47,298 nucleotides of DNA, from contig JAFVHN010000115.1 in assembly GCA_017474515.1 (NCBI GenBank), forward strand, positions 1 through 47,298, written 5' to 3'. Under the pieces are notes generated by a model, which was not told the origin of the DNA, did not search any database, and saw only the letters and a program-made list of their open reading frames with translations. This DNA comes from Prevotella sp. Its GTDB lineage: Bacteria > Bacteroidota > Bacteroidia > Bacteroidales > Bacteroidaceae. Position 1 is the first letter of the stretch. Every line of letters starts with the position of its first letter. Both the position numbers and the translations under genes were made by a program. This document shows positions 1-47,298 of the stretch, piece by piece.

Positions 1-103
1 CCGTAGTCGGGTAGTAGGGCCGGGTGTTTATCACGTCGTCGTATTCATTCGACTGGCACGAGAACAACAGGAGTGAAAGAAGCGGCAAAAATAACTTTTT
101 CAT
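1..103 (-). CDS. Lipoprotein N-terminus (partial)
   Basis: Only the first 34 codons are inside the window; the gene runs off the left edge. The visible peptide opens MKKLFLPLLSLLLFSC, a lysine-rich start, a hydrophobic core and a lipobox (LFSC), so the mature protein should be lipidated on Cys16 and anchored in a membrane. The next residues (QSNEYDDVINTRPYYPTT) are polar and identify no family. A well-formed Bacteroidota promoter lies about 30 bases upstream (135-165), which supports this ATG. Function cannot be assigned from so short a fragment. Confidence 0.75.
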   Translation of the reverse strand, partial: MKKLFLPLLSLLLFSCQSNEYDDVINTRPYYPTT

Positions 104-134
104 AATTTAATGGTGTTTAGAAACATTTTTGCTG

Positions 135-165
135 CAAAGATAGCGGTTTTGAAACAACCTGCAAA
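135..165 (-). promoter_or_regulatory. Promoter of the partial lipoprotein gene
   Basis: Read on the minus strand, TTTG (162-165) is followed after 19 bases by TATCTTTG (135-142), an exact match to the Bacteroidota TTTG / TAnnTTTG pattern. Transcription should begin near 128, giving a leader of about 25 nt before the ATG at 103. Confidence 0.75.
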
Positions 166-281
166 GCTTTACAGCAGAAAAAGAAAAGAAGTTGATATTT
201 TGGCATTATACATTTTGTAAAGATACCCTTGGTAAGCAGTACAACAGTAGCAAATGTATTCATAACATTCCTCTATCTTTT

Positions 282-2519
282 TTATTTAATAATCTTTGCC
301 GAGGCCTTTTCACCTTTGCATCTCGCTGTAACCACATAAGCTCCTGATGGCCAGTCTGAGCCGTCCAACACGCAATTATTACCTAAAACTTTCATTGCCG
401 ACACCTTTTGCAAGTCTGACAATCTTGTAACGTCTATAGCCAAAACATCCTGAGTGTCATCAGTAATACCACGACTGTTTTCTCCCTGAGAATCAGATCC
501 ATTGTTTTGCATGGTGACAGAATATTGGCCATTTTCCAAAGGAGTTATAGCAAGACGGTTGTTTTGTAACCCGTATGTTGCATTGATAAATTGTACTCTT
601 ACGTATCCTCCACATTCATAATTGCTGATAAACATGTTATAGACTTCACCTTGGGCCAATGTGGGCATCATGAAATAAAATGGATTTGTTCCTGTATGGC
701 TTGCCCCAGAAGGATATGAGTTTGTTGTCAGGTAAATGGTTTTTCCGACAAGGTTTGGGGATTCCACGCAAACGGTGTTCTCTGCATACGCCTCATTGGG
801 TTCTTCCGTCGTCAAGGACATTTCCCAAATGTATGGCTGCCCGTCTCCCCACGGCACATCCCAATAAAAGCCGTAGAAATTACCATCTCCAGAAATTTCC
901 TTGGTCAATGTCCTAAAAACGATGTCATCATATTTCAACTCTGCCGTGAGCCTGCCCGTAAAAGCCGAATTGGTTAAATAAACATGTTCTACTGTGCATG
1001 CATTTGCCACAGGGTAGTTAGTGCGAATGCTGTGTGGCGAGTTGCCAATAAGACTTGTGTAAGTCCAGGTAACTTCCACCCCGGAAGGAATGTTGCTAAC
1101 GGTATAAATTCCGGAACTTTGTTGGCATATTAACGATGGCCCTACAATAGACATGCTATAAGATCGCCTCCTTGTATCTGTTTGCCAAGTATTAGTGTTG
1201 CACGAGTCAAGCCAGTTCTTCAAACCAGTGTCATTTGTCCCGCCACCATTCCATGACTTACCCAAAATACCAAACATATCGTAACCGTTGCCATTATCTC
1301 CAATAAGTTGTCCAACGACCCTGTCATTGTCATCCAAAATAGGACAACCTGACGACCCGTTATATAATGCCCCAACATCCATCTGCACTTTCCAGTAGAT
1401 ATTATTGCCATATATGGAACTTGAACCTTTATTAAACTCGTCGTCTTCAAGTGCAATTTTCATGGGAGTGCCATGAGGATGATGAAGGCAAGTCCCGTAA
1501 GATGGTTTATCTTGAGAGCGGCTCCACCCCAACCAACTCAATAGCGGGTTACTTGACAGATTGCTATTGGTAATTCTGAGCAATGCAAAATCTGTGTTGA
1601 CCCATGCAGACTTAAATTCTGCACCTTGATAGAGGTAACCGCCTAAAATGGAGTCGCCGTCGCATGTTTTTTTCTTATAACAGAATTTGAACGATGCTCC
1701 ACTAACAGCTAGCTTCTCGTTTGTTGAAAGTGATTTAGAATCATCAGCGTCTAAACAGTGAAAGGCGGTCAAAAAATAGGGTTTATAATCATATTCTGCT
1801 GTTTGTACCAACGCGCCTGTGCAATTTTGGAAACCATTTGGGTTGTAAAAAACACCAATGGCATAGGTTTCAAGATCATAATACTGGCTCCAGCATGCAA
1901 CGTCGATGTTGTCTTCGCTGCGATTCTCAACCATCTTTTTTGATGGATTAACATAAATGTGCCTATACCCGTGCACAATGCGGCTTATCATTAGTGAAGA
2001 CGTCCCTATCTCATCAAAAGGTTCGAATAAAAGAATTGTTACCTTTTCTCCTGGGATGACATCACTCATAAAATGTCCGCTTTGAGGAATTGATGTTGCA
2101 AGAACTGGACCAAACAACACCGTTTCATCTTCATTAATGATATATAGCACCCCATTATCTGAAAGATGGAAATCATCAAAAATGAAGTTTAAAGACGATG
2201 CTCCTTTTGAGTAAAAAGACTTTGCCCACAGACGGCCGTTCTCAACATTTTTCCAAGTGCCGTCTGCTAAAGTCAACGATGTGTCATGGGGAGTCCCAAA
2301 CCTATAAGGTGCCCCTATTTCATCATTCTCAACGTCTTCTTTCTCGTATGATGACAAATCAAAAGAAGGAAGAATATACACATCATCGGTAAATGTTACG
2401 CCTTTCAAGTCGTCAGCTCTTTTCAGCACATCTCCATTTTCGCTGTATGTAATCCTCACTTGGGAGTTCAAAAACAGGCAAGGTAACACACCTGTCAATA
2501 ATAATATTATTTTTTTCAT
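282..2519 (-). CDS. Secreted lysyl-endopeptidase-like S1 serine protease
   Basis: A 745-residue secreted protease. Residues 1-19 form a signal peptide. The chymotrypsin-fold core spans roughly 205-440, with His254 in LTAFHC, Asp310 in NTDFALL and Ser390 in NGSSGCP, so the catalytic triad is complete. CLHHPHGTPMKI (about 344-355) matches the HHPxG signature of lysyl endopeptidase (Lys-C / Achromobacter protease I) proteins, suggesting cleavage after lysine; that specificity is inference. The first 200 residues look like a pro-region. After 440 come Ig-like beta-rich segments, and the end (PSGAYVVTARCKGEKASAKIIK region) resembles a type IX secretion sorting domain. It lies 34 bp behind a DUF3244 gene on the same strand and probably shares its promoter. 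The extracellular location fits protein degradation for nutrition. Confidence 0.88.
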   Translation of the reverse strand: MKKIILLLTGVLPCLFLNSQVRITYSENGDVLKRADDLKGVTFTDDVYILPSFDLSSYEKEDVENDEIGAPYRFGTPHDTSLTLADGTWKNVENGRLWAKSFYSKGASSLNFIFDDFHLSDNGVLYIINEDETVLFGPVLATSIPQSGHFMSDVIPGEKVTILLFEPFDEIGTSSLMISRIVHGYRHIYVNPSKKMVENRSEDNIDVACWSQYYDLETYAIGVFYNPNGFQNCTGALVQTAEYDYKPYFLTAFHCLDADDSKSLSTNEKLAVSGASFKFCYKKKTCDGDSILGGYLYQGAEFKSAWVNTDFALLRITNSNLSSNPLLSWLGWSRSQDKPSYGTCLHHPHGTPMKIALEDDEFNKGSSSIYGNNIYWKVQMDVGALYNGSSGCPILDDNDRVVGQLIGDNGNGYDMFGILGKSWNGGGTNDTGLKNWLDSCNTNTWQTDTRRRSYSMSIVGPSLICQQSSGIYTVSNIPSGVEVTWTYTSLIGNSPHSIRTNYPVANACTVEHVYLTNSAFTGRLTAELKYDDIVFRTLTKEISGDGNFYGFYWDVPWGDGQPYIWEMSLTTEEPNEAYAENTVCVESPNLVGKTIYLTTNSYPSGASHTGTNPFYFMMPTLAQGEVYNMFISNYECGGYVRVQFINATYGLQNNRLAITPLENGQYSVTMQNNGSDSQGENSRGITDDTQDVLAIDVTRLSDLQKVSAMKVLGNNCVLDGSDWPSGAYVVTARCKGEKASAKIIK

Positions 2520-2553
2520 AATAGTTTTGTTTTTTAGATGTTAAGAATTAAGA

Positions 2554-2922
2554 TTATAAGTTAATCTGCCCGCAGAAAATGTAGCCGTCCATATAAATAT
2601 ATAAGATGTATGGGCCGCTGATCGTTGAGGGGAGGATGAGAGAGGTGGAGCCGGCGGGGAGGGCGGAATAATAAACTATAGTTCCTGTGTTGTCGGTGAG
2701 GACAATGGGAAGGGATTCTGCATACGCCGTTGGGAACAAGAAGGTGTTACCACTAATGAAAACTGATGGTGGTGTTACGGGGGTCTTGGGGTTAGGATTG
2801 GTTGTACCAGTGATGGGGTCAACAATACTCAACGTGAAAGTGATTGGGTCACCCGGTGTCTGACAATTTGCCGTTTGAGCGAAAAGCGCTGCAAACAAAG
2901 CGATAATAAATAATTGTTTCAT
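2554..2922 (-). CDS. DUF3244 small secreted protein
   Basis: A 122-residue exported protein. I start at the ATG at 2922 (MKQLFIIALFAALF..) because it begins a clean signal peptide ending near TANC/Q; an in-frame upstream ATG at 2985 would add a charged 21-residue tail with no export logic. The mature part fits DUF3244: a proline-rich linker, a PPSVFISGNTFLF strand, a TGTIVYYSALPAG turn and a final LPSTISGPYILYIYMDGYIF...GQINL beta-hairpin, as expected for a compact beta-sandwich. The family has no established function. It is the first gene of a two-gene unit with the secreted protease 34 bp downstream, which raises the possibility of an inhibitor, chaperone or substrate role (inference only). 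Confidence 0.82.
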   Translation of the reverse strand: MKQLFIIALFAALFAQTANCQTPGDPITFTLSIVDPITGTTNPNPKTPVTPPSVFISGNTFLFPTAYAESLPIVLTDNTGTIVYYSALPAGSTSLILPSTISGPYILYIYMDGYIFCGQINL

Positions 2923-3037
2923 AGATTTGATTTTAAAGAATGAATAATATGCGTTGTTTTTCCGGGAACGCGGGTAACTTTGCAAGCATCTGTTTTTCTT
3001 TGCAGGCGGTGCTGCCTGCGCCCCCAGAATTGTACTG

Positions 3038-3069
3038 CAAAAATATGGAATAAGGAAATATGTTCCAAA
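3038..3069 (-). promoter_or_regulatory. Promoter of DUF3244-protease operon
   Basis: On the minus strand TTTG (3066-3069), 20 bases, then TATTTTTG (3038-3045): an exact Bacteroidota consensus. Predicted start near 3031, giving a leader of about 110 nt before the ATG at 2922; the leader contains a GCAGGC/GCCTGC hairpin. Confidence 0.72.
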
Positions 3070-3332
3070 TAATTAAGGGGAAAATATTTTCCATAAAACT
3101 TCCAAAGTCGGGAAACTCCTTTGCTTTCAATGTCTTAAAAAACGGAGATGTTATATTACGCAAAGAGAATGTTACAAAAGAGGGCTTTCTTCAAGGTTCG
3201 CGCAGGCTCAATGGGGGAACGGGCAGGAAGGGAAACATTCAGAACATGTCTGAACTATAAGGAAGTTGGGAGAATGAGAGGCTTGGAAGAACTGATCTCG
3301 GGGATTGTCCCTAAAGGCCACAAAGTCCGTAA

Positions 3333-3379
3333 AGAAAAAAAGCGAGGGGCGCAGGCTTTGTGGCTGCCTGCACCCCTCG
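3333..3379 (-). terminator. Rho-independent terminator of RNase G
   Basis: A 14-bp stem (3366-3379 with 3343-3356, one G-U wobble) and 9-nt loop, followed on the minus strand by C and a run of seven T (3335-3341). It starts only a few bases after the RNase G stop codon at 3383. Confidence 0.92.
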
Positions 3380-3382
3380 TTT

Positions 3383-4957
3383 TCATTTGGTCTCGATTTC
3401 CTCTCGCATGTCGATGATTTGTTTCTTGCTGTCAAAAAACTCATATTGCAAGAAACCCATTTTCTGCGAGGGTACGATGTGTACGCCGAACCCATACTTC
3501 ATCTGCCACTTTCTTTTCAGCGACACGATGCCCTGGTTGATGTAAGCAGCCACGTATGGGTGTACGTGCAAGAAGAATCGCCTGACGCCAATCTTGTTGA
3601 CCAGGTTGTCTATTTTCCGCTCCAATTGGTCGGTGAAGAGTATGCTCGACTTTATTTTCCCGCTGCCGAAGCATGTGGGGCAGTCCTCATCTACGTTGAC
3701 ATCCATGGCAGGCCTTACGCGCTGCCTTGTAATTTGCATGAGGCCGAATTTGCTGAGGGGCAGAATGTTGTGGCGCGCCCTGTCTTTCTGCATGTTCTTG
3801 CACATGCGCTCATAGAGCATCTGCCGGTCTTCTGCCAGGTTCATGTCTATGAAATCGACGATGATGATGCCGCCCATGTCGCGCAGCCTCAGCTGCCTTG
3901 CCAGCTCGTCGGCGGCTCCCAGGTTCACTTCCAAGGCGTTTCCCTCCTGTCCTTTTTCTGCCTTGGTTCGTGTTCCGCTGTTCACGTCCACCACATGCAT
4001 GGCCTCTGTGTGTTCGATAATCAAGTAGGCTCCGTGCTTGTAGTTGACGGTCTTGCCGAAGCTCGACTTGATTTGTCGCGTTACGTTGAAATTGTCAAAG
4101 ATGGGCACGTTCCCGGTGTATAGTTTCACGATGCCCGCTTTCTCGGGTGCTATCATCGTGACATAGTCCTTCACCTCTTGGAACACTGCCTCGTCGTTGA
4201 CGTAGATGTTTTCGTAGGAAGGGTTAAACAGGTCGCGCAACAGCGCCACCACCCTGCTTTCCTCTTCATATACGAGCTGCGGGCGCTGGGTGGTGCGCTG
4301 CACCTTCGCAATGGCTTCATCCCAGCGTTTGACGAGGATTTTGAGCTCTGTGTCGAGTTCTGCGACGCGCTTTCCCTCTGCCACTGTTCTGACGATGACG
4401 CCGAAGTTCCGTGGCTTGATGCTTTGTATGAGCTGTTTGAGTCGTGCGCGCTCTTCGCCGCTTTTGATTTTAGACGACACTGAAACCTTATCGTTGAACG
4501 GCACCAGCACGAGGTAACGCCCTGCAAAGCTGAGCTCTGCCGACAGACGCGGTCCCTTGGTGTTGATGGGCTCCTTCACTATCTGCACCAGCACCTCCTG
4601 GTCTTTCTGCAGCGTGGTGGCAATAGAGCCGTCCTTCTTCAGGTCGGGCAGGTGCTGGGCCTTGCTGAAGGGATAGAGTTTCTTTCGGTCGCTCTGTACC
4701 TGCTTGAGGTACTTTTCGTAGGAGCAAAACTGGTTTCCCAGGTCAAGATAATGCAGAAAGGCGTCGCGTTCAGAGCCAACATCCACGAAGCAGGCGTTGA
4801 GTCCTGCCATGAGTTTTCTCACCTTTGCTATGTAGATGTTGCCGACAGAGAATGATGCCGAGCGTGGTTCCGTCTGGTATTCCACCAGGCTTTTGTCTTC
4901 CAGCAGGGCAATCGAGATCTCCTTTTGTTGAACATCAATTACTACTTCGCTGGTCAT
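3383..4957 (-). CDS. rng: Ribonuclease G (RNase E/G family)
   Basis: A 524-residue RNase E/G endoribonuclease for mRNA decay and rRNA processing. An S1-like RNA-binding region lies at about 35-125 (VGNIYIAKVRKLMAGLNACF). The DNase I-like catalytic half carries Asp324 (VVDVNSGT) and Asp368 (IIIVDFIDM), equivalent to D303 and D346 of E. coli RNase E. The zinc-link motif CPTCFGSGK (Cys426, Cys429) is intact. There is no long disordered C-terminal scaffold, so it is of RNase G rather than E. coli RNase E length. I start at 4957 (MTSEVVIDVQQKEI..); the frame stays open to 5089, but that extension is GC-rich low-complexity sequence (AAPQAHAAPRTRN) unlike the family. It is the last gene of an HU / small basic protein / rng series and is closed by a strong terminator. 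Confidence 0.95.
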   Translation of the reverse strand: MTSEVVIDVQQKEISIALLEDKSLVEYQTEPRSASFSVGNIYIAKVRKLMAGLNACFVDVGSERDAFLHYLDLGNQFCSYEKYLKQVQSDRKKLYPFSKAQHLPDLKKDGSIATTLQKDQEVLVQIVKEPINTKGPRLSAELSFAGRYLVLVPFNDKVSVSSKIKSGEERARLKQLIQSIKPRNFGVIVRTVAEGKRVAELDTELKILVKRWDEAIAKVQRTTQRPQLVYEEESRVVALLRDLFNPSYENIYVNDEAVFQEVKDYVTMIAPEKAGIVKLYTGNVPIFDNFNVTRQIKSSFGKTVNYKHGAYLIIEHTEAMHVVDVNSGTRTKAEKGQEGNALEVNLGAADELARQLRLRDMGGIIIVDFIDMNLAEDRQMLYERMCKNMQKDRARHNILPLSKFGLMQITRQRVRPAMDVNVDEDCPTCFGSGKIKSSILFTDQLERKIDNLVNKIGVRRFFLHVHPYVAAYINQGIVSLKRKWQMKYGFGVHIVPSQKMGFLQYEFFDSKKQIIDMREEIETK

Positions 4958-5090
4958 TTCTGCTTTCTTGGTTGTTTGTCCTTGCCCTGGCGGGCTGTTG
5001 CGTGTCCGTGGTGCGGCATGCGCTTGCGGGGCCGCTGCCCCGTGCGTGCCGGCCGGCGGTGCGCAACGCCAGCGGCCAAGGCCATTCACT

Positions 5091-5122
5091 CATAAGAGCA
5101 AGTAGGGTTACTTGCTCTTATG
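5091..5122 (-). promoter_or_regulatory. Perfect hairpin at the end of the small basic gene, upstream of rng
   Basis: CATAAGAGCAAGTA (5091-5104) is the exact reverse complement of 5109-5122, separated by a 4-base loop. One arm is the last codons and part of the stop codon of the 29-residue gene; the other lies just downstream in the leader of rng. There is no T-tract, so it is not a classical terminator. Possible roles are an RNA processing site, a stability element or a partial attenuator of RNase G expression. Confidence 0.7.
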
Positions 5123-5197
5123 ACGATTCTTTCTCAGTCTTTTTTTACGCTTGTGCGTGGCCATCTTGTGGCCCTTTTTCTTTTTTCCGTTTGGCAT
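5108..5197 (-). CDS. 29-residue highly basic conserved protein
   Basis: The peptide begins MPNGKKKKGHKMATHKRKKR and ends LRKNRHKSK: over half of its residues are Lys, Arg or His and it has no hydrophobic core. Tiny proteins opening MPNGKK.KRHK.ATHKRKKR are, from memory, widespread in Bacteroidota next to an HU gene. The composition suggests an RNA or ribosome-associated protein; I cannot confirm whether it corresponds to a named ribosomal protein. I use the ATG at 5197; an upstream in-frame ATG at 5290 would add a non-conserved extension. HU lies 111 bp upstream and rng 150 bp downstream. The stop codon sits inside a perfect hairpin (5091-5122). Confidence 0.78.
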   Translation of the reverse strand: MPNGKKKKGHKMATHKRKKRLRKNRHKSK

Positions 5198-5308
5198 GGT
5201 TAAAAAATATGATTGAAATACTAAAAAATGCTGTTTTTTCCTGTTGCGAGCTCTTGATGCCAGGCTTGTTGTTGATGCCCTGCTGCTCACGGCTCACATA
5301 TAAATATA

Positions 5309-5593
5309 TTATTGTTCTCCCTTCATCTTGGCCACGAAGCTCTTGGCGGGCTTGAAGCTGGGGAAGTCGTGGGCTTTAATCACGATAGTGGTGTTCATCG
5401 TGATGTTGCGGGCTGTTTTCTCAGCGCGGTGCTTGACGATGAAACTTCCGAAACCGCGGAGATATACGTTCTCTCTTCTCTCGAGCAGGCTGCCCTTCAC
5501 AACTTTCATAAAAGCTTCAACGGTGGCTGTCACGTCCTTGCGGGCAACGCCCGTGGAGTTAGCAATCTCTTCAATGATATCTGCCTTTGTCAT
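5309..5593 (-). CDS. HU-family DNA-binding protein
   Basis: A 94-residue histone-like protein that bends and compacts DNA as a dimer. The helical dimerisation part (MTKADIIEEIANSTGVARKD) and the beta-arm region (LRGFGSFIVKHRAEKTARNI) match HU/IHF. The usual RNPxTG(E/K) arm tip is altered to RNITMNTTIVIKAH, but KPAKSF follows as in the family. The length is normal. It heads the HU / small basic protein / RNase G series and has its own promoter box 45 bases upstream. This arrangement would link nucleoid protein, putative ribosome factor and RNA-decay expression. Confidence 0.93.
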   Translation of the reverse strand: MTKADIIEEIANSTGVARKDVTATVEAFMKVVKGSLLERRENVYLRGFGSFIVKHRAEKTARNITMNTTIVIKAHDFPSFKPAKSFVAKMKGEQ

Positions 5594-5638
5594 TTCTATT
5601 TTTACGTTATAAAGTTAATAATTTTTCATTTTGGACTG

Positions 5639-5646
5639 CAAAGATA
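5639..5646 (-). promoter_or_regulatory. -7 box of HU operon promoter
   Basis: TATCTTTG on the minus strand, an exact TAnnTTTG match, 45 bases before the HU ATG. The upstream -33 element is weak (TTTTCG about 19 bases away). Confidence 0.6.
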
Positions 5647-5768
5647 CGAGTTTTCCGCGTGATACGAAAATTTATTTGCTATTTTTTACAAATTCTTTTG
5701 ATTTTCTGCAACTTAACTGCCTTTTGAAGTGAAATAACAGGGTGGGGAGTCGTTGAAAAACGAGGAAA

Positions 5769-7436
5769 TCACTGGTATTTGGCAATGAGTGCGTCGGCCT
5801 GCTCGCTGCCCAGTTCCTTTGCCTTGCGGAATGCGTCGAGGCCTTGCTCTTTCTGCCCGTTGCGAATCTGAGCCAGTCCCAGCAGCAGCCATCCCTCGGG
5901 GTATGCGGGGTCCACCTCGGTACATTTCTGCGCCGTCTGAAGTGCCAGCTCGGGCTTGTTCACCCTGAGCTGCTGCTGCGCCAGTTCGGCATAATAGGCA
6001 GGCTCGTCGGGTTCGAGGGCGATGGCGCGCACCATGTCTGAGAGTGCGTGCTGGTAAAGGTGTCCTTTCATCTCGGCCTGTGAGCGCACAAAGTAGAACT
6101 GTGCGCTGACCCTGCCGCGCATGAGGATTTCGTAGCGTGTGTAGTCGAAAGCCGCCAGGCGGAAGCTGTCCACCTGCTCGTAGGCTGCTGCCCGTGCGAG
6201 GAAATAGGGTGCTGCCGATTCTATGTGCAGGGTGTCGGTGGCGCTGATGGCCTGGTTGAGCAGGTCGATGACCTCCTGCGGCGGTGCCTGCATCATGGAT
6301 TTGCAGCGGGCCTGTTCGTAGAGCAGTTCGCCGTTGGCAAAGGATGATTTCTCGTTGAGCGTTTGGAAGGTGTTGAGGGCCTCCGAGTAGTTGCCCTGCG
6401 CGAAAAGCACTTGTCCCAGCAGGTGGCTGTAGGCCGGCTGCGCATCGGTGGCGATGGCCTGCCGCGTTTCGTCGGCAGCGGCGGCGAGCGTCCATTTCTC
6501 CTCGGTAACATTGGGCACCAGGGTGGCGTAGTCGTAGATGAGGCGTGCAAACTCGTAGTGTGCCTCGGCCTTGTTGCCGCAGTTCTTCAGAGCGTCCTGC
6601 ATGGTGGCCTCGGCCTGGGTGAGCAAGCTGTGCGACACCTGTTGGCGGGCGCGGGCCACATAGCCGTCGGTCTGTGTGGGGAATTGTCTTACGAAGTCGT
6701 CAACCGCCACGTTGTATTTCAGCGAGTCGCCGGTCTGCTGAGCCATCATAAGTGCCAGCTGCGCCTGTTGAAGGTCGGCCGGCAAGTCGATGGGAATGCC
6801 GATTTGCTGCACGTTGGGGTCGTTGTAGCTGAGGGCGTTCAGGCGCAGGGTGGTGGCATAGCGTGTGTCGGCGGCATGGGCGTCGAAGGACGTGGTGCTT
6901 ACTTGCAGCAGGCCCATTACCTGCCCGTCCTGGTTGACCACGGGGCAGGCCAGCATGTCGTCGGGTGCACTGAAGCCGAAAATGTAGTAGGCGTATTGTT
7001 CCATGAAGTCCTCGGTGGTTTTCACGGCTGTTTCCACCACGCTGGTGTTTTTCGTGGAATATCCCACCACCCAGGCTTTTGTCCCTGCCGGCTGCTTGGT
7101 GGCCAGCGGTGCGGGCGTGGTCTTTGCGTCAACGCGGAAGAGCGCAGCGTCGTAGATGGCATCGATGCCCGTAAGGTGTGTGACGGCCATCTTGCGGCCT
7201 TTCTGGTCAGTGACCACGGCACTGGCCGCGCCAAGGAAGGGCTTGAGGTCGCTGACGGCCTCGCCGTCGCTGCCTACGAACACGCCGTGGCTGGTGGCCA
7301 ACAGTGAGCCGTCGGCGCGGAATGTGGAGAGTGCGAAAACGCTCTTGGCAACGTTTTTCACTGCTGCCGGCTGGGAATGGGCCGTCAGGGTGACCATTGC
7401 CAGGAGGATAATGATGACAAATGATTTCCTTCTCAT
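5769..7436 (-). CDS. Exported degenerate HtrA-like protease domain with TPR repeats
   Basis: A 555-residue protein with a signal peptide (residues 1-21). Residues about 25-205 align by eye with an HtrA/DegP trypsin-like fold (SHGVFVGSDGEAVSDLKPF; YDAALFRVD; ACPVVNQDGQVMGLLQ). The catalytic His position is Lys65 and the Ser position is Leu162 (MLACPVVN where GNSGGP is expected); Asp96 remains. The domain should therefore be inactive and may bind peptides instead. From about 225 to the end are TPR-type helical repeats, including AEAHYEFARL, AYSHLLGQVLFAQGNY, PAYYAELAQQQLRVNKPELA and PEGWLLLGLAQIRNGQKEQG. A periplasmic scaffold or chaperone role is likely but unproven. It is separated from recN by 192 AT-rich bases. 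Confidence 0.8.
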   Translation of the reverse strand: MRRKSFVIIILLAMVTLTAHSQPAAVKNVAKSVFALSTFRADGSLLATSHGVFVGSDGEAVSDLKPFLGAASAVVTDQKGRKMAVTHLTGIDAIYDAALFRVDAKTTPAPLATKQPAGTKAWVVGYSTKNTSVVETAVKTTEDFMEQYAYYIFGFSAPDDMLACPVVNQDGQVMGLLQVSTTSFDAHAADTRYATTLRLNALSYNDPNVQQIGIPIDLPADLQQAQLALMMAQQTGDSLKYNVAVDDFVRQFPTQTDGYVARARQQVSHSLLTQAEATMQDALKNCGNKAEAHYEFARLIYDYATLVPNVTEEKWTLAAAADETRQAIATDAQPAYSHLLGQVLFAQGNYSEALNTFQTLNEKSSFANGELLYEQARCKSMMQAPPQEVIDLLNQAISATDTLHIESAAPYFLARAAAYEQVDSFRLAAFDYTRYEILMRGRVSAQFYFVRSQAEMKGHLYQHALSDMVRAIALEPDEPAYYAELAQQQLRVNKPELALQTAQKCTEVDPAYPEGWLLLGLAQIRNGQKEQGLDAFRKAKELGSEQADALIAKYQ

Positions 7437-7628
7437 TATTTATTTAAGTGGTAAAACATAATTATCTTATTATATTGAAACGAATTAGTCTTAATTCTGT
7501 TTTAATTCTTTGCCCCTTTAATATTGAAGATAATTAGTGGAAAATTAAAAAGCAATTAGGATAATTCGTTTTAGAAAAACACTTACAATTATTTTTGTTC
7601 ACTTACTTAAATGGGGTTTGATGGGGTT

Positions 7629-9293
7629 TTATGAAGACTGGCGGAGCAGTTCGCGGGCGTTGCTCATGGCGGCCTCTGTTACGGTGCTTCCGCTGAGCAT
7701 CTGCGCTATTTCCACCTCGCGCTGTGCGGCGCTGAGCCGGTACATGGTGGAGGTGGTGCCGTTCGGGGTTTCCTGTTTCTCCACCTTGTAGTGAGCGGCC
7801 CCCATGGCGGCAATCTGCGGGAGGTGGGTGATGCTGATGACCTGTCGTTCGGCCTGTCCCATCTCTTTCATGATGAGCGCCATTTTCTCTGCAATCTTTC
7901 CGCTCACGCCGGTGTCTATCTCGTCGAAAATAATGGTTGGCAGCTTCACGGCCCCGCTTATCATGGCTTTCAAAGCGAGCATGACGCGCGCAATTTCACC
8001 TCCCGAAGCCACTTCGCTGACGGGCTGCAACGATGTGCTGGTGTTGGCACTGAAGAGGAACACCACCTTGTCGGCCCCGTCGTTGGCAATCGGTTTCGGC
8101 GTTATGGCCACCTCAAAGCGTACGTTGGGAATGCCGAGCGGCACCAGCCGTCGCGTCATTTCCTGCTCGATGGTCGTGGCGGCAGAGCGGCGCTTGGCGG
8201 TGAGCACGCCGGCGGTTTCTTTGCACTGTTGCCTCATTTCGACCACCTGCTGCTCGAGTTGTCGCAGGTTTTCGTCGCTGTTGTCGATAGTGTCGAGGCG
8301 TGCCTCCATGTCGTCGCGCAGAGCAATGAGCTGTTCCACGGTGTCCACGCGGTGCTTCTTCTCGAGCGAATAGATTTTGTTGAGCCGTTCGTCGATTTCC
8401 TCCAGCCGCCTGGGGTCGAAGTCCATTTTCTCGGCCTTTGCGCCTACCTCCCGTGCCAGGTCCACCAGTTCGATGTGGCAGCTCTCCATGCGTGCGGCGG
8501 CTTCGGCAATGTCGGGATACACATTATTTATATTATATAACGCGCGCGTGGCCTCCCTGAGTTTTTCCACGATGCCGTCGCCGTTGCCGTCGAGCAATCG
8601 TGAGGCTTCATAGAGTGCGCCCTTGATGTCCTCGGCATGGCTGAGCATCTCGCTTTCGGCCTCCAGTTCCTCCTGTTGTCCCGGGGCGAGGGCGGCGTCG
8701 AGGAGCTCGTTGTACTGAAATCTCAGGAAATCCTCGTTCTCCCTGGCTTTCTCGATGTCGCGGCGTGTTTGCTCCAGTTGCGCCTCCAGGGTTCGATAGC
8801 TGTTGAACGCCTGTTGGTAGGCCTGCAGCTCCCCGTGGTCGTCGGCCAGGATGTCCACCACGCTGAGCTGGAAGTCTTCCTCTTGAAGCAGAAGGTTTTT
8901 GTGCTGCGAGTGAATGTCCACGAGCTGTTGCCCCACGGCCCTCATCATGGTAAGGGGCACCGGGGTGTCGTTGATGAACGAACGCGATTTTCCCGCGGCG
9001 GTGAGTTCCCGCCTGAGGATGCAGTCGCCGGCATCGTAGTCGATGTCGTTGTCCTCGAATAAAGGCTTCAACTCATCGTTTCCCAGTTCAAAATGGGCTT
9101 CTATGGTGCATTTGTCGGCACCAGCTTTTACGGTTTTCGAGTCGGCTCGCTGTCCCAGCAGCAATGCCACGGCGCCCAGGATGATGCTCTTTCCCGCACC
9201 CGTTTCGCCGGTGATGACCGAGAAGCCGGGGCAGAAGCAAATGTCGAGCTTGTCGATGAGCGTAAAGTTCTTGATGATTAATTGCTTGAGCAT
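7629..9293 (-). CDS. recN: DNA repair ATPase RecN
   Basis: A 554-residue SMC-like ATPase for double-strand-break repair. The Walker A motif GETGAGKS is at residues 29-36, the coiled-coil arms occupy about 155-370, and the signature (VASGGEIARVMLALK) and Walker B (PTIIFDEIDTGVSG) come near the C-terminus, followed by the ISITHLPQIA H-loop. I start at MLKQLIIKNF (9293); an in-frame ATG at 9326 would add 11 non-family residues. It is the fourth gene of a dnaN, exonuclease, DUF4835, recN series, with a 42-bp gap to DUF4835. Confidence 0.96.
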   Translation of the reverse strand: MLKQLIIKNFTLIDKLDICFCPGFSVITGETGAGKSIILGAVALLLGQRADSKTVKAGADKCTIEAHFELGNDELKPLFEDNDIDYDAGDCILRRELTAAGKSRSFINDTPVPLTMMRAVGQQLVDIHSQHKNLLLQEEDFQLSVVDILADDHGELQAYQQAFNSYRTLEAQLEQTRRDIEKARENEDFLRFQYNELLDAALAPGQQEELEAESEMLSHAEDIKGALYEASRLLDGNGDGIVEKLREATRALYNINNVYPDIAEAAARMESCHIELVDLAREVGAKAEKMDFDPRRLEEIDERLNKIYSLEKKHRVDTVEQLIALRDDMEARLDTIDNSDENLRQLEQQVVEMRQQCKETAGVLTAKRRSAATTIEQEMTRRLVPLGIPNVRFEVAITPKPIANDGADKVVFLFSANTSTSLQPVSEVASGGEIARVMLALKAMISGAVKLPTIIFDEIDTGVSGKIAEKMALIMKEMGQAERQVISITHLPQIAAMGAAHYKVEKQETPNGTTSTMYRLSAAQREVEIAQMLSGSTVTEAAMSNARELLRQSS

Positions 9294-9335
9294 ATTTGTT
9301 GCGGTAAGGAAAAAAGGCCGTTGCAATGTGAACGG

Positions 9336-10259
9336 CTATTCCTTGATTTTCTCCCACGAATTGTTCTGCGAAGCATTGATGGAGAACAGGATGTCATAGA
9401 CCGTTTCCTTCTCTTTTTGCGTTCCCTTTCCCTTGTAGATGTTGGCCAGTTCGTCGCGCTTGTAGTCGGTCCATATCTGCGGCAGCCGGCTCAGTGGCCT
9501 GTCTTCGTGGGCTTTCTTCAGGTCGTTTTCCAGTGCGGCCGAAATCTCCGTCCGTCCGCGCTCCACGTTGTTGGCCATTTCATCAAGCCCCTTGCGGTAG
9601 TAGTCGTACTGCAGCTGGCGGAACGGCTTCATGGCCCCCTCCAGGTAGTCGTTGATGATGGCAAAACGGTTGCGGTCGTTGTCGAAAGCCTTCCATCCCG
9701 GGAAGTCCAGGTTCTGGGCGTTGTTGGCCAGGTAGAGGCACCGCTGCAGCACCTCCTCGCCGCCCATGGGGGCAAAGGAGTCGAGGTCGAGCCCGATGAT
9801 GAGATAGGCGTAATAGGCAATGAGGGCCGTCAGCTGGTTGTCGATTTGCTCCTCGTTGAAGTTGAGCTGGTCGAACTGTGCGAACTGGAAGGTGAAGTCG
9901 TTGTCGCGGTTGTTGTAGAGGGTGGAGGTGTACGACGAGTTATATACAGGGCGGTTGGCCTGTATGAGGGCATTGCAGGTGAAGGTGTTTTCACTCTGGT
10001 CGTATTTGGTCACAGTGATGTTGAAGTTACAGACAATGCGCTCGTTTCGCTGAAACTGAAGCGAGGTCCACTGGGTGTCGTTGATGAACTGCTCGAGCGT
10101 CTGCTGCAGGTTCTCGAACACGCTGGCGTCGGTGCCCTGTATCTGGTTGTGGTTAATGGTCACCTTTGCCTGCAGCTCTTGTGCCGAGACATGGTTGCAC
10201 GGGGCGAAAACGGCCGCCGCGACGAGGGCCATTGTCTTGAAAAAGGAACTTCTCTTCAT
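9336..10259 (-). CDS. DUF4835 exported protein
   Basis: A 307-residue protein with a signal peptide ending near VSAQ. The mature part has the features of DUF4835: QELQAKVTINHNQIQGTD at the start, FENLQQTLEQFINDTQW, the central LTALIAYYAYLIIGLDLDSF segment and GGEEVLQRCLYLANNAQ. The family is restricted to Bacteroidota and usually sits next to recN. Its function is not established; a link to cell-envelope or gliding/secretion machinery has been considered for relatives. The gap to the upstream exonuclease is only 18 bp, so they are co-transcribed. Confidence 0.85.
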   Translation of the reverse strand: MKRSSFFKTMALVAAAVFAPCNHVSAQELQAKVTINHNQIQGTDASVFENLQQTLEQFINDTQWTSLQFQRNERIVCNFNITVTKYDQSENTFTCNALIQANRPVYNSSYTSTLYNNRDNDFTFQFAQFDQLNFNEEQIDNQLTALIAYYAYLIIGLDLDSFAPMGGEEVLQRCLYLANNAQNLDFPGWKAFDNDRNRFAIINDYLEGAMKPFRQLQYDYYRKGLDEMANNVERGRTEISAALENDLKKAHEDRPLSRLPQIWTDYKRDELANIYKGKGTQKEKETVYDILFSINASQNNSWEKIKE

Positions 10260-10277
10260 TGCTTCCCTGTTATGTTG

Positions 10278-11135
10278 TCATTTTTTTCCGCTCAACTCGC
10301 GCAAGCGGATTCGCGTCAGGGCCTGTTTTGTGTCGTTGGTGAAGTCGCCGCCCATCATCCAGCCGTAGTAGCCGGGGTCGTGGCGCAGCACTTCGGCCAC
10401 CGCCCTTCCCTTGTATTTTCCGAAGTTGAACACTTCCTGTCTTTCATATCCTCCGCCGGGGCTTTGCACGGGGTGGCCCTTGGCGTCGGTCTTTATTTTC
10501 CACACAATTCTTCCGGCAAAGTCCACGTTGTCGTTCACCTTCGAGAAAGAGGCCAGCTCGTCCATGTCGTTGTGCAGCTGTCGCTCGGGTTCCTCCTGTT
10601 TTCCGGGAGCATACATGTCGAGTTGTGCCTGCAGCACCCTCCATGTGGCCTCGGTGTCCTGGTCGGCGCGGTGGGCCGTGAAGTCGTCCTCCATTTTCCG
10701 CCCGCAGTAGAACTTATAGGCGGCGGCAAGGTTCCGGCGCTCCATTTTGTGGTAGATGGTCTGCACGTCGATGAGCCGGCAGCCGGTGAAGTCGAAGTCC
10801 ACGCCGGCGCGCAGAAATTCCTCGGCCAGCATGGGCACGTCGAAGTGGTTGGAGTTGAAGCCCGCAAAGTCGCAACCGCGGAAGGCGGTGGCCAGGCGCG
10901 GGGCCAGGTCCTTGAACGTGGGCTTGTCCCACAGGTCGGCGTCGGTGATGCCCGTCAGCTTGGAAATTTCGGGCAACAGGGGCCTCTCGGGGTTGACCAG
11001 CAGGTTTTCGCGCTCCTCGGAGCCGTCGGGAAAGGCCTTGATATACGACAGCTGGATGATCCGGTCTTTGACAATGTCAAGCCCCGTGGTCTCCAGGTCG
11101 AAGACCACGAGGGGCTTTGTAAGGTTGAGTTTCAT
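10278..11135 (-). CDS. DnaQ-like 3'-5' exonuclease (DEDDh)
   Basis: A 285-residue exonuclease. ExoI (VVFDLETTGLD, Asp13 and Glu15), ExoII (FAGFNSNHFDVPML) and ExoIII (FTAHRADQDTEATW) are all present, giving a complete DEDDh active site. The C-terminal 100 residues include a KVNDNVDFAGRIVW and FNFGKYKGRAVAEVL module with a DPGYYGWMMGGDF segment, seen in stand-alone Bacteroidota DnaQ-like proteins; it may mediate DNA or partner binding. It follows dnaN by 7 bp, consistent with a role in replication proofreading or repair. Whether it serves as Pol III epsilon is not shown by the sequence. Confidence 0.9.
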   Translation of the reverse strand: MKLNLTKPLVVFDLETTGLDIVKDRIIQLSYIKAFPDGSEERENLLVNPERPLLPEISKLTGITDADLWDKPTFKDLAPRLATAFRGCDFAGFNSNHFDVPMLAEEFLRAGVDFDFTGCRLIDVQTIYHKMERRNLAAAYKFYCGRKMEDDFTAHRADQDTEATWRVLQAQLDMYAPGKQEEPERQLHNDMDELASFSKVNDNVDFAGRIVWKIKTDAKGHPVQSPGGGYERQEVFNFGKYKGRAVAEVLRHDPGYYGWMMGGDFTNDTKQALTRIRLRELSGKK

Positions 11136-11142
11136 AATGGTT

Positions 11143-12267
11143 TTAATCGTTGAGCAACATGGGCATGATGAGCATCAGCACATCCTCGTTCTCGTTGTTC
11201 TGGGCGGGCACGATGAGGCAGGGGCGGCTGGAGTCGGCCAGCTGCAAGATTACCTCTTCGCACTGCAGGTTGTTGAGAATTTCGCTGAGCGAGGTGCCCT
11301 TGAATCCGATGTCCATCTGCGAGCCCTGGTAGTCGCAGGCGATTTCCTCCTTGGCGCTGGTGGAGAAGTCGATGTCTTCCGACGATATCTCGAGCTTTCC
11401 GGCCTCCAGGTGGAGCCTGACGAGCTGGCTGCTCTCGCTGGCGAAGGGCAGCACGCGGCGCAGCACGCCCACCAGCAGCTTGCGGTCGATGGTCAGCTCG
11501 TTGGGGTTGTTCTGAGGAATCACGCTGTTGTAGTTGGGGTATTTGCCCTCAATGAGCCGGCAGAGCAGTTTGCTCTCGCCAAAGGCAATCTCGGCGTTCC
11601 GCTCGTCGAACTTGATGGTGACGTCGCCCTCTTCCTTCGAGAGGAAGGTCTTGAGCAGGGTGGCCGGCTTGCGTGGAAGGATGAACGACAGGGGCTGCTC
11701 CGACTGGATGTTGAGCAGCTGGTTGCGCACCAGCTTGTGGCCGTCGCTGGCCACGATGGCGAGCGATTGCGGAGTGAGGTCGAAGTAGATGCCGTTCATG
11801 ACGGGCCTCAGCTCCTCGGCAGCCAGGGCGAAGATGCTGCGCGAGATGTTGTCGCAAAGCATGTTGGCCGGCACCCTCAGCTCCGACACGTTGTCGGGCA
11901 TGGCCTGTGCCAGCGGATACTCGTCGGCATTCTGGCCCATGAAGTTATAGATGCCGTTCTGGTAAATCACCTTGATGCTCATGCTCTCCGTGTCCACGTC
12001 AACAATCATGGGCTGCTCGGGCAGCTCCCTCACGGCGTCCATGATGGTCTGGCCGTTCACGGCAAATCGCCCCTCGCCCTCCTGCTCGTCGAGCGGTATG
12101 TGGGTGAGCATCACGTTCTCGCTATCGGAAACGGTGATGGTGAGCTGGCCGTTGGCCACTTCAAAGAGGAAACAATTCAGGATTGCCAGCGAGTTCTTGC
12201 TGTTCATCACTTTCGACAGGTTGCTGAGCTGGCCGTTCAGGGCCGAGCTTGACAATGTAAATCTCAT
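11143..12267 (-). CDS. dnaN: DNA polymerase III beta subunit (sliding clamp)
   Basis: A 374-residue protein of normal clamp length with three clamp domains. It starts MRFTLSSSALNGQLSNLSKV and contains the typical ISRSIFALAAEELRPVMNGI, SDGHKLVR and LIEGKYPNYNSVIP segments. The C-terminus ends IMPMLLND, the usual (M)P(M/L) end. It tethers DNA polymerase to DNA during replication. It is the first gene of a minus-strand operon with a DnaQ-like exonuclease 7 bp downstream, DUF4835 and recN. A TAATTTTG promoter box lies about 107 bases upstream. Confidence 0.97.
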   Translation of the reverse strand: MRFTLSSSALNGQLSNLSKVMNSKNSLAILNCFLFEVANGQLTITVSDSENVMLTHIPLDEQEGEGRFAVNGQTIMDAVRELPEQPMIVDVDTESMSIKVIYQNGIYNFMGQNADEYPLAQAMPDNVSELRVPANMLCDNISRSIFALAAEELRPVMNGIYFDLTPQSLAIVASDGHKLVRNQLLNIQSEQPLSFILPRKPATLLKTFLSKEEGDVTIKFDERNAEIAFGESKLLCRLIEGKYPNYNSVIPQNNPNELTIDRKLLVGVLRRVLPFASESSQLVRLHLEAGKLEISSEDIDFSTSAKEEIACDYQGSQMDIGFKGTSLSEILNNLQCEEVILQLADSSRPCLIVPAQNNENEDVLMLIMPMLLND

Positions 12268-12373
12268 TTTCTATTTCGGTTTTAAGTTACTACCTTAATT
12301 TATATGGTTCAATGTTCTCAATAGCGGAGTTTTTCAACTTTCCTTTTTTGCTTTCTCATCTTGTATGAGGGAA

Positions 12374-12381
12374 CAAAATTA
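12374..12381 (-). promoter_or_regulatory. -7 box of dnaN operon promoter
   Basis: TAATTTTG on the minus strand, an exact TAnnTTTG match; expected start near 12367, so the dnaN leader would be about 100 nt. The region around -33 is A/T-rich without a clear TTTG. Confidence 0.5.
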
Positions 12382-12520
12382 CAAAAAAATCATAAGAGAA
12401 AAAAGATTTTCACAAAAAAAGTTTCTCATTTTAGAACTATTTATTAATTTCGCAGTCCGTAACGCGGATTTTGATTATAACGCAAGAAAACATAAAGATA
12501 TTATCAATCAAGCAAGAAAA

Positions 12521-13021
12521 ATGGAAATAGAAGGTAAAATTATCGTTGCCATGCCTGAACAGGGCGGCACTTCTGCCCGTACGGGCAATGCATGGAAGTC
12601 GCAGGACTTTGTGATAGAAACCCACGACCAGTACCCGCGCAAGTGCGTGTTCCGGGTCTTTGGTGCCGACCGCCTGGCACAGTTCAACATACAGGTTGGC
12701 GAGGAACTTCGCGTGAGCTTCGACATCGACGCCCATGAATATCAGGGCCGTTGGTTCAACGACATACGCGCCTATCGCGTGGACCGCGTCGATCCGGCCA
12801 CCATCGGCCAGCAGCCCATGGCCATGCCCGGCGCATTCCCGCCGCCGCCGGCAGCAGGGGCTTACGGTCAGCCCGCCGCTCCCTATGCCCAGCAGGCTGC
12901 TCCCTACGCCCAGCCCGCCGCACCTTATGCCCAGCCGGCCGCTCCCGCACCTCAGGCCCCCGCACCTCAGGCCCCGCAGCCCGAAATGCCAGGCGAGAGT
13001 ACAGACGACCTGCCCTTCTGA
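12521..13021 (+). CDS. DUF3127 OB-fold-like protein with SSB-type acidic tip
   Basis: A 166-residue protein. Residues 1-95 (MEIEGKIIVAMPEQGGTSAR.. to ..RWFNDIRAYRVDRV) form the DUF3127 domain, whose pattern resembles small OB-fold single-strand-binding proteins (QDFVIETHDQYPRKCVFRVF; DIDAHEYQGRWFND). Residues about 100-155 are an Ala/Pro/Gln/Tyr-rich linker with repeated YAQPAAP units, probably disordered. The end is STDDLPF, very close to the DDDIPF tip by which bacterial SSB recruits partners. I start at 12521 because the family begins MEIEGK; the frame is open upstream to 12365. It is divergent from dnaN. Single-strand DNA or RNA binding is inference. Confidence 0.85.
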   Translation: MEIEGKIIVAMPEQGGTSARTGNAWKSQDFVIETHDQYPRKCVFRVFGADRLAQFNIQVGEELRVSFDIDAHEYQGRWFNDIRAYRVDRVDPATIGQQPMAMPGAFPPPPAAGAYGQPAAPYAQQAAPYAQPAAPYAQPAAPAPQAPAPQAPQPEMPGESTDDLPF

Positions 13022-13052
13022 CCTTTGGCAACGCTCAAAATGAGGGTGTGTA

Positions 13053-13108
13053 AAAATGAAGTGAACCCCGGAAGTATTCTGTCCAACTTCCGGGGTTCAC
13101 TTCATTTT
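13053..13108. terminator. Bidirectional terminator with a 23-bp perfect palindrome
   Basis: A perfect 23-bp inverted repeat (13053-13075 and 13086-13108) with a 10-base loop lies between the convergent DUF3127 and BspA-like genes. An 8-T run follows at about 13118 on the plus strand, and the stem ends in A/T on both sides. The arms contain TGAACCCCGGAAGT, and the minus strand reads TGAACCCCGGAAGTTGGACA, which resembles terminal repeats of IS3/IS150-group elements. Confidence 0.8.
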
Positions 13109-13144
13109 GACACGTCCTTTTTTTATAATAACGTGTTGGGTTCC

Positions 13145-15055
13145 TTAGATGGCAATCTTCACCATCTTGTCGCCACATTTTATAATATAGACTTCGCCCT
13201 TCGGCAGTTCTGTCTGCACAGAGCTTCCTGCTAAGCAGCGTATGCGCACGCCGTCGGCAGTGAACACTTCTACCTGTTCTCCCTGCGGAGCATTGTCGAT
13301 GTGGAGCGTGGTGCCTGTTGCCCATACGCGCATGGTATTCGCGGCAATGCCCTTGGCCATCGTAGGTTCTCCTATGCGCTCAAAGGCAATGTTCAACACT
13401 GCATCGCCGGTCACCACTGGCGTGGTTATCCGCCCTTCGCTGTCAACCGAGGCCGTGATGTCCTCGCCGTCGAAGGTCACCGAATGGATGACCCAGTCAG
13501 GAGCTGCCGTGATGGTGAAGTCGTAGGTGCTGCCCGACAGCGCATCCATCGTCACCGCGCCGCGGTCGGCCATGCTGATGGTCAGTGTGGCTGGGTCTTC
13601 TTCAAACTCCACCTCGAAGGTCATGTCGCTGCGCACCCGCCGGATGGTGTACGAACCATTGACGAGCATGTCGGTGATTTCAACATCGTTGAGAAGCACC
13701 AGCGCAATGCGGTAGCCCAGTGCGGGCACCACGCGCAGCGTGGCACTGGCATTGTCTTCCACGCGGAACACCTTCGTTTCGCCGCTCACGCTCTCCTCCC
13801 CGAAGAACACCTGTCCGTTGGGGTAGCAGACGACGGTGAGGCTGTGCTTGCCGTCGTCTATCGGGCTGTTGTCCTCGGCAAAACTAATGACCACGCCGGT
13901 GTTCTCCGCAAGTTGTCCCAGGTTGAGCACGCCGCCGGTAACATCGGCCATGCGGTCGGTGCCATTCACCGTGACGCTTTCCAAGAGGTAGCCGTCATCA
14001 GGGGTGATGATAAGCGAAACCTCGTTGCCCTCCTGTACTTCAAACTCCTGCGTGGTGTCTTGCACGACAGCATCGCCAAAAGCCACGCTGCCGCCCACGT
14101 TTCCTGTGATGCTCAGGGTGTAAACGGGCACAGCGGGGGATGCTTCTTCTATGTTGAGGAACTTGCTCCAGTCGCCCGTCGCCACATACTGCCCCGTGGT
14201 GCCGTTGGGCACGGTGAGAATTGCACTGGCGTACACCTTTGTGGGCACCGTAATGGTTGGACACTGCGACGGGTCGGTGATGTTAGACACTACCGAGGTG
14301 ATGTTCTCACAGCCTGTGAAACACTTCACCTCTGTTACAAGTTCACCGATGGTGATGGTTTTCAGCGTCGTACAGTTGGCAAAGGCATAAGCCAAAGAAC
14401 CGGTTCCAGTCGAATTCCATGTGATGTTTCTACCTAAATACACTTCTTCCAAAGCGGAGCAACCTAAGAATTGATTAGAGTTATCAAAAGAAAGTGTATT
14501 CTCACTGTCTAAGATTGTCACCTTTTTTAGTTTTGTGCAACCATAGAATGCATGACTACCAAGCGTGGTAAGTTTCCCCGGCAACGTTACCTCCTCCAAA
14601 GAACTGCACTGATTAAAGGCATAACTATTAATGGTTGTCACCGCATCCCCAATCGTCAAATCCTTCAGTTTTGAACAACCATTGAAAGCACTAAAACCAA
14701 TGGTTGTTACCGCATCCCCAAAGACAGCTGTCGTCAGCGCCGTGCAACCAGAGAAAGCACTACCACCAATCTCTGTAACATTGTCGCCGATGATAACAGA
14801 GGTCAACTCCGTGCATTGGTAAAAAGCCTGTGTGGAAATCCCCACCACGGGCAGCGCCCTGGCACTGAACTGCACTTCGTCGGGAATGACGACATCGCCC
14901 GAATACTTCGTGTCGCCTGCCACCACGGTGAGCGTCTGGTTGGTGGTGTTGAGCGTGTAGTAGATGCCGTCGCGCTCCACGTCGTAGGCAAACACGCTTG
15001 AAAAAGCCAGCAGCCCCACCAAGGACAGCATGGCCCTGAGATACTTGTTACTCAT
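13145..15055 (-). CDS. BspA-like leucine-rich-repeat (LRR_5) surface protein
   Basis: A 636-residue secreted protein with a signal peptide (about 1-23). LRR_5 repeats fill about 70-250, each built on the pattern AFxxCxxLxxVxIGxxVTxIG (for example AFYQCTELTSVIIGDNVTEI). Three beta-rich repeats of about 85 residues follow (about 305-560), each starting like YTLSITGNVGGSVAFGD and containing a GYLLESVTVNG-type core. The end (KGEVYIIKCGDKMVKIAI) resembles a type IX sorting domain. LRR_5/BspA proteins of Bacteroidales bind host matrix or other bacteria; the ligand here is unknown. Promoter at 15388-15418 implies a structured leader of about 325 nt. Confidence 0.88.
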   Translation of the reverse strand: MSNKYLRAMLSLVGLLAFSSVFAYDVERDGIYYTLNTTNQTLTVVAGDTKYSGDVVIPDEVQFSARALPVVGISTQAFYQCTELTSVIIGDNVTEIGGSAFSGCTALTTAVFGDAVTTIGFSAFNGCSKLKDLTIGDAVTTINSYAFNQCSSLEEVTLPGKLTTLGSHAFYGCTKLKKVTILDSENTLSFDNSNQFLGCSALEEVYLGRNITWNSTGTGSLAYAFANCTTLKTITIGELVTEVKCFTGCENITSVVSNITDPSQCPTITVPTKVYASAILTVPNGTTGQYVATGDWSKFLNIEEASPAVPVYTLSITGNVGGSVAFGDAVVQDTTQEFEVQEGNEVSLIITPDDGYLLESVTVNGTDRMADVTGGVLNLGQLAENTGVVISFAEDNSPIDDGKHSLTVVCYPNGQVFFGEESVSGETKVFRVEDNASATLRVVPALGYRIALVLLNDVEITDMLVNGSYTIRRVRSDMTFEVEFEEDPATLTISMADRGAVTMDALSGSTYDFTITAAPDWVIHSVTFDGEDITASVDSEGRITTPVVTGDAVLNIAFERIGEPTMAKGIAANTMRVWATGTTLHIDNAPQGEQVEVFTADGVRIRCLAGSSVQTELPKGEVYIIKCGDKMVKIAI

Positions 15056-15126
15056 AATCTGAATGTTTTAGGCTTGCCGGTCAGCCCCAGAGCACCGGCT
15101 GAAAAGAAAATTAGGTTTCGTAAAGA

Positions 15127-15205
15127 ACGTGGGAACTATTGTCTATTACTCAATCTGAGGTTGTGCAATACCTGTACGCAAAGTAATAAAACAATAGTCC
15201 CACGT
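15127..15205 (-). promoter_or_regulatory. Structured leader hairpin of BspA-like gene
   Basis: ACGTGGGAACTATTGT (15127-15142) pairs with ACAATAGTCCCACGT (15191-15205) with a single bulged base. A second inner pairing is TATTACT (15144-15150) with AGTAATA (15182-15188), and AGGT...ACCT closes the tip. Further arm-like copies occur at 15262-15278 and 15341-15353, so alternative pairings are possible. It lies inside the predicted 5' leader, where it could act as an RNA switch or stability element; it could instead be a small inserted repeat. Confidence 0.55.
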
Positions 15206-15387
15206 ATATAGACGCAACATGTCCCTGCCTGATGACGACAAGGAATGCTGACAAGTCAGAAACGTGAGAACTATTGTCCTTATCCCAGCGTACTTGAAAT
15301 TTTGCACATTTCAGATTAGGGATAATATCATAACGCTCTTACGTTACTATTGTTTTCGGAGCGGCCCACAGGCCGTACCTTCGATTG

Positions 15388-15418
15388 CAAAATTACGAAA
15401 TTCCGACGAACCCACAAA
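15388..15418 (-). promoter_or_regulatory. Promoter of BspA-like gene 13145-15055
   Basis: On the minus strand TTTG (15415-15418), 19 bases, TAATTTTG (15388-15395): an exact consensus. Predicted start near 15381, leaving a leader of about 325 nt. Confidence 0.7.
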
Positions 15419-15461
15419 CTTTTTCCGCAAGAATTAAGGGTGGAGGGGCTTTTTTTGTTCA

Positions 15462-15580
15462 TTTTGGCAAGATTTTTCAAAGTTTTTGTGTCCCAAGAAA
15501 AGATTGACCGCATTCTTCGGGTGGGAAAAATGATGTTTTCGAGAAGAAAAATGCGGCCAAGCTCCCCGAAAAATGCGGGC
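15462..15580 (+). repeat. Variable-stem element, copy 1 (left half only)
   Basis: Begins TTTTGGCAAGATTTTTCAA like the full copies, then TTGACCGCATTCTTCGGG and a returning GAAGAAAAATGCGG that pairs with it. Similarity to other copies stops near 15580; the right half with the CGCTATCC end is missing. The palindromic array starts about 40 bases later, so the right half may have been displaced or lost. Confidence 0.65.
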
Positions 15581-15621
15581 TAACCATTTATCCTGCGTCA
15601 TGTTCTCGTGGCTTTTTAGGT

Positions 15622-15910
15622 GCCAACACTTCCAAGCGTCGGAACACCTAATCTTTAATTATATAGTCCGTCTCTGTAGGAGCCGAGCCGACGCTTTTAG
15701 GAGCCGACGCTTCCAAGCGTCGGAACACCCGATATTCGATGACATAGTCCGACGTTTATAGGAGCCGACGCTTCCAAGCGTCGGAACGCCTAATTTTCCA
15801 TTATATAGATAGTCCGCCTCTGAAGGAGCCGACGCTTCCAAGCGTCGGTTTTATATAGTCCGACGCTCGGAGGCGTCGGCTCCTATGTCGGCTTCTATTG
15901 CGTCGGCTCT
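15622..15910. repeat. GC-rich palindromic repeat array, locus 1
   Basis: Four units of the palindrome CCGACGCTTCCAAGCGTCGG or a degenerate form (15622-15642, 15703-15723, 15764-15784, 15828-15848) are spaced about 61-81 bases apart by AT-rich linkers (..AACRCCTAAT...TATATAGTCCG). A related palindrome CCGACGCTCGGAGGCGTCGG lies at 15860-15879, followed by GTCGGCTYCTA-type fragments. The pattern is of a REP/MITE-like intergenic repeat and recurs at 36718-36815. Confidence 0.85.
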
Positions 15911-16060
15911 GTTCAAGCGCATTTGCAATTCGCCTGCCGTGAATATATGTCTTTGCAATCCGAAAAACATTGTCTCGCATTAAAAATGCTGATACTCACT
16001 TTAGCCGAATTGCAAATTCAGCAGAACGGGGGATATAATCCGACTCGTCAGGAGCCGGTG

Positions 16061-16288
16061 TTTTGTCAAGATTTTTCAATGGTTTTGATTTCTTGAAAAT
16101 GGTTTGACGGCAAATTGAGGTCCTCGATTTGCAAAATCTCTCCCCTCAATTTGCCATTTTTCTCCCCTTAATTTGCAGTCAAACTCAAGGCGATTTTCAA
16201 GTTATTGAAAATCAAGGAATTAGAAAAATGGCGTAAAAACAGGCAATTTGTCAAATATTTTTACCAATTTTTACCAATGTCGCTATCC
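16061..16288 (+). repeat. Variable-stem element, copy 2 (full, 228 bp)
   Basis: Left end TTTTGTCAAGATTTTTCAA, right end TTTGTCAAATATTTTTACC ... CGCTATCC. A 12-bp perfect stem GGCAAATTGAGG (16109-16120) / CCTCAATTTGCC (16144-16155) lies about 48 bases from the left end. It ends 51 bases from the stop codon of the metallophosphoesterase gene, which is on the opposite strand. Confidence 0.8.
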
Positions 16289-16339
16289 GCCGGAAAGTGG
16301 TATTTTTGTGACTGACGGGGATTGAATCGGCGACATCAA

Positions 16340-17449
16340 TCATCCGCGCCGGAGGGTGATGAGCGTGATTTCGGGCCATGCGCCGAAGCGGAAGGGCAGA
16401 ATGCCGCCCAGCCCGAACGAAACGTGGAGGCGTCGCCCGCCATCTTCGTACCATCCGCCCCACTCCTTGTAGAGCATCCTGACGGGCGAGAAAGGGCCTA
16501 TGAGCAGTTGTCCGGCGTGGGTGTGGCCCGACAGGGTGAGGTCGATGTCGGTGGTGGGAAGCACCTCTCGCCGCCAATGGGCAGGGTCGTGGGTGAGCAG
16601 AAGCTTGAAATGCTGGCCGCTGGTGCCAAGCATGGCCTTGGAAAGGTTGCCTTTCACTCTGAAGGGTGGCGCTCCCACATGGTCAACGCCGACGACCTCG
16701 ATGGTGGCGTCGCGGCGTGATATAAAGACGTGGGTGTCGCGAAGCAGATGCCAGCCTAACGACTTTACCATCAGCGAGAAAGCCTCGTCCTGCACCTTGC
16801 CGTCGGCATTGTCGTAGAAATCGTGGTTACCCATGACGGCAAACACGCCGCACGGGGCCTCGAGGCGGCGCAGCCAGTCGATGTGGGGTGCGGCCTCGTC
16901 AACATGCTGGTTGATGAGGTCGCCCGTGAACGCCACCATGTCGGGGTGTTCGCCCAGCGCCGCCTCCACCACTTTTTGCGTGAAAGAGGTGTCGTCGCCC
17001 AGCGTTCCCAAGTGCCAGTCGGAGATGTGGAGCAGGCGGAATCCGTCGAAAGCTTCTGGCAACCGCTTGAAATACACCTCGTCGTGGCGGACGCGGAGGG
17101 CGCGGCGGCCCGCCGTGAACCCGAAGACGGCCACGGCCAGGACGGCCAGCGCCACGACGGCTCCCCAGCGCCATCCCACGGCCAGCGCCGCCACGACCAG
17201 CACCAGTTTTGGAATGACCAGGCAGAGCAGGGTGGCGAAGAATAGCCGAAGACTACGCACGCGCCCGAACAATCGGCGGTGGAGCGACAGATATGAAAAG
17301 AGGATGAAAGCCGTGGTAAGCGAAAAAAGCACGCATAGCCAGCGGGGCTGGTGACCGGCGATGCCTGTCCACACCGCCACGTCGGGAAGAATGGCGGCGG
17401 CAAGCAGGATGGCCCAGATGCGCAAAACGATATGGTAGAAGTTGGTCAA
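16340..17449 (-). CDS. Membrane-anchored metallophosphoesterase
   Basis: A 369-residue calcineurin-like phosphoesterase. Residues 1-120 carry about four hydrophobic membrane segments (IWAILLAAAILPDVAV; VLFSLTTAFILFSYL; LFFATLLCLVIPKLVLVVAAL; GAVVALAVLAVAVFGFTAG). The catalytic domain follows with all metal-binding motifs: DWHLG, GDLIN, GNHDFY, LTHDP and SGHTHAGQ. The family resembles YaeI/LpxG-type enzymes that hydrolyse UDP-2,3-diacylglucosamine in lipid A synthesis or other phosphoesters; substrate is not determinable here. The active site should face the cytoplasm or periplasm near the inner membrane. A promoter box lies 27 bases upstream. Confidence 0.9.
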   Translation of the reverse strand: MTNFYHIVLRIWAILLAAAILPDVAVWTGIAGHQPRWLCVLFSLTTAFILFSYLSLHRRLFGRVRSLRLFFATLLCLVIPKLVLVVAALAVGWRWGAVVALAVLAVAVFGFTAGRRALRVRHDEVYFKRLPEAFDGFRLLHISDWHLGTLGDDTSFTQKVVEAALGEHPDMVAFTGDLINQHVDEAAPHIDWLRRLEAPCGVFAVMGNHDFYDNADGKVQDEAFSLMVKSLGWHLLRDTHVFISRRDATIEVVGVDHVGAPPFRVKGNLSKAMLGTSGQHFKLLLTHDPAHWRREVLPTTDIDLTLSGHTHAGQLLIGPFSPVRMLYKEWGGWYEDGGRRLHVSFGLGGILPFRFGAWPEITLITLRRG

Positions 17450-17475
17450 GGCAAACGGGTGGGGTGATTTCGGTG

Positions 17476-17507
17476 CAAAAATAATGGTTTTTTACAAATA
17501 GGACAAG
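17476..17507 (-). promoter_or_regulatory. Promoter of metallophosphoesterase gene
   Basis: Minus strand CTTG (17504-17507), 20 bases, TATTTTTG (17476-17483). The -7 box is exact and the -33 box has one mismatch; start expected near 17469, about 20 nt before the ATG. Confidence 0.6.
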
Positions 17508-17545
17508 AAACCGGACTTTTTTGTGTTGTGGAAAAGGCCTTCGCC

Positions 17546-17995
17546 TCACAAATCGCTATAGGAGGGCAGGTCGGGAAGGAAATGAAATGACCGGCTCGCG
17601 TAGTCCATGCGGCAACAGAGGTGTTGAAGGCCGTTCGACACCACCAGGTAATCAACGTGGAGCAGCAGGTTGTAGGCAGAAATCTGGTCGAAAACCTTCT
17701 GGGTAAGCGTTATCGTCGGCGACTTGTATTCCACAATCATTTGTGGCTGTAACTGCTTATTATATAATAAGGTATCACAACGCAGGCGTTTGTCGCCCAC
17801 TTGAAGTTGCACCTCGTTGGCCAAAAGGCCGGAGGGGAAACCGAGGTGGCCGGTCAGGTAGTGTACAAAGTGCTGACGAACCCATTCCTCGGGTGTCAGG
17901 GCGACATATTTTCGGCGGAGGTCATCGAAAATCATGCGCTTTCCCTCGCGAGAAATGATTTTTATTTCGTATGGAGGTAGGTTGATTGGATACAT
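17546..17995 (-). CDS. HsdR N-terminal-like PD-(D/E)XK protein
   Basis: A 149-residue stand-alone protein matching the N-terminal nuclease domain of type I restriction R subunits (HSDR_N family). The catalytic-type residues are visible: Asp in LRCDTLLYN and the E-x-K pair in MIVEYKSP. There is no helicase domain and no restriction or modification gene nearby, so it is not a restriction system. Such small proteins are, from memory, conserved in Bacteroidota beside holA, as here (divergent), suggesting a housekeeping DNA role. Its upstream region is exceptional: three identical promoters in 67-bp tandem repeats point into it. The predicted leader from the nearest one is only about 10 nt. Confidence 0.82.
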   Translation of the reverse strand: MYPINLPPYEIKIISREGKRMIFDDLRRKYVALTPEEWVRQHFVHYLTGHLGFPSGLLANEVQLQVGDKRLRCDTLLYNKQLQPQMIVEYKSPTITLTQKVFDQISAYNLLLHVDYLVVSNGLQHLCCRMDYASRSFHFLPDLPSYSDL

Positions 17996-18000
17996 TTTTG

Positions 18001-18019
18001 TAATTTTGCAGCAAAATTA
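18001..18019. promoter_or_regulatory. Palindrome joining divergent -7 boxes
   Basis: TAATTTTGcagCAAAATTA is a perfect 19-base palindrome. Its left half is a plus-strand TAnnTTTG box facing holA; its right half is the minus-strand box of the first tandem promoter. It may serve as a shared operator or simply reflect back-to-back promoters. Confidence 0.55.
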
Positions 18020-18043
18020 CGGAAAATCGAGCGAAGAACCAAA
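18012..18043 (-). promoter_or_regulatory. Tandem promoter 1 (nearest the HsdR-N-like gene)
   Basis: Minus strand TTTG (18040-18043), 20 bases, TAATTTTG (18012-18019): exact consensus, start predicted near 18005. Confidence 0.7.
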
Positions 18044-18078
18044 TTTATTTGAGTTTTTCCGAGATGGAGTAATTTATC

Positions 18079-18110
18079 CAAAATTACGGAAAATCGAGCG
18101 AAGAACCAAA
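18079..18110 (-). promoter_or_regulatory. Tandem promoter 2
   Basis: Minus strand TTTG (18107-18110), 20 bases, TAATTTTG (18079-18086); identical to promoter 1 but 67 bases further upstream. Confidence 0.68.
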
Positions 18111-18145
18111 TTTATTTGAGTTTTTCCGAGATGGAGTAATTTATC

Positions 18146-18177
18146 CAAAATTACGAAAAATCGAGCGAAGAACCAAA
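18146..18177 (-). promoter_or_regulatory. Tandem promoter 3
   Basis: Minus strand TTTG (18174-18177), 20 bases, TAATTTTG (18146-18153); one substitution in the spacer relative to the other two. Confidence 0.66.
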
Positions 18178-18288
18178 TTTATTTGAGTTTTTCCGAGATG
18201 GAGTATTTTTCCTTTGCAAGGCGAAAACGGCTTCACATCGCGGTTCCTACCATTAACAGATGGCTTCGGCCACCAAACAAACAACTCT

Positions 18289-19323
18289 ATGGCAGAGAAA
18301 AAAACTACCACCACCTACCAGTCGGTCATGGCCGAGCTGAGGAAGGGAAACTACGCCCCGGTCTATGTGCTCATGGGCGAAGAGTCATACTATATTGACC
18401 TCATCACCGACTTCATAGCAGAACATGCCCTCAGCGAGAGCGAGCGCGACTTCAACCAGACGGTGGTCTTCGGGGCCGATGTCACGTCGGCACAGGTGGC
18501 CGACCTCGCACGCCGCTTCCCCATGATGTCGGAACGGCAGGTGATCATCGTCAAAGAGGCGCAGAACATCAAGAACTGGGAACGGCTGGAGGCTTATTTT
18601 GAAAAACCGCTCAATTCCACCGTCCTCGTCATCGCATATAAGAACGGCACCATCGATGCCAGGAAAAAAATCCTTGCCAAGGCGCAGAGGGTGGGCGTGG
18701 TCTTCGAGAGCAAGAAGAAACGCGACTATGAACTTCCGGCGTTCGTCACCAGCTACCTGCAGGAACGCAACTGCTCGGTGGACACCAAGGCGGCGTACAT
18801 GGTTGCCGAGCATATCGGTGCCGACCTCAGCCGGTTGGCATCGGAACTCGACAAAGTGATACTTGCCATGAGCGACGACAGCGACCGGAAAGTGACGCCC
18901 GACGTGGTGGAAAAACAAATCGGAGTGAGCAAGGAGTATAATGGTTTTGAACTGAGAAAAGCCATCGCCGAAAGGGACATTTTGAAGGCGAATAAAATAG
19001 TAAAATATTTTGACAAAAATCCGAAGGCCGGCAACGCCTTCGTGCTCATCCCAACGCTCTTTTCTTTCTTCCAAAATTTGATGCTTGCCTATTACGCGCC
19101 CAACAAAACGAACGAAAACGAGCTGGCAAAATGGCTCGATTTGAGGGGCGGGGGATGGGCCGCCAAGGAATACCTGATGGGACTGAGAAATTATTCCGGA
19201 GTGAAAACAATGCAGATAATTGATAAAATTAGGGAGACAGATGCCAAGACAAAGGGCCTCGACAACCCCAATACACCCATCGGGGAGCTGCTCAAGGAGC
19301 TCGTTTTTTTCATTCTACATTGA
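18289..19323 (+). CDS. holA: DNA polymerase III delta subunit (clamp loader)
   Basis: A 344-residue protein of normal HolA length. Early residues (YAPVYVLMGEESYYIDLITDFI) are the delta N-terminal ATPase-like domain, without functional Walker motifs as expected. RFPMMSERQVIIVKEAQ, TIDARKKILAKAQ, ADLSRLASELDKVIL and KANKIVKYFDKNPKAGNAFVLI are typical of the family. It opens the sliding clamp during loading onto DNA, so it works with dnaN of this window. I start at 18289 (MAEKKTTTTYQSVM); the frame is open back to 18214, inside the region following the tandem repeats. A hairpin follows the stop (19358-19392). Confidence 0.94.
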   Translation: MAEKKTTTTYQSVMAELRKGNYAPVYVLMGEESYYIDLITDFIAEHALSESERDFNQTVVFGADVTSAQVADLARRFPMMSERQVIIVKEAQNIKNWERLEAYFEKPLNSTVLVIAYKNGTIDARKKILAKAQRVGVVFESKKKRDYELPAFVTSYLQERNCSVDTKAAYMVAEHIGADLSRLASELDKVILAMSDDSDRKVTPDVVEKQIGVSKEYNGFELRKAIAERDILKANKIVKYFDKNPKAGNAFVLIPTLFSFFQNLMLAYYAPNKTNENELAKWLDLRGGGWAAKEYLMGLRNYSGVKTMQIIDKIRETDAKTKGLDNPNTPIGELLKELVFFILH

Positions 19324-19357
19324 TTTTCCTCAACTTTTCTTGCCGATTTTTTGCTAA

Positions 19358-19392
19358 AACCCCGGCTTTTCCAGACAGGAAAAATCGGGGTT
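19358..19392 (+). terminator. Hairpin downstream of holA
   Basis: AACCCCGGCTTTTCC and GGAAAAATCGGGGTT form a 15-bp stem with two mismatches and a 5-base loop. There is no strong T-run after it, so it is a weak terminator or a 3' stabiliser. Confidence 0.5.
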
Positions 19393-20015
19393 AAACGTTG
19401 CGTAAATCAGGACTTTAACACGATTTTAAGGCCGTGAGAATGGCGTATTTCGAAATTCTTGCACGGGATTTCAGAATTTTGAAACGACGCGATTTTCAGC
19501 CCTTTTCCGACGCAAATTATTCATCGTTAGCATTTGTTTACATTTAAAACCTTGAATATTTCAAAATATAAATCCATAAAATAAATAATACATTCGTCTT
19601 TGCAAATGTAAATTTTAAAAACAAAAGTGTAAAAATGAGATAAATATTTTGGTTTTAATCCCGAAATATTTTGGTTTCTATTTACAAATGTATATTTATC
19701 CATAGCCTATATTTTGGTGCTATTAGTGTTGAAATCAGTAAGTTAAGCGAAATTTACGATATAAAACAGCCAGCGGGAAGCCTCATTAGGGAGGATTTGG
19801 TTTGCATATTTGGCTTTCCTTTGTTTGGTTCTCGTAAATAACAAAATCAAACCCAGTTAATTGCCAAAAATAGCTGAGAAAAACCTTATATTTGATTTTG
19901 AGTCTAAAATTTAGATTTACAAACATAAACACTAAATTCAAGGTTTGGAATTTAATAATTTAAATGTTTAAATTTCAAAAACAAAACCTCACAAAGAAAA
20001 ATCGTTGCTCAAAAA

Positions 20016-20047
20016 GTTGCAAGTTCCAAATTTTTGCTTTACCTTTG
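20016..20047 (+). promoter_or_regulatory. Promoter of XRE regulator
   Basis: GTTG (20016-20019), 20 bases, TACCTTTG (20040-20047). The -7 box is exact and the -33 box has one mismatch. Start near 20054, leader about 57 nt. Confidence 0.6.
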
Positions 20048-20110
20048 TAAATCGAATAGAAAAAGGGCAAAAACAGCCCTCATCACCCCTTTCAACCCCA
20101 AGAAGAAGCA

Positions 20111-20578
20111 ATGAAAGACAGAATCAGGCAGATCATGGAGGCCCAGCACATGACGCAAAAAAATTTCGCCAACTACATCGGAATGTCCGAGGGCTCCCTC
20201 AGCAGTGTGTTCAACGGACGCACCCGCCCCACTCTTAACATCGTGGAAGCCATCAAAAGCAAATTCCCAGCTATCAGCCTCGACTGGCTGATGTTCGGCA
20301 AGGGAAAGATGTATGAAAGCACGTCGGCCGTTGACGGCCAGAACGCCGGAAACAAACAGCTGTCATCCACCGAACCGGTGATTGAGTTTCCTGGCAACAA
20401 TTCTAAACCTCTCGACATTCCTTTTTCCGACGTACAAGGAACGCATGGTGTAGGTGGTACACTTAAAAATCCGGCACTTTTTGAGGTAAAAAATATTGAC
20501 AAAACGCCACGTCAAATTACCGAAATCCGCGTCTTTTTTGACGACCAGACTTGGGAGAGTTTTGTGCCAAAAAAGTGA
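20111..20578 (+). CDS. XRE-family helix-turn-helix regulator
   Basis: A 155-residue DNA-binding protein. Residues about 3-60 form an HTH_3 domain: MTQKNFANYIGMSEGSLSSV is the helix-turn-helix and NGRTRPTLNIVEAI the following helices. SLDWLMFGKGKMY ends the domain as in many Bacteroidales XRE proteins. The C-terminal 90 residues are Ser/Asn-rich, then VKNIDKTPRQITEIRVFFDD, a segment of unknown role. It stands alone between holA and pyrK on the plus strand, behind a 787-bp AT-rich region with regularly spaced repeats that could be autoregulatory sites. No phage genes are nearby; targets are unknown. Confidence 0.85.
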   Translation: MKDRIRQIMEAQHMTQKNFANYIGMSEGSLSSVFNGRTRPTLNIVEAIKSKFPAISLDWLMFGKGKMYESTSAVDGQNAGNKQLSSTEPVIEFPGNNSKPLDIPFSDVQGTHGVGGTLKNPALFEVKNIDKTPRQITEIRVFFDDQTWESFVPKK

Positions 20579-20726
20579 TGCCGATGACGTTCTTTTTTAA
20601 ATTGCGGCGGCCGGCACTTTTTCATTTTCTTCCCTTCATTTCATTTGCCGGCCGTCGATATTTTGTCATCTTCATGCCCGACAATCAAAAAAAGCACCTT
20701 GTCATAATAAAAAGCGCGGATAATGT

Positions 20727-20757
20727 TTTGTCTTGCGCCCGATTTTGCGTAAATTTG
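20727..20757 (+). promoter_or_regulatory. Promoter of pyrK-pyrD
   Basis: TTTG (20727-20730), 19 bases, TAAATTTG (20750-20757): exact consensus. Start near 20764. Because the box overlaps the open frame that begins at 20733, it also decides the PyrK start in favour of 20784. Confidence 0.72.
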
Positions 20758-20783
20758 CCGTCGCAACGAATGATAACCTTTCT

Positions 20784-21563
20784 ATGATGAAAAAATATGT
20801 TTTGGACCTGCGTGTGGCGGCAGCCACCCGTCAGAACGACAGATACGTGTTGTTGAAACTGACCTCCGAGAGCGCCTTGCCACCCATGATTCCGGGCCAG
20901 TTTGCCGAGGTGCGCGTTGACGGCTCGCCCTCCACCTTCCTCCGTCGCCCCGTTTCCATCCATTTTGTTGATGAACAGGCCAACGAGGTGTGGCTTTTAG
21001 TGGCCGCCGTGGGTGCCGGAACGCGCCGTCTGGCCGCCCTGCAACGTGGTGAGCGGCTCAATTGCGTGCTCCCCTTGGGCAATGGCTTCAGCCTGCCTGA
21101 AAACGGCTCAGAAGCCCCGAAAATGCTCCTCGTGGGCGGTGGTGTGGGAGTGGCCCCGCTGCTCTTCTATGGCAGTGTGCTCCACCGTCGCGGCCTTCAG
21201 CCCACGTTCCTCTTGGGAGCCCGCACGGAGGACGATTTAACCCAGTTGGACGAGTTCCGGAAATACGGCCGCGTGCTGCTCACCACCGAGGACGGCACGG
21301 CCGGCGAGCGCGGCTTCGTCACCAACCACAGCGTGCTCGAAAAGGAACATTTCGACCATATTGCTACCTGCGGCCCCAAGCCCATGATGCAGGCGGTGGC
21401 ACGCTATGCCCGCGAAAACGGCATCGCCTGCGAGGCCTCGCTCGAGAATTTGATGGCCTGCGGGCTCGGCGCGTGCCTGTGCTGTGTGGAGAAAACCACT
21501 GAAGGCAACCTCTGCGTATGCAAAGAGGGGCCGGTGTTCGATGTGAAACGCCTGCTCTGGTAG
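20784..21563 (+). CDS. pyrK: Dihydroorotate dehydrogenase B electron-transfer subunit
   Basis: A 259-residue FAD/[2Fe-2S] protein passing electrons from dihydroorotate oxidation to NAD. FAD binding is shown by FLRRPVSIHFV, the nucleotide-binding fold by LLVGGGVGVAPLLFYG, and the iron-sulfur ligands by the C-terminal CGLGACLCCVEKT...CVCKEGPVF cluster. I start at 20784 (MMKKYVLDL; 20787 equally possible) because the promoter at 20727-20757 lies over the upstream part of the frame. pyrD follows after 86 bp on the same strand, giving the complete PyrDB enzyme of pyrimidine synthesis. Confidence 0.93.
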   Translation: MMKKYVLDLRVAAATRQNDRYVLLKLTSESALPPMIPGQFAEVRVDGSPSTFLRRPVSIHFVDEQANEVWLLVAAVGAGTRRLAALQRGERLNCVLPLGNGFSLPENGSEAPKMLLVGGGVGVAPLLFYGSVLHRRGLQPTFLLGARTEDDLTQLDEFRKYGRVLLTTEDGTAGERGFVTNHSVLEKEHFDHIATCGPKPMMQAVARYARENGIACEASLENLMACGLGACLCCVEKTTEGNLCVCKEGPVFDVKRLLW

Positions 21564-21649
21564 CGTGCCTACGGCCTTTTTCAATGAGGAAACCCATTCC
21601 GGTCTTCATGAAAAGAGTGAATGAAAAACAAGAAAAATAATATTGAGAA

Positions 21650-22561
21650 ATGGCAGACTTAAGCGTAAAAATCAATAACCTGACACTGAAAAACCCCGTG
21701 ATGACGGCTTCGGGCACCTTCGGCTACGGCCTGGAATTTGCCGATTTCGTCCCTCTCGACGGCCTTGGCGCCATCATTGTGAAGGGAACCACCCTCCATG
21801 CCCGTGAGGGCAACGACTACCCGCGCATGGTCGAAACGGCCTCGGGCATGCTCAACTGCGTGGGGTTGCAAAACAAGGGCGTGGACTATTTTTGCAAACA
21901 TATCTACCCGGAAGTCAAGGACTTAGGCACTCATGTCATTGTCAACGTGAGCGGTTCTTCGCCCGACGACTACGCCGAATGTGCCTCGCGCATCGATGCC
22001 CTTGAAGCCATTCCGGCCATCGAACTCAATATCTCGTGTCCCAACGTGCGCCAGGGCGGCATGGCCTTCGGAGTGACCTGTCAGGGAGCTGCCAGCGTGG
22101 TGAAGGCCGTCCGCCGCCGCTATGGCAAGACGCTGATTGTCAAGCTCTCGCCCAACGTCACCGATATTGCCGAAATAGCGCGTGCCGTGGAGGGCGAGGG
22201 AGCCGATGCCGTGTCGCTCATCAACACCCTGATGGGCATGTCCATCGACATTGAGCGCCGCCGCCCGCGGCTCAGCATCGGCACCGGCGGACTGAGCGGA
22301 CCCGCCGTGAAGCCCGTGGCCCTGCGCATGGTGTGGCAGGTGGCCCGCGCCGTCGCCATTCCCGTGGTAGGCCTCGGCGGCATCATGACGGCCGAAGATG
22401 CCATAGAGTTCCTCATGGCCGGTGCCACGGCGGTGGAGATAGGCACGGCCAACTTCATCGACCCGCAGGCCACCATCAAGGTGCGCGACGGCATCGACCG
22501 CTGGCTCGACGGCCACGGCTGTGCCAGTGTGAACGAAATCATAGGGAGCCTTCAGGCATAA
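21650..22561 (+). CDS. pyrD: Dihydroorotate dehydrogenase B catalytic subunit
   Basis: A 303-residue FMN enzyme oxidising dihydroorotate to orotate. Family motifs are [19 protein letters not shown], and [13 protein letters not shown] with catalytic Cys130, which marks the class 1B enzyme (class 2 uses Ser). The phosphate-binding end [31 protein letters not shown] is intact. Class 1B enzymes need PyrK, encoded immediately upstream. A strong terminator (22580-22627) closes the unit. Confidence 0.96.
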
Positions 22562-22579
22562 ATCCTCCCAATCACCCCG

Positions 22580-22627
22580 GCCGCCGGCCCGTTCCTGCAT
22601 GTGGAGCGGGCCGGCGGCTGTCTTTTT
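22580..22627 (+). terminator. Terminator of pyrK-pyrD
   Basis: GCCGCCGGCCCG (22580-22591) pairs perfectly with 22607-22618, followed by TGTCTTTTT. Located 19 bases after the pyrD stop. Confidence 0.9.
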
Positions 22628-22635
22628 AGGGATAT

Positions 22636-22665
22636 ACAAAAGCCCCCGGCCAAACAGCCGGGGGC
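22636..22665 (-). terminator. Terminator for aroC or the candidate small RNA
   Basis: 9-bp perfect GC stem (22642-22650 / 22657-22665), 6-base loop, then CTTTTG on the minus strand. It lies 150 bases beyond the aroC stop. Confidence 0.8.
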
Positions 22666-22739
22666 AACCAACACAAAAACTAAACTAGACTTAATTAAAC
22701 AATTACGGGGATTTTCACAAACCCATAAAATTCCGTATT
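22636..22739 (-). ncRNA. Candidate small RNA between pyrD and aroC
   Basis: Minus-strand unit of about 100 nt with its own promoter (22746-22777), a 5' hairpin (TACGGAATTTT pairing with AAAATCCCCGTA, 22704-22737), an unpaired AU-rich middle, and a terminator hairpin (GCCCCCGGC / GCCGGGGGC, 22642-22665) followed by TTTT. No open frame of useful length and no minus-strand gene follows. It could alternatively be just the 3' end of the aroC transcript. Expression is not known. Confidence 0.5.
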
Positions 22740-22745
22740 GCGATG

Positions 22746-22777
22746 CAAATGTAGTAATAATCTGTGAACCTCGCAAC
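22746..22777 (-). promoter_or_regulatory. Promoter of candidate small RNA
   Basis: Minus strand GTTG (22774-22777), 20 bases, TACATTTG (22746-22753): exact -7 box, one mismatch at -33. It lies downstream of the aroC stop codon and points away from any coding gene. Confidence 0.5.
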
Positions 22778-22815
22778 TTTTTGGCGAAAAAAAATAATTA
22801 TTTACCGCCGTTTTA

Positions 22816-23928
22816 TCACAATTTAACAGATTTGTCCATTAAAATGCCGTCGAGCAGTACCATGGCGGTCATAGCCTCCACAATCGGCACCGCCCTTGGC
22901 AATACGCACGGGTCGTGGCGTCCCTGCGCCTTCAACGTGGCGGGCTGCATGCTGGTGTCCACCGTCTGTTGTTCCATAAGGATGGTGGCCACGGGTTTGA
23001 AGGCCACCCTGAACCAGATGTCCTGTCCGTTGCTGATGCCGCCCTGGATGCCGCCGCTATGGTTGCTCAGGGTGCCTATTTGCCGGTTGGCGCCGGGTTG
23101 CTGGCGGTCCTTTTGGGCGTTTCCTTGCGGCACGAACACGTCGTTCTGCTCCGATCCGCGCGTCAATATGCTGTCGAAGCCGTCGCCGTATTCAAACCCT
23201 TTTGCCGCGTTGATGCTCAGCATGGCCTCTCCGAGCCTGGCGTGCAGCTTTCCAAATTCCGGCTCTCCGATGCCCGGTGGACATCCTGTCACCACGCACG
23301 TCACGATGCCCCCCACGGTGTCGCCGGCCGCTTTCACCTCCTTGATGAGGCTTTCCATCTGCCGCGCCTTTTCGGGGTCGGGGCAGCGAACGGCGTTCTC
23401 CTCGGCTTTCGCCAGGTCATAGCGGCGGTAATCCTTGTCGAGCGCTATGTCGGCCACCTGCGAGGTGTAGGCCGTGATGCCTATGCCCATCTGCCTGAGT
23501 GCCAGTTTGGCCAGTGCCCCTCCCACGCAGCGGCTGATGGTGATGCGTGCCGACGAGCGGCCGCCGCCACGGTGGTCGCGCAGACCGTATTTATAAAAAT
23601 AGGTGAAGTCGGCATGGCTGGGCCTGAACACATGGCGCATGTTCTCATAGTCTTGCGAATGGTGGTCGCCGTTTCTCACGATGAAGCCTATCGGGCTGCC
23701 GGTGGTCTTTCCTTCAAACAGCCCGCTGAGCAGTTCCACGCGGTCGGCCTCGTTGCGCCCGGTGGTGATGCTGCTCTGCCCCGGCCGGCGTCGGTCGAGC
23801 TCGTGCTGAATGAAATCGGTGTCCACGTCGATGCCGGGCGGCATGCCGTCCACCACCCCTCCGATGGCCGTTCCGTGGCTCTCGCCGAAGGTGGTGAGTG
23901 TGAACACCTTGCCGAAAGTGTTGCTCAT
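22816..23928 (-). CDS. aroC: Chorismate synthase
   Basis: A 370-residue enzyme converting 5-enolpyruvylshikimate-3-phosphate to chorismate with reduced FMN. Signature regions are [54 protein letters not shown] and [14 protein letters not shown] start at 23928 ([15 protein letters not shown]); the frame remains open to 24018, but that part is the slyD 3' end read in another frame (Ala/Asp/Thr-rich). slyD ends 10 bp upstream, so the two are co-transcribed. Confidence 0.96.
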
Positions 23929-23938
23929 GCTTCGTGGC

Positions 23939-24529
23939 TTAATGGCAGTGTCCGCATCCGCATCCGCCGCCGTGTTTGTGGTCGTCGGCGCAACCCTCTC
24001 CGCAATCGTCGCACCCACATCCGCAACCCTCTTCGCTCATGCGTGCGATGAGGTTCTGAATCTCCTCGTTGGTGGCCTCGCGGTTCTCCACCACGTGTCC
24101 TTTGAAGCTCAGCTCCTTGCCGGCCAGGGGGTGGTTGAGGTCTATTTTCACATGGTCGTCGGTGATTTCGAGCACGCGGCCCTGGAAATAGTGTCCGTCC
24201 TCGTTCTGAAGGGGCAGGATGGCGTCCACAAACACATTCTCATGGTCGAAGTGCCCGTTGATGCAGAATATCTCGCGCCCCAGGTCCACCACGCGCTCCT
24301 CGAAGTGTGCGCCGTAGGCCTGTTCGGGAGTGAGTTTGAAGTCAAACTTCTCGCCCTTGGCCAGCGGAGTGATGCGCTCCTCGAAGTCGGGCAGGGTGAA
24401 GCCGAAGCCGCTGATGAAGTCGAAAGGCCGCTCGTCGGTGGCCTCCTCGATGAATTCCAGGGTCTTCTCGCCGGCGGCATACAGCTTGTAGGCCACGGCA
24501 ATGTACTGATTTTTTTTCTGTTCTTCCAT
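23939..24529 (-). CDS. slyD: SlyD-like FKBP peptidyl-prolyl isomerase
   Basis: A 196-residue protein. The FKBP domain with an inserted IF loop is visible: [20 protein letters not shown], then [36 protein letters not shown], and the return strand [19 protein letters not shown]. The C-terminus is a metal-binding tail rich in Cys, His and acidic residues ([20 protein letters not shown], then GCGCGHCH), as in SlyD proteins that handle nickel. It is cytoplasmic, with no signal peptide. It probably heads a two-gene unit with aroC; a TATATTTG box (24559-24566) lies 30 bases upstream. Confidence 0.93.
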
Positions 24530-24691
24530 TTTTCTGTCTGTCAGTGATTTGTTGGGTGCAAATATAGGTAAAAAATCCGAATTATTAGCCGGTTGGATAA
24601 TGAAATTATGTTTTCTTTAGAGGAAATAGTACAAAACAACAGTCTTTATTCCCAATAAATCATTAAAGGAACGGAAATAAGTGTTGAAGGG

Positions 24692-24909
24692 TTTTGTAAA
24701 GATTATTTCGGGATTTTTCAGTCCCTTGAGATGTTTGGCGGTAAATTATGGGTTGAAATATGGCACTTTAAGCACAGTAAATTGGCACTTTTCTGACCGA
24801 TATTTACCGCCAAACCTCCCTTCGTTTAATGTGTACTGATTATCAATGAGTTGCGGAAGGGGCTTGAAATCCATGGGAGTGTAAAGTTTTTTCATCGTTC
24901 CCGTTCGCC
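24692..24909 (+). repeat. Variable-stem element, copy 3 (218 bp, diverged)
   Basis: Begins TTTTGTAAAGATTATTTC. The internal stem TTTGGCGGTAAAT (24734-24746) pairs perfectly with ATTTACCGCCAAA (24802-24814), and a GAGTTGC..GTAAAGTTTTTTCATC..CGTTCGCC right end corresponds to the GTTAC..GTCAAATATTTTTACC..CGCTATCC ends of other copies. It is the most diverged of the five. Confidence 0.6.
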
Positions 24910-24937
24910 GAATATGAAATATTTTTCCGTCGTTTTG

Positions 24938-24968
24938 TTTTAAATTTGAGGAAAAAGTCGTAACTTTG
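24938..24968 (+). promoter_or_regulatory. Promoter of SUMF1-like gene
   Basis: TAACTTTG (24961-24968) is an exact -7 box; TTTT at 24938-24941 gives a 19-base spacer (a TTTG at 24934-24937 would give 23). Leader about 40 nt. Confidence 0.6.
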
Positions 24969-25015
24969 TGGCATCATTAAAACATTATTAATATCCAAAT
25001 AAAACAATTGAAGAC

Positions 25016-25873
25016 ATGAGAAAAATATTATTGTTGCTGTTGATGCCTTTGGCAGTGCTTTCGGCATCGGCGCAGAACAATGACTACAACATGGTCATTG
25101 AGCTGAACAATGGTAATTTTGTCAGACTGGACGCCAATGATGTGAAGAACATAAAGTTCGAGGAAAAAGCAGCCTCCGCATTACAGACGTTCACTGTCAA
25201 CGGCGTGTCGTTTAAGATGGTGAAGGTTGAGGGCGGCACGTTTCAGATGGGCGCGACCGTGGAGCAGTGGGACGATGCTTACGACAGTGAGAAACCCGTC
25301 CACAGTGTAACCTTGTCGGACTTCTATATAGGCGAGACGGAGGTGACGCAAGGTTTGTGGGAGGCCGTGATGGGCAGCACCCCTTGCTTTTTTAGTAGTA
25401 ACAGCCAGCGTCCGGTGGAGTCGGTCAGCTGGGACGACTGCCAGACATTCATCCAGACGCTGAACACGTTGACGGGTCAGTCATTCCGTCTGCCCACGGA
25501 GGCTGAGTGGGAGTTCGCTGCCCGTGGTGGGAATCTTTCGCATGGTTTCAAATATGCCATGAGCAACACGATTGGTGACGTGGCCTGGTACACGGGCAAT
25601 TCAAGCGGTGTGACACATCCTGTTGCCACGAAGGCTCCCAACGAGCTTGGCCTTTACGACATGAGCGGTAACGTTTGGGAGTGGTGTCAGGACTGGTACG
25701 GCAGTTATGGCAGCGAAGCCCAGACCGACCCGACTGGTCCGTCTTCGGGCACTTACCGCGTGCTTCGTGGTGGCAGCTGGGGCGAAAACGAGAGGGACTG
25801 CCGCGTTTCCAACCGCGGCAGCGACGGCTCGGGTCTCAGGAGCAGCGACAACGGGCTGCGGCTTGCCCTTTAG
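25016..25873 (+). CDS. Secreted SUMF1/FGE-sulfatase-fold protein
   Basis: A 285-residue protein: signal peptide (1-19, ending SASA), a short N-terminal beta segment typical of Prevotella secreted proteins (YNMVIELNNGNFVRLD), then a complete FGE-sulfatase/SUMF1 domain (about 60-285): KMVKVEGGTFQMG, YIGETEVTQGLWEAVMG, RPVESVSWDDCQTFIQTLN, FRLPTEAEWEFAARGG, ELGLYDMSGNVWEWCQDWYG and RVLRGGSW. The paired cysteines used by true formylglycine-generating enzymes are not both present (only DCRVSNR), so catalysis is doubtful and a C-type-lectin-like binding role fits better. The final 20 residues (NRGSDGSGLRSSDNGLRL) are Gly/Ser/Asp/Asn-rich and recall variable regions of retroelement-diversified proteins. 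No reverse transcriptase lies in the window. Confidence 0.88.
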   Translation: MRKILLLLLMPLAVLSASAQNNDYNMVIELNNGNFVRLDANDVKNIKFEEKAASALQTFTVNGVSFKMVKVEGGTFQMGATVEQWDDAYDSEKPVHSVTLSDFYIGETEVTQGLWEAVMGSTPCFFSSNSQRPVESVSWDDCQTFIQTLNTLTGQSFRLPTEAEWEFAARGGNLSHGFKYAMSNTIGDVAWYTGNSSGVTHPVATKAPNELGLYDMSGNVWEWCQDWYGSYGSEAQTDPTGPSSGTYRVLRGGSWGENERDCRVSNRGSDGSGLRSSDNGLRLAL

Positions 25874-26044
25874 TTCGTTCTTCCTTGTATAAAAATAGAT
25901 AATAAAGAAAAAGAGGACCTTTACGCGGCGTTTGTCAGAAGCTCGAAAAATTGAAAAAGGCGGGCAGCGACAAACGCCACCATATCTGCACCGAACATGA
26001 TTTATGTTGGAATGTATATGATTCCTCCCTCAGGGAACACAAGT

Positions 26045-26174
26045 GTAGGGACGTGATGTATCACGTCTGTCCGCGAGGATGAGAATGAAAAATATGTGGT
26101 AAAACGAGATGTGTGGATGGCGGACGTGATGCCGAATTGTCCGCGGTGGCGGACGCGATACATCGCGTCCCTAC
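26045..26174. repeat. REP/MITE-like nested palindrome
   Basis: GTAGGGACGTGATGTATCAC (start 26045) and GCGATACATCGCGTCCCTAC (end 26174) form an outer inverted repeat; each arm is itself palindromic (ACGTGATGTATCACGT; GCGATACATCGC). Another CGGACGTGATGCCGAATTGT lies at 26121-26140. Motifs of the type GTAGGGACGCGATnnATCGCG are familiar as dispersed non-coding repeats in many bacteria. Confidence 0.75.
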
Positions 26175-26230
26175 TTTCGGGAGGGAAGGCGGTTGACGTG
26201 AATGGAAATGGGGGATTGCCCAATGAAAAA

Positions 26231-26265
26231 GCGTGAATGAAACAACGACGACGTTTCATTCACGC
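26231..26265. terminator. Bidirectional terminator
   Basis: GCGTGAATGAAAC (26231-26243) pairs perfectly with 26253-26265. T-runs follow in both directions (TTTCTTC on plus, TTTTTC on minus). It serves the convergent SUMF1-like and C69 dipeptidase genes. Confidence 0.88.
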
Positions 26266-26327
26266 TTTCTTCTGGGTTATGTGTCTTTGTCAGGTTGGCT
26301 GACTTTAAGAGTCGGCCTGTGCCATTG

Positions 26328-27995
26328 TTATTTCCAGTCGGGCTGGCGGTATTTGTCGCCGGTTTGCCGGATGAGCTGCTCTTTGAGTTTGTCGGAGAAT
26401 CCGGGGCGTTTCACGGTGGCCCCCAGCCCTGTCTCGGTGCGCTCGAAGTGTCCGTCTTTCTCGGGTTTCACGGCCATGTCGTTGTATTTCACCACGAGAT
26501 ACCATCCGAGGCGCTTCCACCTTTCGAGCATCTGCTGGGCCTTCTCAATGCTGTAGTTGTTGAGGAAATAGACAGCCTCGTCGGGGTTGTTGGCGAGCAG
26601 TTCCTGCGCTCTCCGCTCAATGGCGGGCTGTGCCTGGAAATAGGACTGCTCGAGCGAGTCGCGCACTTCTTTGAGCGACGGGAACATCATGGAGTATCGG
26701 GGATAAACCATGTTGCTCACCCAGTTGCACACCCAGAAGGCGTTTTTTTCGGAGAAGGTGACGTCGTCGGCGCCCGGGGTGTTGTAACATTCGGGCTGGC
26801 GTGTGGAGCAGCAATATACGGGTGTGTAGGCCACCATGTTGCCGTCGTCGTTTCCGAACCAGATGATGCCTCCCACTTGCCTGGGCAGTGCAGCGCGCAG
26901 CTGGCAGACGTATGAGAATCCGGCCTGCTGGGTGCTGATGGGGCGCTCGTTGAAGTATTTCTGCCCGTTGTGTTCAAAGGTGAGCGGGGTGGGGCGGTAG
27001 GGCATTTCCCACACGCCCTGTCCGAGGTCGTGGCTGAGGTCGAAGGGCGTGCCCTCGTAGTGGTCGCGCATGCAGGCCTGCATGTCTTGAAGCGATACTT
27101 TCTTGTCGGGCTTTATCCAAAGAGGCATGGGCTCGGCCTCTTTCACCATTCCCTCGGCATAGGGGAGGTATCGGTTCATGTCAGACGAGAAATGGTTGAA
27201 GAAGCTCCACACGCGGGCCTCGCAGAAGCGGCGGCCCGAGAAGTCGGGATAGGCGAAGGCGTCGTTGAACGAGAATTCGGCGTCTTTTCCGCTGAACCAT
27301 CCCATGTCGCGGGCGTATTGTATCATTCCCTTGGCGAACATGACGTTTTTCTTGTCTTTCTGGTTGAAAGTACGGATGCGGCTTTGGTTGGCGTGGGCGC
27401 AGATGCAGTCGTCGGGGATGCGCAGTGCCACCCAGACCACGCGCGGCGCCTTGTCGGTGTGGTATTGTGTGCCGGGCGTTCCCGTGCCCATCATTTCCAT
27501 TATCCATGCCTCCTCGGGGTCGCAGATGGTAAATGTCTCTCCCTCAGAGCAATAGCCGTATTGTTCGGCCAGCGATGTCATGACCATGATGGCCTCGCGG
27601 GCGGTCTTGGCGCGTTGAAGTGCCAGGTACATCAGGCTTCCGTAGTCGATGATGCCGGTGGTATCGACCATTTCCTCTCGTCCGCCGAATGTTGTCTCGC
27701 CCACCGACACCTGGTATTCGTTGATGTTGCCGATGACGTTGAAGGTGACGGGTGCTTCGGGAATCCATCCGTGGTTGACGTCGGTGTCGTAGTCGATAAT
27801 CCAGCGTTTCTCGCCGGCCTGATGAGTGCCGGCTGGGTAGTGGCAGAGGCCGGTGAACATGCCGTAGCTGTCGGCACTATAGGAACAAAAAACGCTGCCG
27901 TCGGTGGTGGCACCTTTGGCGGCAATGAGGTTCGTGCAGGCCGTGGCGTATGTACCTACGAGGAGCAGGAGTGATGTGATGATGTTTTTCTTCAT
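26328..27995 (-). CDS. Secreted C69-family dipeptidase
   Basis: A 555-residue Ntn-hydrolase. The signal peptide ends at TYATA and the next residue, Cys20 (ATACTNLIAAKGATTDGS), is the expected N-terminal nucleophile of peptidase family C69/PepD after cleavage. Other family segments are INEYQVSVGETTFGGR, DYGSLMYLALQRAKTAREAI, FTICDPEEAWIMEMMG and VWVALRIPDDCICAHANQSR. It should act in the periplasm or outside, hydrolysing dipeptides. It lies last in the minus-strand series cstA, outer-membrane protein, nadC, M23 peptidase, C69, with a 104-bp gap to the M23 gene; that gap has short AGGAGTTT repeats. A bidirectional terminator follows. Confidence 0.92.
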   Translation of the reverse strand: MKKNIITSLLLLVGTYATACTNLIAAKGATTDGSVFCSYSADSYGMFTGLCHYPAGTHQAGEKRWIIDYDTDVNHGWIPEAPVTFNVIGNINEYQVSVGETTFGGREEMVDTTGIIDYGSLMYLALQRAKTAREAIMVMTSLAEQYGYCSEGETFTICDPEEAWIMEMMGTGTPGTQYHTDKAPRVVWVALRIPDDCICAHANQSRIRTFNQKDKKNVMFAKGMIQYARDMGWFSGKDAEFSFNDAFAYPDFSGRRFCEARVWSFFNHFSSDMNRYLPYAEGMVKEAEPMPLWIKPDKKVSLQDMQACMRDHYEGTPFDLSHDLGQGVWEMPYRPTPLTFEHNGQKYFNERPISTQQAGFSYVCQLRAALPRQVGGIIWFGNDDGNMVAYTPVYCCSTRQPECYNTPGADDVTFSEKNAFWVCNWVSNMVYPRYSMMFPSLKEVRDSLEQSYFQAQPAIERRAQELLANNPDEAVYFLNNYSIEKAQQMLERWKRLGWYLVVKYNDMAVKPEKDGHFERTETGLGATVKRPGFSDKLKEQLIRQTGDKYRQPDWK

Positions 27996-28008
27996 TGTTA
28001 TTGTTGCG

Positions 28009-28056
28009 GGGTTTAGGAGTATTTTTTTGAAGGAGTTTAGGAGTTTTGGAGTTTAG
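28009..28056. repeat. Short degenerate GGAGTTTAG repeats
   Basis: GGGGTTTAGGAG, then GGAGTTTAGGAGTTTTGGAG and GTTTAG between the M23 and C69 genes: a short simple repeat of about 8-9 bases. Similar ACTCCTAAACTCC tracts are common between Bacteroidales genes. It could vary by slippage and affect the leader of the C69 gene. Confidence 0.55.
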
Positions 28057-28099
28057 ACGATAGTGGGAAAAAACTCAATCCTTTCCGTGGGTGCACTTT

Positions 28100-29503
28100 T
28101 CAATCTTCACTCCATTCTGGCATTTGGAGCTTGAAAGTTCCGCCCAGATTGAGGGTGGTGGCGGTTACCCATCCGTCGTTGAATGTTCCGCCCAGGTTGA
28201 TGCCGTCGCAATCGATGTAGAGTCCATCGGTCATGGCGACGGCTTTTTTCAGCCTAATTGAAATGATGGCGGGGCGGATGAGCGGCGACGACGACGGGCG
28301 GAAGCTATAGACGTCGGAAAGGCCGTCGCTGATAAACTCCACGCTCGGTGTCAGTTGCAGGTTGTCGGCCAGCAGGTAGGGGCGCACCACAAGTTGCAGG
28401 CCGGGCAGCTGGAAATTGTTCATGCGGTCCCAGTACAGCGTGTTGGCGGCGCTTTTCTTTTCGGCCGGCGGAATGTCTTGTTTCACCCCCCTTACGGTGA
28501 ACGTGTATCTCGACTCGTTGCCGAAGGCGTCGGTAAGGATGTATTCCAGCAGGAAGTCGCGCTCCTGGTTGAAGTCCACGATGCCCCGGCTGGCATTTGC
28601 CTTGATGACGGGCAGCGGGTTCCCCGGATCTATGAACGATTTCATAAACCATTTGTGGGTGCTGAAGTAGTGGTCGTAGTCGCCCCAGCAGTTCACGTAT
28701 CGGTTCATGGCCCAGGGAATGCTGTCCACGTTGCTCTTGAACACCTCTTCTCCGTCAACGAGGAGGGTGGTTTTCCTGATGCCGTATTTCTGGTAGCTGT
28801 TCTCCATGTGGTCGTCGGCCATGATGCCAAATCCCACTTTCCCCCACGCGGTGAACGTCCTCTCCAAGTTATAGTTGGTGAAGGGGTGCTCGCTTTTTTC
28901 GGCCTTTGCCTCAAACAATCCCTCGCCCTCCACGGGATATGCCATGAAGGCGTGGGCGATGGGTGCCTCGGTGTCTTCGAGATACTGGCTGAGAAAATCG
29001 AGGGGGTCGATGATGGCCCAGTTTTCCGTGTGGTGGATTTCCAGATGGAGGTGCGGTGCCTGGCTGCTTCCGGTGTTTCCGCTCATGGCGATGAGCTGTC
29101 CCTGAGCCACGGGGAAGTCGCTGGGATTGAGCCGAATGTCGGCCGGCGGGCTGGGTTTTCTCACCTCGTCGATGATGTCTTCCTGCCCGTGCTCCAGTCG
29201 CCATTTGCTTACCATGGTGCGCAACGTCGGCACAAAGCCCTGCAAGTGGGCATAGACGCTTGTCTTGCCGTTGGGGTGCCTCACGTAGAGGGCATTGCCG
29301 TAGCCCGTGCCCACCGTGATGCGATAGACATAGCCGTCGCCAATGGCAAAGACGGGAATGCCCTCCTGCTGGTTGGTGCGTACGTCGATGCCTCCGTGGA
29401 AGTGGTTGGGGCGCGGCTCGCCGAAATTCCCTGCCAGGGTGATTGGAATGTGTACGGGCGGAGTGAACTGCAGTGTTGCCGCGAGCAAAAGGGCGGTCAG
29501 CAT
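28100..29503 (-). CDS. M23-family metallopeptidase
   Basis: A 467-residue cell-wall hydrolase-type protein. A short hydrophobic start (MLTALLLAATLQF) acts as a signal peptide. The LytM/M23 domain (about 20-165) has the zinc ligands: HFHGGIDVRT (His36, Asp40) and APHLHLEIHH (His151, His153), with SGNTGSSQAPHLH typical of active enzymes. The remaining 300 residues (about 170-467) are beta-rich and unassigned (TAWGKVGFGIMADDH; RDFLLEYILTDAFGNESRYTF), perhaps substrate- or wall-binding. The ATG overlaps the end of nadC by 7 bases (ATGCTGA), showing translational coupling. It probably cleaves peptidoglycan cross-links in the periplasm. Confidence 0.92.
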   Translation of the reverse strand: MLTALLLAATLQFTPPVHIPITLAGNFGEPRPNHFHGGIDVRTNQQEGIPVFAIGDGYVYRITVGTGYGNALYVRHPNGKTSVYAHLQGFVPTLRTMVSKWRLEHGQEDIIDEVRKPSPPADIRLNPSDFPVAQGQLIAMSGNTGSSQAPHLHLEIHHTENWAIIDPLDFLSQYLEDTEAPIAHAFMAYPVEGEGLFEAKAEKSEHPFTNYNLERTFTAWGKVGFGIMADDHMENSYQKYGIRKTTLLVDGEEVFKSNVDSIPWAMNRYVNCWGDYDHYFSTHKWFMKSFIDPGNPLPVIKANASRGIVDFNQERDFLLEYILTDAFGNESRYTFTVRGVKQDIPPAEKKSAANTLYWDRMNNFQLPGLQLVVRPYLLADNLQLTPSVEFISDGLSDVYSFRPSSSPLIRPAIISIRLKKAVAMTDGLYIDCDGINLGGTFNDGWVTATTLNLGGTFKLQMPEWSED

Positions 29504-30345
29504 GCCTTGAAGCTCATGTCGAGCCCTTTCACGGAGTGGGTGAGAGCGCCCACCGACACAAAGTCCACGCCCTGTTCGGCATAGTCGCGAATGGTGTCGA
29601 TGGTGATGCCTCCGCTCGATTCTGTCTCAAAGCGTCCGCCGATGATGTCCACAGCCTTTTTCGTGTCGGCCACGGAGAAATTGTCGAGCATGATGCGGTC
29701 CACGCCTCCGTGCTCCAGCACCTGCGAGAGTTCGTCGAAGTTGCGCACCTCAATCTCTATTTTCAGTTTGAGCCCTTTCTCGTCGAGGTATTTGTGGCAA
29801 CGGTCGATGGCGTTGACGATGCCTCCGGCAAAGTCCACGTGGTTGTCTTTCAGCAAGATCATGTCGAACAGCCCTATGCGGTGGTTGACGCCTCCGCCGA
29901 TTTTCACGGCCTGTTTTTCCAACATTCTCATGCCGGGCGTGGTCTTTCTTGTGTCGAGCACCCTGGTATGGGTTCCTTTGAGGCGTTCCACATATCGGTC
30001 GGTCATGGTTGCAATGCCGCTCATTCTCTGCATGATGTTGAGCATCAGCCTTTCCGTTTGTAGGAGCGAGCGCACTTTTCCGCTTACAACCATGGCGATG
30101 TCGCCTTTTTTCACGCGGCTTCCGTCGCCCATGAGCACCTCCACCTTCATGTCGGGGTCGAAGCGGCTGAACACTTTTTTTGCCACTTCCACGCCTGCCA
30201 GTATGCCGTCTTCCTTGATGAGCAGGTGCGATTGTCCCATGGCGTCTTCCGGAATGCAGCACAACGTGGTGTGGTCGCCGTCGCCGATGTCCTCGGCAAA
30301 GGCGAGGTCAATCAGGCGGTCTTCTAATTCGTTTACCGATAGCAT
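29497..30345 (-). CDS. nadC: Nicotinate-nucleotide pyrophosphorylase (carboxylating)
   Basis: A 282-residue quinolinate phosphoribosyltransferase making nicotinate mononucleotide for NAD synthesis. Typical segments: AFAEDIGDGDHTT, ERLMLNIMQRMSGIATMT, LDTRKTTPGMRMLEKQAVKIGGGVNHR split across the active site, LLKDNHV, IEIEVRNFDE, DRIMLDNFS and SSGGITIDTI. The length is normal. It overlaps the M23 gene by 7 bases and follows an outer-membrane protein gene by 28 bases, so a cofactor gene sits inside an envelope/transport operon. nadA and nadB are not in the window. Confidence 0.96.
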   Translation of the reverse strand: MLSVNELEDRLIDLAFAEDIGDGDHTTLCCIPEDAMGQSHLLIKEDGILAGVEVAKKVFSRFDPDMKVEVLMGDGSRVKKGDIAMVVSGKVRSLLQTERLMLNIMQRMSGIATMTDRYVERLKGTHTRVLDTRKTTPGMRMLEKQAVKIGGGVNHRIGLFDMILLKDNHVDFAGGIVNAIDRCHKYLDEKGLKLKIEIEVRNFDELSQVLEHGGVDRIMLDNFSVADTKKAVDIIGGRFETESSGGITIDTIRDYAEQGVDFVSVGALTHSVKGLDMSFKAC

Positions 30346-30373
30346 TTTTCCTTGTTTTTTGCGGTGTTGATAA

Positions 30374-30883
30374 TCAGTCGTTCAGGTAGATGCCCATGCC
30401 GATTTTGAACCCGATGTTAGAATAGTCCGAGTGTTTTTTCAGACTTTGGTTATAATACACGGCGGGCTCAATGGTCACCGAGCGGCTCAGGAAGAAGGCA
30501 TAGCCTATTTCCACGCCGGGCAGCAGGTCGTTGTAGTTCTTGTCGGAATGCTCGAACGTGAGCTTAGCACCGAGGAAGATGCCGTTTTGCTCGATGTAGC
30601 ATCTTCCGCCGGCTCCCACGGTGATGGTGTGCGGCCCGCGGCCTCCGTTGTTGTAGCCCACTTCGGCAAATCCCAGGGTGTTGTCGAAGAACATGTATCC
30701 CAGCTGCGCCTTCACGTCGATGTTGAGGTCGTCGCGGTCGCTATAGTTCAGGTCAAAACCCGTCAGGGAGCCTCCGACGAAGATTTTGTCGGAGTGGAAG
30801 GGCGTGCGGAAATTGTGGTAATACTGAGCTTTGGCAGCCATTGCCATGACCAATGCCACAATGATGAAAGCAGTTTTTTTCAT
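30374..30883 (-). CDS. Small outer-membrane beta-barrel protein
   Basis: A 169-residue protein with a signal peptide (MKKTAFIIVALVMAMAAKAQ). Alternating beta strands follow, with aromatic girdles: KIFVGGSLTGFDLNYS, VKAQLGYMFFDNTLGFAEVG, GIFLGAKLTFEHS, LPGVEIGYAFFLSRSVTIEP and the terminal IGFKIGMGIYL. That is an eight-strand-type OMP barrel, like outer-membrane beta-barrel families of Bacteroidales. I start at 30883; the frame is open to 31027 only by overlapping the end of cstA. cstA ends 10 bp upstream and nadC starts 28 bp downstream. Ligand unknown. Confidence 0.85.
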   Translation of the reverse strand: MKKTAFIIVALVMAMAAKAQYYHNFRTPFHSDKIFVGGSLTGFDLNYSDRDDLNIDVKAQLGYMFFDNTLGFAEVGYNNGGRGPHTITVGAGGRCYIEQNGIFLGAKLTFEHSDKNYNDLLPGVEIGYAFFLSRSVTIEPAVYYNQSLKKHSDYSNIGFKIGMGIYLND

Positions 30884-30893
30884 GATTACAATA

Positions 30894-32339
30894 TTAGTTA
30901 TGGTTTTTAAATTGTTTCTTTTCCTTTGAGAACCATCCGCAGAACCAGGCCACGGCGATGATGAATGCTGCTCCACCAACTCCGTAGCCCACGACCATGT
31001 CGCATCCGAAGGCGTTCTTCGACACAATGATGAACGTTGAGCACACCACGGTCATGAAGAGTGCCGGCAACAGGGTGATGATGAAGGGCTTACGCTGTCT
31101 TACAAGGTAAACGGTGATGGCCCACAGGGTGAATACGGCCAGCGTCTGGTTGGCCCATCCGAAGTAGCTCCAGATGACGTTGAAGCCGTCGGGATTTTCA
31201 ATGTTGAAGAAGAGCAATGCCAGCGTGGCGGCGAAGAGCGGCACCGAAATCATCAGCCTCTTGCTGACGGTGCGCTGCTCCAGGTGGATGAACTCGGCAA
31301 TGATGAGCCTTCCCGAGCGCAGGGCTGTGTCGCCGCTCGTGATGGGTGCTGCCACCACTCCGAGCAGTGCCAGTATTCCACCCAGGGATCCCAGCCATCC
31401 GCGGCTTACCTCTGTCACCACTTCGGGAGCTTGCAGGGTGAGGGGCTGTCCCAGCTCCTGTGCGGCCCCTCCGTAGAAGAAGTACATCGACACGGTGGCC
31501 CAGATGAGTGCCACCACGCCCTCGGTAATCATGGCTCCGTAGAAAAGGGGCCGCCCCATTTTCTCGCGTTCCACGCAACGGGCCATGAGCGGCGTCTGAG
31601 TGGCGTGGAAACCGCTGATGGCTCCACAGGCAATGGTGATGAAGAGGGCAGGGAAGATGGGCTGCTGGAACCCTTCGCCCCACAACCCGTCGGTGAGCTC
31701 GGGCAGTTGCGGCCATTTAATAAAAAGGTATGCGGCCAGTGCCACGGCCATGAAGAGCATGGAAATGGCAAAAAGCGGGTAAATCTTTCCGATGATTTTG
31801 TCGATGGGCATCATCGTGGCAATGAGGTAATAAACGAAGATGATGCCACACCAGATGTACACCCAAGTCAGGCCGTCGCTGCACATCTTTCCGAGGATGA
31901 GGGCAGGGCTGTACACAAACACCGCGCCCACCATCATGAGCAGGAACACCGAGAAGACGAGCATCACCTTCTTGGTGGTCTGCCCCAGGTATTGGCCAAT
32001 CAGCTCGGGCAGCCCGGCACCGTCATGCCGCATGGAAAGCATGCCGCTCAGGTAGTCGTGCACGGCTCCGGCGAAGATGCAGCCGAAGACAATCCACAAA
32101 TAGGCTGCCGGCCCGAACTTCGCACCCATGATGGCACCGAAGATGGGCCCCGTGCCGGCAATGTTGAGAAACTGAATCATGAACACCTTCCATCCGGGAA
32201 GCACGATGTAGTCCACGCCGTCGTTGATGCGCACGGCAGGAGTGGGCCTGTCGTCGGGCCCGAAGATGCGCTCCACCACTTTTCCGTAAACCATGTAGCC
32301 CACGAAAAGCGCTAGCATGCTAATTAAGAACGTAAACAT
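30894..32339 (-). CDS. cstA: CstA-family carbon starvation transporter
   Basis: A 481-residue inner-membrane protein with about a dozen hydrophobic segments. Family hallmarks are FLNIAGTGPIFGAIMGAKFGP split over helix 2, VHDYLSGMLSMRH, CGAISGFHATQTPLMARC, APITSGDTALRSGRLIIAEF and FGWANQTLAVFTLW. E. coli members (CstA, BtsT) import pyruvate and possibly peptides during starvation. This one is shorter than E. coli CstA (about 700), matching the compact Bacteroidota form. It is the first gene of the series leading to the outer-membrane protein, nadC and two peptidases, consistent with peptide or pyruvate use. Promoter at 32380-32411. Confidence 0.94.
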   Translation of the reverse strand: MFTFLISMLALFVGYMVYGKVVERIFGPDDRPTPAVRINDGVDYIVLPGWKVFMIQFLNIAGTGPIFGAIMGAKFGPAAYLWIVFGCIFAGAVHDYLSGMLSMRHDGAGLPELIGQYLGQTTKKVMLVFSVFLLMMVGAVFVYSPALILGKMCSDGLTWVYIWCGIIFVYYLIATMMPIDKIIGKIYPLFAISMLFMAVALAAYLFIKWPQLPELTDGLWGEGFQQPIFPALFITIACGAISGFHATQTPLMARCVEREKMGRPLFYGAMITEGVVALIWATVSMYFFYGGAAQELGQPLTLQAPEVVTEVSRGWLGSLGGILALLGVVAAPITSGDTALRSGRLIIAEFIHLEQRTVSKRLMISVPLFAATLALLFFNIENPDGFNVIWSYFGWANQTLAVFTLWAITVYLVRQRKPFIITLLPALFMTVVCSTFIIVSKNAFGCDMVVGYGVGGAAFIIAVAWFCGWFSKEKKQFKNHN

Positions 32340-32379
32340 TATTTGTTGTCTGGAATGCTGATTGTTATAAATTCAGCCA

Positions 32380-32411
32380 CAAAGGTAGGAAAAATATTCG
32401 GAAAACGTAAA
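32380..32411 (-). promoter_or_regulatory. Promoter of cstA operon
   Basis: Minus strand TTTA (32408-32411), 20 bases, TACCTTTG (32380-32387). Exact -7 box, one mismatch at -33. Leader about 35 nt. Confidence 0.65.
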
Positions 32412-32637
32412 TTTCTCTTGAAAATTCGTCTTTTTTCCTTAACTTTTGTGGTTTTCGTCAAAAAAGTGCGTTTATGGCTACGTTATATTATTAAACAACG
32501 AACCAACTTCGGTGCTTCTACCTTAGTTCGTTTGCGCTCCAGTGTCACCTCTTTATATAATTACATTTTTATGTTTTCTCATCCATACTCATATTTTAAA
32601 TGCAAAATAAAACAAAATCTGCGAGTTGTCTTATTTG

Positions 32638-34494
32638 TTATTGATAGCCTTGTACTCGTTTAGTCAAAACATAATTATCATTGTCTTTATAAGGTTTGAA
32701 TATTTCACAATTTACAGTACCATTTTTAAATGGCCCTAATTTTTCTAAACCACCTCCTCTTATTACACTCTCACCCTGTTTGTTAATATAAAAATCCCCT
32801 CCTATTCCTCTTTCATGAACTAAAGCCAACCCTTCTGAAAAATCATTTGCCCAGTCAAATCGTGGTTTGATGATTAACTCCATTTTTTCATTGATAAATC
32901 CATATTTTCCTCCAATACACACATAAGCCATTCCTTCTGCAAATTTTCCAGCTTTTATTAAAACAGGAGGACAAAGAATGTTTCCTTCAGAATCTTTATA
33001 TCCATACAATTTTTCTTTTTTAAAACATAACGGTGACTCTATTTTTTTTATTTTTTTACAATAATCCTTAGTGTTGTCATTAATTAATTTAATTTTAGCT
33101 AAAGCTTTTTCTAGATCTATTTTATTAGGGAAAACACATGGAATTATTTCGTTCAAATATATATCGACACAGCCAAACTGTTGATCTTTTTGGACTATTG
33201 CTACACCATTATCAAAATCGTAAGCCCAATCATATTTTGATGGAATTTCTATTTCTTCTAAACCATTCTTTACATATATACAACCTTTGGTATTGATGTA
33301 TCCAAAATCGACATCATATCGTACTTTTGCCCTTCCACTTTCGAATGCATGGATTTCATTATATTTGCATTCAACAATCTCGTCTCCATTAACATCAATA
33401 AATCCATATCCCCTTGATATGTCATAGACAGGTAGTAAACCATCGTGAAATGTATTCCCCATATGATTGTATTTTTTTCCTCTTCTTGATAATGAATTAG
33501 GAAGCCACCAGCGATTGTCCTTTATACGAAAGCTATAAAATGTTCCATCTGTCTTAACTAATCCGATAGGAGAACGATATCTTTGAACCCTTATCCACCC
33601 ATCAATGATTTTCTCCATTGTATATTCAACATTCTCGTCTCCTTCTTCTTTTATTATTTCATCTGTTGAAAAAATGACAATTTGGTTTTTTATATCTATC
33701 AATTTAAGACCATGGTTAATTATTGCCACATTACCATCACAATCGTCAATATGATCATAAAGAGCAGGAATAAGTTCTTTTCCATTATAATCTAACAATC
33801 CACATTTGTGATTATCTACTACAACAAGAAAGTCTCCTTTCATTTTGGCTTCATAAATAAATGTATACTTTGGCTCACATATAATATTTCCTCTTAAATC
33901 ACATATTCCATACAATTGATGTTTCCAATCTCCACCATCGGAAACGTGTTTATAACAGATTGCAACATTGCCAATTAGACTATTTAGTTGGTATGGAACT
34001 TCGTTCACTGTGCCATCTTCTAAAATAATTCTATTTGATTCGATTCTTATCTTATCATTTTTTTCTATTATATCAAATTCTACAGTTTTTTCTGTAATTG
34101 GAATCGGTGGGAAAACACTAGTGTTCCATTTTACAGATTTAAAATCAATTTGGTAAGGGAATGCGCTTTTTCTAATTTTTGCATCATAATCCGCATTATA
34201 AGGATAAAAATTACCTTCAATATCAATCAATACAAATCTTCCATTTTCTCGAGCTACCGCTAATTCTCCTTGACTCCAGAGGAATGCATCTAATTCTGAA
34301 ATATATTTAGAAGTATAAACTTCTTCATAATTTAGTAATTTTATGGTACCTTTATCAGCATCAAATATAGCATAAGAGTTCACAATTAACAGTTCTTCAT
34401 CTCTTAATCTATTATTCCACCTATAAACTTTACGAAATTTGTTCAAAGTGAAAATATAAACATCCTTGGAACCACTAAAATTTAAAGAAACCAT
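32638..34494 (-). CDS. WG-repeat protein, low-GC
   Basis: A 618-residue protein without signal peptide or membrane segment. It is built from WG (KWG) beta-propeller-like repeats, each roughly G(x)VxxxGKxG(x)IDxxGxxIxxxxY: HQLYGICDLRGNIICEPKYT, KCGLLDYNGKELIPALYDHI, RGYGFIDVNGDEIVECKYNE, FGYINTKGCIYV, FGCVDIYLNEIIPCVF, LYGYKDSEGNILCPPV and KYGFINEKMELIIKPRFDWA. Such repeats make protein-protein contacts; the partner is unknown. Base composition is strikingly different from its neighbours (AT-rich throughout, with AT-ending codons), which suggests recent horizontal acquisition. It stands alone on the minus strand with about 300-bp AT-rich spaces on both sides and no transposase near. Confidence 0.85.
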   Translation of the reverse strand: MVSLNFSGSKDVYIFTLNKFRKVYRWNNRLRDEELLIVNSYAIFDADKGTIKLLNYEEVYTSKYISELDAFLWSQGELAVARENGRFVLIDIEGNFYPYNADYDAKIRKSAFPYQIDFKSVKWNTSVFPPIPITEKTVEFDIIEKNDKIRIESNRIILEDGTVNEVPYQLNSLIGNVAICYKHVSDGGDWKHQLYGICDLRGNIICEPKYTFIYEAKMKGDFLVVVDNHKCGLLDYNGKELIPALYDHIDDCDGNVAIINHGLKLIDIKNQIVIFSTDEIIKEEGDENVEYTMEKIIDGWIRVQRYRSPIGLVKTDGTFYSFRIKDNRWWLPNSLSRRGKKYNHMGNTFHDGLLPVYDISRGYGFIDVNGDEIVECKYNEIHAFESGRAKVRYDVDFGYINTKGCIYVKNGLEEIEIPSKYDWAYDFDNGVAIVQKDQQFGCVDIYLNEIIPCVFPNKIDLEKALAKIKLINDNTKDYCKKIKKIESPLCFKKEKLYGYKDSEGNILCPPVLIKAGKFAEGMAYVCIGGKYGFINEKMELIIKPRFDWANDFSEGLALVHERGIGGDFYINKQGESVIRGGGLEKLGPFKNGTVNCEIFKPYKDNDNYVLTKRVQGYQ

Positions 34495-34853
34495 AATTAT
34501 ATAATTTTACATGAACTTATGTTTTACAACTTATACCTCATACTTCTCTACATCCCCTTCCTTGCGAATCTTCTGCCGACGTACATCGTGGGGGCGAACT
34601 CACGTTTTTAGGTCATATTTGAATTATTGGTGCCAAAGTTGGCTTGCATGGACACGTCGGCTACAAAATTACAATCTTTTTCTGATAATTGCAAGCCATT
34701 GGACGAAAAACTCACTTGAAATACTATCTATCGTGATTTAAAGCGCGATTCTGTGCCGATGTTACTCGCATTCTGAAATAAAAAGAATAACTATTTCTTT
34801 TGTACTTCCCTTGTTTTTCCGTATCTTTGCGCAAAAAATATGGACTATCGCCA
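34495..34853. other. Intergenic region between WG gene and GHL10 gene
   Basis: No gene is supported. The left part is AT-rich like the WG gene. A short plus-strand frame (34511-34741) has no recognisable features. The right end holds the exact promoter of the GHL10 gene (34799-34829). Confidence 0.6.
34799..34829 (+). promoter_or_regulatory. Promoter of GHL10 glycosidase gene
   Basis: TTTG (34799-34802), 19 bases, TATCTTTG (34822-34829): exact consensus. Start near 34836, leader about 18 nt, which supports the ATG at 34854 over 34800. Confidence 0.78.
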
Positions 34854-36284
34854 ATGAAGAAGTGTTTTTTCGTTATTGCCCTGTTTGTTCTTCCCCTGTT
34901 GTGCTGGGGGCAGGACAATGAAATACGTGCCGTGTGGCTCACCACGCTCAACGGCCTGGACTGGCCGCGCACGAAGGCCACCAATGCCGCCTCCATGGAA
35001 CGCCAGAAGAAGGAGCTCACCGACATGCTCGACAAGCTGAAGGCCGTGAACATCAACACCATACTCTTTCAGACGCGCATCCGCGGAAGCGTGGTCTATC
35101 CCTCCGAATTGCAACCGTGGGACCATTGCTTGACGGGCACCCCCGGGCGTAGTCCGGGCTACGACCCGCTGCGTTTCGCCATCGACGAGTGCCACAAGCG
35201 CGGCATGGAGTGCCACGCCTGGGTGGTCACCCTGCCCCTGGGCAAGTGGAACGAGAACGGCTGCCGGCAGATGCGGAAGAAATACCCGCAGGTGGTGAAA
35301 CGGGTGGGCGAAAACGGATTCCTCAACCCCGAAGACCCGCGCACACCGGCCATCGTGGCCGAAATCTGCGGCGAAATCGTGGAGAAATACGATGTTGACG
35401 GCATTCACCTCGACTATGCCCGTTACCCCGACGGCTGGACCATCAGGGTAAGCCGGCCGCAGGGCCGCCAATACATCACCCAGCTGGTGAGGGCCATCCA
35501 CGACCGCGTGAAGGCCGTTCGTCCCGAGGTGAAGATGAGCTGTTCGCCCGTGGGCAAGTTCAAAGACCTCACGCGCTATTCTTCCCGCGGTTGGAACGCC
35601 TTCGACAAGGTGTGCCAAGATGCGCAGGGCTGGCTACGCGACGGGTTGATGGACCAGCTCTATCCCATGCTTTACTTCAAGGAAAACAATTTCTTCCCCT
35701 TTGCCATCGACTGGGCCGAGCAACGGCAGGGCAAGGAGGTGGCGGCAGGCCTCGGCATCTGGTTCCTCGACCCCCGGGAGGGCAACTGGAAGATTGGCGA
35801 GGTGATGCGGCAACTCAACGTCATCCGCCAGCTGGGACTGGGGCAGTGCCATTTCCGCGCCCGTTTCCTCATCGACAACCACCAGGGGCTTTACGACTAC
35901 CTGCGCGTGTTCAATTTCCCCGAATGCTGGCCCGATGGCTCGCAATTCCCCATGAGCCGGGTCCCATATCCTGCCGACGAGGAGCCGTCTGATGTTCCCA
36001 CGCTTCCCGAAGTTTCCATGCAAAAGGCGGCAAGGGGAGGGTTCCCCCTGCTGCGCTCAAACGGCGACCCCGTGCAGCTAACAAGTGTGCCGTCCGGACT
36101 TGACGCGCGCGCCATCTTGGTGACCTCGTTGACCGGCAACCGGGTGGCCTCCCTGCCGTGGAATGGCGGCAATGTGTCGGTGGCCTCCCTGCCCGACGGC
36201 GCCTACACCTTGAGCTCCGTCAGCAAGAACGGCGCCACCCACCGCCTGGCCATGCTGATGGTGAAGCGGAAATTGAAAAAATGA
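34854..36284 (+). CDS. Secreted GHL10 / DUF187 family glycosyl hydrolase
   Basis: A 476-residue secreted enzyme. Signal peptide 1-19 (..LCWGQ). The TIM-barrel GHL10 domain (about 22-330) begins EIRAVWLTTLNGLDWP and includes NTILFQTRIRGSVVYPSELQ, FAIDECHKRGMECHAWV, VDGIHLDYARYPDGW with the likely acidic residues, and GLMDQLYPMLYF. The last 90 residues look like a type IX sorting domain (VTSLTGNRVASLPWNGG..LPDGAYTL) ending in a lysine-rich tail. Members act on bacterial or plant glycans, with some relatives linked to peptidoglycan; substrate here is unknown. I start at 34854 because the promoter overlaps the earlier ATG at 34800. Confidence 0.88.
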   Translation: MKKCFFVIALFVLPLLCWGQDNEIRAVWLTTLNGLDWPRTKATNAASMERQKKELTDMLDKLKAVNINTILFQTRIRGSVVYPSELQPWDHCLTGTPGRSPGYDPLRFAIDECHKRGMECHAWVVTLPLGKWNENGCRQMRKKYPQVVKRVGENGFLNPEDPRTPAIVAEICGEIVEKYDVDGIHLDYARYPDGWTIRVSRPQGRQYITQLVRAIHDRVKAVRPEVKMSCSPVGKFKDLTRYSSRGWNAFDKVCQDAQGWLRDGLMDQLYPMLYFKENNFFPFAIDWAEQRQGKEVAAGLGIWFLDPREGNWKIGEVMRQLNVIRQLGLGQCHFRARFLIDNHQGLYDYLRVFNFPECWPDGSQFPMSRVPYPADEEPSDVPTLPEVSMQKAARGGFPLLRSNGDPVQLTSVPSGLDARAILVTSLTGNRVASLPWNGGNVSVASLPDGAYTLSSVSKNGATHRLAMLMVKRKLKK

Positions 36285-36351
36285 AAGATTTGCACTCGAC
36301 TTTATCATTTATCATTTTTCATTTATCATTTAGCGTAGTGCAGCGCCCTCG

Positions 36352-36579
36352 TTTTGTCAAGATTTTTCAAGGAATTTGAGTTCCCGAACATATTTTGACG
36401 GCAAATTTCTCGCCTCAATCTTGCAAATCTCTCGCCTCAATCTTGCAAATCTCTCCCCGAGATTTGCGGCCGAACTCAGCGCATTTTTCAAATGTTTGAT
36501 AGTCAGTGGGTTACGAATCCTGCGTAAAAACGCTCTTTTTGTCAAATATTTTTACCAATTTTTACCTATATCGCTATCC
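36352..36579 (+). repeat. Variable-stem element, copy 4 (full, 228 bp)
   Basis: Ends match copy 2 exactly in position: TTTTGTCAAGATTTTTCAA on the left; TTTGTCAAATATTTTTACC and CGCTATCC on the right. The core has a 22-bp direct repeat (36409-36430 and 36431-36452) and a 9-bp hairpin GCAAATCTC (36445-36453) / GAGATTTGC (36459-36467). It begins 67 bases after the GHL10 stop codon. Confidence 0.82.
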
Positions 36580-36642
36580 GTTTCAAAGTTAGTAAACCCG
36601 GCGTTATGTAGAGCCGATGTTATATAATCCGACGCTTCTTTA

Positions 36643-36714
36643 GTAGTCAATGTTTCTTTAGTAGTCAACGCTTTTTTCGTAGTCAACGCTTTTTTCGTAG
36701 TCAACGCTTTTTTA
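36643..36714. repeat. 18-bp tandem repeat
   Basis: Four units of GTAGTCAACGCTTTTTTC at 36643, 36661, 36679 and 36697; the first is degenerate. The array leads directly into the GC-rich palindromic locus. Confidence 0.85.
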
Positions 36715-36717
36715 GGA

Positions 36718-36815
36718 GCCGACGCTTCCAAGCGTCGGGGTAACTTTATATAGTCCGACGCTCGGAGGCGTCGGCTCCTACACGTCGGCTCCTACACGTC
36801 GGCTCCTATACGTCG
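36718..36815. repeat. GC-rich palindromic repeat, locus 2
   Basis: CCGACGCTTCCAAGCGTCGG (36719-36738), then CCGACGCTCGGAGGCGTCGG (36756-36775), then three CACGTCGGCTCCTA-type fragments. The sequence and order match the right part of the array at 15828-15900. Confidence 0.85.
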
Positions 36816-36908
36816 GCTTTTTTCGGTCTTGAAAGGCGCGTTTTTTCGTTTTGGAAGCAAGCATGCTTTTCTTTTGTTTCCCAACCGAAAAAAAAGTGGC
36901 TTAATTAT

Positions 36909-36938
36909 TTTGATATTCATACAAAATTCGTAACTTTG
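36909..36938 (+). promoter_or_regulatory. Promoter of secreted protein 36982-37764
   Basis: TTTG (36909-36912), 18 bases, TAACTTTG (36931-36938). Start near 36945, leader about 37 nt to the ATG at 36982. Confidence 0.68.
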
Positions 36939-36981
36939 CAAACAAATAATCAGAATGTTTAACCTTTTTAATTATAAAGAC

Positions 36982-37764
36982 ATGATGAAGAAACTACTTT
37001 TCACGGCGTTTTTCGCCATTGTCGCTCTTGGAGCCAGTGCTCAGGAGCGGTTCTACATGAACACCTACAGCGACCTTAACATCGCCAAGTTCGACGGCAA
37101 GACCTGCAATGTCACCGCCACGCGCCTGCTCTATCATGGCTGGAACACCATTGCCATGCCTTTCTCGATGACCGAGGAGGAGCTCAACGAGACCTTCGGC
37201 AGCGATTGCCGCTTGGAGCGCCTGGTGGGAGCCGGAGCCGTGGGCAACACCGTGGACCTGTATTTCCAGGACTGCAAGGAGAAAGGCCTTGAGGCCAACA
37301 CGCCGTACATTTTATATTATACGGGCGAGAACATGACCAAGCGCATTGTGAAGACAACACTGGTGACTCACCAGCCCGCCGAACTGACCGTGGCCATTGA
37401 CGGCAGCATGGAAACCGTGACGATGGGTGGTGCCGAGAAGGTGGTGGCCGGAGAGGGACTCTATGGAGTGCTGGCCATCGACAATGCCGACGCCAAGTTC
37501 GTGCAGGTGGGCCAGAAGGGCAGCGCCTTCTATCCCACACGTTGCTTCATCCGCCTTTCGTCGGGCGACAGCAAGCTGCTCAACACCGTCCACATGGCCG
37601 CCGGTGAGGTGACACGCATCACCGACATTGCCGCCAGCAACGAGCGCGTGGATGTCTATAACACGGCCGGCGTGAGGGTGGCATCGCAAATCCGCGCCGC
37701 CGAGGTGAGCAAGCTGCCCAAGGGCGTCTATGTGGTGAAAGGCCACAAGCTCCTGGTGAAATAA
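36982..37764 (+). CDS. Secreted protein of unknown function with sorting-like C-terminus
   Basis: A 260-residue protein (start 36982 MMKKLLF; 36985 equally possible; an earlier in-frame ATG at 36955 spoils the signal peptide). Signal peptide ends GASAQ. The body is beta-rich: CNVTATRLLYHGWNTIAMPF, TEEELNETFGSDCRLERLVG, YILYYTGENMTKRIVK. It resembles C-terminal portions of Prevotella secreted proteins in which a WNTI.LPF-type module reports values. The end (AASNERVDVYNTAGVRVASQ..LPKGVYVVKGHKLLVK) fits a type IX sorting domain. No enzymatic motif is seen. It has its own promoter and a strong terminator, so it is monocistronic. Confidence 0.75.
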   Translation: MMKKLLFTAFFAIVALGASAQERFYMNTYSDLNIAKFDGKTCNVTATRLLYHGWNTIAMPFSMTEEELNETFGSDCRLERLVGAGAVGNTVDLYFQDCKEKGLEANTPYILYYTGENMTKRIVKTTLVTHQPAELTVAIDGSMETVTMGGAEKVVAGEGLYGVLAIDNADAKFVQVGQKGSAFYPTRCFIRLSSGDSKLLNTVHMAAGEVTRITDIAASNERVDVYNTAGVRVASQIRAAEVSKLPKGVYVVKGHKLLVK

Positions 37765-37801
37765 CAAAGGTCTTCGTTGAGCCGACGGCCTCTTTATTCG
37801 T

Positions 37802-37869
37802 GGAAACAAATTAGCACCGGTAAGAGATTTTTCTTTTTACCCGGTGCCAATTTGTTTCCTTTTTTTTTC
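37802..37869 (+). terminator. Strong terminator of 36982-37764
   Basis: GGAAACAAATTAGCACCGG (37802-37820) pairs with 37841-37859 with one mismatch; ten T follow (37860-37869). Confidence 0.93.
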
Positions 37870-37952
37870 TAATAGCCGTTTTTCACGGGCCTGTGACTAT
37901 TTTTACCCCATGATATGCCAAATCTTACGACTGGCAAAAGCCGGAAACACCG

Positions 37953-37960
37953 TACCTTTG
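37953..37960 (+). promoter_or_regulatory. -7 box upstream of pectate lyase gene
   Basis: TACCTTTG, exact TAnnTTTG, 37 bases before the ATG at 37998. No clear TTTG at -33. Confidence 0.55.
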
Positions 37961-37997
37961 CAGCGTTTTCATGAAATACTAAAACAAACCACAGCTA

Positions 37998-39635
37998 ATG
38001 AACTTCAAACAAATCGTCTTGGCGGCATCAGTAGTTTGCATGCCCCTTCTGTTACAAGCGCAGACCCCCGCTTTTCCCGGTGCCGAGGGCTTCGGCAAGT
38101 TCACAACCGGTGGGCGCGGCGGAAAAGTTTATCACGTCACCACGCTCGAAGACAACACCCAGCGCGGTTCCCTGCGTTGGGCCAATAGCCAGGCCGGGCC
38201 GCGCACCATCGTGTTCGACGTGTCGGGAACCATCCATCTGAAATCGGCGCTCAAGATTAACGCCAACACCACGCTGGCCGGGCAGACGGCTCCCGGCGAC
38301 GGCATCTGCCTTGCCGATTTCCCCGTCACGCTGGGCAAGAACAACATCATTCGCTATGTGCGCTTCCGACTTGGCAACAAGAACGTTGACAAGCACGAGG
38401 GCGACGGGCTGGGCGCCATGGACTCCGAAAACATCATCGTGGACCACTGCTCCGTGAGCTGGAGCGTTGATGAGTGCCTCTCGGTCTATGGCTCAAAGAA
38501 CATCACCGTGCAGTGGTGTATCGCTTCTCAGAGCATGGTGAATTGCGGCCACGAAAAGGGTTCCCACGGCTACGGCGGCAACTGGGGAGGCAGCGGAGCC
38601 TCCTATCATCACAACCTGATAGCCCACCACACCTCGCGCACACCGCGCCTTGGCCCCCGTCCCGGCACGCAGACCGATGAGCGCATGGACATGAGAAACA
38701 ATGTCATCTATAACTTCGGCGGCAACGGATGCTACGGCGGAGAGGGAATGAACGTGAACATAGTGAACAACTACTACAAGCCCGGCCCCGGATCGCCCAC
38801 GGGAACCAAGGGCAAGCGCATCGCCTCCATCGGCATCAGGACGTCGGATTACACCAAGCACAACACGAGCAAGCCCAACGAATGGGACGTCATGTGGCAC
38901 GTCTGGGGAAAGTTCTTCGTTGATGGAAACGTCAACTCCAAATACAGCGACGTCACGGAGGACAACTGGACCTACGGCGTCTACAATCAGATTGACAACA
39001 GCAAGAACGACAATACCTACACCCAGGAAACGCGCGACACCATGCGCCTCGACAAGCCCATTCGTTTTGAACCCGTCACCACCCATACGGCCGAAATGGC
39101 CTACGAGCGCGTGCTCGACTTTGCCGGCGCTTCACTCCACCGCGACTGGGTGGACCAGCAAATGATTGACGACACCCGCAACGGCACCGCCACCTCCACG
39201 GGCTCTGGCCTCGGCAAGGGTTTCATCAATAGCCAGGACGACAACCGCCCCGCCGACGCTTCCGCCGACTGGGATGCCTGGCCCCTGCTCGAGACTTACG
39301 AACAGCTCACCGACACCGACCAGGACGGCATGCCCGATGAATGGGAAGCGCAGCACGGGCTCAATGCCAACGATGCCAACGACCGCAACAATGTCAACGA
39401 AGAGGGCTATACCATGCTGGAAGTCTATATGAACGGCATTGTGGAGCACATCACCCAGCAGCAATACGAGGGTGGAACCGTCATGGGCGGCGACAACGAA
39501 GACACCGGCGTCACCGAGATTTGTCCGCACTCCGTCATCCGCAACGACATCTTCTATACCCTGCAGGGCGTGCCCGCAAAGCATCCCTCAAAGGGCATCT
39601 ATATCATCAACGGAAAGAAGATAATAGTGAAGTAA
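37998..39635 (+). CDS. Secreted pectate lyase (PL1-type)
   Basis: A 545-residue enzyme expected to cleave polygalacturonate by beta-elimination. Signal peptide 1-22. The right-handed beta-helix shows PL1 features: PAFPGAEGFGKFTTGGRGGK, TIVFDVSGTIHL, TTLAGQTAPGDGI, NIIVDHCSVSWSVDE, CGHEKGSHGYGG and SRTPRLGPRPG. DTDQDGMPDEWE near residue 438 is a calcium-binding EF-like/thrombospondin-type loop followed by GLNANDANDRNN. The C-terminus (HSVIRNDIFYTLQGVPAK..GIYIINGKKIIVK) fits a type IX sorting domain. The GH3 gene follows 95 bp downstream on the same strand. Confidence 0.92.
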   Translation: MNFKQIVLAASVVCMPLLLQAQTPAFPGAEGFGKFTTGGRGGKVYHVTTLEDNTQRGSLRWANSQAGPRTIVFDVSGTIHLKSALKINANTTLAGQTAPGDGICLADFPVTLGKNNIIRYVRFRLGNKNVDKHEGDGLGAMDSENIIVDHCSVSWSVDECLSVYGSKNITVQWCIASQSMVNCGHEKGSHGYGGNWGGSGASYHHNLIAHHTSRTPRLGPRPGTQTDERMDMRNNVIYNFGGNGCYGGEGMNVNIVNNYYKPGPGSPTGTKGKRIASIGIRTSDYTKHNTSKPNEWDVMWHVWGKFFVDGNVNSKYSDVTEDNWTYGVYNQIDNSKNDNTYTQETRDTMRLDKPIRFEPVTTHTAEMAYERVLDFAGASLHRDWVDQQMIDDTRNGTATSTGSGLGKGFINSQDDNRPADASADWDAWPLLETYEQLTDTDQDGMPDEWEAQHGLNANDANDRNNVNEEGYTMLEVYMNGIVEHITQQQYEGGTVMGGDNEDTGVTEICPHSVIRNDIFYTLQGVPAKHPSKGIYIINGKKIIVK

Positions 39636-39730
39636 CACCCCTTTCAACCCTCTGGGGGGGAAGACAGGATGCGCAGGCATCACTTTCGTCAAAACCCTTG
39701 ACTCACAAATCCTTAAATAATACTCGACAA

Positions 39731-42310
39731 ATGAAAAAGCTATTACTTTTGGCCGCCTTTACTTCGGTCGCCATGGCAATGACCGCGCAGACATTGCCCT
39801 ATCAGAACCCCAGTCTGTCGCCAAAGCAGCGCGCCGCCGACCTGTTGCAGCGTCTTACCCTCGATGAGAAAGTGCTCCTCATGATGGACCGCTCGCCGGC
39901 CATCCCACGTCTCGGCATTCCCCAGTTTGAATGGTGGAACGAGGCACTTCACGGCGTGGGGCGCAATGGTTTCGCCACGGTGTTTCCCATCACCATGAAC
40001 CTGGCCGCCACGTTCAACGACCCCCTGGTTTTCGACATCTACACCGCCGTGAGCGACGAGGCAAGGGCGAAAAACACCCATGCCCGCCACAACAACGCCA
40101 TGCAGCGTTACCGCGGATTGTCTTTCTGGACACCAAATGTCAACATCTTCCGCGACCCGAGATGGGGGCGCGGGCAGGAAACCTACGGCGAGGACCCCTT
40201 CCTCACCACGCAGATGGGACTTGCCGTGGTGCGCGGGCTGCAGGGCTATTCCTTCCAGGGCGAAAAGCCGCAAACAAACTATGCCAAGCTCTTTGCCTGC
40301 GCCAAGCACTACGCCGTTCACAGTGGTCCTGAGTGGAACCGCCACCAGTTCAACATGACCGACCTGCCCGAGCGCGACCTTTGGGAAACCTATCTACCTG
40401 CATTCAAGGCACTTGTGCAGCAGGGAGATGTCAAGGAAATCATGTGTGCATACCAGCGCAACGATGGCGAGCCATGCTGCGCCAACACCCGCTACCTTCA
40501 TCAGATTCTGAGGCAGGAGTGGGGATTCCAGGGACTGGTCACCAGCGACTGTGGGGCCATTCGCGACTTCTGGGCTCCCGGCTATCACGGTTTTTCGGCC
40601 ACAAAGGGTGAGGCCGCTGCCAAGGCCGTCATCGCAGGCACCGACCTCGAGTGCGGCAGTGAGTACAAGGCTTTGCCACAGGCGCTGAAAGAGGGGAAAA
40701 TCACTGAGGAACAAATCAATACCAGCCTCATGCGGCTCCTTACGGGACGCTTCGAGCTGGGCGACTTCGACCCCGACAACCTTGTGCCCTGGACCAATAT
40801 TCCCATGAGCGTGGTGGCCAGTGCCGAGCACAAGCAGCTTGCACTCGAGGCTGCCCGTCAGGGTATTGTACTTCTGCAAAACAACAACGGCGTGCTGCCC
40901 CTGCGCGCCGGTCAGAACATTCTTGTCATGGGTCCCAACGCCAACGACTCCACCATGCTTTGGGGCAACTACACCGGCACGCCCACAAAGACCGTTACCA
41001 TCCTTGAGGGCATCCGCGAGAAAGTGCCCGGAGCACGTTTCCTGCAAGGTTGCGGACATACGCGTGCCGAGGTCTTCGAGAGCCTTTTCAACCTGCTGGC
41101 CTCACCCGACGGCACCCGGGGCGTGAAGGCAACCTACTGGAACAATGAGGACTTCCAGGGCGAACCCGCCGCTACCACCGTCTTCACCTCGCCCATTAAG
41201 CAGGACAACGGCGGCAACACAGCCTTTGCCCCCGGTGTCAACCTGGAGCATTTTTCCGCACGCTATGAGGCCACCATCACGCCCTCGCGCGACTGCGACA
41301 TCATGATTAACGTGGGGGCAGAGGACTATCTTGGCGTGTTCCTCGGCAGCGACACCCTCTACAACAAGTGGAACGGCCATGGGGCTGTGTATCCAAAATT
41401 CCAGAAAACGCTGAAGGCCGGACAGTCCTATCCGCTCCGCATCGATTATGTGCAGCAGCAGGGCCTCGCCATGTTCAGCCTTGACGTGGCCCAGCGCGTG
41501 GCCACCTCTGTTGACGACATCCTGAAGCAGGCCTCAACAGCCGACGTCGTAGTCTTCGTGGGAGGCATTTCGCCACGTCTTGAAGGAGAGGAAATGAAGG
41601 TCAACGAGGAAGGCTTCCGCGGTGGCGACCGCACCAGCATTGAGCTGCCCCGCGTGCAACGCGACATCATCGCCGCCCTGCACCGTGCCGGAAAGCCCGT
41701 CGTCTATGTCAACTGCTCTGGGTCGGCCATGGCCCTTGAGCCCGAAAGCAGCAATGCCGACGCCATCGTGCAGGCCTGGTATTGCGGAGAACAAGGCGGC
41801 AGGGCGCTCGCCGACATTCTTTTCGGACAATGCAACCCCTCGGGAAAATTGCCCGTCACCTTCTACCGAAACACGCAGCAACTGCCTGACTATGAGGACT
41901 ACCGCATGCAGGGTCGCACCTACCGCTACATGCACGAAGCACCGCTGTTCCCCTTCGGCCACGGACTCTCTTACACCACCTTCCGCATGGGCAAGCCGCA
42001 ATGGAAAAACGGGAAAGTGTCGGTTGCCGTCACCAATACCGGCACACGCAAGGGCGCCGAGGTCGTGCAAGTCTATGTGAAAGACCCGCGCGACACCGAG
42101 GGACCCGTAAAAACGCTTCGCGCCTTCCAGCGCGTCACGCTGAAGCCCGGGCAGACTGAAAAAGTCGTCATCGACTTCCCACGCGACCGCTTTGAACGCT
42201 GGGACAGCGCCACCAACACCATGCGCGTCGTTCCCGGCACATACCTCCTCATGACCGGCAACTCCTCCGACGACAGCAGCCTGCAGACCATCAAGGTGAA
42301 AGTGAAATAA
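39731..42310 (+). CDS. Secreted GH3 glycosidase with PA14 insert
   Basis: An 859-residue enzyme. Signal peptide 1-19 (..MAMTAQ). The GH3 barrel has LTLDEKVLLM, FEWWNEALHG, FWTPNVNIFRDPRWGRGQET and the nucleophile Asp273 in LVTSDCGAI. The (alpha/beta) sandwich is interrupted by a PA14 domain (about 463-585: VKATYWNNEDFQGEP..CDIMINVGAEDYLGVFL) and resumes at VVVFVGG; a fibronectin-III-like domain closes the protein (GAEVVQVYVKDP). This layout is typical of Bacteroidales beta-xylosidases/glucosidases such as the xylan-utilising Prevotella GH3 enzymes; exact sugar is inference. I start at 39731 (MKKLLLLAAF), since upstream in-frame sequence overlaps the pectate lyase gene in another frame. Confidence 0.94.
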   Translation: MKKLLLLAAFTSVAMAMTAQTLPYQNPSLSPKQRAADLLQRLTLDEKVLLMMDRSPAIPRLGIPQFEWWNEALHGVGRNGFATVFPITMNLAATFNDPLVFDIYTAVSDEARAKNTHARHNNAMQRYRGLSFWTPNVNIFRDPRWGRGQETYGEDPFLTTQMGLAVVRGLQGYSFQGEKPQTNYAKLFACAKHYAVHSGPEWNRHQFNMTDLPERDLWETYLPAFKALVQQGDVKEIMCAYQRNDGEPCCANTRYLHQILRQEWGFQGLVTSDCGAIRDFWAPGYHGFSATKGEAAAKAVIAGTDLECGSEYKALPQALKEGKITEEQINTSLMRLLTGRFELGDFDPDNLVPWTNIPMSVVASAEHKQLALEAARQGIVLLQNNNGVLPLRAGQNILVMGPNANDSTMLWGNYTGTPTKTVTILEGIREKVPGARFLQGCGHTRAEVFESLFNLLASPDGTRGVKATYWNNEDFQGEPAATTVFTSPIKQDNGGNTAFAPGVNLEHFSARYEATITPSRDCDIMINVGAEDYLGVFLGSDTLYNKWNGHGAVYPKFQKTLKAGQSYPLRIDYVQQQGLAMFSLDVAQRVATSVDDILKQASTADVVVFVGGISPRLEGEEMKVNEEGFRGGDRTSIELPRVQRDIIAALHRAGKPVVYVNCSGSAMALEPESSNADAIVQAWYCGEQGGRALADILFGQCNPSGKLPVTFYRNTQQLPDYEDYRMQGRTYRYMHEAPLFPFGHGLSYTTFRMGKPQWKNGKVSVAVTNTGTRKGAEVVQVYVKDPRDTEGPVKTLRAFQRVTLKPGQTEKVVIDFPRDRFERWDSATNTMRVVPGTYLLMTGNSSDDSSLQTIKVKVK

Positions 42311-42330
42311 TAACCCTTGCCTCATCCTCA

Positions 42331-42557
42331 CTTTGTAAAGATTTTTCTTAGTTTTTTGCACAGCAAAAAGCGTTTGACCGCAATTTTCAGGGAGAAAAAC
42401 CGCAGTTTTCGATGAGAAAATTGCGGTCAAACTCTCCGGAAATTGCGGTCAAACTTTGTGCTTTTTTAAAGCCTCTGAGTGTCAGCGAGTTACAAAATCG
42501 TCTGATTCTTCCCGATTTTGTCAAAATATTTCATAATTTTTCCCTGTGCCGCTATCC
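42331..42557 (+). repeat. Variable-stem element, copy 5 (full, 227 bp)
   Basis: Left end CTTTGTAAAGATTTTTCTT, right end TTTTGTCAAAATATTTCATA ... CGCTATCC. The stem TTTGACCGCAATTTTC (42373-42388) pairs perfectly over 16 bp with GAAAATTGCGGTCAAA (42416-42431), and a second GAAATTGCGGTCAAA copy follows. It begins 21 bases after the GH3 stop. Confidence 0.82.
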
Positions 42558-42608
42558 ACCCTTTTCCCTTCCTTTTTAAAGAGTCACCGGCACATTTTTT
42601 TTCGAAAA

Positions 42609-42640
42609 TTTGGCGGTATGGCCAAAATCCACTATCTTTG
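42609..42640 (+). promoter_or_regulatory. Promoter of second BspA-like gene
   Basis: TTTG (42609-42612), 20 bases, TATCTTTG (42633-42640): exact consensus. Start near 42647, about 347 nt before the ATG. Confidence 0.72.
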
Positions 42641-42783
42641 CACTATCGCTTGTTATCCCGGCAATGGGCGGCGGGCGGTCTTAGACAATAAGAAGACGTT
42701 TTCAGACGTTTGCCGTTGTGAGCCTTGAACTTCGCAAACTCATTCCCACAACCGACAGATGACAACGAGGCGTCTGCGTGGTG

Positions 42784-42810
42784 CGTATATATACATGTTA
42801 TATATTTACG
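42784..42810 (+). promoter_or_regulatory. AT-rich hairpin in leader of second BspA-like gene
   Basis: ATATATACATGTTATATAT (42787-42805) folds on itself, flanked by CGT..ACG. It lies midway in the predicted leader, followed by GC-rich CTGGCGCGGGCT. Possibly part of a regulatory RNA structure; function unknown. Confidence 0.4.
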
Positions 42811-42993
42811 TACTGGCGCGGGCTAACTGCGTTGTCTTTCCTGTGTGGATGGGGCAATGCGAAGGCCCGTAAGCCGCAGGACGGACAGAAGAACAGACAC
42901 CTGCGCCTTTTTTGTGTCTTCGCATCAATAACAATCTTTTTAACCAGGTGCCGCAATACGAGGTGTCTTGTGGCGCAACAAAAGCAAGTTATT

Positions 42994-44829
42994 ATGGGTA
43001 AACATTTTTATCTTTGGTGCGTGTTGCTCGCCATGCTGGTGGGGGCGAATGTGAATGTCTGTGCGCAGGATGACTATTCTTTCTCTGATAGTTGGAGGAA
43101 CGGATGGGAGGGTGGTAACGTTATTTATGCTTACATTCCAATTCTACAGGGTTTATTTTTTGATGATGATCATTATCTTATCTATGCTTATGACATAGAC
43201 GAAGGCATTGGTTATTTTGACGGAATTCATTGTCCTTTTCCTGATGAGGATAATAATTGCCAGCACATAACGTCTGTTGACATAGCAGGAACACTAAGTC
43301 TTGATGATTTTAATTTAGATATATACGATAGTTTTTACAATTGGGATTATCTTCAACAATTTGGGGTTCCCATCACACGTGTTTCTCCATCTGCCTTTAC
43401 TATTTGCGTCAATTTGTCATCTGTTTATATGCCATGGATAGAAGAAATAGGAAGGGATGCATTCAACTCCGGTTTGGGTTGGTGGGATGAACTGGACGAT
43501 GATAATGCCAGCCCATTATCTTATGCCTATATGCCCAATGTGCGGGCTATTGGAATGGGGGCTTTTTGTAATTGTAAAAACATTCGTATTGATAACCAGG
43601 GGTATATGGGATCTCAGTGGCAGGTTGTTGAAACTGGGGCATTCAGTGGTTGTTCCAGTTTGGAGACCGTTGACGATTTGTCGAATGTAACAGAAATCGG
43701 GGAATATGCTTTCGCGGGCTGTACCAGTTGGTCAACAGCCAACCTGTCGTCGCTGACCTCATTAGGCAGGTATGCTTTTGACGGGTGTACCAGTCTTAGC
43801 AACCTGACACTGCCAGAGTATGGCTTGCAGGAAATTAAGGAATACACATTCCAGAACTGCCAGTCGCTTAACACGGTTGAACTTCCAAGTTCCTGCACGG
43901 TCTTGGGAGAGGGTGCTTTTAAGGGATGCAGTTCCTTGAAATCAGCAAATGTCATCATGGTGGAAGACTTGGGAGGTGGTGCTTTCTGGAACTGCTCGGC
44001 TTTGACAAGCGTTGTATTGCCGCCCAACTTGTCTGTCGTACCGGCAGATTGTTTTTTAGGTTGTAGCAGCCTTGAGTCGATAACTATTCCCGAAACAGTA
44101 GAAATGATTTCCTACGCTGCTTTCGCACAAAGCGGCCTCAAGAGTATTGAACTGCCGGAAGGCTTGCAGACGATAGGGTCTTGTGCTTTTTATGAATGTA
44201 AAGACCTCAGTTTGGTTAATATTCCCCAGTCGGTGAATAAAATCTATAGTTCTGCTTTTTACAACACGGCAATAAAGAATGTTGATTTTCCGACGGGGTT
44301 GAAGGTGATAGAATATCAAGCCTTTCAATATTGCCGCAAACTGGAGAGTGTGACGTTCCGGGAAGGACTTGAAACAATAGGTTATTTGGCTTTCTGTGGC
44401 GACGTGGCTTTGAGTGAGATTGTGTTGCCGAAGAGTTTGAAACAGATAGGAGCATTTGCTTTCGAATTATGTACGGGATTGCAGACAGTGGAATGTAAAA
44501 GTACCGAGCCTCCCGTTTGGAATCAAGGTTCTTGGACACTGCAAGAGGGGCAAAACCCCGTTTTTGGCAGTCTTGATTTGCCCAACATTACGCTCTATGT
44601 CCCAGCCGGTTGCAAGGCGAAGTACTTGGCCAGCGACATTTGGAAGGACTTCAACATTGTGGAGCGGGGCGGCGGCATTGTACCCACAGGCATTGACATT
44701 GCCAACGAAGAAGCCGGACATGCCGATGGCAGGGTGTATGACCTTCAGGGCCGTCTTGTCAGTACTTCCGGTGAAGTTGTGAAAAGTGGCGTTTATGTGA
44801 AAAACGGAAAGAAGGTGTTGATAAAGTAA
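42994..44829 (+). CDS. BspA-like leucine-rich-repeat (LRR_5) surface protein
   Basis: A 611-residue secreted protein. I start at 42994 (MGKHFYLWCVLLAMLVGANV..), which gives a proper signal peptide ending CAQ. After an Asp/Tyr-rich N-terminal part (to about 125), at least ten LRR_5 repeats run to about 540, for example GAFSGCSSLETVDDLSNVTE, YAFDGCTSLSNLTLPE, GAFKGCSSLKSANVIMVEDL and AFAQSGLKSIELPEGLQTIG. The last repeat carries an EPPVWNQGSW hairpin and a VPAGCKAKYLASDIWKDFNIV cap seen in BspA proteins. The C-terminus (GRVYDLQGRLVSTSGE..GVYVKNGKKVLIK) fits a type IX sorting domain. Likely adhesin; ligand unknown. Confidence 0.9.
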   Translation: MGKHFYLWCVLLAMLVGANVNVCAQDDYSFSDSWRNGWEGGNVIYAYIPILQGLFFDDDHYLIYAYDIDEGIGYFDGIHCPFPDEDNNCQHITSVDIAGTLSLDDFNLDIYDSFYNWDYLQQFGVPITRVSPSAFTICVNLSSVYMPWIEEIGRDAFNSGLGWWDELDDDNASPLSYAYMPNVRAIGMGAFCNCKNIRIDNQGYMGSQWQVVETGAFSGCSSLETVDDLSNVTEIGEYAFAGCTSWSTANLSSLTSLGRYAFDGCTSLSNLTLPEYGLQEIKEYTFQNCQSLNTVELPSSCTVLGEGAFKGCSSLKSANVIMVEDLGGGAFWNCSALTSVVLPPNLSVVPADCFLGCSSLESITIPETVEMISYAAFAQSGLKSIELPEGLQTIGSCAFYECKDLSLVNIPQSVNKIYSSAFYNTAIKNVDFPTGLKVIEYQAFQYCRKLESVTFREGLETIGYLAFCGDVALSEIVLPKSLKQIGAFAFELCTGLQTVECKSTEPPVWNQGSWTLQEGQNPVFGSLDLPNITLYVPAGCKAKYLASDIWKDFNIVERGGGIVPTGIDIANEEAGHADGRVYDLQGRLVSTSGEVVKSGVYVKNGKKVLIK

Positions 44830-44844
44830 ACTGCATTACAAAAC

Positions 44845-44890
44845 AAAAAAATCCACAAGCCTGCACGTTGTCAGGGTTGTGGATTTTTTA
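44845..44890. terminator. Bidirectional terminator between BspA-like gene and alaS
   Basis: AAAAAATCCACAA...TTGTGGATTTTTT, with CCTG/CAGG extending the stem. The A and T tracts at its ends supply T-runs in both directions for the convergent genes. Confidence 0.9.
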
Positions 44891-44916
44891 TTTAACGTGT
44901 TGTACCTGAGGATGTC

Positions 44917-47298
44917 TTACAGGTTTGCCAGTTCGATGACTTTGTCAACGGCGGCAGAGATGGCGTCGGCGTTTTTGCCGCCTGCCGATGCGAAGTGAGG
45001 CTGTCCGCCGCCTCCGCCCTGCATGATTTTTGCGGCTTCGCGCACCAGTTGACCGGCGTGCATGCCGTGCTCCTTGACGAGGTCGTCGCTGATGCTGACA
45101 TTGAGCAATGGCTTGTTGTCAAACACGCTGCCTATGACGCAGAGGGTGTGCTGGGGTTCGGCGGTGCGAATCTTGAACACCAGGTCTTTGGCGGTTTCGG
45201 GCTTCATGGGGATGATGGCAGTAATGACTTTCACCCCGTTCACCATGCGGCCATTGCTGATGAGCTTGTCGCGGGTTTGTTCTACAACCTGCGCCTGGTA
45301 TTTTTCCACTTGCTTTTTCAGTCCGTCGTGCTCGCTGATGTATTTCTCTATGGTGCCCTGCAGGTCCTTGGCGTTGTTGAACAGGCTCTTGATGGCTTTC
45401 ACGGCGTCTTCCAGGCGGTAGAGCAGTTCCTCGCATTCGCGTCCTGTCTTGGCCTCAATACGTCGTATGCCAGCTGCCACGCTGCTCTCGGCCACTATCT
45501 TGAACATGCCGATATGTCCTGTTGACGCGGCATGTATGCCTCCGCAGAACTCCACGCTGTGTCCGAACTTCACCACGCGCACCTTGTCGCCGTATTTTTC
45601 GCCGAAGAGGGCCACGGCGCCCAGTTTCCTTGCCTCCTCGATGGGTGTGTCGCGATATTCCTGCAAGGGCAGGTCGCGGCGGATGGCATCGTTGACGATG
45701 CGCTCCACCTCCCGCAGTTCCTCGTCGGTGACTTTCTGGAAGTGTGAGAAGTCGAAGCGCAGGGTATCGGCGCTTACGAAGGAGCCCTTCTGCTCAACAT
45801 GTTCGCCAAGCACCTGCTTCAGTGCGTAGTGCAACAGATGGGTGGCCGAGTGGTTGGCGGCGCTGCCTTCGCGGTAGTCGGTATCTACGCAGGCCATGAA
45901 GGGAGCCTCGGGATTCTTCGGCAACTGTTTCACGATGTGTATGCTCTGGTTGTTCTCGCGCTTGGTGTCGGTGATTTCCAAGGTTTCAAACTCTCCGGCG
46001 AGCACTCCCTTGTCGCCCACCTGTCCGCCCATTTCTCCGTAGAAGGGCGTAAAGTCGAGCACCAGCTCATAGTAGGTGTTCTTCTTTTGCGTCACCTGCC
46101 GGTAGCGCAGAATGTGGCATTCGTGCTCGGTGTAGTCGTAACCCACGAACTGCTGTTCGCCCTCGCGCAACACCACCCAGTCGCCGTTTTCCACGGCGGC
46201 GGCGTTTCGTGCACGTTCCTTCTGCTTCTGCATCTCGGTGTTGAACACCTCCTCATCGACGGTGATGCCGTTTTCGCGGCAGATGAGTTCGGTGAGGTCG
46301 AGCGGGAATCCGTAGGTGTCGAAGAGCCGGAAGGCCTGCACGCCGCTGAGCACGGTGCTGCCCTGTTGCCTTGTTTCGGCAATGGCCTTGTCGAGCAGGG
46401 CGATGCCGTTGGAAAGGGTGCGCAGGAAGGCGTCTTCCTCCTCCTTGATGACGCGCGTGATGAGTTGCTGCTGGGCTTTCAGTTCGGGATAGGCGTCGCC
46501 CATTTCGTGTACGAGCATGGGAACGAGCTTGAACATGAATGCCTCCTTCTGATCGAGGAAGGTGTAGGCATAGCGCACGGCGCGGCGCAGGATGCGGCGT
46601 ATGACGTAGCCCGCCTTGGCGTTGCCGGGCAGCTGTCCGTCGGCGATGGAGAAGCTCACGGCGCGTATGTGGTCGGCGATGACGCGCATGGCGACGTCGG
46701 TGTCCTCCTTTGTGCCGTATTTCATTTCTGACAGGCGTTCTATTTCGCCAATTATGGGGCGGAACACGTCGGTGTCGTAGTTGGAGTGCTTGCCCTGGAT
46801 GGCGCGCACCAGTCGCTCGAAGCCCATGCCGGTGTCGATGACGTTCATGGAAAGTTTTTCCAGTGAGCCGTCGGCCTTGCGGTTGTATTGCATGAACACG
46901 AGGTTCCAAATCTCGATGACCTGCGGGTCGTCTTTGTTCACCAGGCTGCTGCCGGCTACTTTGGCTTTTTCCTCGGGCGTGCGGCTATCGAGGTGTATTT
47001 CCGAGCAGGGCCCGCAGGGTCCTGTGTCGCCCATTTCCCAGAAGTTGTCGTGCTTGTTGCCGTTGATGATATGGTTGGCGGGCACGTGCTTGTGCCAGAA
47101 GGCTGCTGCCTCGTCGTCGCGCTCCAGTCCCTCTTCGGGGTCGCCCTCAAATACGGTGACGTAAAGGTCTTCGGGGTTGAGTTTCAACACGTCAACCAGG
47201 TATTCCCATGCCATGTCGATGGCGCCTTCCTTGAAGTAGTCGCCGAACGACCAGTTGCCCAGCATCTCGAACATGGTGTGGTGGTAGGTGTCGTGGCC
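44917..47298 (-). CDS. alaS: Alanyl-tRNA synthetase (5' end outside window)
   Basis: 793 residues are present; the N-terminus lies beyond the right edge, since the frame continues through GHDTYHHT before the internal [14 protein letters not shown]. It attaches alanine to tRNA-Ala. Visible parts are the class II catalytic core ([34 protein letters not shown]), the tRNA-recognition helical region ([15 protein letters not shown]), the editing domain with zinc ligands [11 protein letters not shown] and [13 protein letters not shown], and the C-Ala domain ending [20 protein letters not shown]. All editing residues appear intact. Roughly 75-85 residues are missing by family length. The gene is convergent with the second BspA-like gene across a shared terminator. 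Confidence 0.97.

Follow-up and report, generated by a model that had tools for sequence, protein, structure and literature searches.

Intergenic repeats in bacterial genomes are usually taken to be selfish debris. The RIB/RIP elements of E. coli are IHF-binding palindromic repeats, built from REPs around the 3' ends of transcription units. REPs themselves are high-copy intergenic palindromes of 20-40 bp that carry tags such as GTAG and are associated with a RAYT transposase (PMC2817692, PMC3733652). BrickBuilt, a MITE of Porphyromonas gingivalis, has terminal inverted repeats, tandem 23-nt units, a length of 84-991 nt and 19 copies (PMC4596501). Our search of the literature on repeats in Prevotella and Bacteroidetes or on spaced palindromes yielded a single close case, the PINSR repeat of P. 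intermedia. According to its 2015 description, PINSR is 188 bp long, occurs in 177-184 copies per genome, is intergenic and non-coding, lacks terminal inverted repeats, is confined to a few related species and has an unexplained function (PMC4755523).

The repeat described here is a non-coding intergenic DNA repeat of a Prevotella-like gut bacterium, and a census by profile alone found 56 copies in 803 kb, or one per 14.3 kb. It appears nearest in kind to PINSR: both are intergenic, non-coding, high-copy, lineage-restricted and without terminal inverted repeats. The likeness is one of description, the length being 188 bp for PINSR and ~230 bp here, and the sections of PMC4755523 drawn on for it describe no palindrome, core or spacing. 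RIB/RIP elements and our repeat are both dispersed intergenic palindromes, adjoining an IHF-type site or, in our repeat, a sequence resembling one, but the palindrome here is a different one, the outer blocks are fixed and the IHF match is only partial. High-copy intergenic palindromes are likewise common to the repeat and to REP/BIME elements. A REP/RAYT-like system is also present in the source genome (L165); identity with it was rejected because the RAYT-like gene is flanked by GTAGGGACATAC palindromes and not by the repeat. BrickBuilt resembles the repeat in being intergenic and in coming from the same order of bacteria. The terminal inverted repeats expected of a MITE are lacking, the end blocks being direct rather than inverted, and target-site duplication was seen in at most 3 of 99 copies, whatever the offset or length tried. 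Rfam returned no match at gathering score in the window, which agrees with the preliminary description, where the elements were not recognised as a named family.

The window, the whole 47,298-nucleotide stretch of DNA that was analysed, had been said to hold five such elements. All five are present on the plus strand and were recovered by the profile, which was built without the half copy at 15462 and the divergent copy at 24692. They are listed here with the parts of the reference copy, in which the long palindrome (P1) and the second dyad are placed by counting from the left end:

15462..15586, + strand: half copy, consisting of just the left block and the palindrome (profile 1-126, E 3.5e-14)
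16061..16291, + strand: full copy (profile 1-232, E 1.7e-56)
24692..24909, + strand: divergent copy (profile 1-207, E 2.5e-19; the profile match stops at 24897)
36352..36580, + strand: full copy, reference for the anatomy (profile 2-230, 36353-36580, E 6.8e-59)
36352..36369, + strand: left block TTTTGTCAAGATTTTTCA, exact match
36393..36475, no strand: long palindrome P1, outer arms conserved and inner arms covarying (alignment columns 54-136, 99 copies)
36485..36517, no strand: second dyad TTTnnAAnnnnnTGAnnnTCAnnnnnTTnnAAA, with a resemblance to an IHF-type site (alignment columns 146-178)
36537..36556, + strand: right block TTTTGTCAAATATTTTTACC, exact match
42331..42560, + strand: full copy (profile 2-232, 42332-42560, E 1.8e-45)

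The element thus runs from a TTTTGTCAAG block through the long palindrome and the second dyad to a second TTTTGTCAA block. The second block lies 185 bp past the first in most pairs, a nearly fixed distance, and the two had been correctly described as near direct repeats. The claim of conserved ends held as well: at three or fewer mismatches the left block has 7 matches vs 0.19 expected in shuffles, and the right block 3 vs 0.00. Left-block matches at 19001- and 20487- stand without a surrounding element, and that at 20487- also matches the right block. The centre of P1 is found in both orientations across the family. The second dyad, at ~134-166 of the element, was absent from the preliminary description; it is 33 bp long with dyad-symmetric invariant positions and resembles an IHF/HU-type site, imperfectly, since position 2 of the consensus is not conserved. 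The perfect IHF consensus occurs at this dyad in 39 of 99 copies and in 6 of 21 congener sites; it is present in 26 of 54 census copies, compared with 0.011 in every 230 bp of intergenic DNA elsewhere.

Pairing was evaluated over a set of 99 copies obtained from BLAST and exact-end searches, all of which had to reach both profile ends and are therefore biased toward conserved, ungapped copies. Watson-Crick cells in the inner stem numbered 668 of 792 vs 543 in column shuffles (z 12.9), whereas the outer stem, with 2273 of 2673 vs 2264 (z 1.1), pairs no more than its shuffled columns do; the outer stem is conserved sequence and not covarying. Variable pairs of the second dyad showed weak covariation (225 of 495 vs 181, z 4.9). 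The preliminary description had proposed stems that differ between copies yet remain self-complementary, with a covariation test as the check. The inner stem bears this out, the second dyad does so weakly and the outer stem does not, so that what stands is a real multi-copy intergenic palindromic family without covariation of the whole stem. The selection on folding that had been read from these stems finds support in the inner stem and the second dyad, and none in the outer stem, in the mismatches or in a promoter search (0 of 54 copies). Over all pairs listed, G-T and A-C mismatches numbered 187 vs 275 in P1 and 87 vs 249 in the second palindrome, and this absence of a lean toward G-T is contrary to the prediction for a plus-strand RNA. 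Around the two palindromes, the pairing excess of additional hairpins was too small to claim. Quick trees gave raw change counts of 26 and 20.

Extrapolating from the 56 copies in 803 kb, the genome probably carries ~245. Length is near-constant: 52 of the 56 copies depart from the profile by no more than 3 bp. The copies are not uniformly intact, as 4 of 56 have deletions of 11-13 bp, 16 lack the last 8-29 profile positions and 2 are short. In one cross-species comparison the flanks of the repeat differed at 76 positions with 1 gap in 1690 bp; indels are thus rare there too, and the constancy of length carries less weight than it might seem to. Mean pairwise identity is ~70% and exceeds 0.90 in only 2 of 4851 pairs. 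Recent duplicates are few, the top pair having 0.948 identity, and divergence is otherwise near-star.

For spacing and placement we used 54 of the 56 census copies, leaving out the half copy at 15462 and a 164-bp copy (C27:15443). The copies are over-dispersed, with a spacing CV of 0.55, where five nulls gave 0.78-0.99 (p between <0.0002 and 0.0032). Not one of the 46 intervals is below 4.6 kb vs 8.8-10.5 expected, an exclusion zone of several kb; the omitted half copy lies 0.6 kb from 16061. Close pairs are absent in both relative orientations among the matches listed. All 54 copies are intergenic and none lies inside a gene by a codon-model gene finder, in line with the earlier claim that the elements encode no protein; a protein-coding reading was rejected on this count, while by a less refined ORF caller 10 of the 54 fell within ORFs. 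Divergent gaps hold 26 of 54 copies vs 28% of intergenic bases (p 0.002), and 43 of the 54 have a right-hand gene that starts away from them. GC skew, judged by eye, had no clear pattern relative to element strand. Bacteroidetes genes have a characteristic promoter motif, and scanning for it on either strand found none inside the 54 copies. An RNA gene with its own promoter was rejected on this result, the sensitivity of the scan being low, as the motif, directed away, was found in the right flank of just 14 of 54 copies.

Of 397 sampled congeners, none gave a match to the element in full and 8 matched it partially, on the second dyad; this survey scored two candidates per genome, and other congener scoring took up to 13. 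In two examined congeners the dyad core was found, next to a strong inverted repeat at 6 of 10 places, and a reversed-sequence control gave no matches. Against genome contigs, the left-end pattern had no match and the right-block pattern matched 13 stretches, of which one, from Prevotella sp. RGIG5970, is a full copy. The segment that bears it has 95% identity to the source genome over 1.9 kb, compared with 69-82% for three other long matches, so transfer or mis-binning is possible; exact matches to both ends numbered 0 in RGIG5970. A phage or plasmid origin was rejected, since neither the 50,697 phage records nor the 72,556 plasmid records gave a match to the consensus. Short core queries found only weak matches in plasmids and phages (best E 6 and E 0.09) and 0, 4 and 7 matches in viral contigs, at least some by eye in coding sequence. 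Within part of the genome's stretches, flanks joined as empty sites matched only themselves. At a serine-palmitoyltransferase-like gene the neighbour is not conserved in 29 congeners, which precludes a clean test for an orthologous empty site. Among 55 genes, 6 had the element at the 3' end here, 3 had the core there in a congener and 2 had both vs ~0.3 expected, one of the two having been noticed before the test; at 5' ends the counts were 4, 4 and 0.

We judge it nearly an even chance, if short of one, that the repeat is a lineage-specific, high-copy chromosomal nucleoprotein site acting on DNA, and not a gene. Spacing more even than chance makes a chromosome-wide DNA-binding site likelier than an RNA gene, this function being predicted. 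Also in favour of the DNA site are the near-constant length at ~70% identity, the dyad-symmetric invariants, the intergenic placement with its preference for divergent gaps, the missing promoter motif and the dyad core found beside inverted repeats in two congeners. A structured RNA selected for folding, whether a leader, a terminator-like element or a small RNA, is quite unlikely: the covariation of the inner stem and second dyad would suit it, as would the 43 of 54 right-hand genes that start away from the repeat, but the outer stem does not covary, G-T mismatches are not in excess, the promoter motif is missing from all 54 copies and Rfam is silent at gathering score. Template switching between arms can moreover mimic covariation. 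A transcript lacking a promoter of its own may exist, and the repeat may adopt a single-stranded or cruciform DNA form. That 43 of the 54 copies lie upstream of a gene, and a ++ to -- ratio of 17:7, could also point to a transcriptional operator or enhancer of a single global regulator, which we consider very unlikely, as the distance to the gene start varies from ~100 to >1000 bp, the orientation bias has p 0.064 and is weaker (57:34) in a cruder 99-locus table, the right-hand genes are mixed in function (20 scanned of 35 listed, mostly longer ones), and a regulon is not expected to be evenly spaced.

The main rival, a MITE-like non-autonomous element mobilised by an enzyme from elsewhere, with immunity holding copies several kb apart and no gain to the host, is possible. 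High copy number, intergenic placement, the lack of a whole-element match in the 397 congeners sampled, a few duplicate pairs of up to 0.948 identity and the absence of close pairs in either relative orientation among the matches listed are all consistent with it. So is the lack of any spacing under 4.6 kb: cis-immunity of phage Mu is reported to be strongest at ~5 kb and to decay to 25 kb (PMC7350765), a range that resembles the minimum spacing here, the likeness being one of working only. Terminal inverted repeats are missing, however, target duplication is confined to at most three copies at any tested offset or length, no autonomous relative was seen, the genome's one Y1 transposase has other palindromes in its flanks, and divergence is near-star with few recent pairs. 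Against the DNA-site reading it was counted that species-restricted families are also typical of mobile repeats and that target immunity can also explain even spacing, along with the truncated and deleted copies, the rarity of indels in the flanks and the imperfect IHF resemblance.

If the repeat is a nucleoprotein site, its end blocks and dyad would be bound by proteins, and these would build up a geometrically fixed complex next to a palindrome able to extrude. Sites placed ~every 14 kb would then organise or insulate stretches of the chromosome. The repeat would have spread by copying within the lineage, most copies having since been retained.

New here are the over-dispersion of the copies, their intergenic placement (54 of 54), the absence of the promoter motif (0 of 54) and the partial dyad match in 8 of 397 congeners. 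The near-constant architecture, the even spacing and the core common to other Prevotella make a chromosome-organising role, or the immunity of an unknown mobile system, directly testable. A wider reading, which we hold to be doubtful, is that these are genus-wide chromosome-organising sites of Prevotella, in which a conserved 33-bp dyad core would be read by a shared DNA-bending or domain protein and coupled with fast-changing, species-specific palindromes at a spacing of 5-20 kb, with gene neighbourhoods partly matching across species, a part that draws on the 55 genes. PINSR would then be a further branch of the same class, and the features of the repeat point to what should be sought in that unexplained family.

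A profile scan of the window recovered all five copies of the intergenic element that the preliminary description had proposed, every one on the + strand:

15462, + strand, half copy
16061, + strand, full copy
24692, + strand, divergent copy
36352, + strand, full copy
42331, + strand, full copy

Matches to the conserved end blocks were likewise more frequent in the window than in shuffles; two of them (19001 and 20487, - strand) had no surrounding element. Rfam gave no gathering-score match anywhere in the window. Two element copies adjoin members of a further family of palindromic repeats, GGAGCCGACGCTTCCAAGCGTCGG and related sequences (15609-15885, 36705-36815), and a heptamer-rich TTTATCATTTTTCATTTAGCGAAGCGC repeat (36297-36340) occurs in the left flanks of many copies, often immediately left of the element. 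The window also holds three 67-bp tandem units (18012-18212; two identical, the third 94%), 18-bp tandem units ACGCTTTTTTCGTAGTCA (36614-36721) and an inverted repeat of 39 bp (13037-13124; 87% complementary, 10-bp gap).

In the host genome (3.51 Mb in 118 contigs), the left block was found at 372 places with up to 2 mismatches, right blocks included, against 0 in a backward control. The left block and right TTTTGTCAA, both exact and at element distance, gave 123 matches, the 100 listed including one place that appears twice; length was near-uniform among the matches listed, despite an allowed range of 30 bp. Profile scanning of seven long contigs plus the window (803,234 bases) found 56 copies, one per 14.3 kb, which extrapolates to about 245 in the whole genome. 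Nearly all of these (55/56) begin no more than 4 positions from the left end, and 38 extend to 6 or fewer positions from the right end, while 16 stop 8-29 positions before it and 2 are short pieces. In 52 copies the matched length deviates from the profile by no more than 3 bp; the other 4 lack 11-13 bp. Adjusted length was 230-232 in all 99 copies of a separate set, which was required to reach both ends and is thus biased toward ungapped copies. The parts of the element, in its own coordinates, are:

1-18, left block TTTTGTCAAGATTTTTCA
42-124, palindrome P1, with outer arms GTTTGACCGCAAATTTCGGGGAGA
134-166, second dyad TTTnnAAnnnnnTGAnnnTCAnnnnnTTnnAAA
186-205, right block TTTTGTCAA...TTTTTACC
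right terminus, close to CTATCC

Just beyond the ends there were only weak base preferences, and no target duplication was found there. The P1 inner arms come in two forms, ATCTTSAAGAT and TTTGSCAAA, and the centre splits the 99 copies into 47 of CTC-type and 52 of GAG-type. Mean pairwise identity across the element was 0.698, with 2 of 4851 pairs above 0.90, and identity at variable columns was close to that of independent columns. The sole cross-species pair, with the Prevotella genome RGIG5970, has 14 differences and no gap over 231 positions of the element, and 76 differences and one gap over 1690 positions of flank; indels are therefore generally rare in this comparison. One 1.9-kb segment shared with RGIG5970 (L206:133-2053 vs L098) is 95% identical, other long matches being 69-82%, and is possibly a transfer or a mis-binned contig. 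Two pairs of loci (L026/L064 and L002/L009) have one flank in common and the other different, which suggests rearrangement or duplication at elements.

The proposed covarying stem held in part. We compared Watson-Crick cells in the 99 copies with column shuffles, which ignore relatedness. The P1 inner stem was clearly in excess (668/792, shuffled 543, z 12.9), and the variable pairs of the second dyad covaried modestly (225/495, shuffled 181, z 4.9; fixed pairs 738/792, shuffled 739). The outer stem showed no excess (2273/2673, shuffled 2264, z 1.1) and is thus conserved sequence, and the P1 centre is inverting and non-pairing (52/396, shuffled 197). On a quick tree from the rest of the element, centre orientation requires at least 26 changes and inner-arm type at least 20, both as raw counts. 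Since flipping of palindrome centres and arm-by-arm correction via template switching are known DNA processes, the covariation does not prove selection on RNA.

No copy of 54 lay within a gene by a codon-model finder (10 lay within ORFs by a cruder caller). Relative to the element, flanking genes were divergent in 26 cases, ++ in 17, -- in 7 and convergent in 4 (27, 19, 6 and 2 by the cruder caller). Divergent gaps were over-used (26/54 vs 28.4% of intergenic bases, p 0.002); the ++ vs -- difference gave p 0.064, and the right-hand bias was weaker in 99 short loci (57 vs 34). Promoter-like motifs pointed forward in 14 and in reverse in 1 of 54 right flanks, forward in 0 and in reverse in 7 of 54 left flanks, and were absent inside the element on either strand (0/54). 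Twenty right-hand genes scanned comprised 6 leucine-rich-repeat/DUF285 proteins, 5 glycosidases, 3 peptidases, 5 other single enzymes or modification proteins (including a glycogen debranching enzyme) and 1 without a match.

The whole element was matched in none of 59 relatives and, with two candidates per genome scored, in none of 397 congeners, 11 of which gave partial matches (8 on the second dyad). Across 294 further genomes from the same order, no congener among them, the left block stayed at background (at most 4 places each vs 299 in the host). We sampled twenty stretches of two congeners (199 kb of G473, 189 kb of G006), 5 of them picked for known matches or orthologs. The dyad profile gave 6 and 20 matches, respectively, at E <= 1 with both strands counted and none on reversed sequence. 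At E <= 0.5 these reduce to 4 and 6 distinct places. Of these 10 places, 6 had within 250 bp an inverted repeat exceeding the 95th percentile for randomly chosen places, and the palindromes beside cores differ in sequence between species. In G006, inverted paired dyad cores surround GTAACGCAGC arrays (L270:9500-10010, L274:5520-6130); in L270 a AAAACCTATGCTTTTAGGGCTC minisatellite comes next. Among 55 host genes with an ortholog-like match in these stretches, 3' ends carried an element in the host in 6 cases, a core in the congener in 3 and both in 2 (5' ends: 4, 4 and 0); positional conservation is only a lead. The IHF consensus is WATCAANNNNTTR, matched perfectly in 26/54 copies (background elsewhere in intergenic DNA, 0.011 per 230 bp), at the second dyad 22 times per strand (39/99 copies), and by 6 of 21 congener sites listed. 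Position 2 of the consensus is not conserved, and we treat a possible IHF-type site as a lead from sequence.

The element is a Prevotella lineage-specific intergenic repeat, a kind already known. The closest published case, likened by description rather than sequence, is PINSR of P. intermedia, which is described as 188 bp long, with 177 and 184 copies, intergenic, without terminal inverted repeats, lineage-specific and unexplained, about three quarters of positions being common to two strains (PMC4755523). In literature on Prevotella/Bacteroidetes repeats, spaced palindromes and IHF-binding repeats we did not find the architecture, shared core or spacing described. A locus on contig C24 near 23184 (L165), with a single RAYT-like Y1 transposase ORF (181 aa) between GTAGGGACATACTTTATGTATGTCC palindromes, represents a REP-type system of the classical kind, distinct from the element.

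Spacing between copies is more regular than expected at random. An initial indication came from the matches listed on contigs C1-C72, where 70 intervals had a CV of 0.61 vs 0.92 at random, with 2 under 4 kb vs 27% expected. In the census (54 copies, 46 intervals; median 12.2 kb, minimum 4.65 kb), CV was 0.55 vs means of 0.78-0.99 across five nulls, with p <0.0002 on intergenic bases, <0.0002 (with replacement) and 0.0002 (without) on intergenic regions, and 0.0006 (equal weights) and 0.0032 (length-weighted) against gap-type-matched nulls. These last two expected 10.5 and 8.8 intervals under 4.6 kb and none of 46 was seen; the half copy, left out of this set, would contribute one of 0.6 kb. 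Neighbours shared a strand in 23/46 cases, and close pairs were absent in both relative orientations, a pattern that speaks against their having been lost when direct copies recombined. The near-rigid distance between the two identical blocks, the symmetric invariants, the palindrome, the lack of an internal promoter and the even spacing together fit a DNA-bound complex better than an RNA. The spacing may have been selected, for chromosome organisation, or may have been left by target immunity, for which Mu offers a precedent (PMC7350765); both readings alike would require a putative trans-acting protein.
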